Virus record (IMG/VR): IMGVR_UViG_3300028772_000011 | Coordinates: 1-64,000 of that record | Direction: 5' to 3' (one strand) | Length of the DNA: 64,000 nt | From: a virus | Shown: piece by piece, positions 1 through 64,000 of the stretch | Layout of the letters: every line of letters starts with the position of its first letter | How positions within the stretch are numbered: the stretch's first letter is position 1 | Made by a program: the position numbers and the translations under genes | The notes under the pieces: model-generated | The model's database searches: none | Told to the model about the DNA's origin: nothing | The model's input: only the letters and a program-made list of their open reading frames with translations

Positions 1-469
1 ATATGGGTCAGTAGGGCCAGACGGAGCAACAGGTATAGCTAATTCAACTTGTTTTTATACATATTATGAAACAAAGAACGAAAAAGACGCTAAAAAATGT
101 CGAAGATTAAATCCAGACGTTATTTTAACGCCAGACCAAGTACCTTTAAGTAAAATAGATTATTCGTTGCTTAACGACCCAACTAAAGTTTTAATTAGGC
201 AATTATTAGTTGCAGAAGCGAAACAAACAATAGGTAATATTTTTGGTAGATTTTCTGGTAATATGGGAGTTCCAGACGCAGCTGTTTCAATTGATTACAT
301 GATAATGCTTGAACAAGGTAAATCAGAAAAATTAATTGTAATCACAGAATTAACTGAAAGATTAACCAGAATGATGCCAAAGGCTCAAATGGAAACTATG
401 GCTGCAATCGCTGAATCAGCGTTGCAAATAAAAAGAACACAACCTATGTTAGGTTGGGTAATTGCATAA
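1..469 (+). CDS. Unidentified protein, 5'-truncated, upstream of large terminase
   Basis: The reading frame is open from the left edge (first full codon at base 2) to the TAA at 467-469, so the gene starts outside the window. About 155 residues are visible. They begin with a Gly-rich stretch (GSVGPDGATG), continue through NPDVILTPDQVPLSKIDY, and end in a mostly helical C-terminal part. A TTG at 167 could be mistaken for the start, but coding continues upstream of it. In T4 the gene just before gp17 is the small terminase gp16, so position suggests a packaging or neck role. I see no clear sequence similarity to gp16, so this is synteny only. Confidence 0.6.
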   Translation, partial: YGSVGPDGATGIANSTCFYTYYETKNEKDAKKCRRLNPDVILTPDQVPLSKIDYSLLNDPTKVLIRQLLVAEAKQTIGNIFGRFSGNMGVPDAAVSIDYMIMLEQGKSEKLIVITELTERLTRMMPKAQMETMAAIAESALQIKRTQPMLGWVIA

Positions 470-483
470 TAATAAAAATATAA

Positions 484-2370
484 ATGATTTCAGATAAACA
501 AATAGTAGAAGAGTATCGGAAGTGTTGGCAGGATAAGTCTCGTATCTATATGATTGAGAATTATCTATCGACGTTTGATGCTACGCAAAATAACACAGTT
601 CCATTAAAATTATTTCCAAAACAACAAGAATATCTAATAAATCTAAGCGAAAACATAGAAAATATCTCAAATAAATATCGTCAGGCTGGTATTTCTACGG
701 TAACCTGTGCGAAATTTGCAGTTGAAATTGCGCTTGCCGATGATAAAATACCAGAAAATATTCTATTAATAGCAAATAACTTAGATTTATCCAAGGAAAA
801 TCTAATGAAAATCAAAGATTTTTTAGAACAAATACCTTGGTGGTTTTGGGGTGAAGAATATAAACCAACTGAACTCGGTGGTCCAAAAGATCCAAAAGCA
901 ATATTTAAAAAGGCAAATGAAAAATATTTAATATTAACTAAGGGGTCAAAGGTTTATGCCCGAAGTGCTGGACCAAATGCGAGTCGTGGGTGTTCGGCTA
1001 TTTCCAGAATTCTATTTGATGAAGCAAGTTTTATTGAAACACCTGGTACAATTACCAGTGCTATTAGTACTACTGCATCTTCCGCAAAAAGTGTAATTTA
1101 CTGTTCAACACCAAATGGATTCGATCAAATATTTTATAGTGTATATTCAAAAGCAATAAAAAAAGAAAATAACTTTAAGGTTACTGAATTTAGATGGTAT
1201 CAAGATCTTAGATATAATAAAAATTTATCTTGGTCAAAATACAATAAGGAAAATGGTAAAACTGATATAATCTTCGAACCAGTTTTAGATAGTAGCGGTA
1301 CGATTGAATATAATGAGGAACATTGGGAGTCAATGGTAAAGAAAGGCTACTCACCATCATCATCTTGGTACGCTGGTATGTGTAGCCGTTATAATAACGA
1401 CAAAAAGAAAATTTCTCAGGAACTTGATGTTTCGTTTTTAGGTTCAGGGGGTTCGGTTGTTGATTCAGAAATAACAGAATATCACAGAATAACAAATACT
1501 CGTGAACCACTTTATATAGATAATTTTTTTAAAGAAGCTTGGATTTTTAGAGAACCAATCGATGGGCATAGATATTTATTAACATCCGATGTTGCTACTG
1601 GATCTGGGGAAGACTCATCTGTTATACATATATTGGATGTTGATTATATTGATGAAAATGGTCACGCAAACATAGAACAGGTTTTCGAATATCAAGGTAA
1701 AATACAAGGCGATATACTTGGTGAATTAATTAATCAATATGGTATTTATTATGGAAATGCATTAGCAGTTGTTGATTGTATAGGCTCAAGTGGGGATGCT
1801 GCTATTTTGAAGTTACAAGAATTAAACTACCCAAATTTATATTACGATGATCCTAATTTGAAAAATGTAACAGTTGAAAATAATGGTAATAATTATAATG
1901 AGAGTGTAGATAAAAAAATGCCAGGGTTTAGAGCATCATCTGTACGTATGCAAATGCTAATGAATTTAGAAAAAATGCTTCGATTTAATGAAATAACTCC
2001 TCGATCTAAAAGGTTTACACAGGAATTAACAACATTTATTTGGAAAAACGGACGTCCAGACCATCAATCTGGTTACCATGATGATACCATTACATCGATG
2101 GCAATGGGTCTTTATATCCTCGAATTCTCGTTTAAAAAATTACAAGCGGCCAAGGAGAAGACGAAAGCTATATTAACATCAATGATATTAATTCAAAATA
2201 TTATGGCTAATAAAGTCGTGTTAGATTCAAAAACTAAAGCAAATAAAATACCACTACCATTTTATACTGGTAATACATTAAAAACGACGATTAATATTAA
2301 TTCAGCACAAAATGATCCAAATAAAATGATAAATATTATGGGAATGTCATTTTTTGGTCAGTTCAGATAA
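484..2370 (+). CDS. terL: Terminase large subunit (T4 gp17-like packaging ATPase/nuclease)
   Basis: This is the motor that pumps DNA into the prohead and cuts the concatemer. The N-terminal ATPase has a deviant Walker A at about residues 65-72 (YRQAGIST; the usual P-loop lysine is absent and an Arg sits at the front, as in many phage terminases). Walker B with the catalytic Glu is at 175-180 (RILFDE), and the coupling motif CSTPNG is near 207. The C-terminal RNase H-like nuclease shows three acidic clusters: TSDVATG (D369), VVDCIGSSGD (D431) and YHDDT (D533/D534). At 628 residues it is close to T4 gp17 (610). It lies just upstream of the portal gene. The ATG follows an A-rich leader without a Shine-Dalgarno sequence. 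Confidence 0.95.
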   Translation: MISDKQIVEEYRKCWQDKSRIYMIENYLSTFDATQNNTVPLKLFPKQQEYLINLSENIENISNKYRQAGISTVTCAKFAVEIALADDKIPENILLIANNLDLSKENLMKIKDFLEQIPWWFWGEEYKPTELGGPKDPKAIFKKANEKYLILTKGSKVYARSAGPNASRGCSAISRILFDEASFIETPGTITSAISTTASSAKSVIYCSTPNGFDQIFYSVYSKAIKKENNFKVTEFRWYQDLRYNKNLSWSKYNKENGKTDIIFEPVLDSSGTIEYNEEHWESMVKKGYSPSSSWYAGMCSRYNNDKKKISQELDVSFLGSGGSVVDSEITEYHRITNTREPLYIDNFFKEAWIFREPIDGHRYLLTSDVATGSGEDSSVIHILDVDYIDENGHANIEQVFEYQGKIQGDILGELINQYGIYYGNALAVVDCIGSSGDAAILKLQELNYPNLYYDDPNLKNVTVENNGNNYNESVDKKMPGFRASSVRMQMLMNLEKMLRFNEITPRSKRFTQELTTFIWKNGRPDHQSGYHDDTITSMAMGLYILEFSFKKLQAAKEKTKAILTSMILIQNIMANKVVLDSKTKANKIPLPFYTGNTLKTTININSAQNDPNKMINIMGMSFFGQFR

Positions 2371-2398
2371 CTATTTAAAATGAAATAAATTAAACTAT

Positions 2399-2412
2399 CA
2401 TATTTATATAAA
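2399..2412 (+). promoter_or_regulatory. Candidate late promoter (TATTTATA box)
   Basis: TATTTATA at 2401-2408, in the gap between terminase and portal, lies 14 bases before the portal ATG. The same box recurs 10-30 bases before many structural genes here. Promoter activity is inferred from recurrence. Confidence 0.4.
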
Positions 2413-2422
2413 TAAACATACA

Positions 2423-4543
2423 ATGGCAACTAAAACAACAATATTCCAAGATTTGAGTTCGGCACTTTTTACAGGTTTCGATAAAAACATTCAAACTCAA
2501 GTTAAGAAAATTAATTCTTATAATTTTCCAAATCAAGAACCACTCTATGTAGCAAAAGATCAAGTTGAATACGATCGAGTTAAAACCCAAATGAGTCAAG
2601 AAAAACTCCTGGCAGGTCAATGGCTAAAGGCAGGTACAAATATTGCTCAACAATCAACAATGGTAACATCAAATCTTAAATTGATGTATAGGGATTGTGA
2701 TTTAATGGATAACTATCCTGAGATTGGGGCCGCACTTGATTTAGTAGCTGAAGAATGTACTTGTTTAAATACTAAAGGTCAAATACTTAATATAACATCA
2801 AGTTCAAAGCGTATTAAAGGTATTTTAGAAGATTTATTTGTTAATAGATTAGATGGTCATATAAATATACCAATGTGGACACGTTCAATGGTTAAATATG
2901 GTAATTGTTTTGCAATGATGAATATTACAGCTGATAATGGAATTGTTGGTGCAAGACAGCTTCCAATTTATGAAGTAGAAAGGGTAGAAAATGGATATTC
3001 TTCTTCATTTATAAACCCCAGCGCAACCAATAAAGATGAAAGTACACAATTTGTATGGGCGGCTGCAAATGGTTCAATTCCTTTTCAAAATTGGCAAATA
3101 GCACACTTTAGGCTATTAACCGATTCAACTTTTATTCCATATGGTACGAGTTATCTAAATAAAGCACGTAGACATTGGAGAATTTTAACTATGATGGAAG
3201 ATCAAATGTTAATATACAGGCTTGAAAGGAGTATGGAACGTAGAGTTTTCAAGGTATTTGTTGGTGGTATTGACGATGCTGATGTTCCTGCATATTTGAA
3301 TGAAATAGCAAATACTATTAAAAGAATGCCGATTATTGACCCATTGACTGGTCAACTTGATTTAAGAAAAAACTTTCTTGATGTTTCACAGGATTTTGTA
3401 ATTCCAATTAGAACAGTAGGCGAGGCAAGTCCAATTGAAGTATTAGCAGGAGCATCAAACCTGGATAAAATTGAAGATTTAAAATATTTTCAAAATAAAT
3501 TAATGGTAGCTCTTCGCATACCAGGTGAGTTTTTAAATTATGAACAATCAGCAGGTAACGGCAAGAATCTTGCATTAAAAGATATTAGGTTTACTAGAAC
3601 CATTAATAGAATACAACAATCTATTATAATGGAATTAACAAAAATAGCTGTTATTCATTTATATTTAAACGGATTTAGGGATGATCTAAATAATTTTAAG
3701 ATTACCATGAATTCACCTTCAACTCAATCGGAGATTCTTAAATTAGAAGAGTTATCTAAAAAAGTTGCATTAGTAACTGACTCAGTAAGAGATGTTGGTA
3801 ATGGTATGCAAATTATGTCACTTACCAGAGCACAAAGGGAAATTATGGGTTGGTCCGATGAAGAAATTACTGATAATATGATGGAAATACGTATGGAACG
3901 AGCATTAGCATCTGAACTTACAAAAACCGACCAAATTATTAAACGTACTGGATTTTTTGATAAAATTGATAAATTATATGGAGATGCAAACGCTGAATAT
4001 GTTTCAGATGGTATGGGTGGAGAAGATGCTATGGGCGGAGGCGCTGGTGGAGGCGGAGGAATGAGTGGTGGAGATGATACCTTTGGCGGTGGAGAAGAAA
4101 TGAGTGATTCGGAAGCACCAGATATGAGCGGTGGAGATGGCGGTGGAATGCCACCTATTGGTGGAGATGCTCCAGCAGCAGAGGCGCCAGCACCAGAAGA
4201 AACCCCTGTAACAGACAAACCAATGGAATCATATAAACGTGATATTGATAAGTTATTAAACGAAGCGAAAACAAAACAATCACTAACTGAAATTCGACGC
4301 AAAAATGTTTATTTCGATGCATACGTTAAACACGTAAAAGAAAGTAGAAAGCCAGTCGAGGAGGAAGTTACGGTAACCCCTATATTTGATAGTGCATTTT
4401 TACTGAATGAAGACACGATGGAATTAGCAAACAAGCTTGAAAGTTATTTAATTAAAACAGCTGTAATTAACGAAGAAGCTGAAATCGTAATTGATGATAA
4501 GAAGTTACTAAAAGAAATCACTAAAAAGTCTCGTAAAAAATAA
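2423..4543 (+). CDS. Portal protein (T4 gp20-like)
   Basis: The dodecameric portal is the head-tail connector through which DNA is packaged and ejected. The central part matches the gp20 family, including YPEIGAALDLVAEECT near residue 100 and the long core with RRHWRILTMMEDQMLIYRLERS. At 706 residues it is longer than T4 gp20 (524). The extra length is a C-terminal extension. It begins with a Gly/Ser/Met-rich linker at about 530-580, continues with an Ala/Pro-rich stretch, and ends in a charged helical tail. The tail contains LLNEA and FLLNE, which fit the [L/I]-x-E motif cut by gp21-type prohead proteases. The gene directly follows the terminase. A long antisense frame over the Gly-rich region is an artefact of GGN codons. 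Confidence 0.93.
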   Translation: MATKTTIFQDLSSALFTGFDKNIQTQVKKINSYNFPNQEPLYVAKDQVEYDRVKTQMSQEKLLAGQWLKAGTNIAQQSTMVTSNLKLMYRDCDLMDNYPEIGAALDLVAEECTCLNTKGQILNITSSSKRIKGILEDLFVNRLDGHINIPMWTRSMVKYGNCFAMMNITADNGIVGARQLPIYEVERVENGYSSSFINPSATNKDESTQFVWAAANGSIPFQNWQIAHFRLLTDSTFIPYGTSYLNKARRHWRILTMMEDQMLIYRLERSMERRVFKVFVGGIDDADVPAYLNEIANTIKRMPIIDPLTGQLDLRKNFLDVSQDFVIPIRTVGEASPIEVLAGASNLDKIEDLKYFQNKLMVALRIPGEFLNYEQSAGNGKNLALKDIRFTRTINRIQQSIIMELTKIAVIHLYLNGFRDDLNNFKITMNSPSTQSEILKLEELSKKVALVTDSVRDVGNGMQIMSLTRAQREIMGWSDEEITDNMMEIRMERALASELTKTDQIIKRTGFFDKIDKLYGDANAEYVSDGMGGEDAMGGGAGGGGGMSGGDDTFGGGEEMSDSEAPDMSGGDGGGMPPIGGDAPAAEAPAPEETPVTDKPMESYKRDIDKLLNEAKTKQSLTEIRRKNVYFDAYVKHVKESRKPVEEEVTVTPIFDSAFLLNEDTMELANKLESYLIKTAVINEEAEIVIDDKKLLKEITKKSRKK

Positions 4544-4551
4544 GAATTTAT

Positions 4552-4566
4552 ACTATTTATAATAAA
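4552..4566 (+). promoter_or_regulatory. Candidate late promoter (CTATTTATA box)
   Basis: TATTTATA at 4554-4561 lies in the short gap after the portal gene, 11 bases before the next ATG, and is followed by an A-rich leader. It matches the boxes at 37536 (+) and, reversed, at 7362 and 48415. Confidence 0.4.
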
Positions 4567-4572
4567 AATACG

Positions 4573-5355
4573 ATGGAACAAAATTTCGGATTAGCAAAAG
4601 CAATAATCTTTCAAAATTCTGAAAGCTTATTTAAGACAAATCAAGGTAAACGAATAATAAAAGAATATATGTCTATTATTAGAGATAGTAAAATTCTTTT
4701 AAAAGAAAATTCTGTTTATAATTATATTGAATCACAAATTTACTCTGAAACTACTAAAGACAAGGTTGTAGAGTCAATTGGTTATCTGAATAATATTAAT
4801 AAGAAGCAATTAAAAGAAGAACATAATAAAATATTTAACTTATTAAAGGAAAATAACATTGTAAAAATTTCAGATATAACTAATGAAAAACTTTATGAGG
4901 ATATTGATGATTTAATTTTCATGAAAAAATCGATTAAATTTATAAATGAAAAAGTTGATTTAGTTAATTCAGTTGTTGAAACAATTAAAAATAATAAGAT
5001 AGTAATAATTGAAGAGAAAGATATTGAAACAATACAGTTAGATGAGCAAGCAATAGCATATTTAGTTAATAATTTTAATGAGAAATACGCAGATGTTTTT
5101 AACGAAGAACAAAAGGCGCTGTTTGAAAGTATTTCTTCAACGAATGAATCAGATCAAATTGTAACATTTGAGAAAACTAAAAAAGAGTGTTTAGATATAA
5201 CAAATGAGTTTTTAAAGGAAGCTATTGATAATGAAACAAAAGCCAAGGTATTATCAGTAAAAGAGAAACTTTTAGAAGATAAATTTTCAAAACATACATT
5301 TATTGAAGATATGTTAAAATACATCACATTAAAAGAAGCATTAGGAGAAGAATAA
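4573..5355 (+). CDS. Unknown helical protein, possible prohead or core component
   Basis: I do not recognise this 260-residue protein. It is Lys/Glu/Ile/Asn-rich, predicted almost wholly helical, and has no Cys cluster or transmembrane segment. Its C-terminus ends in LKEALGEE. It lies between portal and a small gene that starts with an amphipathic targeting-like helix, which is where T4 has prohead-core genes 67 and 68. A head-assembly role is inference from position. The next ATG is 1 base beyond the stop, so the two are probably translated together. Confidence 0.7.
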   Translation: MEQNFGLAKAIIFQNSESLFKTNQGKRIIKEYMSIIRDSKILLKENSVYNYIESQIYSETTKDKVVESIGYLNNINKKQLKEEHNKIFNLLKENNIVKISDITNEKLYEDIDDLIFMKKSIKFINEKVDLVNSVVETIKNNKIVIIEEKDIETIQLDEQAIAYLVNNFNEKYADVFNEEQKALFESISSTNESDQIVTFEKTKKECLDITNEFLKEAIDNETKAKVLSVKEKLLEDKFSKHTFIEDMLKYITLKEALGEE

Positions 5356-5356
5356 T

Positions 5357-5899
5357 ATGAAAATTAAAATGAAAGAGAGCGAGTTAAAAGGACTTGTATT
5401 AGAAGCATTAAACAATGTGTTATTTCCAAAAAATGATAATGATAAAAAAACAGTTAATGAGGTTTTCGGACTATCTCAAAAAGAGAAAGATTTAAAACAA
5501 TTGAAAATCAAGATTCAACAAGCTTTTAATGAGATTAACGCTTTTAATTTTAAAAGCTTATTTTATCAACCAGGAAATGGAAACCAACAAGAATTAACTC
5601 AAAGAGGTTTAGAAATTAGGGTTAAACAAGCTGGTGATGATCTACCAACATTTAGAGAACTTATACCAGAACTTTTTGATAAACAAATAAGAGCGATTCG
5701 CGTAAAATGTGAAGTATCTGAATCCGAAATTATAGACGGGTTAATCCCAGATACCTTTGGATCTATATATGATAGTAATTATTTCATCATTAACGATACT
5801 GGTAAATATTATGCAAAATTAGAGCTACATAAAAAATTTCCAGATTTAGTTAAATATCACAATATGGAATTTATAATGGATAATAAATACTTAAATTAA
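5357..5899 (+). CDS. Unknown virion candidate with N-terminal targeting-like helix
   Basis: The 180-residue protein opens with MKIKMKESELKGLVLEAL, a short amphipathic helix ending in an L-x-E|A site. Similar openings occur in several other proteins of this window (21630, 51284 and 54070 starts). The rest has a mixed composition with no family I can name. It sits in a tight run with the flanking genes (1-base gaps). The N-terminus suggests cargo packed into the prohead and trimmed by the gp21-type protease; this is inference. Confidence 0.7.
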   Translation: MKIKMKESELKGLVLEALNNVLFPKNDNDKKTVNEVFGLSQKEKDLKQLKIKIQQAFNEINAFNFKSLFYQPGNGNQQELTQRGLEIRVKQAGDDLPTFRELIPELFDKQIRAIRVKCEVSESEIIDGLIPDTFGSIYDSNYFIINDTGKYYAKLELHKKFPDLVKYHNMEFIMDNKYLN

Positions 5900-5900
5900 A

Positions 5901-6257
5901 ATGCAGGAATTCTATATAAATAAAAATTCAACACTTCCACTTTTAAAAATGGAATTATTGTGTGATGGTAGGACAGACTTCAATAAGTTTTATCAAATGA
6001 TTCAGAATTCTATAATTACGTTTTCTATGGAAGATATTAACACTGGTGTCATTAAAGTTGCTAATGAACCAGCATTGGTATTACCAAAAGAAACTTCACA
6101 TAATGATGAGTATTTGGTTTGTTATAAATGGAGGCCAAGAGATACAAAGGTAAGTGGTAAATACATTGGTAAATTTAAAATAGAATTTGGTGAAGAATAC
6201 GGTGGAGGAACACTCATAGTTCCAATTCAAGAGCAATTAATAATTTACATTCAGTAA
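5901..6257 (+). CDS. Unknown small beta-rich protein
   Basis: This is a 118-residue protein predicted to be mostly beta strand, with a Gly-rich turn (EEYGGGTLIVP) near the C-terminus. I do not recognise the family. It is the last gene of the terminase-portal run and is followed directly by a strong hairpin terminator. Small beta-sandwich proteins here are often tail or baseplate parts in T4-like phages, but nothing in the sequence proves it. Confidence 0.7.
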   Translation: MQEFYINKNSTLPLLKMELLCDGRTDFNKFYQMIQNSIITFSMEDINTGVIKVANEPALVLPKETSHNDEYLVCYKWRPRDTKVSGKYIGKFKIEFGEEYGGGTLIVPIQEQLIIYIQ

Positions 6258-6264
6258 AATAAAT

Positions 6265-6299
6265 ACCCCATTATAATCTAAAATATAATGGGGTTTTTA
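6265..6299. terminator. Bidirectional intrinsic terminator
   Basis: An 11-base perfect stem, ACCCCATTATA (6265-6275) with TATAATGGGGT (6284-6294), has an 8-base loop and a T run. It lies between the convergent genes ending at 6257 (+) and 6304 (-). Confidence 0.88.
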
Positions 6300-6303
6300 T
6301 ATA

Positions 6304-6969
6304 TTATGCTTTTGTGAGATTATAAATAGCAGAATATTTTTCTTTGATAAACTCTTTTAATTTATCGAAAAAATCAGGAACAGGATCTGTATCGGATAAT
6401 GTATCCAGTAAATTTACCGCGTAACTAATAAAGGCATATTCAATCTTATCATCTAATAATATAGAAACTTCATTATCGATCTGTAAGAGTTTCATAAATT
6501 CATTTGGTTCTTTTGTTGAAGAACCAGTCTTTGGTGCGAATAATTTTTTAAAAACACTAACAGTATCTGCTGACACCCCTATAATATTTCCAACTACTGG
6601 TAACAAGCCAAGTCCAATTTTTAAAACATCCCCTCCAACCTCTTTTACCTTTGCTAATGCTTCTTCCTTATTTTTACTTTTTTGTAATATGTTTATAAAT
6701 GTTCTAAGTTCGCCAACACTTAACGTCCCATCATCAACAATAGAAGATCCATCTATTTGAATATTTTGTTGGTTACCAGTTATTGGTTGTGAAGTAGTAG
6801 TTTGTGTATTTGAAATGGGTTGTTGGGTAGCAGTTGATGTTGTAATTGATGAGTCAAATGTATCACTATTAAATGTATCGGTAAAGGTATCACTTTCATT
6901 TAATTTAATTTTAAAATCAGAGTTTAATTTACCAAACATTTCAAACATTTTAATTACATCTCTATTCAT
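6304..6969 (-). CDS. Unknown virion candidate with hydrophobic central helix (paralogue of next gene)
   Basis: The 221-residue protein starts with a pattern shared with its neighbour: D-x-I-K-x-x-F-E, then LN-x-DF, then LNE-x-DTF. A Thr/Gln/Ser-rich linker (about 40-75) leads to a helical domain with a hydrophobic Gly-rich stretch at about 112-135 (IGLGLLPVVGNIIGVSAD), which could insert in a membrane or pack as a hairpin. The C-terminal part is helical (LLDDKIEYAFISYAVNLL). The LNES near residue 24 fits an [L/I]-x-E processing site. A virion or ejected-protein role is inferred from this and from the late-type promoter; I cannot name a family. Confidence 0.65.
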   Translation of the reverse strand: MNRDVIKMFEMFGKLNSDFKIKLNESDTFTDTFNSDTFDSSITTSTATQQPISNTQTTTSQPITGNQQNIQIDGSSIVDDGTLSVGELRTFINILQKSKNKEEALAKVKEVGGDVLKIGLGLLPVVGNIIGVSADTVSVFKKLFAPKTGSSTKEPNEFMKLLQIDNEVSILLDDKIEYAFISYAVNLLDTLSDTDPVPDFFDKLKEFIKEKYSAIYNLTKA

Positions 6970-6978
6970 ATCTAAATT

Positions 6979-7344
6979 TTATTTATATCCTAATTCAACC
7001 AAAGCTTGTTTTACAAAGGCCAAAACTCTACTTATAGAAACAACATTATTTTCTGGTGTATATCCAAGTGTTGAAAACCAATTTTTAAATGCACCTGAAA
7101 ATTCAGTAGATGTATTTATTTTAGTCCCAGCCTTTGTTACCTGAGTAGCCTTATTTTGTACGTTAGCTAAATATTTAACATCTGATGGTTGAGTCGCCTG
7201 GGTATTTTGCTCTGGTTTAGAATCAACTCCAAATGTAGCACTACTATTATCGTAGGTTGGGTTAAAAGTATCAAGTTCGTTTAAAGTAAAATCAGGGTTC
7301 AACATTTTCATGTTTTCAAATAATTTTTTAATATCGTTTTCCAT
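6979..7344 (-). CDS. Unknown small protein, paralogue of the downstream gene
   Basis: The N-terminus (DIKKLFENMKMLNPDF then LNELDTF) aligns with that of the 221-residue protein encoded next, which points to duplication of a shared leader or targeting segment. The remaining 121-residue chain has a Thr/Gln-rich middle and a short C-terminal domain of unknown fold. The gene is first in a two-gene minus-strand unit behind a TATTTATA-type box, divergent from the DNA polymerase gene. Confidence 0.65.
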   Translation of the reverse strand: MENDIKKLFENMKMLNPDFTLNELDTFNPTYDNSSATFGVDSKPEQNTQATQPSDVKYLANVQNKATQVTKAGTKINTSTEFSGAFKNWFSTLGYTPENNVVSISRVLAFVKQALVELGYK

Positions 7345-7359
7345 TTTAGTGATGATTTT

Positions 7360-7371
7360 ATTATAAATAGA
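7360..7371 (-). promoter_or_regulatory. Candidate late promoter for the 6979-6304 unit
   Basis: On the minus strand CTATTTATAATAAAA reads toward the start at 7344; the core TATTTATA is the complement of 7362-7369. It is very similar to the boxes before 4573 and 37559. Confidence 0.4.
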
Positions 7372-7416
7372 TTCAAAATTAAAAATAGTATATTTTTCAA
7401 CAATTTAATTCCAAAC

Positions 7417-7447
7417 TTGTTTTTCTTATATTTTATTGGTACATTTG
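7417..7447 (+). promoter_or_regulatory. Early promoter, Bacteroidetes type, for DNA polymerase
   Basis: TTG (7417-7419) is followed after exactly 20 bases by TACATTTG (7440-7447), matching the Bacteroidetes -33 TTG / -7 TAnnTTTG pattern. It is 30 bases upstream of the polymerase ATG. The flanks (AACTTGTTTTTCTT and ATTTTATTGGTA) are nearly the same as at 63794-63824. Confidence 0.8.
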
Positions 7448-7477
7448 CAAAAATCAAACGTAAACTTAAAGTAAAAA

Positions 7478-10400
7478 ATGCAAGAAATTTCAGAAGAACG
7501 TATTAATCAGTTCCTATCAGGCAGAGACCAAATGATGGGTATTATAGCAATGGAATGCGGATATCAAGACGAGCAAGTTTCGATCATATATAGGCATCCA
7601 ACAGCTGGTAAAAAACTTAAAAAGGTTGATTTCGAACCATTTGTGTGGGCAAAAATGGAAGGTGCAAGAAAATTATATATTGACCCTAAGACAGGTAAAC
7701 AAGATAAAATATTATTACAAAAAAAATTAACACAATTTGGAATTACGGTAAAGGGGTTAAATATTCACTCAGATGATGGTAATACAACCGAACGATTAGA
7801 AAATGGTTATCGAATATTGTTTGAGGCAAAAAATAAAATGTCTTTCAATAAGTTTCTTCAATTTTTCAAATATGGTGGATGTGATGTCTATGGACAGGAT
7901 AAATTATTTTTAGCAGTCCTTCCTGTAGAACAATATATGATGAAATCTGGAAAACGTATGTTTAAAGGTTTCGAAGATTACGACCAATTATTACGTCTGG
8001 AATTTGATTTAGAAACAACTGGATTAGATCCAACCACAGATTCGATTGAACAAATCGGTCTACGTTCAAATCACGGGTTTGAACAAATAATAAGTATTAC
8101 AGGTTATACCGAGGAAGAAAAAAGAGATACTGAACTTAGAGCTTTAGACCAATTCTTTCAAATAGTTCATAAATTAAAACCAGATGTTATAACAGGGCAT
8201 AATTCAGAGAATTTCGACTGGAATTTTATTATAGTTCGCTGTCAAATGTTAGGTACAGACATCGCCGAAATGAGTGATAAATATTTTGAGATACCAATTT
8301 ATAAGAAAAAGAGAAAAACAGCTTTAAAACTTGGTGGTGAGGTAGAATATTTTAACCAAACTATGATCTGGGGCCACAATACAACAGATTCAATTCACGC
8401 TGTTCGTAGGGCACAAGCTATTGATTCCAATATGAAAAAAGCTTCATTAAAATATGTAAGCGAATACTCAAAACTTAAAAAACCTAATAGAGTTTATGTT
8501 CCTGGGGACAAAATATCAACCATATGGAATGACACAGACAACGACTACGCATTTAATGATTCAAATGGTGATTGGTATTTAGTTGATGATTTAAATGCCT
8601 TAAAAGACGGCTATGTGATTGTGGACGGTCGTTATATCGTCGAACGTTACCTATTGGATGATTTATATGAAACCGACAAAGTAGAATTAAGATATAACCA
8701 AGCAAATTTTTTATTATGTAAAAACCTACCAACCACATTTACTAAGGTTTGTACAATGGGTACGGCTGGTACTTGGAAATTGGTTATGATGGCTTGGTCT
8801 TATGAAAATAATTTAGCTATTCCAGATTTTGCACCAGCTGGTAAATTTACTGGTGGGTTAAGTAGATTATTTAAAGTTGGTTTTGTTGAAAGTGTTGCTA
8901 AATTAGATGAAAATTCTTTATACCCAGCAATAACTTTAACTTGGGATATTAAACCATCATTAGATATAACTAACGTAATGATGTCTTTTTTAGGTTATTT
9001 TTTAGATAAACGTGAAATTTCTAAAGGACTCAAAAATGAGGCAAGTAATAAAATAGATGAACTAAAAGAAAAAATAGAATCAATCCAACCAGAAAGTGAT
9101 GAATATTCTGAAATAAAAAAAGAAATATATCAATGGGAAAGCGTCTATAATTTAAATGATAAGAAACAAATTGTCCAAAAAGTGTTTTGTAACAGCTTTT
9201 TTGGGAGTTTTGGAGCTCCAAATTTATTCCCTTGGGGTGATTTGCTATGTGCCGAGAAGATAACTTGCATTGGAAGACAGTCGTTACGATTAATGACTAA
9301 ATGGTTTGGTGATAGGGGTTACGAAGCAATTGTAATGGATACAGATGGTATAAATTTTTCACTACCTAAACATTATGATTTTTCAACTAAAGGTAAAAAT
9401 CAAAGAACATATATTGGTAAGGGTTTAAATAGAAATACAGTAGAAGGTGAAGTTTATTACGGAGTTGATGCGGATGTTGCAGAATTTGCAGATCTATTTC
9501 TCCGTGGAAAAATGGGTCTTGAGTCGGAGGACTTTTGTATTTCAACACTAAATTTCAGTCGTAAAAATTATGCAGACCAATTCAGCAACGGAAAAATCAA
9601 ATTAGTCGGTAATAGTATTAAATCAAAACGAATGCCATTATATATTGAAAAATTTTTAGATATTGGTATTAAACAATTACTCAATAATAATGGCAAAGAA
9701 TTTTTAACAGGTTATTATGATTATATTGATAGAATTTATAATTATAATATTCCTCTAATAGAAATTGCATCCAAAGGTCGAATTAAGAAATCAATCAAAG
9801 ATTATATAATAAATTGTAAGGGGGTTAATAAGAAAGGTACGCCAAATTCACGTCAAGCTTGGTATGAATTATGTATAAAGCATGATATTACTCCTGAAAT
9901 GGGTGAAATAATTTATTATATTAACATAGGTACTAAAAAAAATGATGGGGATGTAAAAAGAGAAAAGATATATAAAATTGGTGATGATGGAAAGTTTGAA
10001 ATGCAAGATTCAAAAGATAAAAATGGAGAATTATTATTAACACCAAAAGGAAAACAAAAAAGGGAAAAAATAGTTATTGGTGAAGAAATAAAATTAAATT
10101 GTATTATGATTCCTTCTTCGTTAATTGAAAGTGGGGCTAGTTTTACTGATTTAATTGGAACAGAATTTGAAGGTGTTGATTATAACGTGGTAAAATATTT
10201 GGACCAATTTAACAATAGAATTAACCCTTTATTAGTCTGCTTTCACCCAGATATAAGAAATAATATATTATCTGTTAATCCAAAAACTCGTCAATATTTT
10301 ACAGAAAAAGAAAGTAAATTAACATCTGGGATGCCAAATAAACCAGAAGACCAAGACACATATGAACAACTTATGAAAATGGAGGACAAAGAAATTAAAT

Positions 10401-10753
10401 ATTGGATTTCTGTAAATGAAATTCCACCATTTGTTAATGAAATTAATATGGATTGGGATTTAGTAGTTAAAGAATATACCGATAGGCAAGAATTATTAAA
10501 AACAGGATATTTAAAAATCGAATTTGAAACATATGTAAAAATAATTGATTCTTTAGATGAAGATGATATTAATAAGTTTATTGATGATGGTCAATTCCCA
10601 AAAGAACTATTAGAGTTTTTACTTTTTGATGGATCAACAATGGAATTTAAATCAAAAGAATATGGTGTTGTTATTGGTACTATATATGATATTATAGATA
10701 AAGACCTTTCAAAACAGGATATAGAAGATGATTTAAATTTAGTCGAATATTAA
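7478..10753 (+). CDS. DNA polymerase, family B (T4 gp43-like)
   Basis: This is the replicative polymerase with a 3'-5' proofreading domain, 1091 residues. Exo I is at about 175-180 (EFDLET, D177/E179). Exo II is near 239-250 (TGHNSENFDWNF), and a D-rich YLLDD segment precedes the palm. Polymerase motif A is DENSLYPA starting at D477, motif B is KVFCNSFFG at K568, and motif C is MDTDG with D621/D623. Motif C reads DTDG rather than the usual DTDS. The C-terminal third is long and charged and lies beyond the usual palm and thumb. The gene stands alone, driven by the host-type promoter at 7417, as expected for an early or middle replication gene. Confidence 0.96.
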   Translation: MQEISEERINQFLSGRDQMMGIIAMECGYQDEQVSIIYRHPTAGKKLKKVDFEPFVWAKMEGARKLYIDPKTGKQDKILLQKKLTQFGITVKGLNIHSDDGNTTERLENGYRILFEAKNKMSFNKFLQFFKYGGCDVYGQDKLFLAVLPVEQYMMKSGKRMFKGFEDYDQLLRLEFDLETTGLDPTTDSIEQIGLRSNHGFEQIISITGYTEEEKRDTELRALDQFFQIVHKLKPDVITGHNSENFDWNFIIVRCQMLGTDIAEMSDKYFEIPIYKKKRKTALKLGGEVEYFNQTMIWGHNTTDSIHAVRRAQAIDSNMKKASLKYVSEYSKLKKPNRVYVPGDKISTIWNDTDNDYAFNDSNGDWYLVDDLNALKDGYVIVDGRYIVERYLLDDLYETDKVELRYNQANFLLCKNLPTTFTKVCTMGTAGTWKLVMMAWSYENNLAIPDFAPAGKFTGGLSRLFKVGFVESVAKLDENSLYPAITLTWDIKPSLDITNVMMSFLGYFLDKREISKGLKNEASNKIDELKEKIESIQPESDEYSEIKKEIYQWESVYNLNDKKQIVQKVFCNSFFGSFGAPNLFPWGDLLCAEKITCIGRQSLRLMTKWFGDRGYEAIVMDTDGINFSLPKHYDFSTKGKNQRTYIGKGLNRNTVEGEVYYGVDADVAEFADLFLRGKMGLESEDFCISTLNFSRKNYADQFSNGKIKLVGNSIKSKRMPLYIEKFLDIGIKQLLNNNGKEFLTGYYDYIDRIYNYNIPLIEIASKGRIKKSIKDYIINCKGVNKKGTPNSRQAWYELCIKHDITPEMGEIIYYINIGTKKNDGDVKREKIYKIGDDGKFEMQDSKDKNGELLLTPKGKQKREKIVIGEEIKLNCIMIPSSLIESGASFTDLIGTEFEGVDYNVVKYLDQFNNRINPLLVCFHPDIRNNILSVNPKTRQYFTEKESKLTSGMPNKPEDQDTYEQLMKMEDKEIKYWISVNEIPPFVNEINMDWDLVVKEYTDRQELLKTGYLKIEFETYVKIIDSLDEDDINKFIDDGQFPKELLEFLLFDGSTMEFKSKEYGVVIGTIYDIIDKDLSKQDIEDDLNLVEY

Positions 10754-10759
10754 TAATAT

Positions 10760-10786
10760 GGTTGTAACTTGATTTAAGTTACAACC
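10760..10786. terminator. Hairpin between convergent genes, probable terminator
   Basis: An 11-base perfect stem, GGTTGTAACTT / AAGTTACAACC, has a 5-base loop just after the polymerase stop. The following bases are only moderately T-rich, so termination efficiency is less certain than at other sites. Confidence 0.6.
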
Positions 10787-10802
10787 TATGTTATTAATTT
10801 AT

Positions 10803-10889
10803 TTACACTCTTATCAAACGAAGAGGACAACCAAAAGTTTTTAATACTGCAATAGTAGCATTAGTATTAGAATTATAATTTAAATCCAT
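10803..10889 (-). pseudogene. Remnant duplicate of a FISUMP tail-fibre C-terminus
   Basis: A minus-strand frame from ATG (10889) to TAA (10803) encodes 28 residues ending in GCPLRLIRV. The fibre gene just upstream ends in ACRSLRLIKV, and the two tails also share an N-Y-x-N/S-N pattern about 20 residues earlier. The fragment therefore looks like the last piece of a second FISUMP domain, left by recombination or replacement of the fibre tip. The DNA copies differ at many synonymous positions, so the duplication is old or came from a different fibre. Confidence 0.55.
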
Positions 10890-10895
10890 AGCTTA

Positions 10896-13559
10896 TTATA
10901 CTTTTATGAGACGTAATGATCTACAAGCATTAACATATAGAGCCGCATTAACTGAACTTAAATTACCATTAGCATAATTACATTTAAATACATACTTATC
11001 TACAGTGTAGAAACCACAATCACCAGTTAATCCAGAAAAAGTTCCTACAACAGCATCCGTACCTCCACTACCCAATGCACTAAATCCACTACTATTATCA
11101 GCCCCTATATTAGGTGTATTCCAATAGCTTAACCCTTCTTTTTTTAATTTTCCACCACTGATATCATCTCCTCCTAGAGTTGTACTTAATGCAGTAAAAT
11201 CAGTTTGTGTGGGTACTTTCCAACCCCAAGGAGTTGTTGGGTTAGTATCATTATAATAGTCTATGTCCATTTGTAATAATTTAACAGCAAACCAATTGTA
11301 TAATTTACCATATACAGCTCCAATGGAAGCATCATTATTATAATAACACCACATAGCTGCTGCTTTTACTGCTTCGTAAGTTTTTTGTGTTATTGTTCCA
11401 GTTGTCTGGCCATAAATAGCATCATAAAGTTCTTTAGCCCCTGACCTCCCAATTTGCTGTACGGAAACTGAATCAAAAGAAATACCATGTCTGTCAGTAA
11501 TAGTATCTCGATTAGCATAAAAACTCAAGCCTAAATTAGCTGTAGGGGCTTTATACATCATAGTATATAATGTCCAATCTGTAGAAGATATAGTAAATAA
11601 TGTCAAACTTATACTGGAATCAGTTACAGCACCTCCAGTCCCTTTCGTGTTCTTAGCATAAAAAGATATTTTATACCATAATCCTATTGATGTAGCTGGA
11701 TATTGATAGATTACCCCAGTATTACCTGCTATGTTTGTTATAGTTTGTGACGAAGTACCTTCATATGGATCTATTATATTTGAACTTGTATTCCCTCTCG
11801 TAGAAAACCATCCAGGAGCTACACCATTTACATAAGCCCCTTCCATAGTTCCATTAACAATTTTCTCTGTATTACTATTAATAGTTACATTATTAATCAA
11901 ATTACCTTGTGGTGTACATGTCATCTCACAATTAGAAGATTGCCATTGTTGAGTACCTATTGTAACATTTGGTATATCAGGGTATAGATTCTTAATAAAA
12001 TTTGACTCTGTTAAAACTTGTACTGGTGTTAATGCTTGTGAACGTATAATATGAGCTGCTATAGAACCTTTAAATGGAGTTTGATTAGTAACAGCGGTCA
12101 TTAAACAACTTAAATTAATAGAAGTTATAATACTAATGGTTTCAAATAACACTCCATTTATAAAAATATCTAATGTATTATCTCCCTTAGCAATTATAGT
12201 AATTATTGCATTTTTACCTATTAAAAAGTCTACCTTTTTTGTTGTTGCTTTTACTGTAAATAGTGAATTTCTTATTTTTAAACTTGATGCATTATCAATT
12301 CCAAACAAACTTCCACCACTACTATTGTCACTAACATAAAAATTGGAAGTAACTCCTCTAAATGTCATAGCATTAACCAAGGTAGTTATACTCCAAGCAT
12401 CTGTATCAGTAAAATTAATAGTTGGATGTAACAGATAATTTAATCCTTCATTAGTATTCTTAATATAAGGATTTTCATTTGGAGCAATAGTTCCAAGATA
12501 ATAAGGATATGAAGAATTCCCAACACTCGACAAATCTAAAGGATCACCTGATAATACTTCTTTAATTGATACATTATCAAGACTTAACGAAGCAGCACCA
12601 GCAGTCATTATCCATAATGTTGTAGATGTAGCAACAAAAGTTTCTGAAAACATACCATTATTTTTCCTCGGTGTTGATACTCCAGTAGTTGGATTTAATA
12701 GAATGACCCCTGATGCATAATTAGAAATTTCAAACACTATCTTATATTGTTTTCCAACAGTTAATACATTAGGTTGATTTAAGTTTACTGCTGAGGATAC
12801 TAAATAATTTGCAGTTCCTCCACTAATAGTAATCCCAATTCCTTTAGACCAAATGGTATCAGTGTCAAATCCACCGTTAGCAACTTTTTCAATAGTATCT
12901 AAAACCTCTGTTCCTTGTGGAGTAATAGAGTAAAGTTTTTTGACATTATTAGTTCCAATTGCAAGATTACCCCCAACACCAAGCCAACCTAATTTAATAG
13001 AATTATACATGTTATTAAGTTTGCACAATTTAATGTAAGCAGTTATACTATTACCAAGAACTTCTACTACAGAACAATTATCTATTGATCCTATAAAAGT
13101 ACCACTATTACAAGATATAAAAACATGACCTACAGTAGTAGAGGTTAAAAAACATGTAAATGTGCCATCAGAAGAATAAGAATCTGAACGTACAGTTCCA
13201 CCTTCTAATAATACAGAACAAGTTCCACTAGTATAATTCGATATTGTTAATGTAACTTTATATTTTTTACCTACTCGAATAATTACCGAAGTTGGGTAAA
13301 TATATGTAATAGCTGTTAAACCTCCATTACAGTTTGCAGTTCCTCCTGATATATTCCAATTACTACCTTTTGTCCAGCCAGTATCAGTATCAAATCCACC
13401 ATTGGTTACTAACTCAGGTCCGAAATTAGTGTTATCCCCTAACACTCCACCATCCGCTACAACCCTATCTTTATAGGCATTAAATAGAGATAATGCAGAA
13501 TTATAAAAATTCAACATTACTTTACCTGCCATTGCTATTTGTTCTCTAAATAAACTCAT
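10896..13559 (-). CDS. Tail fibre / receptor-binding protein with carbohydrate-binding modules and FISUMP domain
   Basis: Two repeated CBM-like jelly-roll modules start with NGGFDTDT..W (about 50-165 and 225-335). A LamG/concanavalin-like segment follows (about 370-510). A FISUMP domain seems to begin near 530 (IGTQQW), is interrupted by a third CBM-like module (about 560-690, IVNGTMEGAYVNG), and resumes at about 749 (YGKLYNWFAV, GWKVPTQTDF, GGKLKKEG) to the C-terminus SLRLIKV. FISUMP domains are typical of secreted Bacteroidetes proteins. The likely role is binding cell-surface glycan at the fibre tip. It is the last of four fibre genes, 3 bases after the previous stop. Confidence 0.85.
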   Translation of the reverse strand: MSLFREQIAMAGKVMLNFYNSALSLFNAYKDRVVADGGVLGDNTNFGPELVTNGGFDTDTGWTKGSNWNISGGTANCNGGLTAITYIYPTSVIIRVGKKYKVTLTISNYTSGTCSVLLEGGTVRSDSYSSDGTFTCFLTSTTVGHVFISCNSGTFIGSIDNCSVVEVLGNSITAYIKLCKLNNMYNSIKLGWLGVGGNLAIGTNNVKKLYSITPQGTEVLDTIEKVANGGFDTDTIWSKGIGITISGGTANYLVSSAVNLNQPNVLTVGKQYKIVFEISNYASGVILLNPTTGVSTPRKNNGMFSETFVATSTTLWIMTAGAASLSLDNVSIKEVLSGDPLDLSSVGNSSYPYYLGTIAPNENPYIKNTNEGLNYLLHPTINFTDTDAWSITTLVNAMTFRGVTSNFYVSDNSSGGSLFGIDNASSLKIRNSLFTVKATTKKVDFLIGKNAIITIIAKGDNTLDIFINGVLFETISIITSINLSCLMTAVTNQTPFKGSIAAHIIRSQALTPVQVLTESNFIKNLYPDIPNVTIGTQQWQSSNCEMTCTPQGNLINNVTINSNTEKIVNGTMEGAYVNGVAPGWFSTRGNTSSNIIDPYEGTSSQTITNIAGNTGVIYQYPATSIGLWYKISFYAKNTKGTGGAVTDSSISLTLFTISSTDWTLYTMMYKAPTANLGLSFYANRDTITDRHGISFDSVSVQQIGRSGAKELYDAIYGQTTGTITQKTYEAVKAAAMWCYYNNDASIGAVYGKLYNWFAVKLLQMDIDYYNDTNPTTPWGWKVPTQTDFTALSTTLGGDDISGGKLKKEGLSYWNTPNIGADNSSGFSALGSGGTDAVVGTFSGLTGDCGFYTVDKYVFKCNYANGNLSSVNAALYVNACRSLRLIKV

Positions 13560-13562
13560 AAA

Positions 13563-16040
13563 TTACATCCCCCACCATAAATAAATTTGTCCTGCACTAC
13601 GTATCTCACATTGTAAATAATTCGTACTTAATGGTATGTAGTCACTTTGCAATGCTCCATAAATCCAATTGCTAGTGTACCCACTAAATATAGAAGTTGC
13701 TAACGTTCCTCCTGTCATAATAACCTTAAAAGGTTTTTTGATAATTGGATTCATTATAGTAAGAGCTTGATTAGTTCCCATAGTAACAGAGAACTCCTCT
13801 CCTGTAGTCATATCTATATTGAAGCCTGGTAGAGCTACTGTTGTTATAGGTTGATTATATAATCCAACTATATTTCCATTGGCATCTACTTTAAACAAAG
13901 TTACCCATGTACCACTTCCTTTGGTGGCATTAGCTACAGTACACTTTTCAAACAATACAGTACTCATTTGATTAGAGTGTCGTATGTCTCCTACTGCATC
14001 ACCTACAGCTGTAGTTATTGATTGATATACATAACGGAGAGCTAAGTCGCGATAATTTCCTAATGTATTATTATTTATCTCTATAATTCCAGTTGTATTT
14101 TTTTGGAATGACTGAGTAGAATCGGTCATAGACAACTTCGAATATATCATAACATTATTAGAAGTATTTACATAAAAGGAGTTAATACCTGATGTAGGAG
14201 AAAAAAACATAGCGTTACCAGAACCATCAAATGAAAACCACTTGTTATATATCCCGAACCCAAATCCATTATAATTAATACTAAAAGGACTACCAACAGT
14301 GATTGAAGTTGCACTAATATAAGTAGCAATAATACGTTCCTCTGAATTGATTATAATTTTTGCTCCTATCATTGCAGCACTGAATGCCGTACCAATGCCA
14401 GTTATAGTAGTACCATTTGTTGAAATAGTTCCAGAAATAGTCCAAGGAGTAGTATGATAGATTATACCACCATTTTGAGAAACAAACTTAGTTATTTGAT
14501 CATTTGATACAGGTAATGTATTTGGATAAATTGTTTTGAATTTTAAACTAGCAGCATCCCAAACAGATACTCCTTTGTCGATAGGAACCTCTTCACGAGT
14601 AGCTAAAGGTTGAGTACTTCCAACGTCTCCAACTCTTGCTATACCATTATTATCAAATACTAATAATCCATCATTAACTCCATCATATAACTTAGCCCTT
14701 ATACCAACTAACTGTCCTGGAGAAAGTCCTGCAACTGCTAAATCACGAAGTATTATCTCATTTTTAGTTGTTAATACTTGTTCTGCATGAGTTTCGTAAG
14801 AAGCACCTAATTGAGATATGTTCTCTACATGTAAGGTTCCAGCAGCATCCAATAAAACAGAGTGAGTACCATTAACAAGACTTGTTGGGTCTATTGAAAT
14901 TAAGGTTGAATCTATTACTTTATTATCTCCATCAATACATAGATAGTGGTTTGTAAGGTCATCTGTTTGGAATACTCCGTCAGTCAGTCTACAATAATAA
15001 TAAGTGCTACCAAAATAAGCTAAAGCCCCAAAATCACCCACACAATAAGAATACTTACTATTAACTCCATTACAAGAATCTACTCCACCAATACAATTAA
15101 TATAAATACTATCAGGACCGTTAAAAACTTGACCAATACCTCTACAATTTATATGTATGTTATTTACCCCATTAAAGGCATTCTCAAGAGCTTCACAATT
15201 TATATAAGTACAATTACTACCCCTAAAACCAGATTGTCCTGCCTTACAATTAATAAATTTAGCACCTAAAGGAGAGATGGTAGTGAAAGTATTATTTAGT
15301 TTATTTCCACAATTTTCGAATGAACCAGTTAATGACCCACCGCCAGCAAACATCTCTCTGTCTAAACTATTTATATTCTTAAAAGTACCTGAATAAATTG
15401 AACTAGAATTAAATAGAGTACCGCCTATACTATTTATATTTTCAAAGATTCCAGAGAACTCCAAAGCACTATGAAAACTTTCAACACTAGTAACTTCAAT
15501 ATTTCTAAATACTCCAGACAATATAGCATCACTAGTGCCATATATTCTACCTTTACAATTCTCAACCAACAAGCCTGGATAATTACCAGATACAAGTAAT
15601 CCGTTGTGAACGAAATCAAGACCCCTTAATTTTATATTATCTGCCATTACTATACACCCACTGTGACCTATTTTAACATCAGCTTGTCCAGTATCTGATA
15701 CTAAATATATATAAGAAGTATCTAAAACTAATTGTGTGTCCATACCACAGAATCTAGCTTTTATTAAAATATAAATAGGACTATCAGAAGTAGGAGACAT
15801 GGTTTTTGCTATATTATATACTGATTCTAATTCCAGACCATTATCAGAATTACTTTGTCCTCCAAATACTGTTAGATATCTATCCTGATTAAATAAAGCT
15901 GCTGCAACTCCTACATTTTCCTTACCACTTAAATCTACAGCAGGAATAGCTGCTATTAACTGAGCAGCAACTCCTACATCTTCTTTTGAAGTATCATGAA
16001 CCTCAGTCCAAATTCCATTTATTTTTATTTTGTGTTTCAT
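13563..16040 (-). CDS. Tail fibre / tailspike-like protein with right-handed beta-helix
   Basis: The N-terminus has two copies of a KE[D/N]VGVAAxL connector (about 18-28 and 40-50), also found in the neighbouring 1077-residue protein. From about 60 to 345 there are short repeats rich in G, N, C, I and Y (IYINC, FINCKA, GTFKNINS), the look of a right-handed parallel beta-helix as in tailspikes. The C-terminal 450 residues are beta-rich and end in an aromatic tip (YLWWGM). I see no clear catalytic residues for a depolymerase. The start codon overlaps the upstream stop by one base (TAATG), so translation is probably coupled. Confidence 0.8.
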   Translation of the reverse strand: MKHKIKINGIWTEVHDTSKEDVGVAAQLIAAIPAVDLSGKENVGVAAALFNQDRYLTVFGGQSNSDNGLELESVYNIAKTMSPTSDSPIYILIKARFCGMDTQLVLDTSYIYLVSDTGQADVKIGHSGCIVMADNIKLRGLDFVHNGLLVSGNYPGLLVENCKGRIYGTSDAILSGVFRNIEVTSVESFHSALEFSGIFENINSIGGTLFNSSSIYSGTFKNINSLDREMFAGGGSLTGSFENCGNKLNNTFTTISPLGAKFINCKAGQSGFRGSNCTYINCEALENAFNGVNNIHINCRGIGQVFNGPDSIYINCIGGVDSCNGVNSKYSYCVGDFGALAYFGSTYYYCRLTDGVFQTDDLTNHYLCIDGDNKVIDSTLISIDPTSLVNGTHSVLLDAAGTLHVENISQLGASYETHAEQVLTTKNEIILRDLAVAGLSPGQLVGIRAKLYDGVNDGLLVFDNNGIARVGDVGSTQPLATREEVPIDKGVSVWDAASLKFKTIYPNTLPVSNDQITKFVSQNGGIIYHTTPWTISGTISTNGTTITGIGTAFSAAMIGAKIIINSEERIIATYISATSITVGSPFSINYNGFGFGIYNKWFSFDGSGNAMFFSPTSGINSFYVNTSNNVMIYSKLSMTDSTQSFQKNTTGIIEINNNTLGNYRDLALRYVYQSITTAVGDAVGDIRHSNQMSTVLFEKCTVANATKGSGTWVTLFKVDANGNIVGLYNQPITTVALPGFNIDMTTGEEFSVTMGTNQALTIMNPIIKKPFKVIMTGGTLATSIFSGYTSNWIYGALQSDYIPLSTNYLQCEIRSAGQIYLWWGM

Positions 16041-19000
16041 TATTCTGGTAGATTTTGTGGTAAAATGTTGTTGATATCAAATCCTAAAGCAACTAAACGG
16101 TCAATTTCAGGTTGAGGTAGATTATTGTATTGGAAACTAAATCCAGTATTATATATATTTTTTATTGAACTGATATTTATAGATTCAAGATTATTATTCT
16201 GTAAATAAATATAATTCAAATTATTCAGTGAATCTAAACCTATTATATCAATAGGATATACTGATTGATTAATGCTTAATGTTCTTAAATTTGGAGTTGA
16301 AGCCATGTTTATAGATTGTAATTCAGTATTTCCTATTTCCAAATAAAATAAATTATTCAATCCTAATAAATTTATTTCAGTTAATTTATTTCCTCCACAT
16401 GAAACATATTGTAATTCTTGTGATGAACTTAAATCTAAATATTCCAGTTTATTAAAACCACATAATAAGGCTTGTAAATTATTTAATCCTGTTAAATTTA
16501 AAACAGATACTAATAATCCATATTCCTGAGATACATTTAAAATATACACTTTATTTGAGTCTAAAACAGAAGGTAGAATAACCCCATACCCATTCGCCAT
16601 GTCTTGTAGACTAGGATTATCTCCAAATAAAGCACCTAATTGAATATCATTATCCCACCATTCAGTGTGAGGGTTTTTAGAATCATCAAATAACACTGCT
16701 AACTGTTCACTTTGTGGATTGGCATCACGAATAGCCCTTAATATGTCAACATCAGATAGCACAACTACAGGTTCACTAGTATCATACCACACTTTTATAT
16801 TTGGATTAACAGGTTCTTCCGTTCCTATATAAACTTCTTCAAATATTCCACTTGTGTATAATTCATCAATTTCCTGTTGAAGTGTATTAGTCTTATTATC
16901 ATACTCAGTATGTACCCCTTCCACAACAGCTGTAAACTCCTCTCTTGTTGTATACCCGCTTAAATCTACTATCGGTAAATCATCAATTATACTAGCCTGT
17001 ATTCTCTTATTTTCCTTTGGTTGAACATGTATATAATACGGTGTATTTATTTGTCTAGTTGATTTTAATAAATCCCCATTAAGAGCTACATAAGTTTGTA
17101 AAGTTAGAGCATCATCTTTAGATGGAATCTTCCAACCATTGGTTGTATCAACGATACCTTTTCCATTGGAAATAGTATATGCGTTATATAATCTGCCATA
17201 TGTTGATACAATTAATTCATCGGTTGTTAACTCATCGATATATGGTATTATAGAAGTACTCCCAGTATTATCTAATACCCATTGTTCATTGGTTAAATTA
17301 TTATTTATAAGAGACCCATCTTGATAATGAGTTACTTTTAAATTTGAAGTGATCCAAATTTGAGTTCCTATTTTACAAGTATCATATATATTATTATCAT
17401 AATCTTTATAAATTGCTGTAGTCTTACCATCAGGTAATGATAATTCTAAAGTAGTACAATCCCTAACAACTCTTAATGATTGTCCATTATTAGGATGTTT
17501 ATTATCAGTTACATATAAAGATGAATATCCAGCATACAAATTTATAGCTGTATATCCAATAAAACCAGGTGTTTGGGTTGAAGTCCAAATAGAACTAATT
17601 CCACCAACACCAGCGTTTAATGCGGTACCTGTAAATATGCCAGTAATTCCATTTCTAGTACCTCCTGGAATTAAATTAAATCCATATTTATCAATTCCAT
17701 ATATATCTATATTTTGAGAATCAATCCATCTTGGGTGTAATATAGTTGATAAAGGTAATTTTTCCCATTTACTTTGGTCAACTTCAGAAAATAAAGCTGC
17801 TGCCACTCCTACATCCTCCTTACTATCGTGAGCATGAGAAGTTATATTTCCAGTAAGTAAGTTTTCAATTTGTTGTTTGGTAAGAATGTAGTTAGAAAGT
17901 CCGTTTAATTTATTAAGTAAGTTATTAGTTAATACATTCGTGTCGGAATTACTCTCATAACTAAGTTTTATTTGGGCAGAACTCATTACTGCGTTTAACA
18001 TATCTGGGTCAGATGTTTTTACAAAAGAGGCATTAATCCCAACAGAAGTAGCTTGATATACTGCCCACTTTCCATCTCCATCATCTAATATGAAGACAGA
18101 AAATGGTAGTTTTGGTATGTTGTATTCGTTTCTCTCTGGAATCCCAGCTAATACAACTTGCTCTACAGCACCCTGTACTAAATTATATAATTTTTGTAGT
18201 GTATCTCCTGCTGAGGTTACTCCATCTCTAAGGTTTGAAATTAAAATAGCTGCTACACCTGCATCCTCTTTACCACTTAAATCAACTACTGGCAGCCCAT
18301 CGATTATACTAGCATGAATCTTAACTGGAAGTCCATTCCTCTGTTTTGGTTGAATATAATTGTGATCTTCAATTTGTATGATATTATAAACATTCAATTC
18401 ATCATTATTATAAGCACAAACTGCTCCATCAGTACCACTGAAATCTGAACCGATTAATGAGCCATCACGATATTTAGTTTCACATAAGTTTTCAGCTAAC
18501 CACCATTGAGTTCCTATTTTTACGCATTTATATATTTGACCATCATTACCAATATATTCAGCCGTATGTCCTGTAATATTTATTGGATTATCAATTATTG
18601 CTCTAATTGAACACCCTGCTTTTTTATTATCACTCGATGCTCCATTTGATAATGAATTTGTTTGAAAATAATAATCATAAACTCTCAGTGCATTGTTATC
18701 ATTAAAACTATCAGCCAACCACATATAAAAAGTAGAATAATCCCCTAATATAAAGTGAAATGTACCATCAGTCTCTCTATATCCACTAGCTCTTTCATTG
18801 AAACCATATTCATTAGTTGCTGTTGCATTTGGTGCATCCCAATACAAAGTACCTGTTTCTTTTAATTTTTGCCCACCATTACCATTTCCACCTAAAAATG
18901 CATATAAAATATTAAATTCATTTTTAGTTGAAATATGTGCACTAGATGTTGTAATACCTCTTGGATCTGTTGTAGCATACCAATTATAAAGCCTACCATA

Positions 19001-19273
19001 TTTGATAGATTGTACATCGGTAGTTGCATTTTCCCATTTACTCTGTTCAAAATTAACAAGGTCAGAATCATCCACACCATCTTTAAACCAATATTTAGTA
19101 TTTCCATTTATTTCATCCAATATTCGTACTTCCATTGTTGGAAACCTGACAGCTATAGGTATAGTATTTATTGCTTCAGCAATAGATGAATAAGGTCCTT
19201 CCCAAGTATTTACTGGGACAGGATTAACTGGTTGTATACCAAACGGTAATTGTAATCCTTCAGTTATCCCCAT
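16040..19273 (-). CDS. Multidomain tail fibre with split FISUMP segments and leucine-rich repeats
   Basis: FISUMP-type segments occur in an unusual order. An end-type part is at about 91-227 (YGRLYNWYATTD to SIRAII) and a beginning-type part at about 251-275 (IGTQWWLAENL). A second end-type part is at about 526-604 (to SLRVVRD), and a beginning plus middle at about 634-740 (IGTQIWITSNL, YGRLYNAY, GWKIPSKDDA). KED[AV]GVAA connectors sit near 333 and 484. The C-terminus (about 910-1065) is a run of leucine-rich repeats (LEYLDLSSSQELQYVSCGGN type). The most likely role is host-surface recognition. It overlaps both neighbouring genes by one base. Confidence 0.85.
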   Translation of the reverse strand: MGITEGLQLPFGIQPVNPVPVNTWEGPYSSIAEAINTIPIAVRFPTMEVRILDEINGNTKYWFKDGVDDSDLVNFEQSKWENATTDVQSIKYGRLYNWYATTDPRGITTSSAHISTKNEFNILYAFLGGNGNGGQKLKETGTLYWDAPNATATNEYGFNERASGYRETDGTFHFILGDYSTFYMWLADSFNDNNALRVYDYYFQTNSLSNGASSDNKKAGCSIRAIIDNPINITGHTAEYIGNDGQIYKCVKIGTQWWLAENLCETKYRDGSLIGSDFSGTDGAVCAYNNDELNVYNIIQIEDHNYIQPKQRNGLPVKIHASIIDGLPVVDLSGKEDAGVAAILISNLRDGVTSAGDTLQKLYNLVQGAVEQVVLAGIPERNEYNIPKLPFSVFILDDGDGKWAVYQATSVGINASFVKTSDPDMLNAVMSSAQIKLSYESNSDTNVLTNNLLNKLNGLSNYILTKQQIENLLTGNITSHAHDSKEDVGVAAALFSEVDQSKWEKLPLSTILHPRWIDSQNIDIYGIDKYGFNLIPGGTRNGITGIFTGTALNAGVGGISSIWTSTQTPGFIGYTAINLYAGYSSLYVTDNKHPNNGQSLRVVRDCTTLELSLPDGKTTAIYKDYDNNIYDTCKIGTQIWITSNLKVTHYQDGSLINNNLTNEQWVLDNTGSTSIIPYIDELTTDELIVSTYGRLYNAYTISNGKGIVDTTNGWKIPSKDDALTLQTYVALNGDLLKSTRQINTPYYIHVQPKENKRIQASIIDDLPIVDLSGYTTREEFTAVVEGVHTEYDNKTNTLQQEIDELYTSGIFEEVYIGTEEPVNPNIKVWYDTSEPVVVLSDVDILRAIRDANPQSEQLAVLFDDSKNPHTEWWDNDIQLGALFGDNPSLQDMANGYGVILPSVLDSNKVYILNVSQEYGLLVSVLNLTGLNNLQALLCGFNKLEYLDLSSSQELQYVSCGGNKLTEINLLGLNNLFYLEIGNTELQSINMASTPNLRTLSINQSVYPIDIIGLDSLNNLNYIYLQNNNLESINISSIKNIYNTGFSFQYNNLPQPEIDRLVALGFDINNILPQNLPE

Positions 19274-21528
19274 TATATATTATTTATTTCTTTATTATTT
19301 AATGTTATTACGTGGTTGTGATTTTTATAATATGGGATTGCGTTTTTCATAATATAAACATTATAAGCAGTTTCAAATCCGCCAGCATCTTCAATATTCA
19401 TATCTATTACGTGATATGAATTTGTTAATTCGATATTCATTGCATTAATATCAAAAACACTAATAATATTTCTACTTTCTGGAATTGCCAATACAAATAC
19501 ACTATTATTACTCCCAGTTTGTAAATTAATTACTTTGGCATCTTCATTAAATATTCTACCACTTAAGCCTCTAATTTCGTTTGTGGTACTTGGTACATTT
19601 TCAGTACTTCCATAAAAAATCATATTATCAAATTTTATTTCTTTTATTTGCGTTGTTCCGTTTAAATTTCTATGTGTATCAAAAATCTCAATCATATATT
19701 TTATTGATTGTAAATTTTGTAATTTAAGACTTTCATTAGTATGGTTGAATTCACTAATAGCCCCACCTAATGGGTTAATTTGGAATAAATTATTTATTTG
19801 AATCCTTGGTGAATTGTCTACATAATAGTACAATTTATAACCAGTTAATGGTTTTACTAATTCATTAATATATTTATTTAATTTAATATATGCATTAATT
19901 AATGTGTCCGTATTACCTTTTTCTCGTCGATAAATAGTTTCTGGATATGTAATTGAATTAGAATTAAGAGTCATATCTATAGTTGGTTCAATATATTTAT
20001 CTGATGTAGTGACATTGAATTCATAATTATAGTTATTTTTTATTTTACTATAATCATGTTTACCATTGAAAATCCTAAATTTTGATATTTCACCAATAAA
20101 TGATCCACTAAAATATTTTTCTATTGGTAATAAATATTGAGTTGAATAATTATTATCGAATCCAATCAAATTTGAAAGACCCTGTGTACCTCCGCCAATT
20201 GACAAATTAAAAGGTACCAATTCTTGTTTTTGGTCTCTTTCGTCTAAACTTCTAAATAAAAGTTCTGGTAAATTTTTAGATATAAATATTAATTTTCCAT
20301 TAATATAAAATTGTAAAATATAAGTTCTATTTGCATCACCACATACTGAATAATTATTCATTATCATTCTTATTGATATAGAACTCCACTCATTATCATT
20401 AATCATTTTCGGATTTGAATATTCTTCCACAACATCAAATTCTTCATCACAAGAATATATAATAGTTCTATACCCTATACTTCCATCATCTTTTACTCTA
20501 AATCCTATTTGATTATTTACAATATCATTAATAATTTTTGCTTTTAATTTTTTCTCTGGTAACTCCTCGATATTATTTACAGTATTACCAGCTAATGTTC
20601 TATTCAGTAATAAATATAGATTTGGATTATGTTTTTCGATATCAGATATAGAATATTGCTTTGATTCATTAAATGTTTTTGTATTCAATCCATTTTTACC
20701 TCTATTGAGCAATAAGAATTTATTGTCTGTTAATATCTCATAGATACCCTGTTGATTGATATTAAAATTATCATCTGTTGTTATTGTTATCCCAGTTTCT
20801 AATATTATTTCATTATTTATTGATTTTATTTCAAAATTTTCTTCTAAATCTTTATTGTATCCATACCAAAATTTATTTTCAGCTCTTAGTCCCATATAGA
20901 AAAAAAATCCTTTATTATCTGGATATTTATAATTTAACGTATTCATTAAAGGAAATGTTATAAAATCTGGCTTTATTGTAAAGTTAAATGTTATTTCATC
21001 GTTAATAATATTTGGTAATATTTGGTATTCTTCTTTTGACTTATAAACTCCCTGATAAAATCCACCATTGAAACGTATAGAGTTACCATCTTCGGTTTCG
21101 ACTAACGTTGTTGGGTAAATATATTCCCCAGTGTTTCCACTAATAGCATTTAACGTTAATCTCATATCACCAACATCAATAACATGAGAAGAGTCAGTAA
21201 TTAACTGTAATAGTTCATTAGATGTAATAGTTTTTTTATCGAATAAAATTAACCCATTATCTATTCCAGTAAATCCAATATTTTTTAATTCCAAACCTTT
21301 ATTAATCGAGCTGCTCCATTTATAGTTACCCGACCCATATATTTTATTTACGCCTATACAAGAATTATCATTAATATCAATAAATGAAATTAGATTAGAA
21401 TCATAATACGTTGTATCATCTAAAAGAGTAGAAGGGTCAACATCTTTTGATAATGTTAAGTCCCAGTACTCTGAAAGTGATAATTTTAAGTCTATTTTAT
21501 TGTTATTGTTTTCAAAAATATTTGACAT
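19273..21528 (-). CDS. Tail fibre or tail-associated structural protein with LamG-like fold
   Basis: This 751-residue protein is the first gene of the fibre operon. It is beta-rich, with concanavalin-like segments (EITFNFTIKPDF near 180; EWSSISIRM near 380; YILQFYINGKLIFISKNLPEL near 410). It has no FISUMP domain and none of the KEDVGVAA connectors. A proximal fibre or baseplate-attached part is the natural guess for a first-in-operon gene of this type, with the next three proteins as distal parts. The family assignment is by general appearance, so the specific role is uncertain. Confidence 0.72.
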   Translation of the reverse strand: MSNIFENNNNKIDLKLSLSEYWDLTLSKDVDPSTLLDDTTYYDSNLISFIDINDNSCIGVNKIYGSGNYKWSSSINKGLELKNIGFTGIDNGLILFDKKTITSNELLQLITDSSHVIDVGDMRLTLNAISGNTGEYIYPTTLVETEDGNSIRFNGGFYQGVYKSKEEYQILPNIINDEITFNFTIKPDFITFPLMNTLNYKYPDNKGFFFYMGLRAENKFWYGYNKDLEENFEIKSINNEIILETGITITTDDNFNINQQGIYEILTDNKFLLLNRGKNGLNTKTFNESKQYSISDIEKHNPNLYLLLNRTLAGNTVNNIEELPEKKLKAKIINDIVNNQIGFRVKDDGSIGYRTIIYSCDEEFDVVEEYSNPKMINDNEWSSISIRMIMNNYSVCGDANRTYILQFYINGKLIFISKNLPELLFRSLDERDQKQELVPFNLSIGGGTQGLSNLIGFDNNYSTQYLLPIEKYFSGSFIGEISKFRIFNGKHDYSKIKNNYNYEFNVTTSDKYIEPTIDMTLNSNSITYPETIYRREKGNTDTLINAYIKLNKYINELVKPLTGYKLYYYVDNSPRIQINNLFQINPLGGAISEFNHTNESLKLQNLQSIKYMIEIFDTHRNLNGTTQIKEIKFDNMIFYGSTENVPSTTNEIRGLSGRIFNEDAKVINLQTGSNNSVFVLAIPESRNIISVFDINAMNIELTNSYHVIDMNIEDAGGFETAYNVYIMKNAIPYYKNHNHVITLNNKEINNI

Positions 21529-21542
21529 TAATATCTGATTTA

Positions 21543-21555
21543 TCTATAAATACAA
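21543..21555 (-). promoter_or_regulatory. Candidate late promoter of the fibre operon
   Basis: The minus strand reads GTATTTATAGATAAAT; the core is the complement of 21545-21552, 17 bases before the start at 21528. A weaker TATTTATT at 21606-21613 (+) precedes the divergent gene at 21630. Confidence 0.4.
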
Positions 21556-21629
21556 TAAAAACGTAATTTATTCGCTAAATGTAAAACATTTTTAGAAAAT
21601 CTTTATATTTATTATTAAATGAAATTATA

Positions 21630-21869
21630 ATGCGAAAAATAAAAATAACAAAATCACAACTTAATGAACTTCTAAATTCAGATCTTATGTTTTCAACCGA
21701 TTCAACAAGTGAATATGTTGGATCAACAGTTTCAACAACAGAGCCTGTAGGCGATAATAATTTTGGTAATCCATTGACAACTGATAAAAAGGCGTCCGAA
21801 ATGTCACCTTCTCCGCTTTCCAGAATGGGAAATGGTGGTGGATCGTATAATGGACCAGTAATAACATAA
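21630..21869 (+). CDS. Small virion candidate with targeting-like N-terminus
   Basis: This 79-residue protein opens with MRKIKITKSQLNELLN, the K-I-T-K-S-x-L helix seen at the start of other proteins here, followed by a disordered Ser/Thr/Gly-rich chain (GSTVSTTEP, GNGGGSYNGP). It is the first gene of the plus-strand structural run. It probably enters the virion or guides assembly; no enzymatic motif is visible. Confidence 0.65.
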   Translation: MRKIKITKSQLNELLNSDLMFSTDSTSEYVGSTVSTTEPVGDNNFGNPLTTDKKASEMSPSPLSRMGNGGGSYNGPVIT

Positions 21870-21891
21870 ATAAAAAACTAAAAACAAAACA

Positions 21892-21951
21892 ATGGAAGCA
21901 GATATAACACTTTATAAAATAAAAGGTTACGCCATAAGTTCAGATATTTAA
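21892..21951 (+). CDS. Possible 19-residue peptide
   Basis: An ATG after an A-rich leader opens MEADITLYKIKGYAISSDI and ends 2 bases before the next gene. It fits the local operon spacing, but so short a frame could arise by chance. No relative is recognised. Confidence 0.2.
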   Translation: MEADITLYKIKGYAISSDI

Positions 21952-21953
21952 TT

Positions 21954-22487
21954 ATGTTAATATTAAAAGAAGAAAATCACAAATTAAAAGGTACAAAACA
22001 TACTCTACCAAAAAAGATAGTTGATTTGTATCATAACATTATATTGAAGTATCCACAATTCTATGCCAGTGGTGGGTTCATAAAAGCAGAGAATGTGCTC
22101 GAAAATAAAGGTATTGTGACAATGGAGTGGCTGAAAGGTATGAAATCTTTTTTTAATAAACACGTTGATAGTAACGATATTGATTACACACTTGGCGGTG
22201 GAATAGTTGTTAAAACATTTGTAGATAATAAATTGGATCAGTTAACTGCTTCAACGCCAAAAACGCGCAAGCAGCACACTAATAACCCAGTAAAACCATT
22301 AGCACTAGCAGATAATTTATCTGGACACAGAGCACAAAAATCGTCTCAAGCTCTTTCAATGGTAAATTCATTAATGAGCGATGCAATACCAAATTTAAAA
22401 TGTTCAAACACTAAAGAAATTAAAGGAAATACTATTTATATTACAGAAGAACAATTTAAAGAACTAAAAAATTACATAAAAAAATAA
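21954..22487 (+). CDS. Unknown virion candidate
   Basis: This 177-residue protein has a helical N-terminal domain (TLPKKIVDLYHNIILKYPQFYASGGF) and a basic middle (TPKTRKQHT). The C-terminal tail, YITEEQFKELKNYIKK, resembles the ITESQLKEL helices found at the N-termini of other proteins here. No family is recognised. Its place between small structural genes and the helix at the C-terminus suggest virion assembly. Confidence 0.68.
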   Translation: MLILKEENHKLKGTKHTLPKKIVDLYHNIILKYPQFYASGGFIKAENVLENKGIVTMEWLKGMKSFFNKHVDSNDIDYTLGGGIVVKTFVDNKLDQLTASTPKTRKQHTNNPVKPLALADNLSGHRAQKSSQALSMVNSLMSDAIPNLKCSNTKEIKGNTIYITEEQFKELKNYIKK

Positions 22488-22492
22488 ATATT

Positions 22493-22804
22493 ATGCAAAG
22501 CAATTTAGAAAAAAAAGCAATTGTAAAAAGAAACGAATTAGAGGTTAAAAATAATTTTGACCAAACTAATGAGTATAGTGATAAAAACTCAAAAAAAGGG
22601 GGAACAGGAACTGGAAGTTTAGTAGATATAAATACGCCTTATTTTGATACGAGTAGCGGAGGTAGTTCGGTAGATCAATTAGAAAGAAACAAACAAAGTT
22701 TATATACTTCACAAGGACTTACCAGATACACTTCAGAACAAGGTTATGGAGAACAAATCACTATTGATACGTCATTAAACAAAGGGCAATACTTCGCCGA
22801 ATAA
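22493..22804 (+). CDS. Unknown small, disordered protein
   Basis: This 103-residue protein is polar and low-complexity (SKKGGTGTGSLVD, DTSSGGSSVDQ) with a charged N-terminal helix. It is predicted to be largely unstructured. It follows the preceding gene by 5 bases and is followed 11 bases later by the next, so it is part of the same operon. Function unknown. Confidence 0.62.
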   Translation: MQSNLEKKAIVKRNELEVKNNFDQTNEYSDKNSKKGGTGTGSLVDINTPYFDTSSGGSSVDQLERNKQSLYTSQGLTRYTSEQGYGEQITIDTSLNKGQYFAE

Positions 22805-22815
22805 TATATTTATAA

Positions 22816-23610
22816 ATGAATATTTTACTCGAAATATATAATAAAATTTTTTTAACTGAGGCAATTGCAAATGTCGCAAGTGTTACTGATGCAATAAAAG
22901 GTCGATATGGTGTTACTATTAATTATAAAGGTGACCCTAAACATGGTGTAGCTCCAGGTCCTCGCACAATTCAAGTTTATGTCTATGGATTAACCAAAGC
23001 TGGTAACCCTTGTATTAGAGCATATCAACCATATGGAGATACGGCATCAAAAGTACCATCTTGGAAAATGTTTAGACTTGATAGAATAATCGCCTGGAAA
23101 CCAACATTTGCTATATTTAATAAACCAGCGCCGCTTTTTAATCCAAACGGTGATAAATCAATGTCTGTTGTTTATACAATTATTAATTTTAATAAGAAAA
23201 CATCACCAAACGAGGTCGATGGTCCAAGACAAAGCTACAAGCCAGTAGGTAAACTACCAAATATAGATAAAATATTAGCGGATAGGGAAGCTGAAAAAAG
23301 AAAAGGGTCGCAATACAATAAATTGGTTAATACACCAAGACTAAAATCATCTGTTCCTCCTGAATACCAAGACACTATCGAACCGAATGTAGAAGAACCA
23401 AAACCTGAAGCTCAAAGTCCAATTCAGAATACAAATTTACCAGAACCTAGAATAGGTGATGAGGAAATTACAGATGTAGAGCCAGAAAAATCAGATGCTG
23501 ATACATTTAAAACAGATGGGGATATTGAACTACAAAAATTTAGAGATTTAAATAAAAGATTAGATAATTCACCTATTATGGATTTATCAAACAGACGTTT
23601 TAAAAAATAA
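22816..23610 (+). CDS. Unknown protein with WYL-like beta-barrel appearance
   Basis: The N-terminus carries IFLTEAIAN, the same F-L-T-E|A seen at the T4 gp23 maturation site and a good [L/I]-x-E match. Residues about 20-115 (VTINYKG, VYGLTKAGNPCIRAYQ, WKMFRLDRIIAW) resemble the strand pattern of WYL-type ligand-binding barrels, in which an RxFRLDRI-like strand is characteristic. The rest is a Pro/Glu-rich disordered tail. It may be a processed virion protein; the WYL resemblance is by eye and needs a profile search. Confidence 0.65.
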   Translation: MNILLEIYNKIFLTEAIANVASVTDAIKGRYGVTINYKGDPKHGVAPGPRTIQVYVYGLTKAGNPCIRAYQPYGDTASKVPSWKMFRLDRIIAWKPTFAIFNKPAPLFNPNGDKSMSVVYTIINFNKKTSPNEVDGPRQSYKPVGKLPNIDKILADREAEKRKGSQYNKLVNTPRLKSSVPPEYQDTIEPNVEEPKPEAQSPIQNTNLPEPRIGDEEITDVEPEKSDADTFKTDGDIELQKFRDLNKRLDNSPIMDLSNRRFKK

Positions 23611-23634
23611 TAGTTTAAACACAAATAAAAATAA

Positions 23635-23650
23635 CTACAATATTATTAAA
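23635..23650 (+). promoter_or_regulatory. Candidate late promoter, CTATAATATTATTAAA family
   Basis: CTACAATATTATTAAA lies in the gap before 23683. Near-identical 16-mers stand before the genes at 24399 and 28691. Function is inferred from recurrence only in these gaps. Confidence 0.4.
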
Positions 23651-23682
23651 AGAATAATAATATTTAATAAAAATAATAAATT

Positions 23683-24285
23683 ATGCCATTACCAGAAGGA
23701 ATATTTAATTCATTTAAAGAAAATCCAGGTTCGGATTTAGACGCAACAACAGGCCTTAGCGTATTAGATACATTAAATGAAAATTCACCATTATTTAAAG
23801 CGCTTGGAAAGTCACGAAAAATGATATCCAGCCAAGTTCTACCAGAACAAAGTTCATTTTCAGTAAAATCCAGTTATGAAACAAATGATTCAACATCAAA
23901 TGAAAATCATAATGATGGTGAAAAAGAAATACCAACAACTGAAGAATTACTTAGAAGAATACAAAGTGGGCGACCAACTTTAAATGAAGTAGCCCCAGTT
24001 AGAACACAGCCAATTCAACAATATACACAGCCACAACAAACATTTCCATCTATTCAACCATCAGCATCTCCAGTAATTGATTATAGTCTTATAAATTCAA
24101 TGCTTAAATCAATTATAGAAGAACAAATGAAAGGGTTAAAATCCCAAATACTAACCGAGAGTAAAAAGTCTACAACCAGTGAGGCCGCATATTTTACAGT
24201 CGGTGGTAATAGTATTAAATTTGTTGATAAAAAGGGTAACGTATTTGAAGGTAGGCTTAAATTAATTGGAAACGCTAACGATTAA
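23683..24285 (+). CDS. Unknown, largely disordered virion candidate
   Basis: This 200-residue protein is Ser/Pro/Gln-rich in the middle (QQYTQPQQTFPSIQPS). A helical segment follows (SLINSMLKSIIEEQMKGLKSQ), then ILTESK (an [L/I]-x-E match), and a compact C-terminal beta segment (FTVGGNSIKFVDKKGNVFEG). No family is recognised. It ends just before a strong terminator. The scaffold-like composition and possible cleavage site suggest a head or assembly role. Confidence 0.62.
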   Translation: MPLPEGIFNSFKENPGSDLDATTGLSVLDTLNENSPLFKALGKSRKMISSQVLPEQSSFSVKSSYETNDSTSNENHNDGEKEIPTTEELLRRIQSGRPTLNEVAPVRTQPIQQYTQPQQTFPSIQPSASPVIDYSLINSMLKSIIEEQMKGLKSQILTESKKSTTSEAAYFTVGGNSIKFVDKKGNVFEGRLKLIGNAND

Positions 24286-24305
24286 TAAATTTATTATAAA
24301 AATAT

Positions 24306-24341
24306 AAAAATCCGATTCATTAAATTGAATCGGATTTTTTG
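24306..24341 (+). terminator. Intrinsic terminator
   Basis: The stem AATCCGATTCA / TGAATCGGATT has a 6-base loop and flanking A and T runs. A TTG in its T tract (24339) is a false start for the next gene. Confidence 0.88.
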
Positions 24342-24370
24342 TTTAAATATATAAAAATTAATAATAAAAT

Positions 24371-24386
24371 CTATACTATTATTAAA
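24371..24386 (+). promoter_or_regulatory. Candidate late promoter, CTATAATATTATTAAA family
   Basis: CTATACTATTATTAAA lies directly after a terminator and 12 bases before the ATG of the glycosyltransferase gene. It is nearly the same as 23635-23650 and 28663-28678. Confidence 0.42.
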
Positions 24387-24398
24387 GATTATAATATT

Positions 24399-25637
24399 AT
24401 GTCAGAAAAAATTAAAGTACTTGTAGTTATACCAAACAGAGGAGGTGTTGGATTTTTCCGTTCAATTAGACCACATTCTTACTTAGATGAATTCTATTCA
24501 GATGAATTTGAATTGACAATGATTAATACATCCCAATTTGATTTTAAAGATGTTGATTTTGGATTGGACTTCGATATTGTACACTTCCATGTTACCGTAG
24601 GTCTAAATTATGAGATATGGAATGCAAAAATGAAGCAATTACAATTTGCTGGTGTTAAAATGATTTGTGATCTTGATGATATATGGGAATTACCAAAAGG
24701 ATTTCCAAATTATTATGAATATAAAAATGGAATAGCTGAAAAAATTAAAACAAATATCAAGTTGTCGGACCATATCATTACAACTACTGAAATTTTTGCG
24801 ACTGAAATTAGGAAATTAAATAAAAACGTTACGGTAATTCCAAATGCGATTGATATAAGAGAAAAACAATTTAAGGCTAGTGAGTCTAAATCTGACAGAT
24901 TGCGTATTGGTATAATTTGTGGTGCCAGTCATGAACAAGATGTAAATATATTATCTGGGGTGGTTAATATGCTAAAACCAGAGTTAGATAGAATACAATT
25001 TGTGCTTTGTGGTTTTGATTTAAATGGAAAAATTACTTATTTAGATAAAGAAGATGGTCAAATTAAAGAAAGGCAACGACTTCCACAAGAAACCGTATGG
25101 TATACATATGAACAAATATTAACTGATAATTATTCAGATGAAGTTCTCCCTAAAGAATATATAAAATACTTAATGGAATTCAACTCATTAAAACCATACC
25201 CAGATGAAGATAATATGCCATATAAACGGTGCTGGACAAAACCAGTATCAACATATGGATCTCATTACGATAATATTGATGTTTTATTAGTACCACTTGT
25301 TTCGAATAAATTTAATATTTGTAAATCACAATTAAAGGTTGTTGAGTCCGCATTCTGTGGTAAAAATATTATCGCATCTAATATTGGGCCATATACCATT
25401 GATTTAAAATCAGCATATTTGAAAGGTGGTATTTTTGATAAAACAGGTAATAGTCTTTTAATTGACGATGAAAAGCCAGCAAAAGACTGGGTTAAAGCTA
25501 TTAAATTCTTATTAAACAACCCAGAACACAGGGAAACAATGAAAAATAACTTAGTAAATGATATTACTACTAAATATAGCCTTAGTGAAGTTACAAAAAC
25601 CAGAGTGGAATTATATAAAAAATTAGGTAAAAAATGA
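24399..25637 (+). CDS. Glycosyltransferase, GT-B fold
   Basis: This is a GT4-like sugar transferase of 412 residues. The N-terminal Rossmann half starts IKVLVVIPNRGGVGFFRS and includes a DIVHFHVT strand and CDLDDIWELP. The C-terminal half starts near 165 (RIGIICGASHEQD) and ends with the nucleotide-sugar-binding region QLKVVESAFCGKNIIASNIGP, where the Glu fits the E of the E-x7-E region. I chose ATG 24399 over the upstream TTG at 24339, which lies inside the terminator. It probably acts on virion proteins or modified DNA bases. The next gene overlaps it by 4 bases (ATGA). Confidence 0.85.
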   Translation: MSEKIKVLVVIPNRGGVGFFRSIRPHSYLDEFYSDEFELTMINTSQFDFKDVDFGLDFDIVHFHVTVGLNYEIWNAKMKQLQFAGVKMICDLDDIWELPKGFPNYYEYKNGIAEKIKTNIKLSDHIITTTEIFATEIRKLNKNVTVIPNAIDIREKQFKASESKSDRLRIGIICGASHEQDVNILSGVVNMLKPELDRIQFVLCGFDLNGKITYLDKEDGQIKERQRLPQETVWYTYEQILTDNYSDEVLPKEYIKYLMEFNSLKPYPDEDNMPYKRCWTKPVSTYGSHYDNIDVLLVPLVSNKFNICKSQLKVVESAFCGKNIIASNIGPYTIDLKSAYLKGGIFDKTGNSLLIDDEKPAKDWVKAIKFLLNNPEHRETMKNNLVNDITTKYSLSEVTKTRVELYKKLGKK

Positions 25638-27127
25638 TAAGTATAGTAGTATCAACAAGAAAAATAGATGAAAATTTTAACCTAATGCTTTTAAAGAGTG
25701 TTGGTTTAAAAGATGTACAATTACTTGTATATACAAATAATGGTGAGAAAAGTTTAACAGAAATATACAATGAGGGATTAAAAGATTCCATATACGATAC
25801 GGTTTGTTTTTGTCATGATGATATAGTTTTAGATAATGGGTGGGGTAAAAAACTATTAAGTCATTATGAAAAGTCAGATTATGGTATTTTAGGTGTTGCT
25901 GGGAGTAGAGAATTAAATGATGGTCGTTGGTGGTCAAACAAATCTACAACCTATGGTGTGGTTAGACATACCGATGGTGAAAAAACCTGGACATCTGAAT
26001 TCAGTAGAAATCTTGGTAATAATATTCAGGAAGTATGTTGTGTTGATGGGGTATTTTTTAGTGTAATGAAATCAAGGATTAAAACAGGCTTCAATGAAGG
26101 GTATAAAGAATTTCATTTTTACGATATTTCATTTTGTGTTTCTAACTTCATACAAGGGATTAAAATTGGTGTTCATACAAATATATTACTAACACATAAA
26201 AGTGTCGGTAAAACGAACGAAACGTGGGAAATCAATAGATTAAAACTAATAGAGGAGTATAAAGAATACCTACCCTTAGAGGTAGAATTAGAAGTCCCTT
26301 ATTTAGATTTAAATATCAGGGTAAATGAAGAACCAAATCTTGCTATAATTATACCAACTAAAGATAATGTTGACGAACTACTTATTCCTTGTTTAAATAG
26401 TATTATTAAAACAACAAAATATACTAATTATACTATCTATGTAGCCGATACAGGAAGTAATGAAGAAGAATTAATAAAATTAAAAGATTATATTTCAAAA
26501 GTTAATGAAGAATATGAAATTATTAAATTAATTGAATATGACTTTTATAATTTTGCTAAAATCAATAACGACGTTATTAATTATAAAATTGAAGTAGATA
26601 CAGAGTTATTGTTATTTTGTAATAATGATATAGAAATTGTTAACGATGCAATTTCATTATTAGTTGAAACATATATAAGCAATAAAAAAGACTGTGGAAC
26701 TATTGGCTGTAGACTACATTATGAAATAGGTACAATTCAACATATGGGTATTATTATTCAAGAGAGTAAAGATAATAATATTAATATTACCCATAAATTT
26801 TTAGGATGGGATTATAAAAATGCTATGGTATTAAATCCTATTGTGAGGACGCATGGAAATACAGCAGCATTCATGCTTGTATCAAAATATCTATTTGATG
26901 AAGTTGGTGGTTTTAACGAGGCATATAAAGAATGCTTCGAAGATGTTGAATTTAATTTACAATGCTTTTTAAAGGGAAAAAGAAATTTAACGAATTCAAA
27001 TGGTGTTTGTTATCATTTTGAATCACAAACAAGAGGAAAAACTGTAGATCAAGAAGATGTAACTAAAATTCTTGAATTTATTAATAAACATGAATCAATC
27101 AAAAATACATTTTATAAATTAAATTAA
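25634..27127 (+). CDS. Two-domain glycosyltransferase, GT-A (GT2-like)
   Basis: The first domain (1-220) is a GT-A-like unit (SIVVSTRKIDENF, CFCHDDIVLDNGWG). The second (about 235-497) is a classic GT2 module. It has LAIIIPTKDNVDE, YVADTGSNEEE and LLLFCNNDIEI (the D-x-D-type metal site), then the acceptor-side motif ECFEDVEFNLQ with a late HFESQTRG. A fusion of two transferase units could build a disaccharide. The start overlaps the preceding GT-B gene, so both are made together. Confidence 0.85.
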   Translation: MISIVVSTRKIDENFNLMLLKSVGLKDVQLLVYTNNGEKSLTEIYNEGLKDSIYDTVCFCHDDIVLDNGWGKKLLSHYEKSDYGILGVAGSRELNDGRWWSNKSTTYGVVRHTDGEKTWTSEFSRNLGNNIQEVCCVDGVFFSVMKSRIKTGFNEGYKEFHFYDISFCVSNFIQGIKIGVHTNILLTHKSVGKTNETWEINRLKLIEEYKEYLPLEVELEVPYLDLNIRVNEEPNLAIIIPTKDNVDELLIPCLNSIIKTTKYTNYTIYVADTGSNEEELIKLKDYISKVNEEYEIIKLIEYDFYNFAKINNDVINYKIEVDTELLLFCNNDIEIVNDAISLLVETYISNKKDCGTIGCRLHYEIGTIQHMGIIIQESKDNNINITHKFLGWDYKNAMVLNPIVRTHGNTAAFMLVSKYLFDEVGGFNEAYKECFEDVEFNLQCFLKGKRNLTNSNGVCYHFESQTRGKTVDQEDVTKILEFINKHESIKNTFYKLN

Positions 27128-27131
27128 AAAC

Positions 27132-27668
27132 ATGGAAAAAAAAATAAAAAAAGACACAAAAAAAGTGGTTAAAAAGATATCAGTACTGAAAGACATGAAT
27201 GCTGTTTCACCAATGGGAAAACCATCAGGTAAAATATTTTTTATTGAACCGATAGCTGCACCCTTAGAAAATATAGTACAACTTCCAGACGAAACAGACA
27301 TAATTAAATCAGAACCAATCAAAATAGAAGGTAAGTGGGGAAGAGAAGATGAGGATATTACTGGTATTAATTTACTAAATAATAAACTTGATAAAATTAT
27401 TGGGTTCTTAAATTCTATAGAATCAGAGTTAATTGAATTTAATACTATTTCAAAACATGACACATTATCAGTAGATGAAACCACAAGTTCAATAGAAGAT
27501 TTATCTTTAGAAACATTATTTTTATTACAAAAACATGCTGGTGACATAATTCAAAGAAACAATTATCCAGAAGGTAGATATTCTATTGAAATGATTGCAG
27601 CGCAACAACGATTTGAAAAACTCACATCAATGATTACTGAAAAATTAAATGGATATTCATGGGATTAA
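27132..27668 (+). CDS. Unknown protein
   Basis: This 178-residue protein has a very basic N-terminus (KKIKKDTKKVVKKIS), a disordered linker, and a helical C-terminal half with SIEDLSLETLFLLQKHAGDIIQ. No family is recognised. Its end overlaps the next start by 10 bases. It lies between glycosyltransferase and structural genes. Confidence 0.65.
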   Translation: MEKKIKKDTKKVVKKISVLKDMNAVSPMGKPSGKIFFIEPIAAPLENIVQLPDETDIIKSEPIKIEGKWGREDEDITGINLLNNKLDKIIGFLNSIESELIEFNTISKHDTLSVDETTSSIEDLSLETLFLLQKHAGDIIQRNNYPEGRYSIEMIAAQQRFEKLTSMITEKLNGYSWD

Positions 27669-28573
27669 TATCAAAACTAAAAATATTATTTAGAAATGCG
27701 ATAGTTTCATTTGCTTTCGGACTAAAAAATACCGAATCCAATATGTTTAGTCAAAAAACGGAATCATCGGAATCAAACTCCTTAGAACAGCAGCAAACAG
27801 CGAATACACTAGCTGAAGCTTTATTAAAAGGTGAAATAACAGAAGAAGTTGAGTTATTGAGAGACAGGATGTATTATGTTGCTGAAGAATCGAAAAAGTT
27901 TAAATTATCTTTATCTAATATCATTGTAGATCACACAACAGGTGAAGTTACGAGTGGTGATTTAAAAACAGAAAAGAAATCAATGATTGTTGGAAAACCA
28001 AAGGTATATGAAGATGATTATAAGTTAGTTATTGCAATGGAAACACCAATGATTATAAATAACTTACTGGATACTATGAATGCAATTAGTGGCTCAGAAT
28101 TAGAAAAAGTTGAGAGTGCATTACATTTTACCTATAATTGTATTGAAAAATATAGACTTCATCGATATATCAGAAGAACCGTAGTGCGAAAAAAAGATGA
28201 GGATTATCTTATTGATTTTTACATCCCAAAAATTTACGTTAAAGTTGAAAATTTTGAATCTGCATTCAATACTGAAATTAATAGAGTGAAGGAAAAAAAA
28301 TTAAAACATATTAATTTAGAATTTGAAACAATACAATTCATTTCCGATGATGCGTATGGTGTAGAGGACTTAAATGAATTTAAATTTGAAATGATTGAGT
28401 TTAAAGAAATCAATGACTTTAATGATTTTAATATTATAACATATAAGGTAAAACCAATCATTTACCAATTTAAAGTTACGGATAAATATATCAAACAAGA
28501 ACTTAGAGATAAATATGCAAGAAAAGAAAAAAGAGACCTAAAATTAACTGCCGACTTTTCAGAAGGTTTATGA
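27659..28573 (+). CDS. Unknown structural candidate
   Basis: This 304-residue protein has an N-terminal helix with hydrophobic character (KILFRNAIVSFAFGL), a polar Ser/Gln linker, and then a mixed alpha/beta body (RMYYVAEESKKFKLSLSNII; FYIPKIYVKVENFESAF). No enzymatic motif is seen. It ends before a terminator. A tail or neck protein would fit its position, but this is a guess from context. Confidence 0.65.
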   Translation: MGLISKLKILFRNAIVSFAFGLKNTESNMFSQKTESSESNSLEQQQTANTLAEALLKGEITEEVELLRDRMYYVAEESKKFKLSLSNIIVDHTTGEVTSGDLKTEKKSMIVGKPKVYEDDYKLVIAMETPMIINNLLDTMNAISGSELEKVESALHFTYNCIEKYRLHRYIRRTVVRKKDEDYLIDFYIPKIYVKVENFESAFNTEINRVKEKKLKHINLEFETIQFISDDAYGVEDLNEFKFEMIEFKEINDFNDFNIITYKVKPIIYQFKVTDKYIKQELRDKYARKEKRDLKLTADFSEGL

Positions 28574-28591
28574 TTTTAATTATTTAATTTT

Positions 28592-28624
28592 AAGAGCAGC
28601 CAAAACTAACGGTTGCTTTTTTTG
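28592..28624 (+). terminator. Intrinsic terminator
   Basis: GCAGCC / GGTTGC (one G-U pair), extended by A-T pairs, with a 9-base loop and a run of seven T. It follows the gene ending at 28573. Confidence 0.8.
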
Positions 28625-28662
28625 TGTTATTAATATAATTATTTAAAAATTAATTAAAAAAT

Positions 28663-28678
28663 CTATAATATTATTAAA
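28663..28678 (+). promoter_or_regulatory. Candidate late promoter, CTATAATATTATTAAA family
   Basis: The 16-mer lies between a terminator and the ATG at 28691, 12 bases from the start, in the same relative place as 24371-24386. Confidence 0.42.
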
Positions 28679-28690
28679 AGAGTATAAATT

Positions 28691-29287
28691 ATGAAAATTG
28701 CAATTGATTTAAACGATGTATATAGAGCTTACACTTCACAATTTGCTATGTATTATAAAAAAGTAGTTGATCGTTCTTTTGATATTGATAACGTAGATAT
28801 TTGGACAAACGATTTAAAACAAATATTCCCATTTGAGTCAACTGATCAATATTTAGATTTTTTATATAATGACTGTCCTATCGAAATATTTGGAAGCGCA
28901 CAAGCAATGGAACGAAATTTATCAAATAGGTTTGTTAATTGGCTAAAAGAATTAAATGATCTCGATGAAATTCCAGAAGTATGTATTGTATCAACTAAAG
29001 AATATGATAAATCAATCGGTGCTTCATTATTTTTTATAGGTAAAAACGCTGTTCCAATTAGAGAAATACATTTAGTATTAGGTGAAGATTTAGTGTGGGA
29101 CAAATGCGATATTTTAATTACGGCAAATCCAATTTTATTAGATTACGTCCCAGAAGGGAAAATAGTCGTTAAAATAAATGCAAGTTATAATGAAGAAAAT
29201 AAGGCTTATTTCGTTTTTGATTCTTTTATGGAATTTTTAAACGATGGTGAAATTATTGAAAAATTAAATAAAAAATTAAATAATTAA
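28691..29287 (+). CDS. HAD-like / 5'-nucleotidase-like protein
   Basis: This 198-residue protein begins KIAIDLNDVYRAYT, like HAD motif I, but with D-L-N-D rather than the usual D-x-D. A hydrophobic strand with Ser/Thr (VCIVSTKEY, about 98-106) fits motif II. WDKCDILITANP (about 138-149) fits the motif IV strand of phage HAD-type nucleotidases. Helical cap residues lie between. The non-standard first motif means it may be inactive or specialised. It starts a new unit with two unknown genes and two glycosyltransferases. Confidence 0.55.
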   Translation: MKIAIDLNDVYRAYTSQFAMYYKKVVDRSFDIDNVDIWTNDLKQIFPFESTDQYLDFLYNDCPIEIFGSAQAMERNLSNRFVNWLKELNDLDEIPEVCIVSTKEYDKSIGASLFFIGKNAVPIREIHLVLGEDLVWDKCDILITANPILLDYVPEGKIVVKINASYNEENKAYFVFDSFMEFLNDGEIIEKLNKKLNN

Positions 29288-29290
29288 AAA

Positions 29291-29665
29291 ATGATTGAAA
29301 TTGAATCAGGACATTATTATTATTTTGACCTAAATAAAATTAACGATTGGATTTTTAACAACCAATCAGATATAAATTTTATTGAAACTAAAGAATATAC
29401 TTACACAAAAGAAAATGGGGGCATTGGTACAGAAATAAGTCATAATGAAAATAATACATCAAAGCAGATGTATTCAAATACAAGGTTTGAGTTGTTGACT
29501 GACATGCTTAATTCACTATTTACCTTAACTTCAGAAAGCGACAACAATGGTGTTAAATTTATACAAAATACAGAAGATTTAGGTATTGGAAATAAAATTA
29601 TTTTTAATACACTAATAGAAAATGAATTTGTAGTTGATAAATTAGGCTCAAAAAAGAAAAAGTAA
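29291..29665 (+). CDS. Unknown small protein
   Basis: This 124-residue protein starts 3 bases after the previous stop. It has an aromatic N-terminal strand (GHYYYFDLNKINDWIF), an Asn/Glu-rich middle and a basic C-terminus. No family is recognised. Its spacing makes it part of the unit that runs into the glycosyltransferases. Confidence 0.65.
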   Translation: MIEIESGHYYYFDLNKINDWIFNNQSDINFIETKEYTYTKENGGIGTEISHNENNTSKQMYSNTRFELLTDMLNSLFTLTSESDNNGVKFIQNTEDLGIGNKIIFNTLIENEFVVDKLGSKKKK

Positions 29666-29667
29666 AT

Positions 29668-30267
29668 ATGGAAGCAGAAGAAATTGAAAGAATATACGGA
29701 GAAAAAATATTCACTGAAGTCGAATTTAAGGATTGGAAATCGCCAGAGAATACCAGTTATGAAAATACAGTTGGAATTGTAAAAGCAGAGGCGTCTGACT
29801 CTTCACCAGCATTTAAATTTGGGTTTGTTGGTAAGACACCTGAATGGATTTTCAAAAATATTATTGATAATACGAACTCAGTACATAAAAAAATTAATGT
29901 TGGTACAGTACAATCAAATCACAAAGAAGACCACATTGATTGGCAAGATAAAAAAACTGGATTCAGCTATATGGATTTCAATGCTTCAACAAACACATTT
30001 ATAGTAGCACTTACCGTATGGTATGCATTTTATATTGAAACAGGTTATTCGTATAGAGAAATGCAAAAGTTTTTCGCTGAACAAATGAAATATCATTTTA
30101 ATATAGTACCAGATAATATTACAATGTTAAGTCATATTATGGATGAAAAGGTTAGGTCATATAAACCAGATAAAACTAAAGTACTCACAGAAATGGAGAA
30201 ATTAAGACAGGAACTAAATACAGTAACAGATAAACTAAATAAATTAAGTAATAAATATAATAAATAA
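29668..30267 (+). CDS. Unknown protein with C-terminal coiled coil
   Basis: This 199-residue protein has a mixed body with a hydrophobic aromatic segment (TFIVALTVWYAFYIETGYSYREM) and a heptad-type C-terminus (LRQELNTVTDKLNKLSNKYNK). It could be a virion or assembly protein; no motif is recognised. It shares one base with the next gene (TAATG). Confidence 0.65.
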   Translation: MEAEEIERIYGEKIFTEVEFKDWKSPENTSYENTVGIVKAEASDSSPAFKFGFVGKTPEWIFKNIIDNTNSVHKKINVGTVQSNHKEDHIDWQDKKTGFSYMDFNASTNTFIVALTVWYAFYIETGYSYREMQKFFAEQMKYHFNIVPDNITMLSHIMDEKVRSYKPDKTKVLTEMEKLRQELNTVTDKLNKLSNKYNK

Positions 30268-31535
30268 TGGATAATAAAGTAAAAGAAATCTCAGAAAAAA
30301 TAGAAGATGCGATTGGAAAGTTAAAAGATAAAAACTTTACGATCAATTTTTTTATTATTGACACAAAAGGAGTTCCAAATGGTAATACTCGATACATCTA
30401 CGAAACAGCAAAAAGTTTGATTGATAATGAATATAAATGTTTCATGCTATATCAACAAGAAAAAGAAACGGTTCAATTTACAGTCCTCGATGTAGTAGAA
30501 CCACCTCACAAGAGACAAAACGGTGATTGGGATGTTGTTATCAGAACAAAATTAAATGATGAATTTATTGACAAACAGAAAATAGGCAAAGAGATTGACA
30601 TTAAAAAACATAAAATCGGGTACGTTTGGGAAGAAGAAATTGAAGTACCTTTTATTGGTGTTCGCAGTTGGATGGGTGATGAATTTGCAGATATTGCTCA
30701 TGGAAGTATCGGTGGTGATACAATTAAAATTTCAACATCTGATTTTTTAATTATTCCAGAACTGTTTGCAAATGTAATGAGCCAGACAAGTAAACTACCT
30801 TGTAAACGAATTGTTTTGTGTCAAAATTTAAATTATATTACAGAATTTATTTCTCTTGGTAGTTCATGGATGAGCTATGGTATTAGTGATGTAATAACCA
30901 CAACTGAAACCCAAGCCGAAGAAATTAAGGGATTATTCCCATATATTAGCACAAAGGTTATTAATCCTTCCATACCAAGTTTTTTCAGGAATAATACTGA
31001 ACCTAAAAAAATTGTAATATCAACCGTAATTAAAGATGCTTCGTTATTAAAAAAATTAGTTAATCAATTTTATTGGAAATACCCACAATACAGTTGGGTT
31101 ACTTTCATGGATTTAAGAAGTCTAAGTAGAGAATCATTTGCTAATACACTTAGAGAATCTGCTATTACAGTTTGGGTAGATGATGAAACATATTTTGGCC
31201 ATGCGCCAGTAGAAGCAATTAAATCAGGTAGTATTGTTATTGGAAAAATACCAGATACAATACCAGAATGGATGTATTTGGATGATAAATCGGATATTTC
31301 AACAAATGGATTATGGTTTGATAATTTTAGGGATGTACATAAGCTTATTGCTCAAGCGATTAAACTTTGGCTTGATGATGAAATACCAGCAATTGTAACA
31401 GATGAAATGGTAAAAATGACAGATAAATATTCAGATGAAAGTAAGGAAGTTCAACTTTTAAACGCATTCAGAGAATATACTTTAGAACGAATTACAGAAT
31501 TAACTGAAATTAAAAATAAAATTGAAAATAAATAA
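30267..31535 (+). CDS. Glycosyltransferase, GT-B fold
   Basis: This 422-residue protein has the GT4-type pattern. The N-terminal domain starts FTINFFIIDTKGVPNGNTRYIYETA. A middle strand IVLCQNLNYITEF is followed by ISDVITTTETQAEEI, the usual end of the first Rossmann domain. The C-terminal signature FGHAPVEAIKSGSIVIG (about residue 312) is the sugar-nucleotide-binding region with the conserved Glu. It lies directly before a GT2-type gene, as in the pair at 24.4-27.1 kb, so the phage carries two GT-B/GT-A pairs. Confidence 0.82.
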   Translation: MDNKVKEISEKIEDAIGKLKDKNFTINFFIIDTKGVPNGNTRYIYETAKSLIDNEYKCFMLYQQEKETVQFTVLDVVEPPHKRQNGDWDVVIRTKLNDEFIDKQKIGKEIDIKKHKIGYVWEEEIEVPFIGVRSWMGDEFADIAHGSIGGDTIKISTSDFLIIPELFANVMSQTSKLPCKRIVLCQNLNYITEFISLGSSWMSYGISDVITTTETQAEEIKGLFPYISTKVINPSIPSFFRNNTEPKKIVISTVIKDASLLKKLVNQFYWKYPQYSWVTFMDLRSLSRESFANTLRESAITVWVDDETYFGHAPVEAIKSGSIVIGKIPDTIPEWMYLDDKSDISTNGLWFDNFRDVHKLIAQAIKLWLDDEIPAIVTDEMVKMTDKYSDESKEVQLLNAFREYTLERITELTEIKNKIENK

Positions 31536-31537
31536 AA

Positions 31538-32338
31538 ATGGAAGAACTTACGATTATAATCCCAATTCATGAATTTAACGAAACCATTGGGAACTATTTA
31601 GCAAGAGCAATTCAAAGTGTTGAAGCGCAAACAGAAAAACCAAGTAGTATCCTAATTGTCGGTCCAAAAGGGGTATTGGGTAATATTAAACAGTTGGACG
31701 ATAATTTGGTTAGTGTGAATTTAGTTGAGAATAAAGGAGAAACAGACTACTGTTCTCAAATAAATTTAGCTGTTAAATCCGTCGATACAAAGTATTTTTC
31801 AATTCTGGAATTTGATGATTATTATCAAAAAAATTGGATTAAGAATGTTAATATATATACAAAATATAAACCAGACTTTTCTATATTTTTACCAATTTCA
31901 AAATTTGTAGATGTTAAAGATAATGAAGTTTGTTTGTCGAACGAAATAATTTGGTCACTATCGTTTACAGACACACTTGGTGTTATAGAACCAGATATTT
32001 TACAGTCATATGGTGACTTTTCAGTACCAGGTGGTGTTTTACGAGTAGATGATTTCATTGAGGTAGGTGGGCTGAAACCATCAATCAAGTTATCTTTCTG
32101 GTATGAATTTTTATTAAGAGCATCAAACAATGGTGTTAAAATATTTGTAATTCCTAAGACTGGGTATGTACATACTATAGAACGTAAAAATTCTTTAATG
32201 AGTGAGTATATTGAAATGCCTGAAAAGGAAAAATTATTCTGGATTGAATTAGCAAAAAAAGAATATTACTTTGTTAATGAACGAGTAGACAAAGCAAAAT
32301 ATATCGAAAAGAAAAAACTAACTGAAATAATTAAATAA
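31538..32338 (+). CDS. Glycosyltransferase, GT2-like
   Basis: This 266-residue GT-A protein starts with the GT2 opening ELTIIIPIHEFNE. The metal site is FSILEFDDYY near residue 91. The acceptor-domain phrase VPGGVLRVDDFIEVGGLKPS is typical of GT2 enzymes. It is translated right after the GT-B gene (2-base gap). The target could be virion protein, modified DNA or host glycan; the sequence does not say which. Confidence 0.82.
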   Translation: MEELTIIIPIHEFNETIGNYLARAIQSVEAQTEKPSSILIVGPKGVLGNIKQLDDNLVSVNLVENKGETDYCSQINLAVKSVDTKYFSILEFDDYYQKNWIKNVNIYTKYKPDFSIFLPISKFVDVKDNEVCLSNEIIWSLSFTDTLGVIEPDILQSYGDFSVPGGVLRVDDFIEVGGLKPSIKLSFWYEFLLRASNNGVKIFVIPKTGYVHTIERKNSLMSEYIEMPEKEKLFWIELAKKEYYFVNERVDKAKYIEKKKLTEIIK

Positions 32339-32339
32339 T

Positions 32340-32765
32340 ATGAGTGAAATAGGTAAAATGTCACCAGAAGCTATTCGATCATTTAATAAAAAAGATATTA
32401 ATAAATGCATTAAAAATTGGGCACAACTCGGATTTAACAATGGTCTATCTGAACCACAATTAACAAATGTGTCTATTGCATTCGAAACAATGGACAGTAT
32501 TTTATTAAATTCATTTACTAATCAATACCAAACCGAAATTGGGTTACTTGTATTTCCAATAGCAAGACGCATTTTTCAAAAAGTAGACCATGAAATTACG
32601 ATTGGTGTTATAGTTGATAATTCAATTACTCTAATAGATGAACTCTCAAAATCTTACGTAGAAAGCATAACAGAAGATTTTATTGCTCAAAGTAAAAAAT
32701 TCAATATCGACTATGAAGCGGAGTTTTGTGCTGTGTTTTCGGAAAAATATAAATTAAACCTTTAA
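32340..32765 (+). CDS. Paralogue of the major capsid protein N-terminal region
   Basis: This 141-residue protein aligns by eye with residues about 27-100 of the gp23-like capsid protein (41833-43638, minus strand). Both have W-x-x-LGF-x-x-GL, then F-E exactly 21 residues after the Trp, then a V-F-P-x-x-R-R-x-F block 23-24 residues later. In gp23 this covers the cleaved N-terminal arm and the start of the mature protein. A free copy could occupy special capsid sites, regulate assembly, or be a decoy. It is the last gene before the terminator ahead of the late sigma gene. Homology is visible; function is inference. Confidence 0.65.
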   Translation: MSEIGKMSPEAIRSFNKKDINKCIKNWAQLGFNNGLSEPQLTNVSIAFETMDSILLNSFTNQYQTEIGLLVFPIARRIFQKVDHEITIGVIVDNSITLIDELSKSYVESITEDFIAQSKKFNIDYEAEFCAVFSEKYKLNL

Positions 32766-32770
32766 ATTAT

Positions 32771-32812
32771 AAATGTCAAGTATTCGACACTGTTTACTTG
32801 ACATTTTATTTC
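32771..32812 (+). terminator. Intrinsic terminator
   Basis: A 12-base stem, AAATGTCAAGTA (32771-32782) with TACTTGACATTT (32795-32806), is followed by T-rich sequence. The rest of the gap to 32930 holds a TTGCAAAAA..TTTTTACAA inverted stretch with no clear promoter match. Confidence 0.85.
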
Positions 32813-32930
32813 TTATCAAACTAATAAAGCATCGGCATAAGATGTTCAAAGAACATAGCCAAATAAAGCGTAATAACCTTACGGAAATAGATGTTGCAAA
32901 AAAAATAATATTTTTTACAACAAGTATAAA

Positions 32931-33665
32931 ATGGCTAAACGAGGAAGACCCCCGAAACCGAAAGAAGAACGCACTGGATTCTACTTCTATACCGATGAAG
33001 AAAATGCTGTAGTAGCATATATAAAATCAAAGTCCAGAAAAGAAAAGAATGATATATTTAAAACAATATTAGAAGTTCCATTTACTAAAATGATTGAATC
33101 TATTATTAGGAGATACTTCAAAGATAATATAACTCAAGAAGATTTTCAAGTATATTTTAATGATACTATGGGTCATGTAATTGAAAAGATGGTATTATAT
33201 GATAAAAATAGATGTAAAAAAGCATATTCATATATTGGAACAATTGTTAGAAATTACGTATTAAGTAGATTAATTGACAATAGAAAGGCATTATTAAGAG
33301 ATGCTCAATTTGATGATTTATCAGATGAATTAAATGAGGATATTAATTATTCTTATAATATTAGTGATCACCATAATTCAGATATGACTGAAATTATAGA
33401 TTTAACAACTTCAAAGATAAATGAATTATTGATGGATGGTAAACAAAAATTAATTTATAATGAGATGTTAGTTGGCAAGGCGTTAGTCGAATTAATGTCA
33501 AACTGGGATGAGGTATTTACAGACTTAGGTTCAAATAAATTTAATAAAAGTTCCATTTTATTTTATTTAAAGGAAACGACTAATTTATCAACTAAAGAAG
33601 TTAGGAGTTCAATGAGAAAGTTTAAGACGATATATAATAAAACTAAAGAAATTGTTTATGCTTAA
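32931..33665 (+). CDS. Late-transcription sigma factor (T4 gp55-like) with AT-hook
   Basis: This 244-residue protein has a sigma region 2-like core. EVPFTKMIESIIRRYFK is followed by VYFNDTMGHVIEKMVLYDKNRCKKAYSYIGTI-type sequence, as in gp55-type late sigma factors of T4-like phages. The first residues, KRGRPPKPK, form an AT-hook (RGRP core), which binds A/T minor grooves and is not part of T4 gp55. The late boxes here are pure A/T, so the hook may help find them. It stands between its own terminator-flanked gap and the baseplate genes. Confidence 0.78.
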   Translation: MAKRGRPPKPKEERTGFYFYTDEENAVVAYIKSKSRKEKNDIFKTILEVPFTKMIESIIRRYFKDNITQEDFQVYFNDTMGHVIEKMVLYDKNRCKKAYSYIGTIVRNYVLSRLIDNRKALLRDAQFDDLSDELNEDINYSYNISDHHNSDMTEIIDLTTSKINELLMDGKQKLIYNEMLVGKALVELMSNWDEVFTDLGSNKFNKSSILFYLKETTNLSTKEVRSSMRKFKTIYNKTKEIVYA

Positions 33666-33702
33666 AAAAATATAAATATTATATTTATTATAAAAAAACA
33701 TT

Positions 33703-34131
33703 ATGGGGACCTTTAAATTAAAACTAAATTCCGTTGAAAAGACGGAATCGTTATTACAAGAAATATATGACGATTCTCTCAGGCAACAGAATCTACTTCA
33801 AACATTAATAAATGAACTTCGAGAATCTACAACTTTAATTGATGAACCACTTGATTCAAAAACTAAATTTGCAAAAGCTTTAAATGACTTCTCTGTAACA
33901 AAAGATAAAGCTATAGGTAGAAAATTGGATGTAGCAAAGGTTATGGCTGAGATATTAAAATATAGTGGTAACATTGAAAAAGTGCTTGTAGAAGCTGAAA
34001 TATTTAATAAATTGGACTTAGGTGACGAATTTAAGAAAGTTCGAGAGCAGGTAATTGAACCAATCTCCAATAATGAAAAACCAAAAGCAGAGGAATATAT
34101 TACGAATTCACAAAAACCAAGATTTCAATAA
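33703..34131 (+). CDS. Unknown helical protein
   Basis: This 142-residue protein is almost all helix, charged, with coiled-coil-like stretches (VEKTESLLQEIYDDSLRQQ; KVMAEILKYSGNIEKVLVEAE). It precedes the baseplate-type genes by 2 bases. No family is recognised; a small baseplate or tail-assembly protein is plausible from context. Confidence 0.65.
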   Translation: MGTFKLKLNSVEKTESLLQEIYDDSLRQQNLLQTLINELRESTTLIDEPLDSKTKFAKALNDFSVTKDKAIGRKLDVAKVMAEILKYSGNIEKVLVEAEIFNKLDLGDEFKKVREQVIEPISNNEKPKAEEYITNSQKPRFQ

Positions 34132-34133
34132 TA

Positions 34134-35579
34134 ATGGTATCAATTTCTAAACAGAAAAATAGTATATTTGGTGGTATTGCAGCATTAAAAACGATATCGG
34201 AACAATCACTAATTAAGTTAAATGGTAAAAAAAATTCTACCATCGGGGAAGCAAATAATATTATGTCTTCTCTTTTAGAAATTTTTAATCAACTTGGTGG
34301 ATATAATGACTTAATACAAACAATTGAGAATATTTTAATTAAAAGACTTAGTGATATTGAAAACACAATTAAGGGGTCTATTAAAACTTCTATTAAACAA
34401 ATAATATCTTGTGGTATAGAACCCACAATCACACCAGAATTAGTTTCCACTGGTGTAACATTCAACTTAAAAAATATAGATCCACTTTCATTATTAACTA
34501 TAAATCCAAAATCTGATAATGGTGAATTAGTTTATTTTGATAATGATCAAGGTCTTAATTCAAGAGATTTTAATGTATTTTTATATTCTATTATTTCGGA
34601 TGGAATCAATAATCAATACAGTACTGGTCATACATGGTACTCATCTAATGCATTGGACAAACAACCACTGATAACAGTGTCATTTCAAGAGTTTGATCAA
34701 ACAAACCATAGTTTAAATAATCTAACAATAAAAATAGATAGTTTTTACCAGGGTAAGAAACTAAGTGCGTTTATAAGTGACTATTTAGATAGTATTAACT
34801 TATTTAATAATACTCAGCTACTGTCATCGATATTTGATGATATTATGGGTACAAAAATATTTTCTATTAATAAAACATCAGAGCAAATTGCCGCTGAAAA
34901 AATAATTGAGAATTTGTGTAATAATATATTAAATAATGTTGATGAATCAGATGTTATAGACGATAGTTTTTATATATTTTCAAATGATACATATAATAGC
35001 ATATTAGAAGAGGCCGAAAATAAAAAAAATGGTGTATTCACATATAACGGGGACACAAATTTAGTATTATCTGTTGACCAAACATCTTTAATGAACTCAC
35101 TATTAAATTTAAAAAATACAGATTCAAATAAGATAACCGACCAAACAAACATAATAAAAGAGGCTATTGATAATTTAACTACTGATATTCTAAAAAACTC
35201 AACTATTGCCGAGAAAGATAAGTTCTCATTAAAACTAAATTTAATTCAAAATATTATCAAAAAATTAATGTCAACTATAACAATGTTTATATTTTCACCT
35301 AAAATTATTTATTTATTTATAATGACAAGTAAGTTATTAGGTGTAGAAGATACGGGTGATATAGTACAATTTGTTAAAAAAAATATTAACGTATATAAAT
35401 TAATAATAATTGCAATTAGAGATATTATAGTCTCAGAAATAACAAAGGAAATTGAAAAACTATTAGCACCATTAATATCACAAGTTGTGGTTATACTTAC
35501 AAAAGAAAAATTTTCTATATATAAAACGCAAATTGATGGGATACTCGCGCTGGCGACATCGATTACATCTTTAATTTAA
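34134..35579 (+). CDS. Unknown, probable baseplate or tail protein
   Basis: This 481-residue protein has a helical N-terminal part, a beta-rich middle (ELVSTGVTFNLKNIDP, PLITVSFQEFDQ) and a hydrophobic helical C-terminus (ILALATSITSLI). The C-terminal hydrophobic helices (MSTITMFIFSPKIIYLFIMTSKLLG, about 385-410) could be membrane-interacting or buried. It lies in the run leading to the tube-like and gp5-like genes, so a baseplate hub role is likely but not proven. Confidence 0.68.
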   Translation: MVSISKQKNSIFGGIAALKTISEQSLIKLNGKKNSTIGEANNIMSSLLEIFNQLGGYNDLIQTIENILIKRLSDIENTIKGSIKTSIKQIISCGIEPTITPELVSTGVTFNLKNIDPLSLLTINPKSDNGELVYFDNDQGLNSRDFNVFLYSIISDGINNQYSTGHTWYSSNALDKQPLITVSFQEFDQTNHSLNNLTIKIDSFYQGKKLSAFISDYLDSINLFNNTQLLSSIFDDIMGTKIFSINKTSEQIAAEKIIENLCNNILNNVDESDVIDDSFYIFSNDTYNSILEEAENKKNGVFTYNGDTNLVLSVDQTSLMNSLLNLKNTDSNKITDQTNIIKEAIDNLTTDILKNSTIAEKDKFSLKLNLIQNIIKKLMSTITMFIFSPKIIYLFIMTSKLLGVEDTGDIVQFVKKNINVYKLIIIAIRDIIVSEITKEIEKLLAPLISQVVVILTKEKFSIYKTQIDGILALATSITSLI

Positions 35580-35587
35580 TAAAAACA

Positions 35588-35980
35588 ATGGCAAATATAA
35601 GTAATATTTTTAGTTTGATAACCAATATGTTAAATGCATATAGGACACCACCACCAGAAATACCATCGTTATTATTATTAACAGGTGCAAAACTTAGACC
35701 TGGACTATCCCCAACACTTATAGCCGCAAAAATAATAAGTAGACAACACGAAGCGGGAGCTCCTACAGGAGTATTACCATCTGGTGGAAAGAATATTATG
35801 GAAGCAATGGAAGTTATCCGTATTCAAGAAATAATAAGCGCTCTCCAAGTAGATGCAAGGATTGATGTAGCTATCAATATGGGAATACCTGTTCAAGCCA
35901 ATGGAGCTAATGGTGGAGGACCAGTGGTAGTAGCTGGTATGACAATAGGTATTGGTTCGGGAACTGGTATAATAAGATAA
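35588..35980 (+). CDS. Unknown, Gly-rich C-terminus, probable baseplate component
   Basis: This 130-residue protein has a helical N-terminus and a Gly/Val/Ile-rich C-terminal strand region (NGGGPVVVAGMTIGIGSGTG) that recalls small spike or PAAR-like tips without their metal ligands. It lies between the large baseplate candidate and the tube-like gene. The family is not recognised. Confidence 0.65.
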   Translation: MANISNIFSLITNMLNAYRTPPPEIPSLLLLTGAKLRPGLSPTLIAAKIISRQHEAGAPTGVLPSGGKNIMEAMEVIRIQEIISALQVDARIDVAINMGIPVQANGANGGGPVVVAGMTIGIGSGTGIIR

Positions 35981-35999
35981 ATAAATAAATAAAAATATT

Positions 36000-36473
36000 A
36001 TGGAAAATAAAAAAAAATTAGAAATGGATTTATTAAATGCAACAGTTTATTTAAAAAGTTCAGAAGATTTAGTTGGAATTCACACTCAGCCACTTATTTA
36101 CGAACCAATTAGAAATAATAGATTTGTAGTTAAATTTCCAAGTGAAATTGGAATTCAAAGCTGGACAGTAGATTCTATTTCTACACCCAATATTATTAAC
36201 GGAAAATGGAATAATACAAATGTAAACATAATGAATTTAATAAGTGAAAATACACCAATACGCGTACTTGATAATTTATTAAAAAAGAAAAATTTTGATG
36301 TAACATTTGAATTTCTCGATCCGACAGGCGTTTCAATTCAAAAATGGATAATAAATATTAAAAAAGTTATATCAATTGATTTTGGAGGACTAATTGAGTA
36401 TGGAAATGATAAAATAAACATTATTAGTATTGTAATGGAAACCAAAAAGTGTAATTTATCCTTTGGTGTATGA
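36000..36473 (+). CDS. Tail-tube-fold protein (gp19/gp48/gp54-like)
   Basis: This 157-residue protein contains PIRNNRFVVKFPSEIGI, then SWTVDSIS and later LDPTGVSIQKWII. This is the strand pattern typical of T4-like tail tube and tube-initiator proteins, where an N-R-F-x-V segment opens the fold. It is followed by a short gene and the gp5-like hub gene, so a baseplate tube initiator is as likely as the tube itself. The sheath is not in this window. Confidence 0.6.
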   Translation: MENKKKLEMDLLNATVYLKSSEDLVGIHTQPLIYEPIRNNRFVVKFPSEIGIQSWTVDSISTPNIINGKWNNTNVNIMNLISENTPIRVLDNLLKKKNFDVTFEFLDPTGVSIQKWIINIKKVISIDFGGLIEYGNDKINIISIVMETKKCNLSFGV

Positions 36474-36661
36474 AAATAGATTGGGAAGAATACTCTAATT
36501 CTGAAATAGAGACAAAATTAAAAACAATGAGTTTTGATTATGAAAAATTAACAAATGAAATAAATGAAAAGGGTTATTTATTAAGCGAGTTGAATAAAAG
36601 TTATAGAAAAGGTAAGAATATACTTGAAAAAAGATTAAACCCTGGAAAAAAAATTAATTAA
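36470..36661 (+). CDS. Small charged helical protein
   Basis: This 63-residue protein starts inside the previous gene (ATGA overlap) and is separated by 2 bases from the next. It is a single charged helix or coiled coil (EIETKLKTMSFDYEKLTNEINEK) with a basic tail. The tight coupling suggests a chaperone or small baseplate part; no family is recognised. Confidence 0.62.
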   Translation: MKIDWEEYSNSEIETKLKTMSFDYEKLTNEINEKGYLLSELNKSYRKGKNILEKRLNPGKKIN

Positions 36662-36663
36662 TT

Positions 36664-37482
36664 ATGGATTATGCATTTAAATTTGGTATAGTTGTATCCG
36701 TCACTGATATTGAAGATGGTGATAGGATACGTGTATACATTAAAGGGGAAGATCCAGCAAACTATAATATTAAAGATATACCATACGCTTTTCCTATGAT
36801 GCCTAAGCATTTATTCATTAAGCCACAGATAGGTGAAATGGTATTGGTGTTTAGACAAGGGGATCGTTCTTCAGATGATAGATTTTATATAGGCCCAATA
36901 ATATCCCAACCAGATAAATTAGGACGAGATACCGTAGCACCAGATGCTTTTTTAAGAAGTGGAATTATCGCTCCAAGTATCGCTCCATCAACTATACCAG
37001 AGAATAGGGGATTACAACCAGATAGTTCTGATATAGCAATATTCGGTAGGGGAAGTACCGATATAATACATAAAAAAGATGAAATACAAATACGAGCTGG
37101 TAAATCAGTAGACTTAAAAAAATTTAATAGAAATAATTTAACATATATACAAGTAAAAAATGACCCATCAAATGGAAAAGGCCAAATCAATATAGTTTCT
37201 GATAACATTAATTTTTTAAGTCATAGCAGTGCAACAAAATTTAATTTATGTGATCCAGAAAAACTTGTAACAGACGAAGAGTTTCAGAAAATATTAAATG
37301 AAGCTCAACAAATACCATTAGGTAATAAACTAATAGAATTTTTATTATTACAACAAAAAGCATTTGCATCACACGTACACGCATATCCAGGGTTACCACC
37401 AGATGCAACACAGGCTGAGGTAAAAAATTATTTAGACTTCGATTTAACGAAATTATTATCACAAAATTTTAGATGTAATTAA
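36664..37482 (+). CDS. Baseplate hub protein with gp5-like OB domain
   Basis: This 272-residue protein has the OB-fold pattern of T4 gp5 and phage spike proteins: FGIVVSVTDIEDGDRIRVYI, IPYAFPMMPKH, KPQIGEMVLVF and FYIGPIISQP (about residues 5-85). The later part has DEIQIRAGKSVDL and a conserved-looking SHVHAYPGLPP near the end. There is no lysozyme domain and no long beta-helix needle, so it is an OB-hub with a short tail. It is the last gene before a terminator. Confidence 0.78.
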   Translation: MDYAFKFGIVVSVTDIEDGDRIRVYIKGEDPANYNIKDIPYAFPMMPKHLFIKPQIGEMVLVFRQGDRSSDDRFYIGPIISQPDKLGRDTVAPDAFLRSGIIAPSIAPSTIPENRGLQPDSSDIAIFGRGSTDIIHKKDEIQIRAGKSVDLKKFNRNNLTYIQVKNDPSNGKGQINIVSDNINFLSHSSATKFNLCDPEKLVTDEEFQKILNEAQQIPLGNKLIEFLLLQQKAFASHVHAYPGLPPDATQAEVKNYLDFDLTKLLSQNFRCN

Positions 37483-37496
37483 ATATCGAAATAAAC

Positions 37497-37530
37497 AAAA
37501 GTCAATCTAAACCATTGACTTTTTATTTTT
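37497..37530 (+). terminator. Intrinsic terminator
   Basis: AAAAGTCAA / TTGACTTTT with a 9-base loop and T-rich tail, just after the gp5-like gene. Confidence 0.82.
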
Positions 37531-37533
37531 TAA

Positions 37534-37549
37534 ACTATTTATAGTAAAA
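37534..37549 (+). promoter_or_regulatory. Candidate late promoter (CTATTTATA box)
   Basis: TATTTATA at 37536-37543 lies between a terminator and the ATG at 37559 and is followed by an A-rich leader, the same layout as at 4554. Confidence 0.42.
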
Positions 37550-37558
37550 TAAATCCAA

Positions 37559-38923
37559 ATGAATATAAAAACGTATTTAGATAAAACGAATACAATTGTC
37601 TATAACTCACTTGTAAACACTGGTCAAAACCCAGTATGTGAATTATATTATGGGGATGGATTCACTCGTGTATTACTACATTTTGATACCAGTAAAATTA
37701 GCGCATTAATAGACGATAAAACATTTGCTGATACAACCAAATTAAAACACATATTAAAATTAAAAAATTGTTGGGGTTTACAAACAATTGACAGTAGAAG
37801 CGTATTTAATTCTGGTAAAGACACAGTTAAAGAAAGAACATCATCTTTTGATTTATATTTAATTAGAATACCAGAGTTATGGGATGCAGGTGTTGGTAAT
37901 GAGTTTACCAAAGATGGATTTATTACAAAACAACCAAGTCTTTCGTATAATGCATCTAACTGGTTTAATTCTGGAACAGAGAAACCGTGGTATAATGGAA
38001 ATGGTGTATTATCTGAAATATCATCAACTGATATAATAGCAATTCAGCATTTTGATATTGGTAATGAGGACATAGAAATTGATTTAACAGATGAAATAAA
38101 TAATATTTTATCTGGAAACACAGATAATAATGGGTTTATGTTAAAATTTGTTGATCAACTCGAACAAACTACAATGAACAAAGCACAATACGTTGGGTTT
38201 TTTACACAAAATAGTAACACATTTTTCAAACCTTTTATTGAATCGACTTATGATGATGTTATTTCAGATGATAGAAATGACTTTTATCTGGATAAGGATA
38301 ATAAATTATATTTCTATTCTATCATAGGGGGTCATTTAACGAACTTAGACCAATTACCGACCTGTTCTATCAGCGAAGAAGAGAAAGTTGTTTATCAAGC
38401 CTCAAAAGGGGTTTATTACATTGAATTAAACTTATCATCACAAGCAGTCCAAGAAAATGAGATGATATATGATATTTGGTCAAATATAATATTCAATCAT
38501 ATTACGTTTAATGATGTTGAACTTGACTTTGTAACTAAAACCAGTTCTAATTATTTTGATTTTGGAAATTCAAAAATAGAAACAAAAAAATATACGACTA
38601 ATATATTCGGTATTAATAATGATCAAAAAGTTGATAGGGGTCAAAGAATTAAGATAGGGGTACAGGCTAGAGAAGAATTTACGATCAACAAATCGATAAA
38701 TTCAAATAATATGGAAATTAGAATATACGTAAAAGAAGTTGATAAACAATTTGATGTAATCTCATGGGATAAAATCGAAAAAGGCTCAACTGAAAATTAT
38801 TATATGTTAGATACAGATAGTTTACTACCAAACAAATATTATATAGATATTAAAATGAATGTGAATAACGAAATAAAAATACACAAGGAATTACTTGTTT
38901 TTAATATAGTTAATCAAATTTAA
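37559..38923 (+). CDS. Unknown beta-rich virion candidate
   Basis: This 454-residue protein is mainly beta strand. An N-terminal jelly-roll-like region (TRVLLHFDTSKISAL, SSFDLYLIRIPELWDAG, IEIDLTDEINNIL) resembles DNRLRE-type modules. C-terminal immunoglobulin-like strands follow (KIGVQAREEF, PNKYYIDIKMNVN). A tail-fibre attachment or baseplate periphery role is likely. It is transcribed alone. Confidence 0.65.
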   Translation: MNIKTYLDKTNTIVYNSLVNTGQNPVCELYYGDGFTRVLLHFDTSKISALIDDKTFADTTKLKHILKLKNCWGLQTIDSRSVFNSGKDTVKERTSSFDLYLIRIPELWDAGVGNEFTKDGFITKQPSLSYNASNWFNSGTEKPWYNGNGVLSEISSTDIIAIQHFDIGNEDIEIDLTDEINNILSGNTDNNGFMLKFVDQLEQTTMNKAQYVGFFTQNSNTFFKPFIESTYDDVISDDRNDFYLDKDNKLYFYSIIGGHLTNLDQLPTCSISEEEKVVYQASKGVYYIELNLSSQAVQENEMIYDIWSNIIFNHITFNDVELDFVTKTSSNYFDFGNSKIETKKYTTNIFGINNDQKVDRGQRIKIGVQAREEFTINKSINSNNMEIRIYVKEVDKQFDVISWDKIEKGSTENYYMLDTDSLLPNKYYIDIKMNVNNEIKIHKELLVFNIVNQI

Positions 38924-39024
38924 AAATAAATATATAAGTCACTTGTTTATTAAATAAATTAATATAATTATAATAAAATACTTTAAAATAAAAACGACTT
39001 ATTGTGAAATATTTAATACTTATA

Positions 39025-39139
39025 TTAAAATAATAGCACGAGTTGCTGGAAAACATTAAATATGGAGCTTAAACGAGCGAATAAATATTACAAAGATTGA
39101 TTGAATGGGTGTACATCTAAATGTACGCCCATTTTTGTT
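39025..39139 (+). ncRNA. Possible small RNA in the gap 38924-39181
   Basis: The gap of about 260 bases before the PhoH-like gene has no substantial ORF. A TTATATTAAAATAATA stretch like the late boxes (about 39019-39034) is followed by about 70 bases with short inverted pairs (AGC..GCT; GCTTAAACGAGC) and a perfect terminator at 39104. A 12-codon frame (39062-39100, ATG to TGA) is the only alternative coding content. It could be a short regulatory RNA, a leader peptide or a decayed gene. No known RNA family or tRNA is recognised. Confidence 0.3.
39104..39139 (+). terminator. Intrinsic terminator
   Basis: A 13-base stem, AATGGGTGTACAT / ATGTACGCCCATT (one G-U pair), has a 4-base loop and a T run. 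Confidence 0.85.
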
Positions 39140-39181
39140 TTATATAAGTAGCTAATAAATAACAAATTAAATAAAAACAGT

Positions 39182-40027
39182 ATGGGTATTAGAAAAGGTA
39201 GTGCTTCAATAAATGCGGGAACGACGAAGCAAGCAAGAGGCAACACTGGTGCCGAAAAGAAAACCAGAGAAAAGAAACCGAAGATGTCGACTCAGGATAT
39301 AGAGAATAAATATGGAGTTAGAAGTAAATCTTTAAATTATAAAATAAATTTCAAACCACTAACCGATACACAAGACATATATTATCGAATGCTCAAAGAA
39401 AAACAAATTACTTTTTGTACTGGAGTTCCTGGAAGTGGAAAATCATTCGTTTGTTTGTCTGCCGCATTAAAGTTACTTGCTGAAGATAATGAATATAAAA
39501 GAATATTAATAGTTAGCCCAACAGTAGAAGCTGGCAACATGGAACTCGGCTATTTAAAGGGATCAAAGGATGAAAAAATCGCTCCTTATTTAGAGGCCGA
39601 TTTCCAAACTATTACAGATATTTTACAATTAAATGGGAATATGTCTGAAACAATTTTAAAAGACTTAATTGAAACAAAACATATTCAAGGTGATTGCGTT
39701 AATTTTATGCGCGGAAAAACAATTAAAAATACTATTTGCATCATTACAGAAGCAGAAAATTTCAACAAACAAGAACTGTGGTTATTACTATCGCGCGTAT
39801 CACCATCTTCAAAATATTTTATTAATGGAGATAATAGACAGCAAGACAGAAAAGATATTAAAGGCAGCCAGCAAAATGGGCTAAAATTTGCTATGGATAC
39901 ATTAAAAAATAAAATTGATAAAATCGGGTTCTGTCACTTCACAAAAAAAGATATCGTTCGAGATCCGATAATTGAGGAGATAATGAATTTATGGTTTGAA
40001 GGTGAAAATTTAAATGATGAGTATTAA
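39182..40027 (+). CDS. phoH: PhoH-like ATPase
   Basis: This 281-residue protein has a basic, disordered N-terminal 40 residues, then the PhoH core. KPLTDTQDIYY is followed by Walker A GVPGSGKS (81-88), the family phrase ELGYLKGSKDEKIAPYL, and a Walker B-like ICIITEAENF in place of the more common DEAQN. The sensor-like strand KYFINGDNRQQD follows. PhoH-like genes are common in T4-like phages; the role is probably RNA or nucleotide metabolism but is not settled. It ends at a terminator shared with the convergent glycosyltransferase. Confidence 0.85.
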   Translation: MGIRKGSASINAGTTKQARGNTGAEKKTREKKPKMSTQDIENKYGVRSKSLNYKINFKPLTDTQDIYYRMLKEKQITFCTGVPGSGKSFVCLSAALKLLAEDNEYKRILIVSPTVEAGNMELGYLKGSKDEKIAPYLEADFQTITDILQLNGNMSETILKDLIETKHIQGDCVNFMRGKTIKNTICIITEAENFNKQELWLLLSRVSPSSKYFINGDNRQQDRKDIKGSQQNGLKFAMDTLKNKIDKIGFCHFTKKDIVRDPIIEEIMNLWFEGENLNDEY

Positions 40028-40036
40028 TATAATAAT

Positions 40037-40063
40037 AAATGGGGAACTAATTATTCCCCATTT
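40037..40063. terminator. Bidirectional intrinsic terminator
   Basis: AAATGGGGAA / TTCCCCATTT, a 10-base stem with a 7-base loop, between the convergent genes ending at 40027 and 40067. Confidence 0.82.
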
Positions 40064-40066
40064 ATT

Positions 40067-40849
40067 TTACAATCGAATCATATTATTTGTATAAATATCC
40101 TCATAAGAGTCTACATATCCATCACAAAACCATTTTTTTGGTGCTACTACTATTTTATCTTTATTTTTATTTAGATAGCTACCCCACCACGAAAATGTTG
40201 AGTTAGAAATAATATTATGATTGCACATTGACATTAAATATAGTTGTTCATAATCCGCAAGATTAAAAGAATTATCAATAAAAATTATATCATTACTTTG
40301 GGGTATGTTTTCTTTACACCACACTATATCATCCGAAAAAACCAAAACAGTTTTACCGACAAATAGCTTTAAAGAGTTTACAATATAATCCAACCCAATA
40401 AATCTATGCGTGTCTTTGTTTTTTAAATAGTCCCCCCGCCGAACGTGTAATGAAACAACTTCCTTATTATTTCTTATTTTTTTCAAAACGCAATTAAGTT
40501 TATTAACCATCTTAATAGTCGGTGAAAATAGTCCAATAATATAGTCTTTATTATTAAAGAAATATTTTTCACTTTGGAAAAAACCAATTAATTTAATATC
40601 TTTTTGATAAGTTATCTCACTAAAACTAAAATTTGGCTCTATATATTTCCAAATACAATTTATTTTACGATCAAGAACACTTGATAAAATATTGTCTTTA
40701 TAAATATTTGATAAATAACCTTGCCCGCATTGCTGATGATCAGAAATATCAAAACAAGTCAAATCATTATTATCCAAAGCCAGAGATACAGCCGCTGCGA
40801 TTTGAAACATTAGATTACCAATACCGCATTTTAATTCCGAGGTTACCAT
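40067..40849 (-). CDS. Fucosyltransferase-like glycosyltransferase, GT11
   Basis: This 260-residue protein has the three GT11 signatures: the N-terminal GIGNLMFQIA (9-18), the donor-binding HVRRGDYL (135-142) and SNSTFSWWGSYL (215-226). GT11 enzymes transfer fucose from GDP-fucose in alpha-1,2 linkage to galactose-type acceptors. In a phage this could decorate virion glycans or change host surface sugar. It follows the GT2-type gene by one base, and both are read from a host-type promoter, so expression is early rather than with the virion genes. Confidence 0.9.
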   Translation of the reverse strand: MVTSELKCGIGNLMFQIAAAVSLALDNNDLTCFDISDHQQCGQGYLSNIYKDNILSSVLDRKINCIWKYIEPNFSFSEITYQKDIKLIGFFQSEKYFFNNKDYIIGLFSPTIKMVNKLNCVLKKIRNNKEVVSLHVRRGDYLKNKDTHRFIGLDYIVNSLKLFVGKTVLVFSDDIVWCKENIPQSNDIIFIDNSFNLADYEQLYLMSMCNHNIISNSTFSWWGSYLNKNKDKIVVAPKKWFCDGYVDSYEDIYTNNMIRL

Positions 40850-40850
40850 A

Positions 40851-41612
40851 TTATTTAATTTCGTTATTTATTTTAATACAAGTTTTAATTGTTTCATTAA
40901 ATAATGTTATTGTTTTTTGATCCTCAAAACTATATTGAATCCCATGGCCCAATTTTTTATTTATAGAAGATAATCTTTCCCTATACATTTTATATCTTTC
41001 CAAGACATATTCGATTGATAGATGTTTGTAATGGAATAAGAATATCTTTTCACCATCGTAATATTTAACATACCCAACTGGATTACACGAATGAGCACCA
41101 GGAGTATAATTAATTTCACTTATTTTATTTGGATTAAAAATAATTCTTTTACCGAACGACCCATACTTAACCCCAGTAGTAATTATTTCATGTAATAACT
41201 TATTTTCTTCATATACTGGGAATTTTTCTGAATACATATCAAAAATAGTCGGAAAACATATTGTCTGTTCATTAGCCAACATATATTGAAGTTCTTCTGT
41301 GATTGAAACTGAAAATAAAGCTTCATCAAAATCGCATACAACAACAAAATCGCATTTACCAATGCTACGTTTCCAAGCATTATTTTTTAATTCTAAATAT
41401 ATTGAGTCGTTCAATTCGTTATTTGATTCATAAGATATAATTTCAACGTTAAATCTATTTTCCTGAGATAACATCTGTACACTGTTATCCGTGGAATTAT
41501 TATCAAGTACATAAACATTTGTTGCAAATTTAGCCCAATAATCAAGCATAAAAGGTACTAACATTTCCTCATTATAACACAACACATAAACGTCAACTTT
41601 AACTTTATCCAT
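40851..41612 (-). CDS. Glycosyltransferase, GT2-type (Glyco_tranf_2_4-like)
   Basis: This 253-residue protein opens VDVYVLCYNEEMLVPFML. It has YVLDNNSTDNS near 35 and the metal site VVVCDFDEALF near 90, then GAHSCNPVG and FHYKHLSIEYVLERY. This order is typical of the GT2-like enzymes that make surface polysaccharide. It is the first gene of a two-gene unit with the GT11 enzyme, about 110 bases downstream of a TTG-N20-TAnnTTTG promoter. Confidence 0.85.
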   Translation of the reverse strand: MDKVKVDVYVLCYNEEMLVPFMLDYWAKFATNVYVLDNNSTDNSVQMLSQENRFNVEIISYESNNELNDSIYLELKNNAWKRSIGKCDFVVVCDFDEALFSVSITEELQYMLANEQTICFPTIFDMYSEKFPVYEENKLLHEIITTGVKYGSFGKRIIFNPNKISEINYTPGAHSCNPVGYVKYYDGEKIFLFHYKHLSIEYVLERYKMYRERLSSINKKLGHGIQYSFEDQKTITLFNETIKTCIKINNEIK

Positions 41613-41722
41613 CCAATATTAATTTAATTCCAATTTATACATAAATAATCCTTTCTAAACCCAAATTTATGAAATATTTTATATCTATCTACTTACTATT
41701 AAATATTCTAATTATGTTTCAA

Positions 41723-41753
41723 CAAATATACTAATAAAATATTAAAAAAACAA
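41723..41753 (-). promoter_or_regulatory. Early promoter, Bacteroidetes type, for the glycosyltransferase pair
   Basis: On the minus strand TTG (complement of 41751-41753), exactly 20 bases, then TATATTTG (complement of 41723-41730). Flanks AACTTGTTTTT and ATTTTATTAGTA match the polymerase promoter. Confidence 0.78.
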
Positions 41754-41778
41754 GTTCAAATAAATTATTTAATAAAAA

Positions 41779-41810
41779 TAAGGTGTAACCTTTTTAAAGA
41801 TTACACCTTA
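41779..41810 (-). terminator. Terminator of the major capsid gene
   Basis: A 10-base perfect stem, TAAGGTGTAA / TTACACCTTA, 23 bases after the capsid gene stop on the minus strand, followed by A/T-rich sequence. Confidence 0.8.
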
Positions 41811-41832
41811 TAAAATTATATTAAATCAACAA

Positions 41833-43638
41833 TTAACGGAATTCGTTAGTTGACCATTTTTGTAAACCATCAACATGAACCTGACCATAGAACTTGTTAT
41901 TAACCACTTTCTTAGCGTAACGAGTCATAATGTATTTAATCGGTGCTCCACCGTTAAATGGGTTGTACATCAGTGGAGAAAGTGTTAATGGAATATATGG
42001 TGCATAAATGTAACCAGTATCCATCAAACTCTTACCGTGGTGACCAATTATAATAGAATCAGAAGGAGAATATGGGTCAACATATACTTGGTAACGGTTT
42101 TGTAACGAACCGATACGTTCAATTCCTAAATTGTATTGATCAGATTCTGCAGAAGCATCAGATACGTGGAAATACTCCAAGTTATTGAATACGGCAGAAA
42201 TTTCAGTACTTACAACTACGAAGTTAGCTGCACCTTGAAGAGTTGATTTTTGGATTTGACCAGAAATCTGGTTAATCTTAGTAAACAATTCTTGGTTCCA
42301 GTCTTTTTGTGTATAGTTAGTTGAAAAACCAGTGATTTTTCTCCATCCGTTTACATCAAATTTCAATTGCCAAGGAGCAACAACACGAAGTTCACGAAGA
42401 ATTTCACGGTCAATTTCAGCAGCAACTTGTTGAGAAAGTACAGCTGTCAATTCAGCTTCAGCATCAATGTTCTGGAAAACAGCAACATCCTGAGCCATTT
42501 CTGGTGACCAAGTAGCGCGCAATTTACGTTCTTCAACAGAAATAGTCAAAGAATCTAAAGTTACACCAACTTCACCAATCTCAGTATCCAATTCAAGGGT
42601 GTCATAAGTAGCCCAACCAATTTTAAATGTGCTTGCATCAACAGTATTTCCAGAAGCAACTCCTGCATAACCATCAACTAAATTACTTGCACTTGGTTTA
42701 GTTAAATCAACTTCCAAATAAATAGCACCAGTAGCATCACAAACGTTGTTACGTTCAACAATACCCTTACCATATTTCTGAGTCATTACGCGATAAAGAA
42801 CAGGTTCACCAGCAGCAAACGAAGTTGCACCAGTCAAAGTTTTTCCGTCCCCCATTACAACTTTTAAAGAAGCCAAGAAGCTTTCAGTATCCATTTCATT
42901 ACCATCAGCACCAGTTAATTTACCAGCTCCGTAGCTATTAAATCCAGTTACTTTTAAAACAACGTGACGAAGAGTACCATCAGTTGCAAGAACGTTTGTA
43001 ACGTTAGTTGCACCAGTTACATAATTTCCATCAACATAAGAAACAGGAGCAGCAGTACCCATTTGTAAATGTACTTTACCCTTAGAGTTATCATACAAGA
43101 AATCATCATAGAACAAGTCATATAAAGATTTTGCATAATTAGTAGTAATACCAGAAGCATCAATCTGAACTCCAGGAACATAACCACGAACTAAATCAGC
43201 ACCAGAAGCATTACGGTCACGTAAATTTGCACCCATCATACCTTTATGAGATCCAGTCAAACCACTAAGAATTCCTTGTCCATCACCTTCCCAAGTTCTT
43301 TCGGAAGTAACAGGACGTAAGAAGAATACTTTACCAATTGACATATTCATTGCCTGTACAGATACGATATCATTAGCCAGCAATTTACTGAACACACGAC
43401 GTATCATAGGGAATACAACTGTTTCAAATGAACCACTATTACTAGAGTCAGTTGTTTCTTTCATTATTTGTCTAGCCGTGTTTTCAAACAGCGTCGAAAT
43501 GGTTTCTTTCTTATGTCCCTCAAGACCTTCTGTAAAACCAAGCGCATCCCAACGTTTCGATACTTCTTCACGTAAACGACGTTCTTTATCCAATTCGATA
43601 TTACCAACTTTACCGCTGGCCAAAAATTCTCTAATCAT
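41833..43638 (-). CDS. Major capsid protein (T4 gp23-like)
   Basis: This 601-residue protein has the gp23 family layout. A charged N-terminal arm with RWDALGFTEGL and STLFENTARQI precedes a P-x-x-R-R motif (FPMIRRVF, about 76-83) and VSVQAMNMSIGKVFFLRPV. The central region includes IDREILRELR and the C-terminus has YAPYIPLTL and KYIMTRYAKKVV. T4 gp23 is 521 residues; the extra length is in the middle (about 140-350), possibly a surface insertion. It follows the scaffold gene by 46 bases and ends in a strong terminator. Confidence 0.95.
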   Translation of the reverse strand: MIREFLASGKVGNIELDKERRLREEVSKRWDALGFTEGLEGHKKETISTLFENTARQIMKETTDSSNSGSFETVVFPMIRRVFSKLLANDIVSVQAMNMSIGKVFFLRPVTSERTWEGDGQGILSGLTGSHKGMMGANLRDRNASGADLVRGYVPGVQIDASGITTNYAKSLYDLFYDDFLYDNSKGKVHLQMGTAAPVSYVDGNYVTGATNVTNVLATDGTLRHVVLKVTGFNSYGAGKLTGADGNEMDTESFLASLKVVMGDGKTLTGATSFAAGEPVLYRVMTQKYGKGIVERNNVCDATGAIYLEVDLTKPSASNLVDGYAGVASGNTVDASTFKIGWATYDTLELDTEIGEVGVTLDSLTISVEERKLRATWSPEMAQDVAVFQNIDAEAELTAVLSQQVAAEIDREILRELRVVAPWQLKFDVNGWRKITGFSTNYTQKDWNQELFTKINQISGQIQKSTLQGAANFVVVSTEISAVFNNLEYFHVSDASAESDQYNLGIERIGSLQNRYQVYVDPYSPSDSIIIGHHGKSLMDTGYIYAPYIPLTLSPLMYNPFNGGAPIKYIMTRYAKKVVNNKFYGQVHVDGLQKWSTNEFR

Positions 43639-43684
43639 TTTGTTATTTTTTTATTTTTTATTTTTTTTATTTTCCGATAGGTTA

Positions 43685-44986
43685 TTAATATTTATCCATT
43701 TTTCGCATTAACTCTTGCATCTTAACCATATCAGCATTTTGATATATAACTTTTTCATTGATAACCTTACTACCTTCTGCGCTAAATTGCTTATCAATTG
43801 AACTATTACTAATAACTTTTCCATTTAATTCTCTTTGAATAGTTTCGAAAAGTAAGTTACCAGCTTCAATAGATTTAGCCTCACTTGCAAAACGATTTAA
43901 AATAACTGCTTTTTCATCTTTAGTTGTAGAATTTTCGAGAATTAACTTTACGAATTTTCCAAGACTATTATTTAGTACTGCATTTTCTTTTAATTGTCCA
44001 ACAAATTGACCAAGCGCACTTTTCAATTGAACCATTTCGTTTTCAGTTGATTTCTTAAACGACTCATGTTGTTCAGTCAAGCTATTAATTTTTTTAGTGT
44101 ATGCGATTTTAAGAGCTTTTACTTCTTTACTTTCACCAACTAATTGACCACCGTTTCTTTTATTAGCACCAGGAGCATTTGCAGCCCTTGTTTGCGATAA
44201 AACACCAGCACGTCTATTAACACTATATGATTGAGTTATATTTTTTTCATCAACTAATCCTTCGCCAGCGGCATCTGGACCAACCTCAGGTTCGTTTTCT
44301 TCCGATAATTCGGTTTCATTCCCCTCATAACTATGATGCATCCCTTCGGATACAACGGGTTCATCATCTAAGTCAATTTCAATTTCTGGGTCTAAATCAG
44401 CATCAATACTAGGATCTACATCCGCACCAGCCGATGGGGTAGTATCAATCATATATTCTGCGCCAGTCTCATTGTCATTGAGTTCGATCTTTCCATCACC
44501 CAAATCTGTAATGCTTACTGAATCATTTCCATCAATGCGTTTAAACACTTTGATTAATTGACTAGTATCTGCACCTGTAAGGTCATACTCACCATCATCC
44601 GATTTAAATTGATCAATGTCAAAATCTTCTTCTTCGCCTGATTCCAAATCTGAATCCACATCAGCGCCATCTACATCTACGTCAACATCTACGTCAGCGT
44701 TATCAGTTTCTGGTTCTTCTACTTCTACATTATCCAATCCGCTTTCGGTTGAATCGGTATCTTCCACACCTTCAATATCTATATTATCACCATTCACGTC
44801 ATCCGTTTCAGCATCCTTATCTGGATCTTCTTCTTCAAATGCTTCGGTCATATAATTTTTAAGTCCTTTTTTAACAGCGTTTTCAAAAATAGTATTCACT
44901 GTATCTTCACTTGTTTCTTTTAAAAAGGTTTTCATTTTTTGTAGATCCAGAAGTGCTTCTTTCACGCTATCATTTTTTTCACTCAT
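43685..44986 (-). CDS. Prohead scaffold / core protein (T4 gp22-like)
   Basis: This 433-residue protein is extremely acidic between about 50 and 235, with D-V-D-V-D repeats (VDVDVDVDGADVDSD). A helical C-terminal half (about 285-400) has coiled-coil character (KINSLTEQHESFKKSTENEMVQL) as in gp22. MTEAF near residue 45 fits the [L/I/M]-x-E cleavage pattern. It lies between the endolysin and capsid genes, and the transcription order 21-22-23 of T4 is kept. Two TATTTATA-type boxes stand upstream. The assignment rests on composition plus synteny. Confidence 0.85.
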   Translation of the reverse strand: MSEKNDSVKEALLDLQKMKTFLKETSEDTVNTIFENAVKKGLKNYMTEAFEEEDPDKDAETDDVNGDNIDIEGVEDTDSTESGLDNVEVEEPETDNADVDVDVDVDGADVDSDLESGEEEDFDIDQFKSDDGEYDLTGADTSQLIKVFKRIDGNDSVSITDLGDGKIELNDNETGAEYMIDTTPSAGADVDPSIDADLDPEIEIDLDDEPVVSEGMHHSYEGNETELSEENEPEVGPDAAGEGLVDEKNITQSYSVNRRAGVLSQTRAANAPGANKRNGGQLVGESKEVKALKIAYTKKINSLTEQHESFKKSTENEMVQLKSALGQFVGQLKENAVLNNSLGKFVKLILENSTTKDEKAVILNRFASEAKSIEAGNLLFETIQRELNGKVISNSSIDKQFSAEGSKVINEKVIYQNADMVKMQELMRKMDKY

Positions 44987-45016
44987 TGTAATTGATAATT
45001 AATTTAATTATTTTAA

Positions 45017-45135
45017 TATAAATATATATTATTTTGAAAAAAAACATTTATTTTTAAATTTATTTTTAATTATATTAAGTTATTTATATAATTTCAACTA
45101 TTTTAATAGTATTTTTGATTATTTTAATATAAATA
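45017..45135 (-). promoter_or_regulatory. Tandem candidate late promoters for scaffold and capsid
   Basis: Two copies of TATTTATATTAAAATAAT on the minus strand (cores are complements of 45017-45024 and 45128-45135) lie in the 190-base gap upstream of gp22-gp23. Tandem boxes would suit the most abundant virion proteins. The gap otherwise is plain A/T sequence. Confidence 0.45.
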
Positions 45136-45176
45136 CTTTTTATTTGTTAAAAATCAAACACTTTATTAAATTATTT

Positions 45177-45815
45177 TTATTTATTTATTAAATTATAGTA
45201 ATATTGTGTTTTTTTAATTCTATCTTCTAATCCATTTGGTATTACACTTGAATTAACATTACCTACATTTATAGCTTTTGATAATAACGTAATCGATTTT
45301 TCATCTACCCCTTTAGCATATTTCCAAAGGTTATTTGTATCAAAGAAAAATTTTGCTGATTCAAATGGATATTTTGTTGCTATTAAACTTGGATTGTTTT
45401 TTACTTCTGGGTCTTTAATGTATGTCGCAAATGCAACATGATTAATTTTTCCAGTTAATTGAATTGGGCCAACACCTTTGTGTAGCCAACCATCACCACT
45501 TGCTTCGTTACCATTACCCATTCTATTACAATAGACGTGGTTTGCTATCTTTTCTGGCTGCCTTTGAAATTCATTAGCAGATTGAGTTGTAAAATACTTA
45601 TGGAAGGTTGATAATAATGCGGCTGCTGAATAATTCAAGTTTTCATACAGTGATATAAATGAATTACTCTCGTGATCACATTGACCCATAAAATTAGCCA
45701 GCTCTTCATTCGACGATATTTTATTAATCTCTTTTATTTTTAATAGTGTTATTTTACCTATTATTCCATCAGCATCTAATCCATATTTTTTTTGAAAATC
45801 TAATATCATTCCCAT
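45177..45815 (-). CDS. Endolysin, GH19 chitinase-like, with peptidoglycan-binding N-terminus
   Basis: This 212-residue protein begins with a short PG_binding_1-like unit (FQKKYGLDADGIIGKIT). A GH19 lysozyme domain follows: FMGQCDHESNSF carries the first catalytic Glu (about residue 49), then YENLNYSA and SGDGWLHKGVGPIQLTGKINH, the family phrase around the second acidic site. It cleaves the peptidoglycan glycan strand at lysis. There is no signal peptide, so it probably needs a holin, which I did not find. Its place between gp21 and gp22 is unusual for a T4-like phage. Confidence 0.88.
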   Translation of the reverse strand: MGMILDFQKKYGLDADGIIGKITLLKIKEINKISSNEELANFMGQCDHESNSFISLYENLNYSAAALLSTFHKYFTTQSANEFQRQPEKIANHVYCNRMGNGNEASGDGWLHKGVGPIQLTGKINHVAFATYIKDPEVKNNPSLIATKYPFESAKFFFDTNNLWKYAKGVDEKSITLLSKAINVGNVNSSVIPNGLEDRIKKTQYYYNLINK

Positions 45816-45832
45816 AACTTTCTATGTGTTTT

Positions 45833-46837
45833 TTAAAATAAATTTATTGTATAATCTATATTATCTAAATCCTTTAATACCGAAGCTGCTTTTTCAACTT
45901 CGTTAACAAACAGATCAACATTCTTTGATAGCTCAGAAATACTATTTTCAACCTGAATAAAATGTTCATCATTCTGGTCGTATGCATATTCTGGTAGCCC
46001 CCAAATTGAATTAAGTGTTTTTCTTTTAATTAAATCAAAGCCTCTATTAGCCTCATCCGTTTCAACCATTATATTATAGAAATTAGGATAAGACAATGTT
46101 TGGGTGTTAAAAAAAGCATTATATTTATTCTGTAATTCCAAGAACTTTTTACTATACTGTTGTAAAAACAAAGTATTAATTTGAGGGACATCTTCATTGA
46201 TAACCCTTCTAACGACATTTTCAATCAATGATTTTATATTTATATTTTCCATAATGAGGTCATTTTCTATTGCTAATTCTTTAATTTCTGTTTTATCGCT
46301 AGAATCGATTGAATCAGATGATAATAATGCTGACACAACTTCTTTCGTTACCAAACCACTCCTAAGTATTTCTTTAAATTTTTCAATATTATTTTCCACT
46401 AATATTATATTGTCAGAATCTGACTTAGCTAATGTTGCATTTTTAAATTTCGGATAAAAATATGGTATGTTATTGGTTTTTTTAAAATCATATATTTGAC
46501 CGCATTTTATTTGAATAATATTTTCAATTGGAATTGATCTTGCAGCCCCTTGTATTCCATTAACATCGTATTGAGAATTATCTCTAATGAATAGTAAATC
46601 AAGATCACTCATTTTAACATCACGACTATTATTACTCTGACTTCTTTTGAGCATTGTATCAACATTCATTGTAGCATGAGTAATATTCCGCAATTCTCCT
46701 GTTGTTCTCTTCACAAACAATACAGAAAAATGTTGTTTTCCGTTAGCAATTTTATTCCATAATTCAACTGGGAATATATGCCTGGAAAATGCTTCCGTTA
46801 AAGGTAATATGTCATTATTTTTTGCTGCGAGGATCAT
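45833..46837 (-). CDS. Unknown protein of the head-gene cluster
   Basis: This 334-residue protein has a beta-rich N-terminal part (HFSVLFVKRTTGELRNITHATMN; DLDLLFIRDNSQYDVNGIQGAARSIPIENI) and a helical C-terminus. In the middle, IKSLIENVVRRVINED resembles the amphipathic helix plus [L/I]-x-E found in other virion candidates. It overlaps the preceding endonuclease gene by 4 bases (ATGA). A virion role is inferred from context; no family is recognised. Confidence 0.65.
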   Translation of the reverse strand: MILAAKNNDILPLTEAFSRHIFPVELWNKIANGKQHFSVLFVKRTTGELRNITHATMNVDTMLKRSQSNNSRDVKMSDLDLLFIRDNSQYDVNGIQGAARSIPIENIIQIKCGQIYDFKKTNNIPYFYPKFKNATLAKSDSDNIILVENNIEKFKEILRSGLVTKEVVSALLSSDSIDSSDKTEIKELAIENDLIMENINIKSLIENVVRRVINEDVPQINTLFLQQYSKKFLELQNKYNAFFNTQTLSYPNFYNIMVETDEANRGFDLIKRKTLNSIWGLPEYAYDQNDEHFIQVENSISELSKNVDLFVNEVEKAASVLKDLDNIDYTINLF

Positions 46838-47640
46838 TTAAGAATTTGTTTTAATAATAACTCTGGTATATTTTCATTAGTTGTACATATAGTATTCTTT
46901 TCATTATATATATTTTCAAACATTGGGGTTATCATCATATATTTTGTAAACTCAATTTTGTTTGTTACATATATTAAATCAACCTTATTATCTTTACATA
47001 GTTTATTCTTTTTAATATCTCTACCAACATTTTTTATAAATCCAGTTTTTCCACCAAAATGTTCCATATGTGATTCAAAATGTTGTTCTCCTTGGCACTC
47101 TATAGCTATTTTATAATCGGGTAAATAAAAATCTAAGGATTGTCGTCCAAGCCATCTAAATTTTTTCTGTTCAATATATTCAATTTTATTATCCGTTAAA
47201 ATTTTACCTATAAATACCTCTATTTTACTTTTTATTTTGCTACATTCTGGGCATCCGTGCTTCTCATTTGTATGCTTATTAGGCATTTGCCAGAATTCTC
47301 CGTGTATTGGACATATTATACATACAGGTAATTTGCTATGGGTATATTCAACTTTAGAATAATCATATTTATCTCCATGAACTAATATTGCATTTTCAAT
47401 AAATTTATCTCTGGTTAATCTAATTGTGTTACCTCTTCTTTCGTTATAACACATTTGACAATCATTTATTTCGTTTTTACAAACTAACCAATTTGGTTTT
47501 GACTCCCAAGTATAATTGTGTATTGTACATTTAGCTGTTATGTATTTTTTATTTCCATTATATTGAGAAAGTACTACCAAATGCGGCTTTATTATTTTAA
47601 GTTGTTCAACAAATTGTTCATGTGTAATTTTTGGCGGCAT
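46834..47640 (-). CDS. Zinc-ribbon / Vsr-like endonuclease, 2-repeat member (homing candidate)
   Basis: This 268-residue protein has one degenerate and one good copy of a repeat: FIENAILVHGDKYDYSKVEY, then CPIHGEFWQMP and GCPECSK, a C..H..C-x-x-C zinc-ribbon pattern. A restriction-endonuclease-like domain follows: LDFYLPDYKIAIECQGEQHF (about 167-186, D...E-x-Q pattern) with a DIKKNKLCKDNKVDLIYVT tail, similar to Vsr-type homing nucleases. It is inserted between gp21 and the head cluster. Two larger paralogues lie at 57170 and 60793. Role as a free-standing homing nuclease is inference. Confidence 0.78.
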   Translation of the reverse strand: MPPKITHEQFVEQLKIIKPHLVVLSQYNGNKKYITAKCTIHNYTWESKPNWLVCKNEINDCQMCYNERRGNTIRLTRDKFIENAILVHGDKYDYSKVEYTHSKLPVCIICPIHGEFWQMPNKHTNEKHGCPECSKIKSKIEVFIGKILTDNKIEYIEQKKFRWLGRQSLDFYLPDYKIAIECQGEQHFESHMEHFGGKTGFIKNVGRDIKKNKLCKDNKVDLIYVTNKIEFTKYMMITPMFENIYNEKNTICTTNENIPELLLKQILK

Positions 47641-47675
47641 TAATTTAAATTTAAACTTTTATTTAGTAATATCAT

Positions 47676-48398
47676 TTATAAAATACTTTTAGTTCCAAGA
47701 AAATAATTTAAACCCTCCAATATTTTTCCTTTATTATTTTGTTTTGATTCTACGTATTGTTTTAAATCATCCTGATTATCAGCCAAATATGCACCTGGGG
47801 TCGATGGCGAACAAACAAAATCCCAACAGGTTATTTCAAAATCATCCTGTACAATATATTTACCAGTGAACTTATCTTGTTCCACTGAACCAAGGCCTCT
47901 TGAAGAAATACCAAGTTTCCACCCAAGTCTTAAATAATTAGCAATTTGATCACCTTTGCAGGAAATAATTCCATAGTTAATAAATCCTGGTGATAATATT
48001 AATTCAAGCTCACCAAATAATGTTTTATTTTCCCACCATAACTTATTGATACCGAATGCTAAACGGTCAAGATCTAAATTTATAGATTCTGGATGATTTG
48101 ATTCGCCATACGACATCCTTTCATCAATCATTTTTTGATAAAGTTCAACTTGCTTCATTAATACGGATTTCGGATATATCCTTCCGTTAGCATTTTCACA
48201 ATTATACTTCTGTAGAATTGCATATACTTTCAATCTATCAACGATTTTAACTCCAGGTTCTTTACTACCAATCTTATTCAATTCAGTCCTTGCGTCCGAA
48301 TTTCTTTCATCTCCTAAGTCGATGAAACCCCCATCTCTCTCGATTAAAATCCCGTATCCTTGATTGTTTTTCTTTATTTCGAATAGTTCTGAAGCCAT
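47676..48398 (-). CDS. Prohead core protease (T4 gp21-like)
   Basis: This 240-residue serine protease matures the T4-type prohead by cutting after Glu in [L/I]-x-E motifs. Family blocks are plain: NGRIYPKSVL (71-80), RMSYGESNHPES with catalytic-type H102, LDRLAFGINKLWWE, GELELILSPG, and KLGISSRGLGS with Ser165/166, then DDFEITCWDFVCSPSTPGAYL. It begins the minus-strand head cluster. Several neighbours carry matching cleavage motifs. The start is 17 bases downstream of a TATTTATA-type box. Confidence 0.93.
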   Translation of the reverse strand: MASELFEIKKNNQGYGILIERDGGFIDLGDERNSDARTELNKIGSKEPGVKIVDRLKVYAILQKYNCENANGRIYPKSVLMKQVELYQKMIDERMSYGESNHPESINLDLDRLAFGINKLWWENKTLFGELELILSPGFINYGIISCKGDQIANYLRLGWKLGISSRGLGSVEQDKFTGKYIVQDDFEITCWDFVCSPSTPGAYLADNQDDLKQYVESKQNNKGKILEGLNYFLGTKSIL

Positions 48399-48412
48399 TT
48401 TAACTTATTTTT

Positions 48413-48424
48413 CATATAAATAGA
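48413..48424 (-). promoter_or_regulatory. Candidate late promoter of the protease-capsid cluster
   Basis: On the minus strand TCTATTTATATGAAAAATAAG leads to the start at 48398; the core is the complement of 48415-48422. Confidence 0.42.
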
Positions 48425-48473
48425 TTTAATTTGATAAATAACTGTATTTTTTAAAAATAATTTACTTAAGTAC

Positions 48474-48504
48474 TTGTTTTTTTAATATATTTTTAGTATA
48501 TTTG
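48474..48504 (+). promoter_or_regulatory. Early promoter, Bacteroidetes type
   Basis: TTG (48474-48476), exactly 20 bases, TATATTTG (48497-48504). A TTG inside the -7 box (48502) is a false start for the gene it drives. Confidence 0.8.
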
Positions 48505-48519
48505 TATAAAATATTAGGG

Positions 48520-48978
48520 ATGGTTGAGATTAAAAACACTAAAACAAAAAGAAATTCTCGCGAAATCAAATTAGACTTAGAATCAGATAATTTCAAAGGA
48601 ATTTTTGGGTCTACAAATAAATATGAACCGAATGTTATTTACATAAAATTAACTACTTGGATGAACCACACGGAACCGATATATAATTATCCGTCGAATA
48701 TGGAACAACTAAATAAAAAAATAAAAATAAAATTTGGGGAATACGTTAAAGATACAAATTCATTTGTTAGTAAGGTATTTTATAATTTAGATACAAAAAC
48801 CGTATTAGTAAAAGAAGACGATTGTTTTCATGGGTCATTTGAATTTACAATAAAACAAGTTGAACCAACCGAAGTAGATATGGAAAAAATAAAACCAGTT
48901 ATTGAAAAACTTTGTAATAAAATTATTAACTCAATGGAAATATCGTCTAATTTCAGTTTTAGATTGACAAAAAAATAG
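48520..48978 (+). CDS. Unknown early protein
   Basis: This is a 152-residue protein of mixed alpha/beta type with a basic N-terminus (MVEIKNTKTKRNSREIKLDL). I chose ATG 48520 because the upstream TTG lies inside the promoter -7 box and could not be transcribed as an initiator. It is a solitary plus-strand gene between two minus-strand clusters, with its own promoter and terminator, which is typical of an early host-takeover or regulatory gene. Function is not recognised. Confidence 0.75.
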   Translation: MVEIKNTKTKRNSREIKLDLESDNFKGIFGSTNKYEPNVIYIKLTTWMNHTEPIYNYPSNMEQLNKKIKIKFGEYVKDTNSFVSKVFYNLDTKTVLVKEDDCFHGSFEFTIKQVEPTEVDMEKIKPVIEKLCNKIINSMEISSNFSFRLTKK

Positions 48979-49003
48979 CAACCGTATTTATTTGATTGCT
49001 ATT
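48974..49003. terminator. Bidirectional intrinsic terminator
   Basis: AATAGCAA / TTGCTATT with a 14-base loop, between the convergent genes ending at 48978 and 49014. Confidence 0.65.
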
Positions 49004-49013
49004 ATTTATTTAT

Positions 49014-51284
49014 TTATACTATTTCAAGAAATGAACCATCTGGTACAACCGCGGATACACTATCAAAATCTTCCCATATATTAGTATAATAATATCCTTG
49101 TTTTGCATTACCTTGTTTTAATTTACGACCCATCATTTCATTGGCCATTTCATCGCTACAAGGATCTTCGTATGTATTTGACATATCACCGATTATAACA
49201 ACCTGAAAAATAGTTGGAACTGAATCAAATGGGATTAAATCTTTACTTGAAAAATAAACAGCTCTTTTCTTTCTTTGTTCTGGGTAATAATCATCATCTG
49301 GAACATCTTCTGTTGCATTAAAATTCATTATTGGGTCATACCCTATTATGTAATTCTTCCTTTCAAGTGTTTTTTTTCCAGCTAATAATGTTTTACCATA
49401 TTCTCTTTTTCCATCCCATTCACCGACAGCTGGAACACCAATTTTTGCTTGTAATGCTTGTGTTGCAGCCATTTTTGTACCTATATGTATTCCACTTTTT
49501 CCGTTTAAAGATCTATCAGTAGTTCCGTGGTAAAACAAAGGGTGTCCATCTTTTAGTATAAGTTGTTCACGTAAGAAGTTTTTTTTTACTATATTTGATG
49601 TTTCTTCATTAATCACTAAACCTCTATCATCCAATTCTACAATATATAATTCATTTTCTTTTGCTAATGTTAATATATGATTTAATAATTTTTGTTTTGA
49701 ATCATCAAATATACCATTCTCTGGAGATGGACCATAACACAATTTAAATTCGTGATTATTTAAAGGGGTTGATCCATTAACTTTATAAATATTTGGAAAC
49801 CATTTAATAATATCTTTTTGTTTTTCCTTATCAAAATCAACTGATTGAGTACTAAAATTGATTTTATATATATTACCACCATATATTAAACTACCATTTC
49901 TCCAGTCAACCAATTTAGAATTGATATTATTTTCTCTAATATTCCATTTTGCCTGACCATTTTTAATCATATCCTTATGATTCAAGCTTTCCTTATCACC
50001 GAATGCTGGCATATCAAACGCAATATCACCAATATTTCCCAAGGCGACTGCTTCATCGTTAATGATTCCACCAAGTTCATCGATTGAAAAATAACCATCT
50101 CTATCAACACCTAAATTGAAATCCTCAGCCTCAAAATATTCATCATCTTTATTATTATTATTATTTCCACCATTTAGCATACTATCAATAGAAGAAAAAT
50201 CATTTTCTCTTTCAATTTGACGCTCTAAGCGATCTATAAACGACTTACCTTTTCTGGTACCAGCGAAAATTTCTTTTACTCTAACATTAAATTCATTTAC
50301 TTCCAACGATATTAATTCAACGAATATTTCAGGTATCAGTTTTTTATTCTTAACACCATTAATAATTAAATCATATAATCCAACACCAAATCTTTTATCC
50401 CAGTTTTCAGCCAATAAAAAATCGGCCTTACCAATTACATATTCTGCATCTCGTATATTTTTTGGTAGTCCGTGAGAAGACATTAATTCCATCACACCTT
50501 TAATAGTTTCAAACACGAGTACTGGAAATATGATTGCCTCTGATACTATAGATGGTTCGGTAGATGACAAATTAACTGAAACATACCCACCAAGGTTATT
50601 AGTTTCTGGTTTAATTTCCTTTACAAACGTTAGGTAATCATTTAACGCAATGATATTATAATATAATTCTGGTAGTTTAGGATTAAGTTCATAAATCTTG
50701 TTTAAAATAGTTGAGTAATCAGATGACAATCTCACAGACGCCCCTTGTATCAATGAATCTATTATTCGACGTTTATATATTTCTTTTCCCAAATCATCCA
50801 TTTCAGAAACCTCACCAAAATCCGTATCATCCAAAATAAGTGGTTCCAAATTCTGTTCCTTATCAGGTGTGATTATATCCTTTAAAGAACACTCAATATC
50901 CAATTCACCAGGTTCTAAATTAAATTGTTCACAAACATATTCATAACATATTTTTTCAAGATCTTCACGTATGTTAATTTCAATTGATTTTGCTTTTGAT
51001 ATATATTCCGTTAACTTAGTAATTAAATAATTTTTATCATATTGTTCTAAGTCGTTTATTTTACCAACAGCTCTACCAACTTCATTAAACCGTTTTAAAA
51101 GTAGTTTATATTCAAACGAACTCTCATCTCCTGGTGGGAAAGTAGGGTGATCACCTAACGAAGTCTTATGCTGTTTTATCGAATTACTTATGAATTTAGG
51201 TAAAGTAAGTTTATCCAACTGTTTTTCTTCAATTAGCTTCATTCTTAGTTCTTTCAATTGTGATTCCGTTATTAAAATATTCAT
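49014..51284 (-). CDS. Large virion candidate with possible ADP-ribosyltransferase-like C-terminal domain
   Basis: This 756-residue protein starts with the targeting-like helix MNILITESQLKELRMKLIEE. A helical body follows, with an acidic Asn-rich linker near 370-385. The C-terminal part (about 580-700) has FYHGTTDRS, then GIHIGT and a Gly/Arg/Tyr segment (EWDGKREYGKTLL). A Y-H-G-T strand followed by an I-x-x-G-T strand is reminiscent of PARP/ART folds, which some phages inject (T4 Alt). I cannot see a certain E-x-E, so the enzymatic claim is tentative. It overlaps no neighbour and leads a unit with the HExxH protein. Confidence 0.7.
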   Translation of the reverse strand: MNILITESQLKELRMKLIEEKQLDKLTLPKFISNSIKQHKTSLGDHPTFPPGDESSFEYKLLLKRFNEVGRAVGKINDLEQYDKNYLITKLTEYISKAKSIEINIREDLEKICYEYVCEQFNLEPGELDIECSLKDIITPDKEQNLEPLILDDTDFGEVSEMDDLGKEIYKRRIIDSLIQGASVRLSSDYSTILNKIYELNPKLPELYYNIIALNDYLTFVKEIKPETNNLGGYVSVNLSSTEPSIVSEAIIFPVLVFETIKGVMELMSSHGLPKNIRDAEYVIGKADFLLAENWDKRFGVGLYDLIINGVKNKKLIPEIFVELISLEVNEFNVRVKEIFAGTRKGKSFIDRLERQIERENDFSSIDSMLNGGNNNNNKDDEYFEAEDFNLGVDRDGYFSIDELGGIINDEAVALGNIGDIAFDMPAFGDKESLNHKDMIKNGQAKWNIRENNINSKLVDWRNGSLIYGGNIYKINFSTQSVDFDKEKQKDIIKWFPNIYKVNGSTPLNNHEFKLCYGPSPENGIFDDSKQKLLNHILTLAKENELYIVELDDRGLVINEETSNIVKKNFLREQLILKDGHPLFYHGTTDRSLNGKSGIHIGTKMAATQALQAKIGVPAVGEWDGKREYGKTLLAGKKTLERKNYIIGYDPIMNFNATEDVPDDDYYPEQRKKRAVYFSSKDLIPFDSVPTIFQVVIIGDMSNTYEDPCSDEMANEMMGRKLKQGNAKQGYYYTNIWEDFDSVSAVVPDGSFLEIV

Positions 51285-51286
51285 AA

Positions 51287-52576
51287 TTATTTTTTTGTTA
51301 ACATTTCAATCAATTCATTTTTTGTAAATGATTTCCTATCATATTTTTTATTGTTCTTATGCGCTTTATCTTTTGATTTGAAACCAGGTCCTTTATCATC
51401 CATCTCCATCTCCCTATCAGCCTTTTTAATTGCCTTTACATAATCACCATTCTTATCGCGAACAGCTTTTGCTTCGACCATCATACCAATAATTTGATTC
51501 TTTGTCACAATTATTTTTGATTCATTTGTATTACCAATTTCAATCTTATCAGTGTCTTTATTATATAATGTTGAATCATTTTGCAATTTAGCCGTCTTTG
51601 CTTGTAATTGAGGATCATTAGCATCTAATTCATAGGTTGATTCTTCAATTGGTTGTTCTTTAATCCTGTGTTTTGGGTTTATTTGGTCCGTATATATAAA
51701 AGGTTCATTATCTTCTTTAATTAATGTATTTGCTATTTTTTGAAGCATCTCTGTTAATTCTCCTTTAGTCAATTTCATTGTGTTTTCTTTTACTTTGTTG
51801 TTATTATTTTTTTCATCCCAAAACTTATATAATGCTTTTTGTAATCTATTTTTAACGTTATCCGATAAAAGATTGTACCCACTAAATGTTTGTTTAAAAG
51901 TTTTTAATATCTGGTCAAAACTTCCACCCATATATCTTTTTGTTGCGAATTCAGAAAATCTTGCCCAATATTCGTGTGGCAAGGTTAAATATATTTGACG
52001 TGTTTTATCATCCATCACCGCACCTGGACTAAGAGGCTTATAATTTAAATTTTTATAGTAGTTTTTTGATTTTTTGTCATTTGCATAATTACCATTACTT
52101 CTAAAATCATCATAAGCGTGTTGTAGTTCATGTATCAAGATATTACGAATAGCCGACCCAAGTGAAATTCGCAATAATTGAGCTGCTTTTTCTACCGACC
52201 AGTCAGTTTTTAATTTATAAAATTCAACACCATAACCTATTTCAGCAACAAATTCATTAAAATTTTCAATTTTTAACCATATTTCCCCACCGCTTTTCTT
52301 ACCGTTTGGTATAAATACACCTGAAGAACTAAAATTATTTATGAAACGTATATTAATATCAGTTTTATCAATAAAATCTTTTAATAATGGATATATTGAT
52401 TTATCATAGATTATATCACATAAAAACCCATATTCAAAATTAAAATATTCCTCAGAATCCAAACCGTTTATTATTCTTTTAATAAAATCCGTATTCTTAT
52501 CTGCGAAAAATTGAACTATCTGAATGGATAATTTTTCTATCTCAGTTATTTCAGCGTATCCTTCTTTTAATTCCAT
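51287..52576 (-). CDS. Zinc metallopeptidase-like virion candidate (HELQH)
   Basis: This 429-residue protein has ILIHELQHAYDD with H149, E150 and H153, the HExxH of zinc peptidases, and a downstream LPHEYWARFSEF that could supply the third ligand. The C-terminal half (about 265-429) carries three targeting-like helices, MKLTKGELTEMLQ, IIVTKNQIIGMMVEA and SFTKNELIEMLTKK, plus [L/I/M]-x-E sites. A prohead-packed, possibly injected peptidase acting on host proteins or cell wall is a reasonable hypothesis. It starts 3 bases beyond the stop of the previous gene in the minus-strand order. Confidence 0.75.
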   Translation of the reverse strand: MELKEGYAEITEIEKLSIQIVQFFADKNTDFIKRIINGLDSEEYFNFEYGFLCDIIYDKSIYPLLKDFIDKTDINIRFINNFSSSGVFIPNGKKSGGEIWLKIENFNEFVAEIGYGVEFYKLKTDWSVEKAAQLLRISLGSAIRNILIHELQHAYDDFRSNGNYANDKKSKNYYKNLNYKPLSPGAVMDDKTRQIYLTLPHEYWARFSEFATKRYMGGSFDQILKTFKQTFSGYNLLSDNVKNRLQKALYKFWDEKNNNNKVKENTMKLTKGELTEMLQKIANTLIKEDNEPFIYTDQINPKHRIKEQPIEESTYELDANDPQLQAKTAKLQNDSTLYNKDTDKIEIGNTNESKIIVTKNQIIGMMVEAKAVRDKNGDYVKAIKKADREMEMDDKGPGFKSKDKAHKNNKKYDRKSFTKNELIEMLTKK

Positions 52577-53319
52577 TTTTTACCTGTTTTAATATCAGAT
52601 ATTACACTAGGTCCAACCCCATACAACACAGCGATATCTTTTTGCTTCATCGTATGTGATTTTAATAGTTCCTTTATTTCCATTACTATTTCAGGTTTTA
52701 ATTTAAAATGAAAGTTTCCAGAACTAAAATTCTTTTTTGAATTTATTTTATGAGTAACCCACTCAAGATTTTCCACTCTATTATCTGTTTTAACATTGTT
52801 AATATGATTAACTTCGCAACCTTTTTTATATTCACAAAATGCCATTGCAACTAATCTATGTACACGAAGCGTTTTTCTGACTCCCTTATCATTATTTAAT
52901 GCAATGAAACAATATTTATCACTCGATAGATTTTGTTTTAAAATAAATGAATCTACTTTCTTTATTCTACCTAAATTAGAAACAAGGTATTTTTTAAAAC
53001 CAATTATTTCTTTCCATTCCTCATCTTTTAAATCTTTAATTTCAATGTTTTTATAAATTTGCCTTGCTGAATTACGATAATCTTGTTCAATTCTCGCTTG
53101 TTTTATATCCTCATATTCAACATTAATCTCCATAATAGGAATAAATCCATCAATATTAACATTAATTACATCACCATAGTATTTAATGGTTTCAATATAT
53201 GGCTGAGTAAATTGGTAATTAATAAATATAAAATTATCTCCGTTCCATTGTGCAACTCTTGTATTTCTACATGTTCCAGTATAATAAAATCCTTTTTTTA
53301 ATTCACTTTTTAGTATCAA
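52567..53319 (-). CDS. HNH homing endonuclease fused to a small phage domain
   Basis: The N-terminal 80 residues (KKGFYYTGTCRNTRVAQWNG, then a DGFIPIMEI strand) look like a separate small phage protein. Next comes a NUMOD4-like segment (EEWKEIIGFKKYLVSNLGRIKK), an HNH core (RVHRLVAMAFCEYKKGCEVNHINNVKTDNR with the H-N-H residues), ENLEWVTHKIN, and a C-terminal helix-turn-helix (MKQKDIAVLYGVGPSVISDIKTG). I prefer the TTG at 53319: it follows a TATTTATA-type box (53331-53338). The longer frame to 53391 would run back into the upstream gene. A fusion or capture event is likely. Confidence 0.78.
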   Translation of the reverse strand: MILKSELKKGFYYTGTCRNTRVAQWNGDNFIFINYQFTQPYIETIKYYGDVINVNIDGFIPIMEINVEYEDIKQARIEQDYRNSARQIYKNIEIKDLKDEEWKEIIGFKKYLVSNLGRIKKVDSFILKQNLSSDKYCFIALNNDKGVRKTLRVHRLVAMAFCEYKKGCEVNHINNVKTDNRVENLEWVTHKINSKKNFSSGNFHFKLKPEIVMEIKELLKSHTMKQKDIAVLYGVGPSVISDIKTGKKWN

Positions 53320-53330
53320 AATATGTAGGT

Positions 53331-53338
53331 TATAAATA
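53331..53338 (-). promoter_or_regulatory. Candidate late-type box before the HNH gene
   Basis: TATTTATA on the minus strand, 12 bases upstream of the preferred TTG start at 53319. Confidence 0.3.
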
Positions 53339-53356
53339 TATTTATTTTTATTAAAT

Positions 53357-53773
53357 TTAGAATACAAAATCTTTCGAATCAGTTCCTTCAAATACCATAT
53401 TTCTTTTTGCTAAAGTGATTTCTATTTCAGAAATAACCAAACCAAATGGAAACACTATTCTACCTTCCTCTGGATAACTTTCATACCCATCAATATTTTC
53501 CCACAGCAAACTGAGTATTAAATCCTTACAATCCATAAAACTGTGGCTGCTAGAATCTTTTGCTAAATCAAACTTTATTTTTGTTTTAAGTATTTTAATA
53601 GTATCATATACACTTTTTTCTGGAACTCCTAAATTACATATACTTGCAGGTTTCGTATCAGCATCGGTAATCCAAAAATATTCTGGGTCATCCGTAAAAT
53701 AAAATTCATAGGTATAATTGTCTTCGGAATTTTTGCCTAATTTATTAACGTATACTAATTTCTGGTCACTCAT
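53357..53773 (-). CDS. Unknown protein
   Basis: This 138-residue protein of mixed alpha/beta type has a beta-hairpin region (YTYEFYFTDDPEYFWITDADTK) and a helical C-terminus. No Cys cluster or catalytic motif is seen. It stands between a small virion candidate (53780, 6-base gap) and the HNH gene. No family is recognised. Confidence 0.68.
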   Translation of the reverse strand: MSDQKLVYVNKLGKNSEDNYTYEFYFTDDPEYFWITDADTKPASICNLGVPEKSVYDTIKILKTKIKFDLAKDSSSHSFMDCKDLILSLLWENIDGYESYPEEGRIVFPFGLVISEIEITLAKRNMVFEGTDSKDFVF

Positions 53774-53779
53774 AATTTT

Positions 53780-54070
53780 TTACATCATTGGTCTTATTTG
53801 ATCTTTTTCACTTGCTTTAATCGTGTTAATAATTTCATATCTAACTATGTTATTAAACTCTTTATCCAGCCTTTGTTTAATGAAGCTATCCATATTTTTA
53901 GCCGCATCATTCTCATCTTTAAACACAAGTGAAAACGATAAATCACATTCATCAAAACCAGCAAATAACACCCTAGTATGGATTTTATATGTAACCATTG
54001 ACCAAGGGTCTGTGTATTCTAATATAACTTTTTTAATTACATTTTTTAGGTTGCTTTCGTTTAAAACCAT
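53780..54070 (-). CDS. Small virion candidate with targeting-like helix
   Basis: This 96-residue protein starts MVLNESNLKNVIKKVILEY, the N-terminal helix pattern shared by other virion candidates here, with I-L-E as a possible protease site. The rest is an alpha/beta domain (VLFAGFDECDLSFSLVFKDE). It is the first gene of the minus-strand unit, behind a TATTTATA-type box, divergent from the primase. Confidence 0.68.
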   Translation of the reverse strand: MVLNESNLKNVIKKVILEYTDPWSMVTYKIHTRVLFAGFDECDLSFSLVFKDENDAAKNMDSFIKQRLDKEFNNIVRYEIINTIKASEKDQIRPMM

Positions 54071-54089
54071 ATGATTGACATTTTATTTT

Positions 54090-54101
54090 AATATAAATAC
54101 T
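54090..54101 (-). promoter_or_regulatory. Candidate late promoter
   Basis: The minus strand reads GTATTTATATTAAAATAAAATG toward the start at 54070; the core is the complement of 54092-54099, the same phrase as at 45128-45135. Confidence 0.42.
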
Positions 54102-54130
54102 TCAAATAGACAAAAAAGTTAGTATTCAAC

Positions 54131-54161
54131 TTGTTTATTTCATATTTTAAACGTACATTTG
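54131..54161 (+). promoter_or_regulatory. Early promoter, Bacteroidetes type, for primase
   Basis: TTG (54131-54133), exactly 20 bases, TACATTTG (54154-54161), 27 bases before the primase start. Confidence 0.8.
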
Positions 54162-54188
54162 TGGAAACTAAATAAAAATTAAAAGAAA

Positions 54189-55211
54189 TTGCAAAGATTA
54201 ATTAACATATTATCTTCATTTTTAGGTGAACCAGACGATTCATCCAACACAAGCGGAGTTAATATTGGGTTTAATTGCCCTGTATGCGGGAATACTAACC
54301 ATAAGCTGATTGTCTCACCACGAATAAATGCGTATAAATGCTGGATTTGCTCAGAAACGAACCAAACCCACGGTCCAATTTCAAAATTAATTAAGGAATA
54401 TGGGACCCCTGAAATATTACAACAATATAAAAATGTAATAAAAGAAATAAAAGCCAGTCGCGAGTATGAGTTGGATTTATTTAGTGGTAATGGGATAGCT
54501 TTTAGTGAAGATGAGGATGATAAGATCAGGTTCGTGGATCATACGTATGATTTTCAATTTGGGGGGCTTAAACAAGAGGAAAATGCGTTAAACTATCTAC
54601 TTCAACGTGGGTTTGATGAAAATCAAATTAGAAAATATGGCTTAAAATATACTACTTACGATTGTAAGGATAAAAGATGGTGGAATAGAATTATAATTCC
54701 ATCATATAACAAATATAATGAACTTGATTATTACACTGGTCGAGATTACATTGGTAATTCTAAACAAAAATATTTAAATTGTGATTATGAAAGACGTGAT
54801 ATTATTTTTAACGAAAGTTTAATAAATTTTGATGGAGACATTTGTCTTTTAGAGGGGCCGCTTGATTCTACGAGTGTACCTAACTCAATTCCATTAATGG
54901 GTAAATCTTTAAATCCAGGTTGTTATCTTTTTGATTGTTTATTAAAATTTTCAACCGCTGATATAATCGTTTTTTTGGATAATGATGCAACTGAAGACTG
55001 TAAAAGTATATGTAGAAAATTATGTGATGCTGGATTAGGTGATAGACTAAAATTCGTACCAACAGAAGAATTAAGATTAAAGTTATATCCAATATATTTG
55101 AAAAAAGGGATTGATTTAAAGAAATTAGATCCAAGCAAACTTTTTGAACTGGGAGGTTATAAATCTATATGCTGGGCGTTACGCAACATCAAGAATTTCG
55201 AGTGTATTTAA
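54189..55211 (+). CDS. DNA primase (zinc finger plus TOPRIM)
   Basis: This 340-residue protein lays RNA primers for lagging-strand synthesis. A zinc finger with C-P-V-C (30-33) and C-W-I-C (51-54) is followed by the catalytic core. The TOPRIM domain has ICLLEGPLDS (about 218-227, acidic Glu) and IIVFLDNDAT (about 256-265, the D-x-D pair). The length is close to that of T4 gp61. The start appears to be TTG at 54189: there is no in-frame ATG before the zinc finger, and the promoter is just upstream. Host-type promoter control fits an early replication gene. A helicase is not seen in this window. Confidence 0.88.
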   Translation: MQRLINILSSFLGEPDDSSNTSGVNIGFNCPVCGNTNHKLIVSPRINAYKCWICSETNQTHGPISKLIKEYGTPEILQQYKNVIKEIKASREYELDLFSGNGIAFSEDEDDKIRFVDHTYDFQFGGLKQEENALNYLLQRGFDENQIRKYGLKYTTYDCKDKRWWNRIIIPSYNKYNELDYYTGRDYIGNSKQKYLNCDYERRDIIFNESLINFDGDICLLEGPLDSTSVPNSIPLMGKSLNPGCYLFDCLLKFSTADIIVFLDNDATEDCKSICRKLCDAGLGDRLKFVPTEELRLKLYPIYLKKGIDLKKLDPSKLFELGGYKSICWALRNIKNFECI

Positions 55212-55221
55212 TTTACATTAT

Positions 55222-55317
55222 ATCGGTAATTTTATGTTATCGGTAAAATAACCGATAAAAGCTATTTATCGGTAAAAAGACTTATAAACACCATTTATAA
55301 GCTAAAACGCTTATAAA
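55222..55317 (+). repeat. Clustered short repeats after the primase gene
   Basis: Three direct copies of ATCGGTAA (55222, 55239, 55269) occur with an inverted copy (about 55249-55256), forming TTATCGGT-AAAATA-ACCGATAA. CTTATAAA (55281 and 55310) follows with its inverse TTTATAAG (55294). No ORF runs through. Iterons for an origin, operators for a phage regulator, or an RNA structure in the primase 3' end are all possible. Confidence 0.6.
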
Positions 55318-55318
55318 A

Positions 55319-55349
55319 AATGCTGAGATTAATTTCCCAGCATTTTTTT
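55319..55349. terminator. Intrinsic terminator after the repeat cluster
   Basis: AATGCTG / CAGCATT with a 12-base inner loop, A run before and T run after. It serves the primase and the convergent gene ending at 55352. Confidence 0.78.
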
Positions 55350-55351
55350 GT

Positions 55352-55606
55352 TTATCTTAAACCGTTAATCTTAAAACCTTGTAATGAACAAATAGATTTT
55401 CCAGAGTCACTTATATAAAAAATATCTTCTAAACTCCCAACTTCAATAGCAAAACCAGTAGATTTTTCTTTGATTAATTTTTTATCTTCCAGCCACTTCA
55501 TAATCCCATTACGCTTTAATTTAGCCGTGAAGCAAACTTCGAATGAGGAATATCCATCATCTATTAGTTTTTGTAAAACTGTCTTTTCAATTTTTTTCTT
55601 TTTCAT
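55352..55606 (-). CDS. Unknown small protein
   Basis: This 84-residue protein has a basic N-terminus (MKKKKIEKTVLQKLIDDG), a winged-helix-like segment (MKWLEDKKLIKEKSTGFAIEV) and a short C-terminal hairpin. It overlaps the upstream methyltransferase gene by 20 bases, so it is co-translated. It may bind nucleic acid; no family is certain. Confidence 0.6.
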   Translation of the reverse strand: MKKKKIEKTVLQKLIDDGYSSFEVCFTAKLKRNGIMKWLEDKKLIKEKSTGFAIEVGSLEDIFYISDSGKSICSLQGFKINGLR

Positions 55607-56342
55607 TTTCTAATCTTTCTTTTATTCTTATAATTGATTTATCATAATATTCAGTTTCTTTCTCCATCATTATCCAATCCCTGCCCGTATTAATCGATGC
55701 AATGGCCGTAGTTGAACTTCCAGCACAGCTATCAAGAACTAAGTCACCCTCATTAGAGAATGTCTTAATAATCTCCTCAATCAATAATATAGGTTTCTGT
55801 GTTGGGTGTAGTGCAGATTTTTGTTTATCAGTTACAAATGTCCAAACACTTTTTGGATAACGTTCGGTACTATCATAAGATGTTAATCCATATTCACCAT
55901 AATTTGTAGTTTGTTTACTATTTCTTTTATGTTTAGCGGTTGATACTTTCCTTTCGTGTCCAAATGTTTTTTGAGGATTATAAGTTGGTGGTTTTTTATA
56001 AAATACACAAATATCCTCGTGTGACCTTAATGGCATTTTTTTAGCATTTAAATGACCAGTAGCTGTTGTTTTTTGCCAAATAATATTGTATCTCCACATC
56101 TTCTCATTGGATAACATCATTTTTGCGGTAAACATTCCATTTGCGAATAAAACTATAGCCCCATCATCCTTGATAATTCGTTCGTATTGTTCCCATAAAA
56201 GTTCAAATGGAATTATAATATCCCATTTGTTTCGAGTAGATCCGTAAGGGTGGTCTGTACATATTAAATCAATGCTTTTATCATCAATAGATTTCATCAA
56301 CTCAAGGCAATCACCTTGATATATATTATTTTTTTCTAACAT
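55587..56342 (-). CDS. DNA methyltransferase, N4/N6-type (beta class order)
   Basis: This 251-residue protein has YQGDCLELM near the N-terminus, then the catalytic motif at 30-33, which reads DHPY instead of the usual DPPY. HPTQKP is at 179-184, and the SAM-binding motif DSCAGSSTT (204-212) is near the C-terminus, giving the catalytic-before-SAM order of the beta class. A DHPY core is unusual but keeps the Asp, Pro and Tyr. No restriction partner is adjacent, so it is probably an orphan protecting phage DNA from host restriction. Confidence 0.9.
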   Translation of the reverse strand: MLEKNNIYQGDCLELMKSIDDKSIDLICTDHPYGSTRNKWDIIIPFELLWEQYERIIKDDGAIVLFANGMFTAKMMLSNEKMWRYNIIWQKTTATGHLNAKKMPLRSHEDICVFYKKPPTYNPQKTFGHERKVSTAKHKRNSKQTTNYGEYGLTSYDSTERYPKSVWTFVTDKQKSALHPTQKPILLIEEIIKTFSNEGDLVLDSCAGSSTTAIASINTGRDWIMMEKETEYYDKSIIRIKERLENEKEKN

Positions 56343-56343
56343 C

Positions 56344-57186
56344 TCAAAAATTTACAAATTCTTCAACATTTTCATTTAAATCTTCCAAAGAATTGATACG
56401 GAACTTATAATACCCATAATCTGAGGATATATCGTGTTCTTCATATGTAATGTCTGTTGTATCAAATAAATCCCAAATAAGAAACCCGTGCCCACTGTTA
56501 ACCGTTTCACCAAAATTTTGTTGAATTAGCGAACCAGGTTGAACGATTTTAATTCCATTATAATCTTGTTCTTGACGTAAATGTACATCTCCACATAATA
56601 CAGCATCTGAACCATCAAACATTTCAAGACTTTTGCCGTGTTCAAACATAAATCCACTTTCATTTTTAAGTCCAATTGTCATACCATGAAATAAGGATAG
56701 AAATATTTTATCTGAGTATTCTATTTTTTTTAATTTTATATCAATTGGTGTATGATTATCAAATACAGAAAATAAAGACCACATAATATTTTCATCTTCA
56801 TAAAATCCACCTTTATAACCCAATTCCATATCTAAATATATAATATTAGGTAACTCAAGCATTTGAACAATAGGAGTTAGGCTATCTACGCGATCTTTAT
56901 TATTTTCTAAAAAATCATGATTACCACTAATGATAATTGTTTTACATATTTTATCACACTCCCTAAGAAACCAACTAAGTAGTTGATTCTGTTCATTTGA
57001 CACGGTAATCTTAGAATGGACTAAATCTCCAACGATACAAATTCGAGTAGATTCTTTTCCGTTTTCATCAACAATTTCTTTTGCTTGTTTTAAAAATTCT
57101 GTTATTACTTCCTTATATTCTTGGTGACGTTGAAAATTTCTAATATGTATATCAGCCAAATGAATTACCTTAGTTATTTTTTGCAT
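56344..57186 (-). CDS. Metallophosphoesterase, SbcD/Mre11-like (T4 gp47-like)
   Basis: This 280-residue protein has the five phosphoesterase motifs: HLADIHIRN (D12, H14), VGDLVHSK (D54), SGNHDF (88-91), an FHG strand, and CGDVHLRQ. With gp46 the T4 homologue processes DNA ends for recombination-dependent replication. No gp46 ATPase gene is next to it here, in contrast to T4. It is shorter than T4 gp47 (339). It overlaps the preceding endonuclease gene by 17 bases and precedes the methyltransferase by 1 base. Confidence 0.85.
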   Translation of the reverse strand: MQKITKVIHLADIHIRNFQRHQEYKEVITEFLKQAKEIVDENGKESTRICIVGDLVHSKITVSNEQNQLLSWFLRECDKICKTIIISGNHDFLENNKDRVDSLTPIVQMLELPNIIYLDMELGYKGGFYEDENIMWSLFSVFDNHTPIDIKLKKIEYSDKIFLSLFHGMTIGLKNESGFMFEHGKSLEMFDGSDAVLCGDVHLRQEQDYNGIKIVQPGSLIQQNFGETVNSGHGFLIWDLFDTTDITYEEHDISSDYGYYKFRINSLEDLNENVEEFVNF

Positions 57187-58888
57187 TTTCTTTTAATTTT
57201 ATTATATCGTTAATTTTATTAATTAATTCTTGTTCATCAATATATACTTTATCTATATAGTCAATTATATATTTTGGGTTTTCATATGTAAAATATAATA
57301 AATTGACATTATTCTTCTTACATAAATTATTTTTTCTAATATCTCTTTCTCTTACTTCTGAAAATCCTTTAGCTCCACCCCAACAATTATTTTCATCAAA
57401 ATGTTGCCTTCCATGATATTCAATAGCTATATCATATTCTGTTAAATACATATCAATACTTTGAGCCCTTAACCATTTATCTCTAAATTGGTATACTAAA
57501 TTATAGTTTTGAAAATTATCTCTAATAATAGATAATAATTTTTGTTCAGATATATCATTTTTTGAAGCACACTCTGGACAATTAGATCCTCTCAAATGAC
57601 TACTTGGTATTTGCCAGAATTCTCCGTGGATTTGGCATATAATACATATTTTAGTTGATGAGTTAACGTAATTTACTTTTGAATAATCATATTTTTCCCA
57701 ACGCGCATTTTTTAGCTTTTTAACGTATTCAGTAGTTTCCATTTTATTACACTCTGAACACCCACAGCCTTTAAGGTGAACTTCTGGTGTTTGTGTAAAA
57801 TCTCCGTGTTTTAAGCAAGTTATTATAACAGTGGTGTGTCTGTCAACATATTCTACTTTTGAATAGTCATATTTATTTCCATGAATCAATTTTGCTTTTG
57901 TTATAAATTTTTCATTTGTAAATCTTAAAGCATTTCCAACTATTTCACCTGCACATTTAGGGCAACCTCCACCTCGCAAATGGCTATTTGGTAGTTGCCA
58001 AAATTCACCATGAACTGGGCAAATAATATATACTTTTAAATTCCAATTAATATATTCTGTTTTTGAGTATATATATTTTTCACCATGAATTAATCTTGAT
58101 TGTTCTATAAACTCATCACTTGTCTTACTATTTTTACATTTTATACACCCCAAGCCATCTAAATGTTTCTTAGGCTTCTGTTTAAAATCACCATGTATAG
58201 GACAATTGATTATTACTGGCGTTTTGTTGTCAACATATATTACTTTAGAATAATCATATTTATTTCCATATATTATTTTGGATTTTAAAATGAATGATTC
58301 TGTTGTTAAAACCCCATTTGCGCATTTAGGGCAGCCATGTCCAAATGAATGATTTGCAGGTAATTGCCAAAATTCCCCATGTTCAGGACATATTATACAA
58401 ATTTCAGTAGTTGAATTAATATATGTAACTTTTGAATAGTCATATTTATTATTATGTATTTTAATTGATTTTTCTATAAATTCATTAAAATTTAAAGCTA
58501 AAGAATTTGTTTTAGTACAATTAGGACATCCGAAACCCTTTAAATGGTCTTCTGGTTTTTGCAAAAACTCACCGTGTTCTGAACATATTATAATTACAGG
58601 GGTATTTTTATCTACATATTTAACCTTTGAATAATCATATTTATTTTTATGTATCTCATTAGCTTTATCCGAAAACATTTCAGTAGTTGGTACATTGTGG
58701 CCGCATTTAGTACAATTATTACCGTTTAAATGATTGTTTGGTAATTGGTAAAATTCACCGTGTATTTTACATATAATACAAACATGTTTTTTACTATTAA
58801 CATAAACTACTTTTGAATAATCATATCTATCTCCATGAATCAGTATAGCTTTTTCGATAAATTCCTCTCTTGTTAATTTTTTAGGCAT
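57170..58888 (-). CDS. Zinc-ribbon-repeat endonuclease, 7-repeat member (homing candidate)
   Basis: This 572-residue protein has seven tandem copies of a repeat of about 60-65 residues. The consensus is HGxKYDYSKVxY, then C-x-x-HGEFxQ-x-P-x-x-H and G-x-C-x-x-C, a zinc-ribbon pattern. A C-terminal Vsr-like nuclease domain follows (SIDMYLTEYDIAIEYHGRQHF, about 475-495; then RERDIRKNNLCKKNNVNLLYF). The repeat number probably sets a long DNA-recognition surface, as tandem zinc modules do elsewhere. Its ATG overlaps the stop of a small ribbon-helix-helix gene, suggesting co-regulation. The paralogues at 46834 and 60793 have 2 and 4 repeats. Confidence 0.82.
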   Translation of the reverse strand: MPKKLTREEFIEKAILIHGDRYDYSKVVYVNSKKHVCIICKIHGEFYQLPNNHLNGNNCTKCGHNVPTTEMFSDKANEIHKNKYDYSKVKYVDKNTPVIIICSEHGEFLQKPEDHLKGFGCPNCTKTNSLALNFNEFIEKSIKIHNNKYDYSKVTYINSTTEICIICPEHGEFWQLPANHSFGHGCPKCANGVLTTESFILKSKIIYGNKYDYSKVIYVDNKTPVIINCPIHGDFKQKPKKHLDGLGCIKCKNSKTSDEFIEQSRLIHGEKYIYSKTEYINWNLKVYIICPVHGEFWQLPNSHLRGGGCPKCAGEIVGNALRFTNEKFITKAKLIHGNKYDYSKVEYVDRHTTVIITCLKHGDFTQTPEVHLKGCGCSECNKMETTEYVKKLKNARWEKYDYSKVNYVNSSTKICIICQIHGEFWQIPSSHLRGSNCPECASKNDISEQKLLSIIRDNFQNYNLVYQFRDKWLRAQSIDMYLTEYDIAIEYHGRQHFDENNCWGGAKGFSEVRERDIRKNNLCKKNNVNLLYFTYENPKYIIDYIDKVYIDEQELINKINDIIKLKENAKNN

Positions 58889-59030
58889 TTTTAATATATT
58901 CCTTTAATAATTTATTTATCAAGGAAGAAGTATTAATACATTGACCCTTTAAATAATCAACCACTTCTGGTGATACAGAAATAGATATTTTTACTTTTCT
59001 TTCTTCGTCTCCGATCTTTGTTCTTCCCAT
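58881..59030 (-). CDS. Small ribbon-helix-helix DNA-binding protein
   Basis: This 49-residue protein, ATG at 59030 and TAA at 58881, reads MGRTKIGDEERKVKISISVS then PEVVDYLKGQ and SSLINKLLKEYI. The beta strand (KVKISISV) followed by two helices is the ribbon-helix-helix (CopG/Arc-like) layout. It overlaps the large endonuclease gene by 8 bases (ATGCCTAA), so the two are translationally coupled. It may repress its own unit. It was not long enough for a 60-codon filter. Confidence 0.75.
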   Translation of the reverse strand: MGRTKIGDEERKVKISISVSPEVVDYLKGQCINTSSLINKLLKEYIKNA

Positions 59031-59087
59031 CCTATATAAATATTAAAAAAATTATTATTTTACTATAATTCATACTTTTATTTTTAA

Positions 59088-59276
59088 TTATTTTTGTTTT
59101 GCAATGTCCACATTACAATTATCGTTATTTTCTTTTAATTTTTTATTCATATTCATATAATTTCGAACAATGGTTTCAAATGCAATTATCTGCTTCCAAT
59201 CAGAAACAGGAAGTGATCTAAACATTTCACCCCTACGTTTAAGTGAAGCTTCAACTTCTTTTGAAAATGTTATCAT
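59088..59276 (-). CDS. Unknown small helical protein
   Basis: This 62-residue protein is charged and helical (MITFSKEVEASLKRRGEMFRSLP). It lies in a closely spaced run of small minus-strand genes. No family is recognised. Confidence 0.6.
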   Translation of the reverse strand: MITFSKEVEASLKRRGEMFRSLPVSDWKQIIAFETIVRNYMNMNKKLKENNDNCNVDIAKQK

Positions 59277-59282
59277 ATTTAT

Positions 59283-59642
59283 TTATTCAGTCTTAATATT
59301 AATAGGTTTAGCACTATATTTCATTAATTCTTCATTATCCTTTTGATATTTCTCAACCATATCAATCAACTGTTCAATAATTTCATATCTATTAGCCCCA
59401 GCCATTAACGATTGAAATATGTTATTAAACAAAGGTGAACGTAACATCTTTTTCTCAGCATCTTTTGAAAAATAGCTTAGTAATTCATCTGGCGAAATCA
59501 TTCTCGATTCCCTTTCAAATACTTCTTTTGAATATTTACTCAAACAACTAACATAACCTATTGGTTGATCCGATGAATGTAAAATACTATTAGTATTTTC
59601 CGCCATTATATGTGTGTAATTTTCTTCTGTTATTTTATTCAT
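59283..59642 (-). CDS. Unknown small protein
   Basis: This 119-residue protein is mostly helical, with SPDELLSYFSKDAEKKMLRS and a Met-rich middle (IFQSLMAGANRYEIIEQLIDMVEKYQK). It overlaps the upstream gene by 4 bases and lies 6 bases from the downstream one. Probably an early regulatory or host-interaction protein; no family is recognised. Confidence 0.62.
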   Translation of the reverse strand: MNKITEENYTHIMAENTNSILHSSDQPIGYVSCLSKYSKEVFERESRMISPDELLSYFSKDAEKKMLRSPLFNNIFQSLMAGANRYEIIEQLIDMVEKYQKDNEELMKYSAKPINIKTE

Positions 59643-59833
59643 TTTTTAGTTATTGTTATTTCAAATTTACTATCATACCACACACCATTTTTTGTAGTTA
59701 CAAATTTACCTTTATAATCATATTCTGATTCTTTTCCAAGAACGAATAAAATAGTGTCATTAGATATTTCACCAGCAAAGGTTATTATTTGTTCACCAGA
59801 TTTCATAGCCTTAATTTGTTCTTCTGTTACCAT
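59639..59833 (-). CDS. Unknown small protein
   Basis: This 64-residue protein of mixed alpha/beta type (EEQIKAMKSGEQIITFAGEIS, then DYKGKFVTTKNGVWYDS) is in a tight run with its neighbours, directly abutting the gene at 59834. A small beta-barrel is plausible. No family is recognised. Confidence 0.6.
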   Translation of the reverse strand: MVTEEQIKAMKSGEQIITFAGEISNDTILFVLGKESEYDYKGKFVTTKNGVWYDSKFEITITKK

Positions 59834-60139
59834 TTAGTTTATAAATTTTAATTTATCTCTTAATTTAGCTGCCAATTCATAATTTTCAGATTCTAATGCT
59901 TGTTTTAACCTATATTCAAGTGTGTGTTTGGTATTATAATCAGTCAATACCTTATTGGTAAGTATTTTTATTTCGTCTTTATTTGATTTTATTTTTGATA
60001 TTATAATCTGAATATCAATAGGGTTATCAATTAGTTCATCAATTAAATCGTCTCTAAATGCATACAATGACCCTATCATATTACGATCTGTTTCACATAA
60101 TAATTTTATTCTATTCAAATCTGGTATTTCATTTTCCAT
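59834..60139 (-). CDS. Small protein with C-terminal UVR motif
   Basis: This 101-residue helical protein ends in EYRLKQALESENYELAAKLRDKLK, a clear UVR motif (the UvrB/UvrC/ClpC/McsA interaction helix). The paralogue at 60331 ends the same way. In UvrB and UvrC this motif mediates UvrB-UvrC contact, so a protein that mimics or blocks host repair is a reasonable idea. The N-terminal part has helical hairpins without other motifs. Confidence 0.68.
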   Translation of the reverse strand: MENEIPDLNRIKLLCETDRNMIGSLYAFRDDLIDELIDNPIDIQIIISKIKSNKDEIKILTNKVLTDYNTKHTLEYRLKQALESENYELAAKLRDKLKFIN

Positions 60140-60151
60140 AATTTACAATTT

Positions 60152-60334
60152 TTAATTTATATTTGCAATCAACCGACCCATTAGTATATTAATCATTTCA
60201 TGAACTTCATCTCTAATTTTTAAAGTTTGTTCTTCTTCTGAAATTGGCTCCTTAGAAATATCACGACATTTATCAAAATGGTTTTTCATAATTTCATCAT
60301 CTTGATAATTACAAGTTAATTTTTCTTTTTTCAT
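60152..60334 (-). CDS. Unknown small protein
   Basis: This 60-residue, charged, mostly helical protein (EEEQTLKIRDEVHEMINILMG) overlaps the upstream UVR-motif gene by 4 bases and ends 12 bases before the other one. It is flanked by the two UVR-motif genes. No family is recognised. Confidence 0.58.
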   Translation of the reverse strand: MKKEKLTCNYQDDEIMKNHFDKCRDISKEPISEEEQTLKIRDEVHEMINILMGRLIANIN

Positions 60335-60735
60335 AAGTTTAATTTATCTCTTAAATTAGCAGCTAATTCATAATTTTCAGACTCTAATGCTTCACTAAGT
60401 TGTTCCTCAATAGATTTTTTTGTGAGATTTTCTTTGTCCTCAATATCTTTTGATGCATCAAGTAATAAACTTTTTAAATAATCTGGATCTTCTAATGATT
60501 TGTTAATATCTGATTTCATTTTTTCCCATTTTTCGTTGACTCTCGATACACTTTCTGGGTTAGACTTTTTTAAAACAGATATTCTATTTTCATTCAATTT
60601 TATTTTTTCGAGCAAACGGATGTTTAAAGTTTCCAATACATCTATTTCATTGTTAACAATAGAATCACAAGCCTCAATAATTAACTTATCGTTATCTTTT
60701 ATTAATTTAATTATTTCATTCATTTCCGTTTCCAT
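60331..60735 (-). CDS. Small protein with C-terminal UVR motif
   Basis: This 134-residue helical protein ends in EEQLSEALESENYELAANLRDKLNL, the same UVR pattern as the 59834 product. I chose the ATG at 60735, not the TTG at 60762, because the latter lies inside the promoter -7 box. It is the first gene of a minus-strand early run of small proteins. A second in-frame ATG is 12 bases further on. Confidence 0.68.
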   Translation of the reverse strand: METEMNEIIKLIKDNDKLIIEACDSIVNNEIDVLETLNIRLLEKIKLNENRISVLKKSNPESVSRVNEKWEKMKSDINKSLEDPDYLKSLLLDASKDIEDKENLTKKSIEEQLSEALESENYELAANLRDKLNL

Positions 60736-60759
60736 ATAAATTTTAATTTTTATTTTAAA

Positions 60760-60790
60760 CAAATGTACGTATAATTTTTATATAAAACAA
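60760..60790 (-). promoter_or_regulatory. Early promoter, Bacteroidetes type
   Basis: On the minus strand TTG (complement of 60788-60790), exactly 20 bases, then TACATTTG (complement of 60760-60767), 25 bases before the ATG at 60735. Confidence 0.8.
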
Positions 60791-60792
60791 GT

Positions 60793-61917
60793 TTAATTTT
60801 GAGAAATATTTAATTCTTTATTTAATATTTCTTCTATATTATAAAATTCCGTATATGGGATTCTAATTAATTTAATACCATTATCAAGACAATATTGTGT
60901 TTTAATTTCATCTCTTTTTTTATTAAGTATAAAAGATATTTCTCCTCCCCAATGATTAACTGGTTGAAAATGCTGTTTACCATCGAATTCTATACATATA
61001 TTAAGCGATGGTATGTAAAAATCAAAAGGTAATGGTTTTATATTCTTGCATTCATTAAATCTATGTTGGTTGATATTAATAATATTTTTCTTATTTAATA
61101 TTTTCATAATTAAGCTTTCGCCTTTACTTTCTATACAAATAGGACACCCTTTACCTTGTAAATGATTGGTAGGGCTACACGAAAATTGACCATGTTTTTT
61201 ACAAATAATATTAACCTTTTTATGTGCAGTTTCATATTTCACTAACGAATAATCAAATTTATCACCATGAATAAGTTTTGCGCTTAAAATAAACTCATTA
61301 GTTGTTGGTTTAATTTTATTACTACATTTAGCACATCCATCGCCTCGTAAATGATGCTCAACAGTTTGCTTGATAATATTACCACAATCCTTACAATAAA
61401 AAATAATATAATCGGTTAATTTAATAAAAACAACATCTGAATAATCAAATTTATTTTTATGTTTAATATTTGCCTTTTTTATAAATTCTTCTTTTGATAG
61501 ATAATAATTTCCTAAACATTTTTTACAACCATTACCTTTAGATATTAATAATGATCCAGCTTGAACATAAAAATTATTTCCACATTTTTTACATATTACG
61601 TTAACTTTTCCTTTATCGTTAATATAATTAATATTTGATAGGTCATAACTATCTCCGTGCTTTTTATATAACTCTAATAAATATTGCTCTTGCGTTTTTG
61701 TTCTTTTTAACGTACCCTTTTTTATACTGCATTTTGGGCATCCACTGCCTAATAAATGTGATCCAGCTTCTTGTTCAAAAAATTCTTTATGAATATTACA
61801 AAATATTTTTAATTTAGAGTGTCTTCCACTATATATTGTTTCAGAATAATTATATCTATCTCCGTGAATTAATCTTGCTTTAATTATAAATTCTTCTGTT
61901 GTAAGTTTTTTACTCAT
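60793..61917 (-). CDS. Zinc-ribbon-repeat endonuclease, 4-repeat member (homing candidate)
   Basis: This 374-residue protein has four zinc-ribbon repeats of the same family as the 572-residue protein (LIHGDRYNYSETIYS, KKHGDSYDLSNINY, IKHKNKFDYSDVVF, LIHGDKFDYSLVKY; each with C-x-x-C ends). A C-terminal nuclease domain (FDFYIPSLNICIEFDGKQHF, about 310-330) ends with IKLIRIPYTEF. The repeats here are less regular. It lies next to an early promoter region. With the other two it forms a family; a homing function is inferred. Confidence 0.8.
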   Translation of the reverse strand: MSKKLTTEEFIIKARLIHGDRYNYSETIYSGRHSKLKIFCNIHKEFFEQEAGSHLLGSGCPKCSIKKGTLKRTKTQEQYLLELYKKHGDSYDLSNINYINDKGKVNVICKKCGNNFYVQAGSLLISKGNGCKKCLGNYYLSKEEFIKKANIKHKNKFDYSDVVFIKLTDYIIFYCKDCGNIIKQTVEHHLRGDGCAKCSNKIKPTTNEFILSAKLIHGDKFDYSLVKYETAHKKVNIICKKHGQFSCSPTNHLQGKGCPICIESKGESLIMKILNKKNIININQHRFNECKNIKPLPFDFYIPSLNICIEFDGKQHFQPVNHWGGEISFILNKKRDEIKTQYCLDNGIKLIRIPYTEFYNIEEILNKELNISQN

Positions 61918-61997
61918 TATTTTGTTTTAAAATTATTTTGTCAGCGGAAAGGTTGACATATAATATATAAATAACACTAACGTTATCTCATGTATTT

Positions 61998-62129
61998 ATG
62001 AAAAATAAAAGTTTTTTACTAAGGAAAGAATTATTAACCATTCTTTCAAAACTGGTCTGGGCAATACTTACCCATTTAATATCTAAAATCGATATTAATT
62101 ATATTTTATTAACATTTTTTTGGAGTTAA
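61998..62129 (+). CDS. Possible small hydrophobic protein
   Basis: A 43-residue plus-strand frame, ATG at 61998 and TAA at 62127, is hydrophobic in the middle and end (LLTILSKLVWAILTHLI; NYILLTFFWS) with a basic N-terminus. It is the only coding content in the gap 61918-62178 and runs against the surrounding genes, ending before the shared hairpin. A small membrane protein (holin-like or exclusion-like) is possible, but chance cannot be excluded. Confidence 0.25.
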   Translation: MKNKSFLLRKELLTILSKLVWAILTHLISKIDINYILLTFFWS

Positions 62130-62146
62130 TTTGTGGGTGGAAAAAT

Positions 62147-62172
62147 AAAAGGTGTGGATTAACGCACCTTTT
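62147..62172. terminator. Bidirectional hairpin terminator
   Basis: AAAAGGTGTG / CGCACCTTTT (one G-U pair), with a 6-base loop. It follows the minus-strand gene ending at 62179 and the small plus-strand frame. Confidence 0.75.
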
Positions 62173-62178
62173 ATTTGA

Positions 62179-62604
62179 TTATCCAATTGCGGATGTTATG
62201 CAAAAAATTACGCCACATAACAGTCCATATAGAGCAAGCGTTCCAGCAATTGAAAAATTACCAGTTATAAGTAATAAGAATGCAAGTAAGAAAAGAATCA
62301 ATGCAATTACAGCGGAAACAATTCCAATTTTCATAGAAATAGAAGACTCTTTATTAAAATCTATGGATGCATATAATTTTTCTTTTTTTGATAGTTCACC
62401 ATCTTTAAGGCCTTCACCAGGATTAAATTTATTACCACAATCTAAACAAGTAATTTTTACTTTACCACTACCAATAAATCCAGCTGCTAATCCTATTCCT
62501 CCAGTTAAAATTACTCCACTAATTCCCTTAGCAGCGCTATAACCATTTTTATTTGTAGTTAATTGAGTTGAACCACAATTAGGGCATTTAATTTCATTTT
62601 TCAT
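62179..62604 (-). CDS. Zinc-ribbon membrane protein
   Basis: This 141-residue protein has a zinc ribbon (CPNCGSTQL at 8-16 with CLDCGNKF near 53-60), separated by a Gly/Ala-rich stretch (GISGVILTGGIGLAAGFIG). A C-terminal hydrophobic region follows (about 95-140), with two membrane helices (IVSAVIALILFLLAFLLLI; TLALYGLLCGVIFC). It resembles small host-type membrane proteins of unknown role. It is in a minus-strand run with two small genes and ends at the shared hairpin. Confidence 0.68.
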   Translation of the reverse strand: MKNEIKCPNCGSTQLTTNKNGYSAAKGISGVILTGGIGLAAGFIGSGKVKITCLDCGNKFNPGEGLKDGELSKKEKLYASIDFNKESSISMKIGIVSAVIALILFLLAFLLLITGNFSIAGTLALYGLLCGVIFCITSAIG

Positions 62605-62609
62605 CGTTT

Positions 62610-62801
62610 TTATTTATTTCGATAAATTCTAAATTCATATATTGGTCTCATTTTAGTTCGTTCAATTTCTATATATTTAGAGGTATATTTACCATCTGGA
62701 ACTAATAATAACCTTTTAGCTGCCTTAGTAAGCATAGCAGGAAGAAAATCACAAGCATAATCATCAATTTCTAATTTTTCGATTTCTTTTTTTGTAAACA
62801 T
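62610..62801 (-). CDS. Unknown small protein
   Basis: This 63-residue basic protein (MFTKKEIEKLEIDDYACDFLP, then RLLLVPDGKYTSKYIE) is 5 bases upstream of the zinc-ribbon gene and 8 bases downstream of the previous one. No family is recognised. Confidence 0.6.
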   Translation of the reverse strand: MFTKKEIEKLEIDDYACDFLPAMLTKAAKRLLLVPDGKYTSKYIEIERTKMRPIYEFRIYRNK

Positions 62802-62809
62802 ATTTTTAT

Positions 62810-63175
62810 TTAATAAGCTGCGTTTCTATTTGTGTCAAAATATTCTTTAACATCACTTGAAAGGTTGTCTTTGATTAAGTAGTTATATTTTACAATGATA
62901 TCAAGAATACAATCTCTTAACTCCTCAGTCATTTGAGGTAGATTATCCAATTTTTCAGCTAAAGTAGCTTTTCGATGTCTACGCATTTTATCGAATGTCC
63001 CAAATGATTCAATGATTTCTCTTGCTTTTTTCTTTGGGAGTCCGTTGATATTTTTATGTAAGTTTAAAATACCATAATTTTCTCCCATCATACAAATTTC
63101 TATTCCTCTTCTCATAATTTTAAATCTTTTTATTTCCCCTACTCTGTTGTATGTTGGTTTTTCAGGATGTACCAT
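62810..63175 (-). CDS. Unknown helical protein
   Basis: This 121-residue protein has a basic middle (RRHRKATLAEKLDNLPQM) and a helical C-terminus. It overlaps the upstream gene by 14 bases, consistent with one early run. No family is recognised. Confidence 0.62.
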   Translation of the reverse strand: MVHPEKPTYNRVGEIKRFKIMRRGIEICMMGENYGILNLHKNINGLPKKKAREIIESFGTFDKMRRHRKATLAEKLDNLPQMTEELRDCILDIIVKYNYLIKDNLSSDVKEYFDTNRNAAY

Positions 63176-63761
63176 CGCTATTATTTTTTTTATAAATATC
63201 TATATGTTCTTCGTATTCAATTAATGAACTTTCAGTAAAATATTTTGGATTTACATACGCAACTAAACTATTATTAAACCCATATGAAAGAATAGGATAT
63301 AGTATAAGGTTTTGTTCTTTATAATGATCCATTATTTCATAGCCACTAAGATATTTTTTCGTACTCCAAACATGAAGTTGTTTAATTATATTTTTATCAA
63401 TCAAATTTGATTTAAATAAATTTAAAATTAGATTAACATATTCGTTGGATGATTCTTCAGCACAGTATTGTATCTCTTGAAAATGTACTAAAGGGTTAAG
63501 ATCTCTCCAACTTCGTTCAAATTGTATGTAGTTATCTCTATTCCAAACAAACATTTTACCACAACCCAGATTTTCAAATTCATCAACTTCAATATCATAC
63601 CACAATTTAGGGTATTTTTCTTTATATTTATCTATATTATTAACCCATTTATCAAAATCTTCTCCGTATAGGATAACTTTTGTTCCCTCATCTGAATCGT
63701 ATTTGATTTCCCCCTCAACCCTAAATACATTCTCCGATACTTTAACTAATGTTGTGTTCAT
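63162..63761 (-). CDS. Unknown early protein
   Basis: This 199-residue protein of mixed alpha/beta type (VKVSENVFRVEGEIKYDSDEG, then WYDIEVDEFENLGCGKMFVW) is the first gene after the TTG-N20-TAnnTTTG promoter at 63794, 33 bases upstream. Promoter type indicates early expression. No family is recognised. Confidence 0.68.
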   Translation of the reverse strand: MNTTLVKVSENVFRVEGEIKYDSDEGTKVILYGEDFDKWVNNIDKYKEKYPKLWYDIEVDEFENLGCGKMFVWNRDNYIQFERSWRDLNPLVHFQEIQYCAEESSNEYVNLILNLFKSNLIDKNIIKQLHVWSTKKYLSGYEIMDHYKEQNLILYPILSYGFNNSLVAYVNPKYFTESSLIEYEEHIDIYKKNNSDGTS

Positions 63762-63793
63762 AAAACTATTTTATTTTTTAAATTGATTCGAAG

Positions 63794-63824
63794 CAAATAT
63801 ACCAATAAAATTCAAGAAAAACAA
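63794..63824 (-). promoter_or_regulatory. Early promoter, Bacteroidetes type
   Basis: On the minus strand TTG (complement of 63822-63824), exactly 20 bases, then TATATTTG (complement of 63794-63801). The flanks AACTTGTTTTTCTT and ATTTTATTGGTA are nearly those of the polymerase promoter at 7417. Confidence 0.8.
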
Positions 63825-63832
63825 GTTCCAAA

Positions 63833-63859
63833 TAAAAACCGAGCATTTTTAAATACTCG
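63833..63859 (-). terminator. Intrinsic terminator of the partial gene at the right edge
   Basis: On the minus strand CGAGTA / TGCTCG (one G-U pair) with an 8-base loop is followed by GGTTTTT. It lies between the stop at 63872 and the promoter at 63794. Confidence 0.7.
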
Positions 63860-63871
63860 ACTCCTAATATT

Positions 63872-64000
63872 TTAAAATAATTTAATTTCGATAATTTGAA
63901 TTCCATTATTATTAATACAATTATCAGGATATTTAAATTCAAAATCATATCCAGACATATCCAATGCTGAAATTTGCTGCTCATTTAAATTTTCCAATAC
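63872..64000 (-). CDS. Unknown protein, 3' end only
   Basis: The minus-strand frame is open from the right edge to the TAA at 63872-63874, giving the last 42 residues (including EQQISALDMSGYDFEF and IQIIEIKLF). The gene starts outside the window. A different minus-strand frame over the same bases (63778-63984) is spurious because it crosses a terminator and a promoter. No family can be named from this fragment. Confidence 0.6.
   Translation of the reverse strand, partial: VLENLNEQQISALDMSGYDFEFKYPDNCINNNGIQIIEIKLF

What the first reader, a model, noticed from the sequence alone, without database searches (positions are those of the whole stretch)
10803..10889. Broken duplicate of a fibre C-terminus downstream of the fibre gene
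A 28-residue frame ending PLRLIRV resembles the end of the adjacent 887-residue fibre (SLRLIKV). It suggests that fibre tips are swapped by recombination, leaving remnants, which would be a host-range mechanism.
Basis: partly seen in the sequence, partly recalled or inferred. Interest (0 to 1): 0.6.

Follow-up and report, generated by a model that had tools for sequence, protein, structure and literature searches.

The report
Leftover end of replaced phage fibre
Just behind a phage's tail-fibre gene lies the last 28 codons of a different fibre tip, which is found whole in an otherwise unrelated giant phage, so this is a fossil of one swap of the part thought to touch the host.

Summary
The 28-codon frame at 10803-10889 (-) is not a duplicate of the adjacent fibre's own end. 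It is the end of a different tip. Block 10799-10892 is 98% identical (92/94 nt, both changes synonymous) to the 3' end of an intact, in-frame tip on an 877-aa fibre in a 330-kb virus contig (G003). G003 lacks the window phage's terminase and polymerase, and elsewhere resembles this phage only weakly. The window fibre carries another tip plus its own stop; the old end begins 3 nt after that stop, in a 3' untranslated stretch closed by a strong hairpin. Against G003 the fibre is a sandwich: the outer parts differ by about 2-5% (13396-14495; 10799-10892), the centre by about 17-19%, and the tip is unrelated. This fits C-terminal displacement by recombination, as described for Rhs and Vibrio T6SS effectors. 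No reverse transcriptase or invertase was found, and G003's intact in-frame copy argues against an independent short gene. It is the only such leftover among 137 FISUMP gene ends examined (59 viral), so it records one event, not a running mechanism. A host-range effect is plausible but untested. Neighbouring contig G004 looks like an assembly chimera and is not counted as evidence.

The parts
10803..10889 (-). 28-codon open frame with stop: the end of the displaced tip ('tip A'); its ATG corresponds to an internal Met codon of the intact G003 tip
10799..10892 (-). full extent of the remnant block, 92/94 nt identical to G003 127791-127884; both differences synonymous
10893..10898 (-). joint: fibre stop TAA plus 3 nt (TAA), then the remnant begins at GCTATGG
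10896..13559 (-). 887-aa tail-fibre-like protein with a C-terminal FISUMP domain (PF09603, residues 723-853)
10896..11064 (-). present variable tip ('tip B', residues 833-887), no DNA similarity to the G003 tip
11065..13395 (-). replaced centre of the fibre: 81-83% DNA identity patches with G003 separated by unalignable stretches
13396..14495 (-). left flank, 95% identical to G003: first 54 codons of the fibre plus the C-terminal 310 codons of the upstream fibre gene (13563-16040)
10749..10798 (.). long hairpin between the remnant and the convergent DNA polymerase gene, a likely two-way transcription terminator
7478..10753 (+). family B DNA polymerase, convergent neighbour, not found in G003

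Best explanation
The frame is the cut-off 3' end of an earlier fibre tip. An ancestor of this phage carried a fibre cassette whose outer parts and tip A are still seen in G003. Recombination then replaced the inside of the fibre gene, from about residue 55 to the end. The incoming segment brought a divergent shaft, a new FISUMP tip (B) and its own stop codon. On the left the exchange ran through DNA nearly identical between alleles. On the right the tips share no usable homology, so the join was made inside the old tip and left its last 28 codons behind the new stop. The leftover is transcribed at most as 3' untranslated RNA before the hairpin, and is probably a neutral scar. Shown: identity of the remnant, the intact form elsewhere, the sandwich pattern, the sharp joint, and no detectable reverse transcriptase or resolvase-type invertase in the contig. 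Inferred: order and direction of events, one-sided homology as mechanism, and a host-recognition benefit.
For: 98% DNA identity to an intact in-frame tip. Remnant divergence (2/94) fits that of the left flank (32/955 over 13396-14350, P=0.39) and not the 17% of the centre (P=6e-6; Fisher P=1.4e-5). Outside this cassette G000 and G003 share only short or weak DNA matches (85% or less), and G003 lacks detectable homologues of the terminase and polymerase. The same joint is present in three contigs, G000, G001 and G002. Tips are the variable part of an otherwise well-conserved domain. The mechanism has precedents in Rhs and Vibrio T6SS loci (PMC2935791; PMC5361080).
Against: The donor of tip B was not found, so the right-hand joint cannot be examined for microhomology. 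G001 and G002 are 100% identical to the window over the region, so three contigs count as one phage population. No second case was found in 59 viral FISUMP gene ends. Direction of transfer between the two phages is undetermined.
Confidence: 0.82

Rival explanations
1. The ancestor had two tandem fibre genes. A deletion from just behind the first gene's stop into the tip of the second removed all but the last 28 codons.
For: Tandem FISUMP genes exist in bacterial genomes, with complete copies roughly 650-1000 nt downstream. The joint lies 3 nt behind the fibre stop, which such a deletion could give.
Against: No tandem copy behind the fibre in G003 or in the 59 viral gene ends. It does not by itself explain why the centre of the fibre is 17-19% divergent while both flanks are 2-5% divergent.
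Confidence: 0.1
2. The frame is a conserved short gene, or is read by stop-codon readthrough to lengthen the fibre.
For: It is open, begins with ATG and is in the fibre's own frame.
Against: Two consecutive TAA codons separate them. Its ATG is an internal codon of the intact tip. A degenerate pattern for its end finds only 4 viral contigs: two with this joint and two with the intact tip.
Confidence: 0.03
3. It is the template repeat of a diversity-generating retroelement. FISUMP domains are known DGR targets (PMC4159848).
For: The position just behind the 3' end of a FISUMP gene is where a template repeat can lie (general knowledge of DGRs; target domain).
Against: No reverse transcriptase in G000, G002, G003 or G004, while control genomes rang. 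The remnant and the fibre's 3' end do not show near-identity with changes at template A positions; only a 33-nt patch aligns, and there is no other copy in the contig. The two differences from G003 are at one T and one A.
Confidence: 0.02
4. The joint is an assembly artefact joining two tip alleles of a mixed population.
For: Contig G004 is evidently such a hybrid, switching phages inside a 137-bp exact match.
Against: The joint recurs in three contigs. The two alleles share only GCTATGG and the sequence after it, with nothing in common before it, so there is no shared word spanning the joint to mislead an assembler.
Confidence: 0.03

Closest known systems
C-terminal displacement in rhs genes (Jackson et al. 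2009, PMC2935791)
   Same: Conserved front, exchangeable tip, and a displaced old tip lying directly behind the gene that now carries a new tip.
   Different: Dissociated rhs tips keep a piece of the conserved core and often a complete tip; here only the last 28 codons remain and no core, so the leftover cannot readily be reused by homology. It is a phage fibre, not a toxin.
Sequential displacement of T6SS effectors in Vibrio cholerae (Kirchberger et al. 2017, PMC5361080)
   Same: Proposed mechanism of homologous anchor on one side and illegitimate join on the other, with old 3' material left downstream.
   Different: There the leftovers are immunity genes in arrays that may stay useful; here a single, apparently useless scrap.
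Sharing of fibre modules between distantly related phages (Alteromonas phages A5, V22, P24; PMC10579305)
   Same: Fibre genes exchanged between phages that are otherwise unlike.
   Different: There whole modules with chaperones and old transfers; here a recent partial cassette with an identifiable scar.
Tail fibre recombination hot spots (Litunavirus PMC9786124; Pectobacterium tailocins PMC13195805)
   Same: Recombination concentrated in the variable 3' part of fibre genes.
   Different: No tip remnant is described in the passages I read.

Membership tests
FISUMP (Fib_succ_major, PF09603 / TIGR02145) domain protein, for the fibre | Match to PF09603 above its curated cut-off | tested here: met
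   59.5 bits against cut-off 33.9; TIGR02145 37.4 bits, just under its cut-off 41.65
FISUMP domain protein, for the remnant | Profile match of the 28-residue frame itself | tested here: not met
   No Pfam or NCBIfam match; it belongs by identity to the end of a FISUMP tip in G003
C-terminal displacement (rhs type) | Displaced tip lies directly downstream of the gene with the new tip | tested here: met
C-terminal displacement (rhs type) | The same tip is attached to a homologous gene elsewhere | tested here: met
   G003 fibre, flank 95% and tip end 98% identical
C-terminal displacement (rhs type) | Dissociated tip preceded by a copy of the conserved core | tested here: not met
   Only the last 28 codons are present
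Diversity-generating retroelement | Reverse transcriptase near the target | tested here: not met
   the contig may be incomplete
Diversity-generating retroelement | Template repeat near-identical to the variable repeat, differences at template A | tested here: not met
Invertible fibre tip system (Mu/P1 type) | Serine invertase with alternative tip on the opposite strand | tested here: not met
   No resolvase family match; the remnant is on the same strand and is not a full tip

The most novel reading that the evidence does not exclude
In large phages of this environment, fibre tips are traded repeatedly between unrelated phages through one-sided homology: the conserved front of the fibre acts as anchor and the old tip is displaced behind the gene. 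Leftovers would then let one read a history of past host-recognition tips.
Probability: 0.12. Interest if true: 0.6.

Novelty: new member of a known kind. Interest (0 to 1): 0.38.

Why it matters
It gives a clear trace of a fibre-tip replacement and names an intact counterpart in an otherwise unrelated giant phage, which suggests that the two share or shared hosts. It also shows tip displacement with a leftover, known from rhs and T6SS genes, in a phage fibre. As a single case it illustrates rather than changes current views.

Tried and rejected
DNA and protein searches of 50,697 phage records found nothing. Retroelement, invertase and GIY-YIG endonuclease were not found in the window's contig. 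The search for a donor of tip B found only the phage itself and one weak partial match. The search for further leftovers, by motif (54 of 59 viral ends recognised) and by tblastn, found convincingly only this one in viral contigs. A first structure prediction from 11 sequences was too poor (mean pLDDT 49.5). A second from 68 sequences was usable (81.3) but matched no solved structure, only predicted phage FISUMP proteins, so no receptor type can be named. G004 was first considered as an intermediate form and was rejected as a probable assembly hybrid. Two family searches failed on wrong coordinates; the first was repeated correctly.

Full report
What is there. The window is the first 64,000 bases of a 93,274-base virus record, with terminase, portal and family B DNA polymerase genes. 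Three fibre-like genes run on the minus strand between 10.9 and 19.3 kb, with a further long gene at 19.3-21.5 kb. The last in transcription order is the 887-aa protein at 10896-13559, whose C-terminus is a FISUMP domain (PF09603). From its stop codon on, the sequence reads TAA TAA GCT ATG, and then the 28-codon frame ending PLRLIRV. Next comes a strong hairpin at 10749-10798 (z about -5 on both strands) and the convergent polymerase gene.

What the frame is. A scan of viral contigs with the fibre gave the same phage twice (L001, L002, 100% identical) and a fibre in a 330,208-base contig (G003; locus L003) whose protein ends with exactly these residues, in frame, after a full FISUMP domain. 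In DNA the shared block is 94 nt at 98%, window 10799-10892 against G003 127791-127884. The two differences are synonymous. The ATG of the frame is an internal codon of the intact tip. The frame is therefore the end of another tip, not a damaged copy of the present one.

The sandwich. Compared with G003, the window shows 95% identity from 14495 to 13396, which covers the C-terminal part of the upstream fibre gene and the first 54 codons of this fibre. Then come patches of 83% and 81% separated by unalignable DNA, an unrelated tip, and the 98% remnant. The remnant's divergence fits the left flank (P=0.39 against the rate over 13396-14350) and not the centre (P=6e-6). The simplest reading is that flank and remnant belong to one older cassette whose inside was replaced.

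G003 is a different phage. It has no detectable homologue of the window's terminase or polymerase, and outside the cassette the shared DNA is short or weak, 85% identity or less. It carries UvsW-like helicase, topoisomerase, HSP70 and NAD synthase genes, as expected of a giant phage; that label is my inference. Its fibre lies next to the NAD synthase gene, not a polymerase gene. The cassette therefore moved between unlike phages recently enough to keep 95-98% identity in its outer parts.

A trap. Contig G004 joins G003 sequence (100%) on its left to window-phage sequence (99.8-100%) on its right. The switch falls inside the longest exact match between the two phages, 137 bp at 13852-13988. An assembly error is the likeliest cause, so G004 is not used as evidence of a natural intermediate. 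The same worry hardly applies to the remnant joint: it recurs in three contigs, and the two alleles have nothing in common on the upstream side of GCTATGG, so no shared word spans the joint.

Mechanism. One-sided homology fits the anatomy: near-identical DNA at the left, an illegitimate join inside the old tip at the right. This is the model proposed for T6SS effector displacement in Vibrio cholerae (PMC5361080) and is close to C-terminal displacement in rhs genes (PMC2935791). Unlike rhs leftovers, this one has no conserved core in front of it. Sharing of fibre modules between distantly related phages is documented (PMC10579305).

Alternatives tested. A diversity-generating retroelement was considered because FISUMP domains are known targets (PMC4159848), but no reverse transcriptase and no template pattern was found. 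No resolvase-type invertase was found. A conserved short gene or readthrough product is unlikely: two stop codons stand in between, and the end pattern occurs in only four contigs. Deletion of a tandem second fibre remains possible but explains less.

How general. Among 137 distinct FISUMP gene ends, 59 of them viral, only this phage shows an orphan tip end close behind the gene, with no reverse-strand control hit. The alignment of relatives shows why tips matter: the body of the domain is conserved, while the last 50 or so residues vary strongly before a conserved final LRLIK segment. That pattern suggests a binding surface; no binding was tested. The predicted fold matches only other predicted phage FISUMP proteins.

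Verdict. A real fossil of a fibre-tip replacement, well documented as a single event, with a known kind of mechanism. A host-range effect is plausible but unproven.

Noticed in passing
G004 (IMGVR_UViG_3300029998_000020), near 71.1-71.3 kb; window 13852-13988: This public viral contig looks like a hybrid of two phages, switching inside a 137-bp exact match between the window phage and the 330-kb phage.
   Followed up: yes
window 13563-16040 and G003 130432-134928: The upstream fibre gene is itself a mosaic: identity to G003 begins abruptly near 14495, and G003 holds additional diverged copies of that segment inside one 1498-aa protein.
   Followed up: partly
window 16040-19273: A second fibre-like gene carries three FISUMP matches and ends in what look like leucine-rich repeats.
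   Followed up: no
window 46834-47640, 57170-58888, 60793-61917; contig 77382-78308: A family of repeat-containing proteins related to several places in G003, noticeable in number for a phage.
   Followed up: no
G003 near 119.2 kb; L011 downstream of its fibre: GIY-YIG endonuclease genes lie about 8 kb from the G003 fibre and, judged by eye from the translation, directly behind the fibre in L011; they could promote exchange at fibre loci. None was found in the window's own contig.
   Followed up: partly

Follow-up and report, generated by a model that had tools for sequence, protein, structure and literature searches.

The question raised by this locus is what kind of enzyme is encoded by three minus-strand genes that share one layout, a tandem array of modules of about 60 aa with conserved Cys and His followed by a single C-terminal nuclease of the Vsr/EDxHD type, and that carry different numbers of modules. 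The genes lie in the stretch of phage DNA analyzed here (64,000 nucleotides, positions 1 to 64,000 of IMG/VR record IMGVR_UViG_3300028772_000011, hereafter the window), which belongs to a genome record that is itself a 93-kb fragment. With a probability of roughly three in four, we read the three genes as free-standing EDxHD/Vsr homing-type endonuclease genes, of a family in which a subset has a dedicated ribbon-helix-helix (RHH) regulator. The features on which this reading is based are listed in Table 1.

Table 1. Positions of the nuclease genes, their domains and their neighbors within the window
Feature	Coordinates	Strand	Remark
GH19-type endolysin	45177..45815	-	
AATGATATTA, 10-bp direct repeat, copy two	45801..45810	-	at endolysin gene start; suggestive only
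334-aa gene	45833..46837	-	overlaps nuclease 1 end; weak match to phrog_2267 (unknown function)
Nuclease 1, 268 aa	46834..47640	-	2 treble-clef-like modules (first degenerate) + Vsr-like nuclease; directly 3' of gp21
Nuclease 1, Vsr/EDxHD-like domain, aa 137-236	46933..47232	-	D170, E181, Q186, H187, D208, K211
AATGATATTA, 10-bp direct repeat, copy one	47667..47676	-	suggestive only
gp21 prohead protease	47676..48398	-	nuclease 1 on its 3' side
SbcD-like (T4 gp47-like) gene	56344..57186	-	3' of nuclease 2
Nuclease 2, 572 aa	57170..58888	-	7 treble-clef-like modules (two alternating types) + Vsr-like nuclease
Nuclease 2, Vsr/EDxHD-like domain, aa 444-545	57254..57559	-	
Nuclease 2, seven-module array, aa 4-440	57569..58879	-	
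RHH gene, 49 aa	58881..59030	-	Arc-like repressor match; overlaps nuclease 2 start by 8 nt
Nuclease 3, 374 aa	60793..61917	-	4 modules + Vsr-like nuclease; without adjoining RHH gene
Nuclease 3, Vsr/EDxHD-like domain, aa 266-365	60823..61122	-	

The coordinates of the three open reading frames and their module numbers were confirmed as predicted from the sequence, with two modules in nuclease 1, seven in nuclease 2 and four in nuclease 3. The module follows the pattern F-I-x-K-A ... H-G-D-K-Y-D-Y-S-K-V-x-Y ... C-x2-H-G-x-F ... C-x2-C, and the C-terminal domain of all three proteins the pattern D-x-Y ... E-x-x-G-x-Q-H-F. Profile searches agreed with the assignment of both repeats and nuclease core: Pfam DUF4379 ("probable treble clef zinc finger") was detected above cut-off in nucleases 2 and 3, Pfam DUF723 in nucleases 1 and 2, and PHROG endonuclease families matched all three proteins with E values down to 1e-126. 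Since relatives of nuclease 1 are in addition encoded in 903 phage records, a chance origin of the module pattern is excluded. A fourth copy with three modules is located outside the window (G000:77385-78293), and a fifth, also with three modules and probably with a frameshifted C-terminus, was identified 4.1 kb to the left of the window in a near-identical record (G001, 99.99% identity). The phage thus probably carries at least five selfish DNA-cutting enzymes of two to seven modules each. A role in a defense system was considered and rejected, the PADLOC matches being weak (E from 2e-5 to 0.06). No Rfam match to a group I or group II intron was detected within positions 40000-64000 of the window, where the nuclease genes are intergenic, and an intron-borne origin of the window nucleases was rejected accordingly.

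The structure of nuclease 1 was predicted by AlphaFold on an alignment of 76 sequences (mean pLDDT 88.9). The top PDB matches of this model in Foldseek were Vsr (1cw0, E 5e-4; 1vsr) and the catalytic domain of I-Bth0305I (3r3p), and the predicted Vsr-like core is supported by these matches. The nuclease domain of nuclease 2 also matched Vsr in Foldseek, while the Vsr/EDxHD assignment of nuclease 3 was made from sequence only. In the alignment (nuclease 1 numbering), D170, E181, G184, K211 and most of the zinc ligands are invariant, E141, Q186, H187 and D208 are conserved in more than 90% of the sequences, and the core D-x-Y...E-x-x-G-x-Q-H shows little or no variation among the 76 relatives. 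As judged from this alignment, the conserved nuclease residues represent an E-D-x-H-D-like set. This set and the nuclease fold are common to Vsr, I-Bth0305I and the window nucleases, but the identity of the latter to the two known enzymes is 16-21% and the DNA-binding part differs. Vsr is a mismatch-repair nickase.

The original prediction described the repeats as zinc ribbons, a label that has to be given up. In the predicted structure, each module begins with a helix and a beta hairpin with CxxH, followed by a short helix and then by CxxC next to a helix start, and the modules as modeled are treble-clef-like, not zinc ribbons, in agreement with the name given by Pfam to DUF4379. Variable positions of the module cluster between CxxH and CxxC (positions 43, 45, 47, 48, 51 and 53), and from this pattern these positions are candidates for DNA contacts.

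For a survey of the family, a total of 170 distinct ORFs with both modules and nuclease were collected from IMG/VR loci. The number of modules ranged from one to eight, with three and four as the commonest, and thus the seven modules of nuclease 2 belong to the tail of this distribution. The nuclease was C-terminal in all of the 99 ORFs checked for order. Family nucleases occur at many different sites, and the nuclease lineages keep to their insertion sites, as expected for homing nucleases: across a tree comprising 97 nuclease domains labeled by insertion site (the labels including TerL 5', gp21 3', phoH 5', glycosyltransferase 5', and DNA polymerase split near residue 620), the labels required 13 changes, compared with at least 16 (mean 20-21) in 1,000 shuffles. 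Shared phage descent may partly explain this tracking of sites by lineages.

The insertion sites were then compared with those of relatives. In the nearest gp21 relative (L002, 66% identity), the GH19 endolysin gene follows gp21 after 5 nt, and both nuclease 1 and the 334-aa gene are absent; in most other gp21 relatives, a family nuclease is likewise absent 3' of gp21. The insert in the window is 1.8 kb in length, comprises both genes, and is flanked at both ends by the direct repeat AATGATATTA, which is merely suggestive because its chance probability is about 0.01 by a rough estimate. The 334-aa gene, relatives of which were found only in the near-identical phage, is a possible passenger of nuclease 1. 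One nuclease had been predicted to interrupt the gp21-gp22 order; an insert after gp21 is indeed present, but it includes the 334-aa gene in addition to nuclease 1, and in L002 the endolysin gene is located between gp21 and gp22. Nucleases 3' of gp21 were also found in L108 (five modules) and in two loci from the nuclease search, L054 (five modules) and L094 (three modules). Nuclease 1 and the L108 protein were considered as possible orthologues: the linker ERRGNTIR is common to both and, outside this phage, absent from the other sampled members, but the two are not joined in the tree. The near-identical record G001 differs from the window at five of 48,239 bases, and one of these differences creates a stop codon within the nuclease domain of nuclease 1 (window position 47088), indicating that the gene is dispensable unless the difference is a consensus error, a caution called for because G-to-T/C-to-A changes account for three of the five.

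The SbcD-like gene begins within the end of nuclease 2. Among 80 SbcD loci of related phages, no family nuclease was detected within 4 kb on the 5' side of SbcD, and one was located on its 3' side in a single locus. The expectation that close phages lack the genes was thus borne out at both the gp21 and the SbcD sites. For nuclease 3, a relative covering the insertion site was looked for and none was found, leaving this gene without a known empty site; together with the one degenerate module of nuclease 1, this speaks against the homing reading. The proposal that the genes are homing endonucleases draws support from the Vsr/I-Bth0305I fold, the empty sites, the site-tracking lineages and the nonsense allele, and from these we infer cleavage and homing.

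Free-standing homing nucleases can both home and act against co-infecting phages; the readings as homing enzymes and as weapons are not exclusive, and sequence cannot separate them. That the nucleases are kept mainly as weapons against co-infecting phages or satellites, with self-copying as a secondary matter, appears rather unlikely: with several copies at conserved genes of each genome, many relatives would be cut, and interference with a co-infecting phage is known for an intron-borne phage endonuclease (PMC11620839), but the patchy and decaying copies fit selfish turnover, and the lineages stay at one site.

The different numbers of modules had suggested that the length of the recognized sequence is modular. 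The module count of the arrays does vary, and arrays grow and shrink by whole modules at constant position. Two nucleases located just 5' of phoH, one with three modules (L071) and the other with two (L047), are sister sequences (support 100/100) with about 80% DNA identity, flank included, and the difference between them amounts to one cleanly deleted module. The L054 and L094 nucleases 3' of gp21, the first module of the latter being weak, also pair in the tree (support 97/61). Since orthologues at the same site differ in module number, this number does not simply fix the target, and the idea of a modular recognition length is weakened; extra modules may add affinity or tolerance. A further difference of three versus four modules at the glycosyltransferase site vanished once degenerate modules were counted. 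Within nuclease 2, the modules alternate between two types, odd and even (permutation p 0.007). As a rule of the family this alternation was rejected, because similarity at lag 2 exceeded that at lag 1 in just 19 of 36 long arrays, and it is read as pairwise duplication within one gene.

The RHH gene noticed beside one of the nucleases was confirmed next to the seven-module gene (Table 1), and the fifth copy shows the same overlapping arrangement with a different RHH protein. Of the distinct RHH ORFs in HEG-centered loci, 17 are encoded on the nuclease strand and adjoin or overlap the start of the nuclease gene (gap -32 to +4), 11 further ones are divergent and lie 94-311 b upstream of the nuclease, and the remaining ones are located elsewhere (five) or just downstream (one). 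In control loci centered on SbcD, three RHH ORFs were found in 668 kb. From background, about 0.3 would be expected at the 5' position of the nuclease, where 28 were observed. The search was repeated with a second profile because the first had been partly trained on the adjacent genes; the profile trained only on RHH proteins located elsewhere than 5' of the nuclease gave 16 new matches in HEG loci, of which 14 were again 5'. Several of the RHH proteins are Arc-like repressors by PHROGs, and one divergent member passes both Pfam RHH_3 and RHH_1, while most of the abutting ones are below the Pfam cut-offs. In two relatives, the RHH position is occupied by a MerR-type HTH gene. RHH-bearing nucleases are a sizeable minority, most family nucleases being without an RHH gene, and among 28 family nucleases on bacterial and archaeal contigs, none had an abutting RHH gene. 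Co-inheritance of RHH protein and nuclease was considered and found to be weak, as estimated from the correlation of their similarities (Mantel r 0.18, p 0.08). Inverted or direct repeats that might serve as operators were not clearly found between the divergent RHH genes. A promoter-like stretch, TTTTGAC...TATATA, was noticed by eye as shared by the intergenic regions of these genes.

The RHH protein in the overlapping operon most likely acts as a repressor of the nuclease. In the mechanism proposed, the array of treble-clef-like modules would grip a target located within or next to a conserved phage gene, the C-terminal Vsr-like domain would cut alleles free of the element, and repair by copying would spread the element into relatives at co-infection. 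Through repression of its own operon, the RHH protein would keep the nuclease low in the carrier phage, and release of the nuclease would follow entry of the element into a cell or genome that has no repressor; divergent RHH pairs would turn this control into a sharp switch. We propose only tentatively that such elements form a class of homing cassettes with a circuit of their own, in which an RHH repressor overlapping the nuclease and probably coupled to it in translation, often opposite a divergent RHH gene, keeps the nuclease silent in the phage that carries it and frees it elsewhere.

It is improbable that RHH protein and nuclease form a toxin-antitoxin-like module, with the nuclease itself bound and restrained by its partner. 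The arrangement of a small RHH gene that precedes a second gene and overlaps it is that of type II operons, and BrnA antitoxin, CcdA and RelB gave weak matches in Pfam, but such neutralization is disfavored by the shortness of the RHH proteins (49-60 aa), which are near the length of the RHH core and have scant room for a toxin-binding tail; moreover, the partner is absent from most family nucleases, and the divergent second RHH gene points to control of transcription. Domestication of the nucleases as immobile phage enzymes for repair, host DNA breakdown or gene regulation, for which the Vsr fold of a mismatch-repair enzyme and CapR, a relative of these DNA-binding modules that has been domesticated (PMC10448857), could be cited, is very improbable in view of the same place being empty in relatives, the many different sites and the tolerance of broken copies.

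Besides Vsr and I-Bth0305I, the window enzymes have two close known counterparts. In phage group II introns, three to five CapR/DUF4379/DUF723-like domains are followed by an EDxHD/Vsr-like nuclease (PMC12350094; Nucleic Acids Research 2025), and this array-EDxHD/Vsr architecture was called there a large unrecognized outgroup of homing endonucleases. The window genes share with these nucleases the modules of about 60 aa and the C-terminal nuclease, but are free-standing instead of intron-borne, carry two to seven modules (one to eight in relatives), and some members described here are coupled to an RHH gene. The same kind of repeated zinc-finger modules is found in the T5orf172 homing nucleases of ICP1 and others (PMC10448857; 2023), including repeat loss through internal recombination in ICP1 gp174, but the nuclease domain of these enzymes is different, and an RHH partner is unmentioned in the main text of that report. 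A literature search for RHH or CopG proteins paired with homing endonucleases gave none, which is weak evidence, as subscription literature was mostly outside its scope. The kind of enzyme is thus already known and scarcely studied, and the RHH-coupled cassettes and the module changes at fixed sites are the additions for which no description was found.

Homing nucleases shape the sites of gene exchange between phages and can settle the competition when phages co-infect a cell. To our knowledge, little is known of how free-standing homing nucleases are restrained, and a dedicated RHH switch, if true, would answer this question. Pairs of nucleases at the same site that differ by whole modules represent a natural experiment on the reading of DNA by zinc arrays.

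In several related phages, an insert of about 370 amino acid residues lies in frame within the prohead protease gene, gp21, and breaks it at around residue 100 (Table; L-numbers denote their loci in IMG/VR); the gene is split in a similar way in L111, L113–L115 and L117–L119. The insert is probably an intein, because it begins with Cys and ends with Asn, followed by Ser or Cys. An intein-like sequence also appears to split a gp46/SbcC-like gene and to bear another nuclease ORF.

Features of the window and related loci
Feature	Location	Strand	Remark
HNH endonuclease gene, separate	window 52567-53391	-	phrog_59
gp46/SbcC-like gene adjoining SbcD	L010:8354-12204		apparently split by intein-like sequence
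Fifth family nuclease copy	L016:2430-3305		in near-identical record G001
Split gp21 gene	L109:3594-5405		in-frame ~370-aa insert
Split gp21 gene	L116:3591-5417		in-frame ~370-aa insert
gp21, family nuclease on either side	L054:3764-6792		3 and 5 units
MerR-type HTH gene	L072:3595-3765		7 b upstream of family nuclease
MerR-type HTH gene	L080:3453-3581		14 b upstream of family nuclease

Nuclease genes of the family also divide the DNA polymerase gene at about residue 620 in three loci, and they come from two separate lineages: the nuclease has four units in L067 and six in L085, and is broken in L044. No Rfam intron was detected at these three splits. The fifth nuclease copy has lost the C-terminal pattern of the family beyond 'ALIETKN', probably by a frameshift, and is likewise overlapped by a ribbon-helix-helix (RHH) gene.

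The position of the RHH gene in other loci is occupied in L072 and L080 by the MerR-type gene. Upon comparison by eye of the intergenic regions of divergent RHH genes (L214, L218, L236, L255, L272, L283 and L074), a promoter-like stretch, TTTTGAC...TATATA, was common to them. Within the window, the HNH endonuclease is a probable further nuclease of the homing type.
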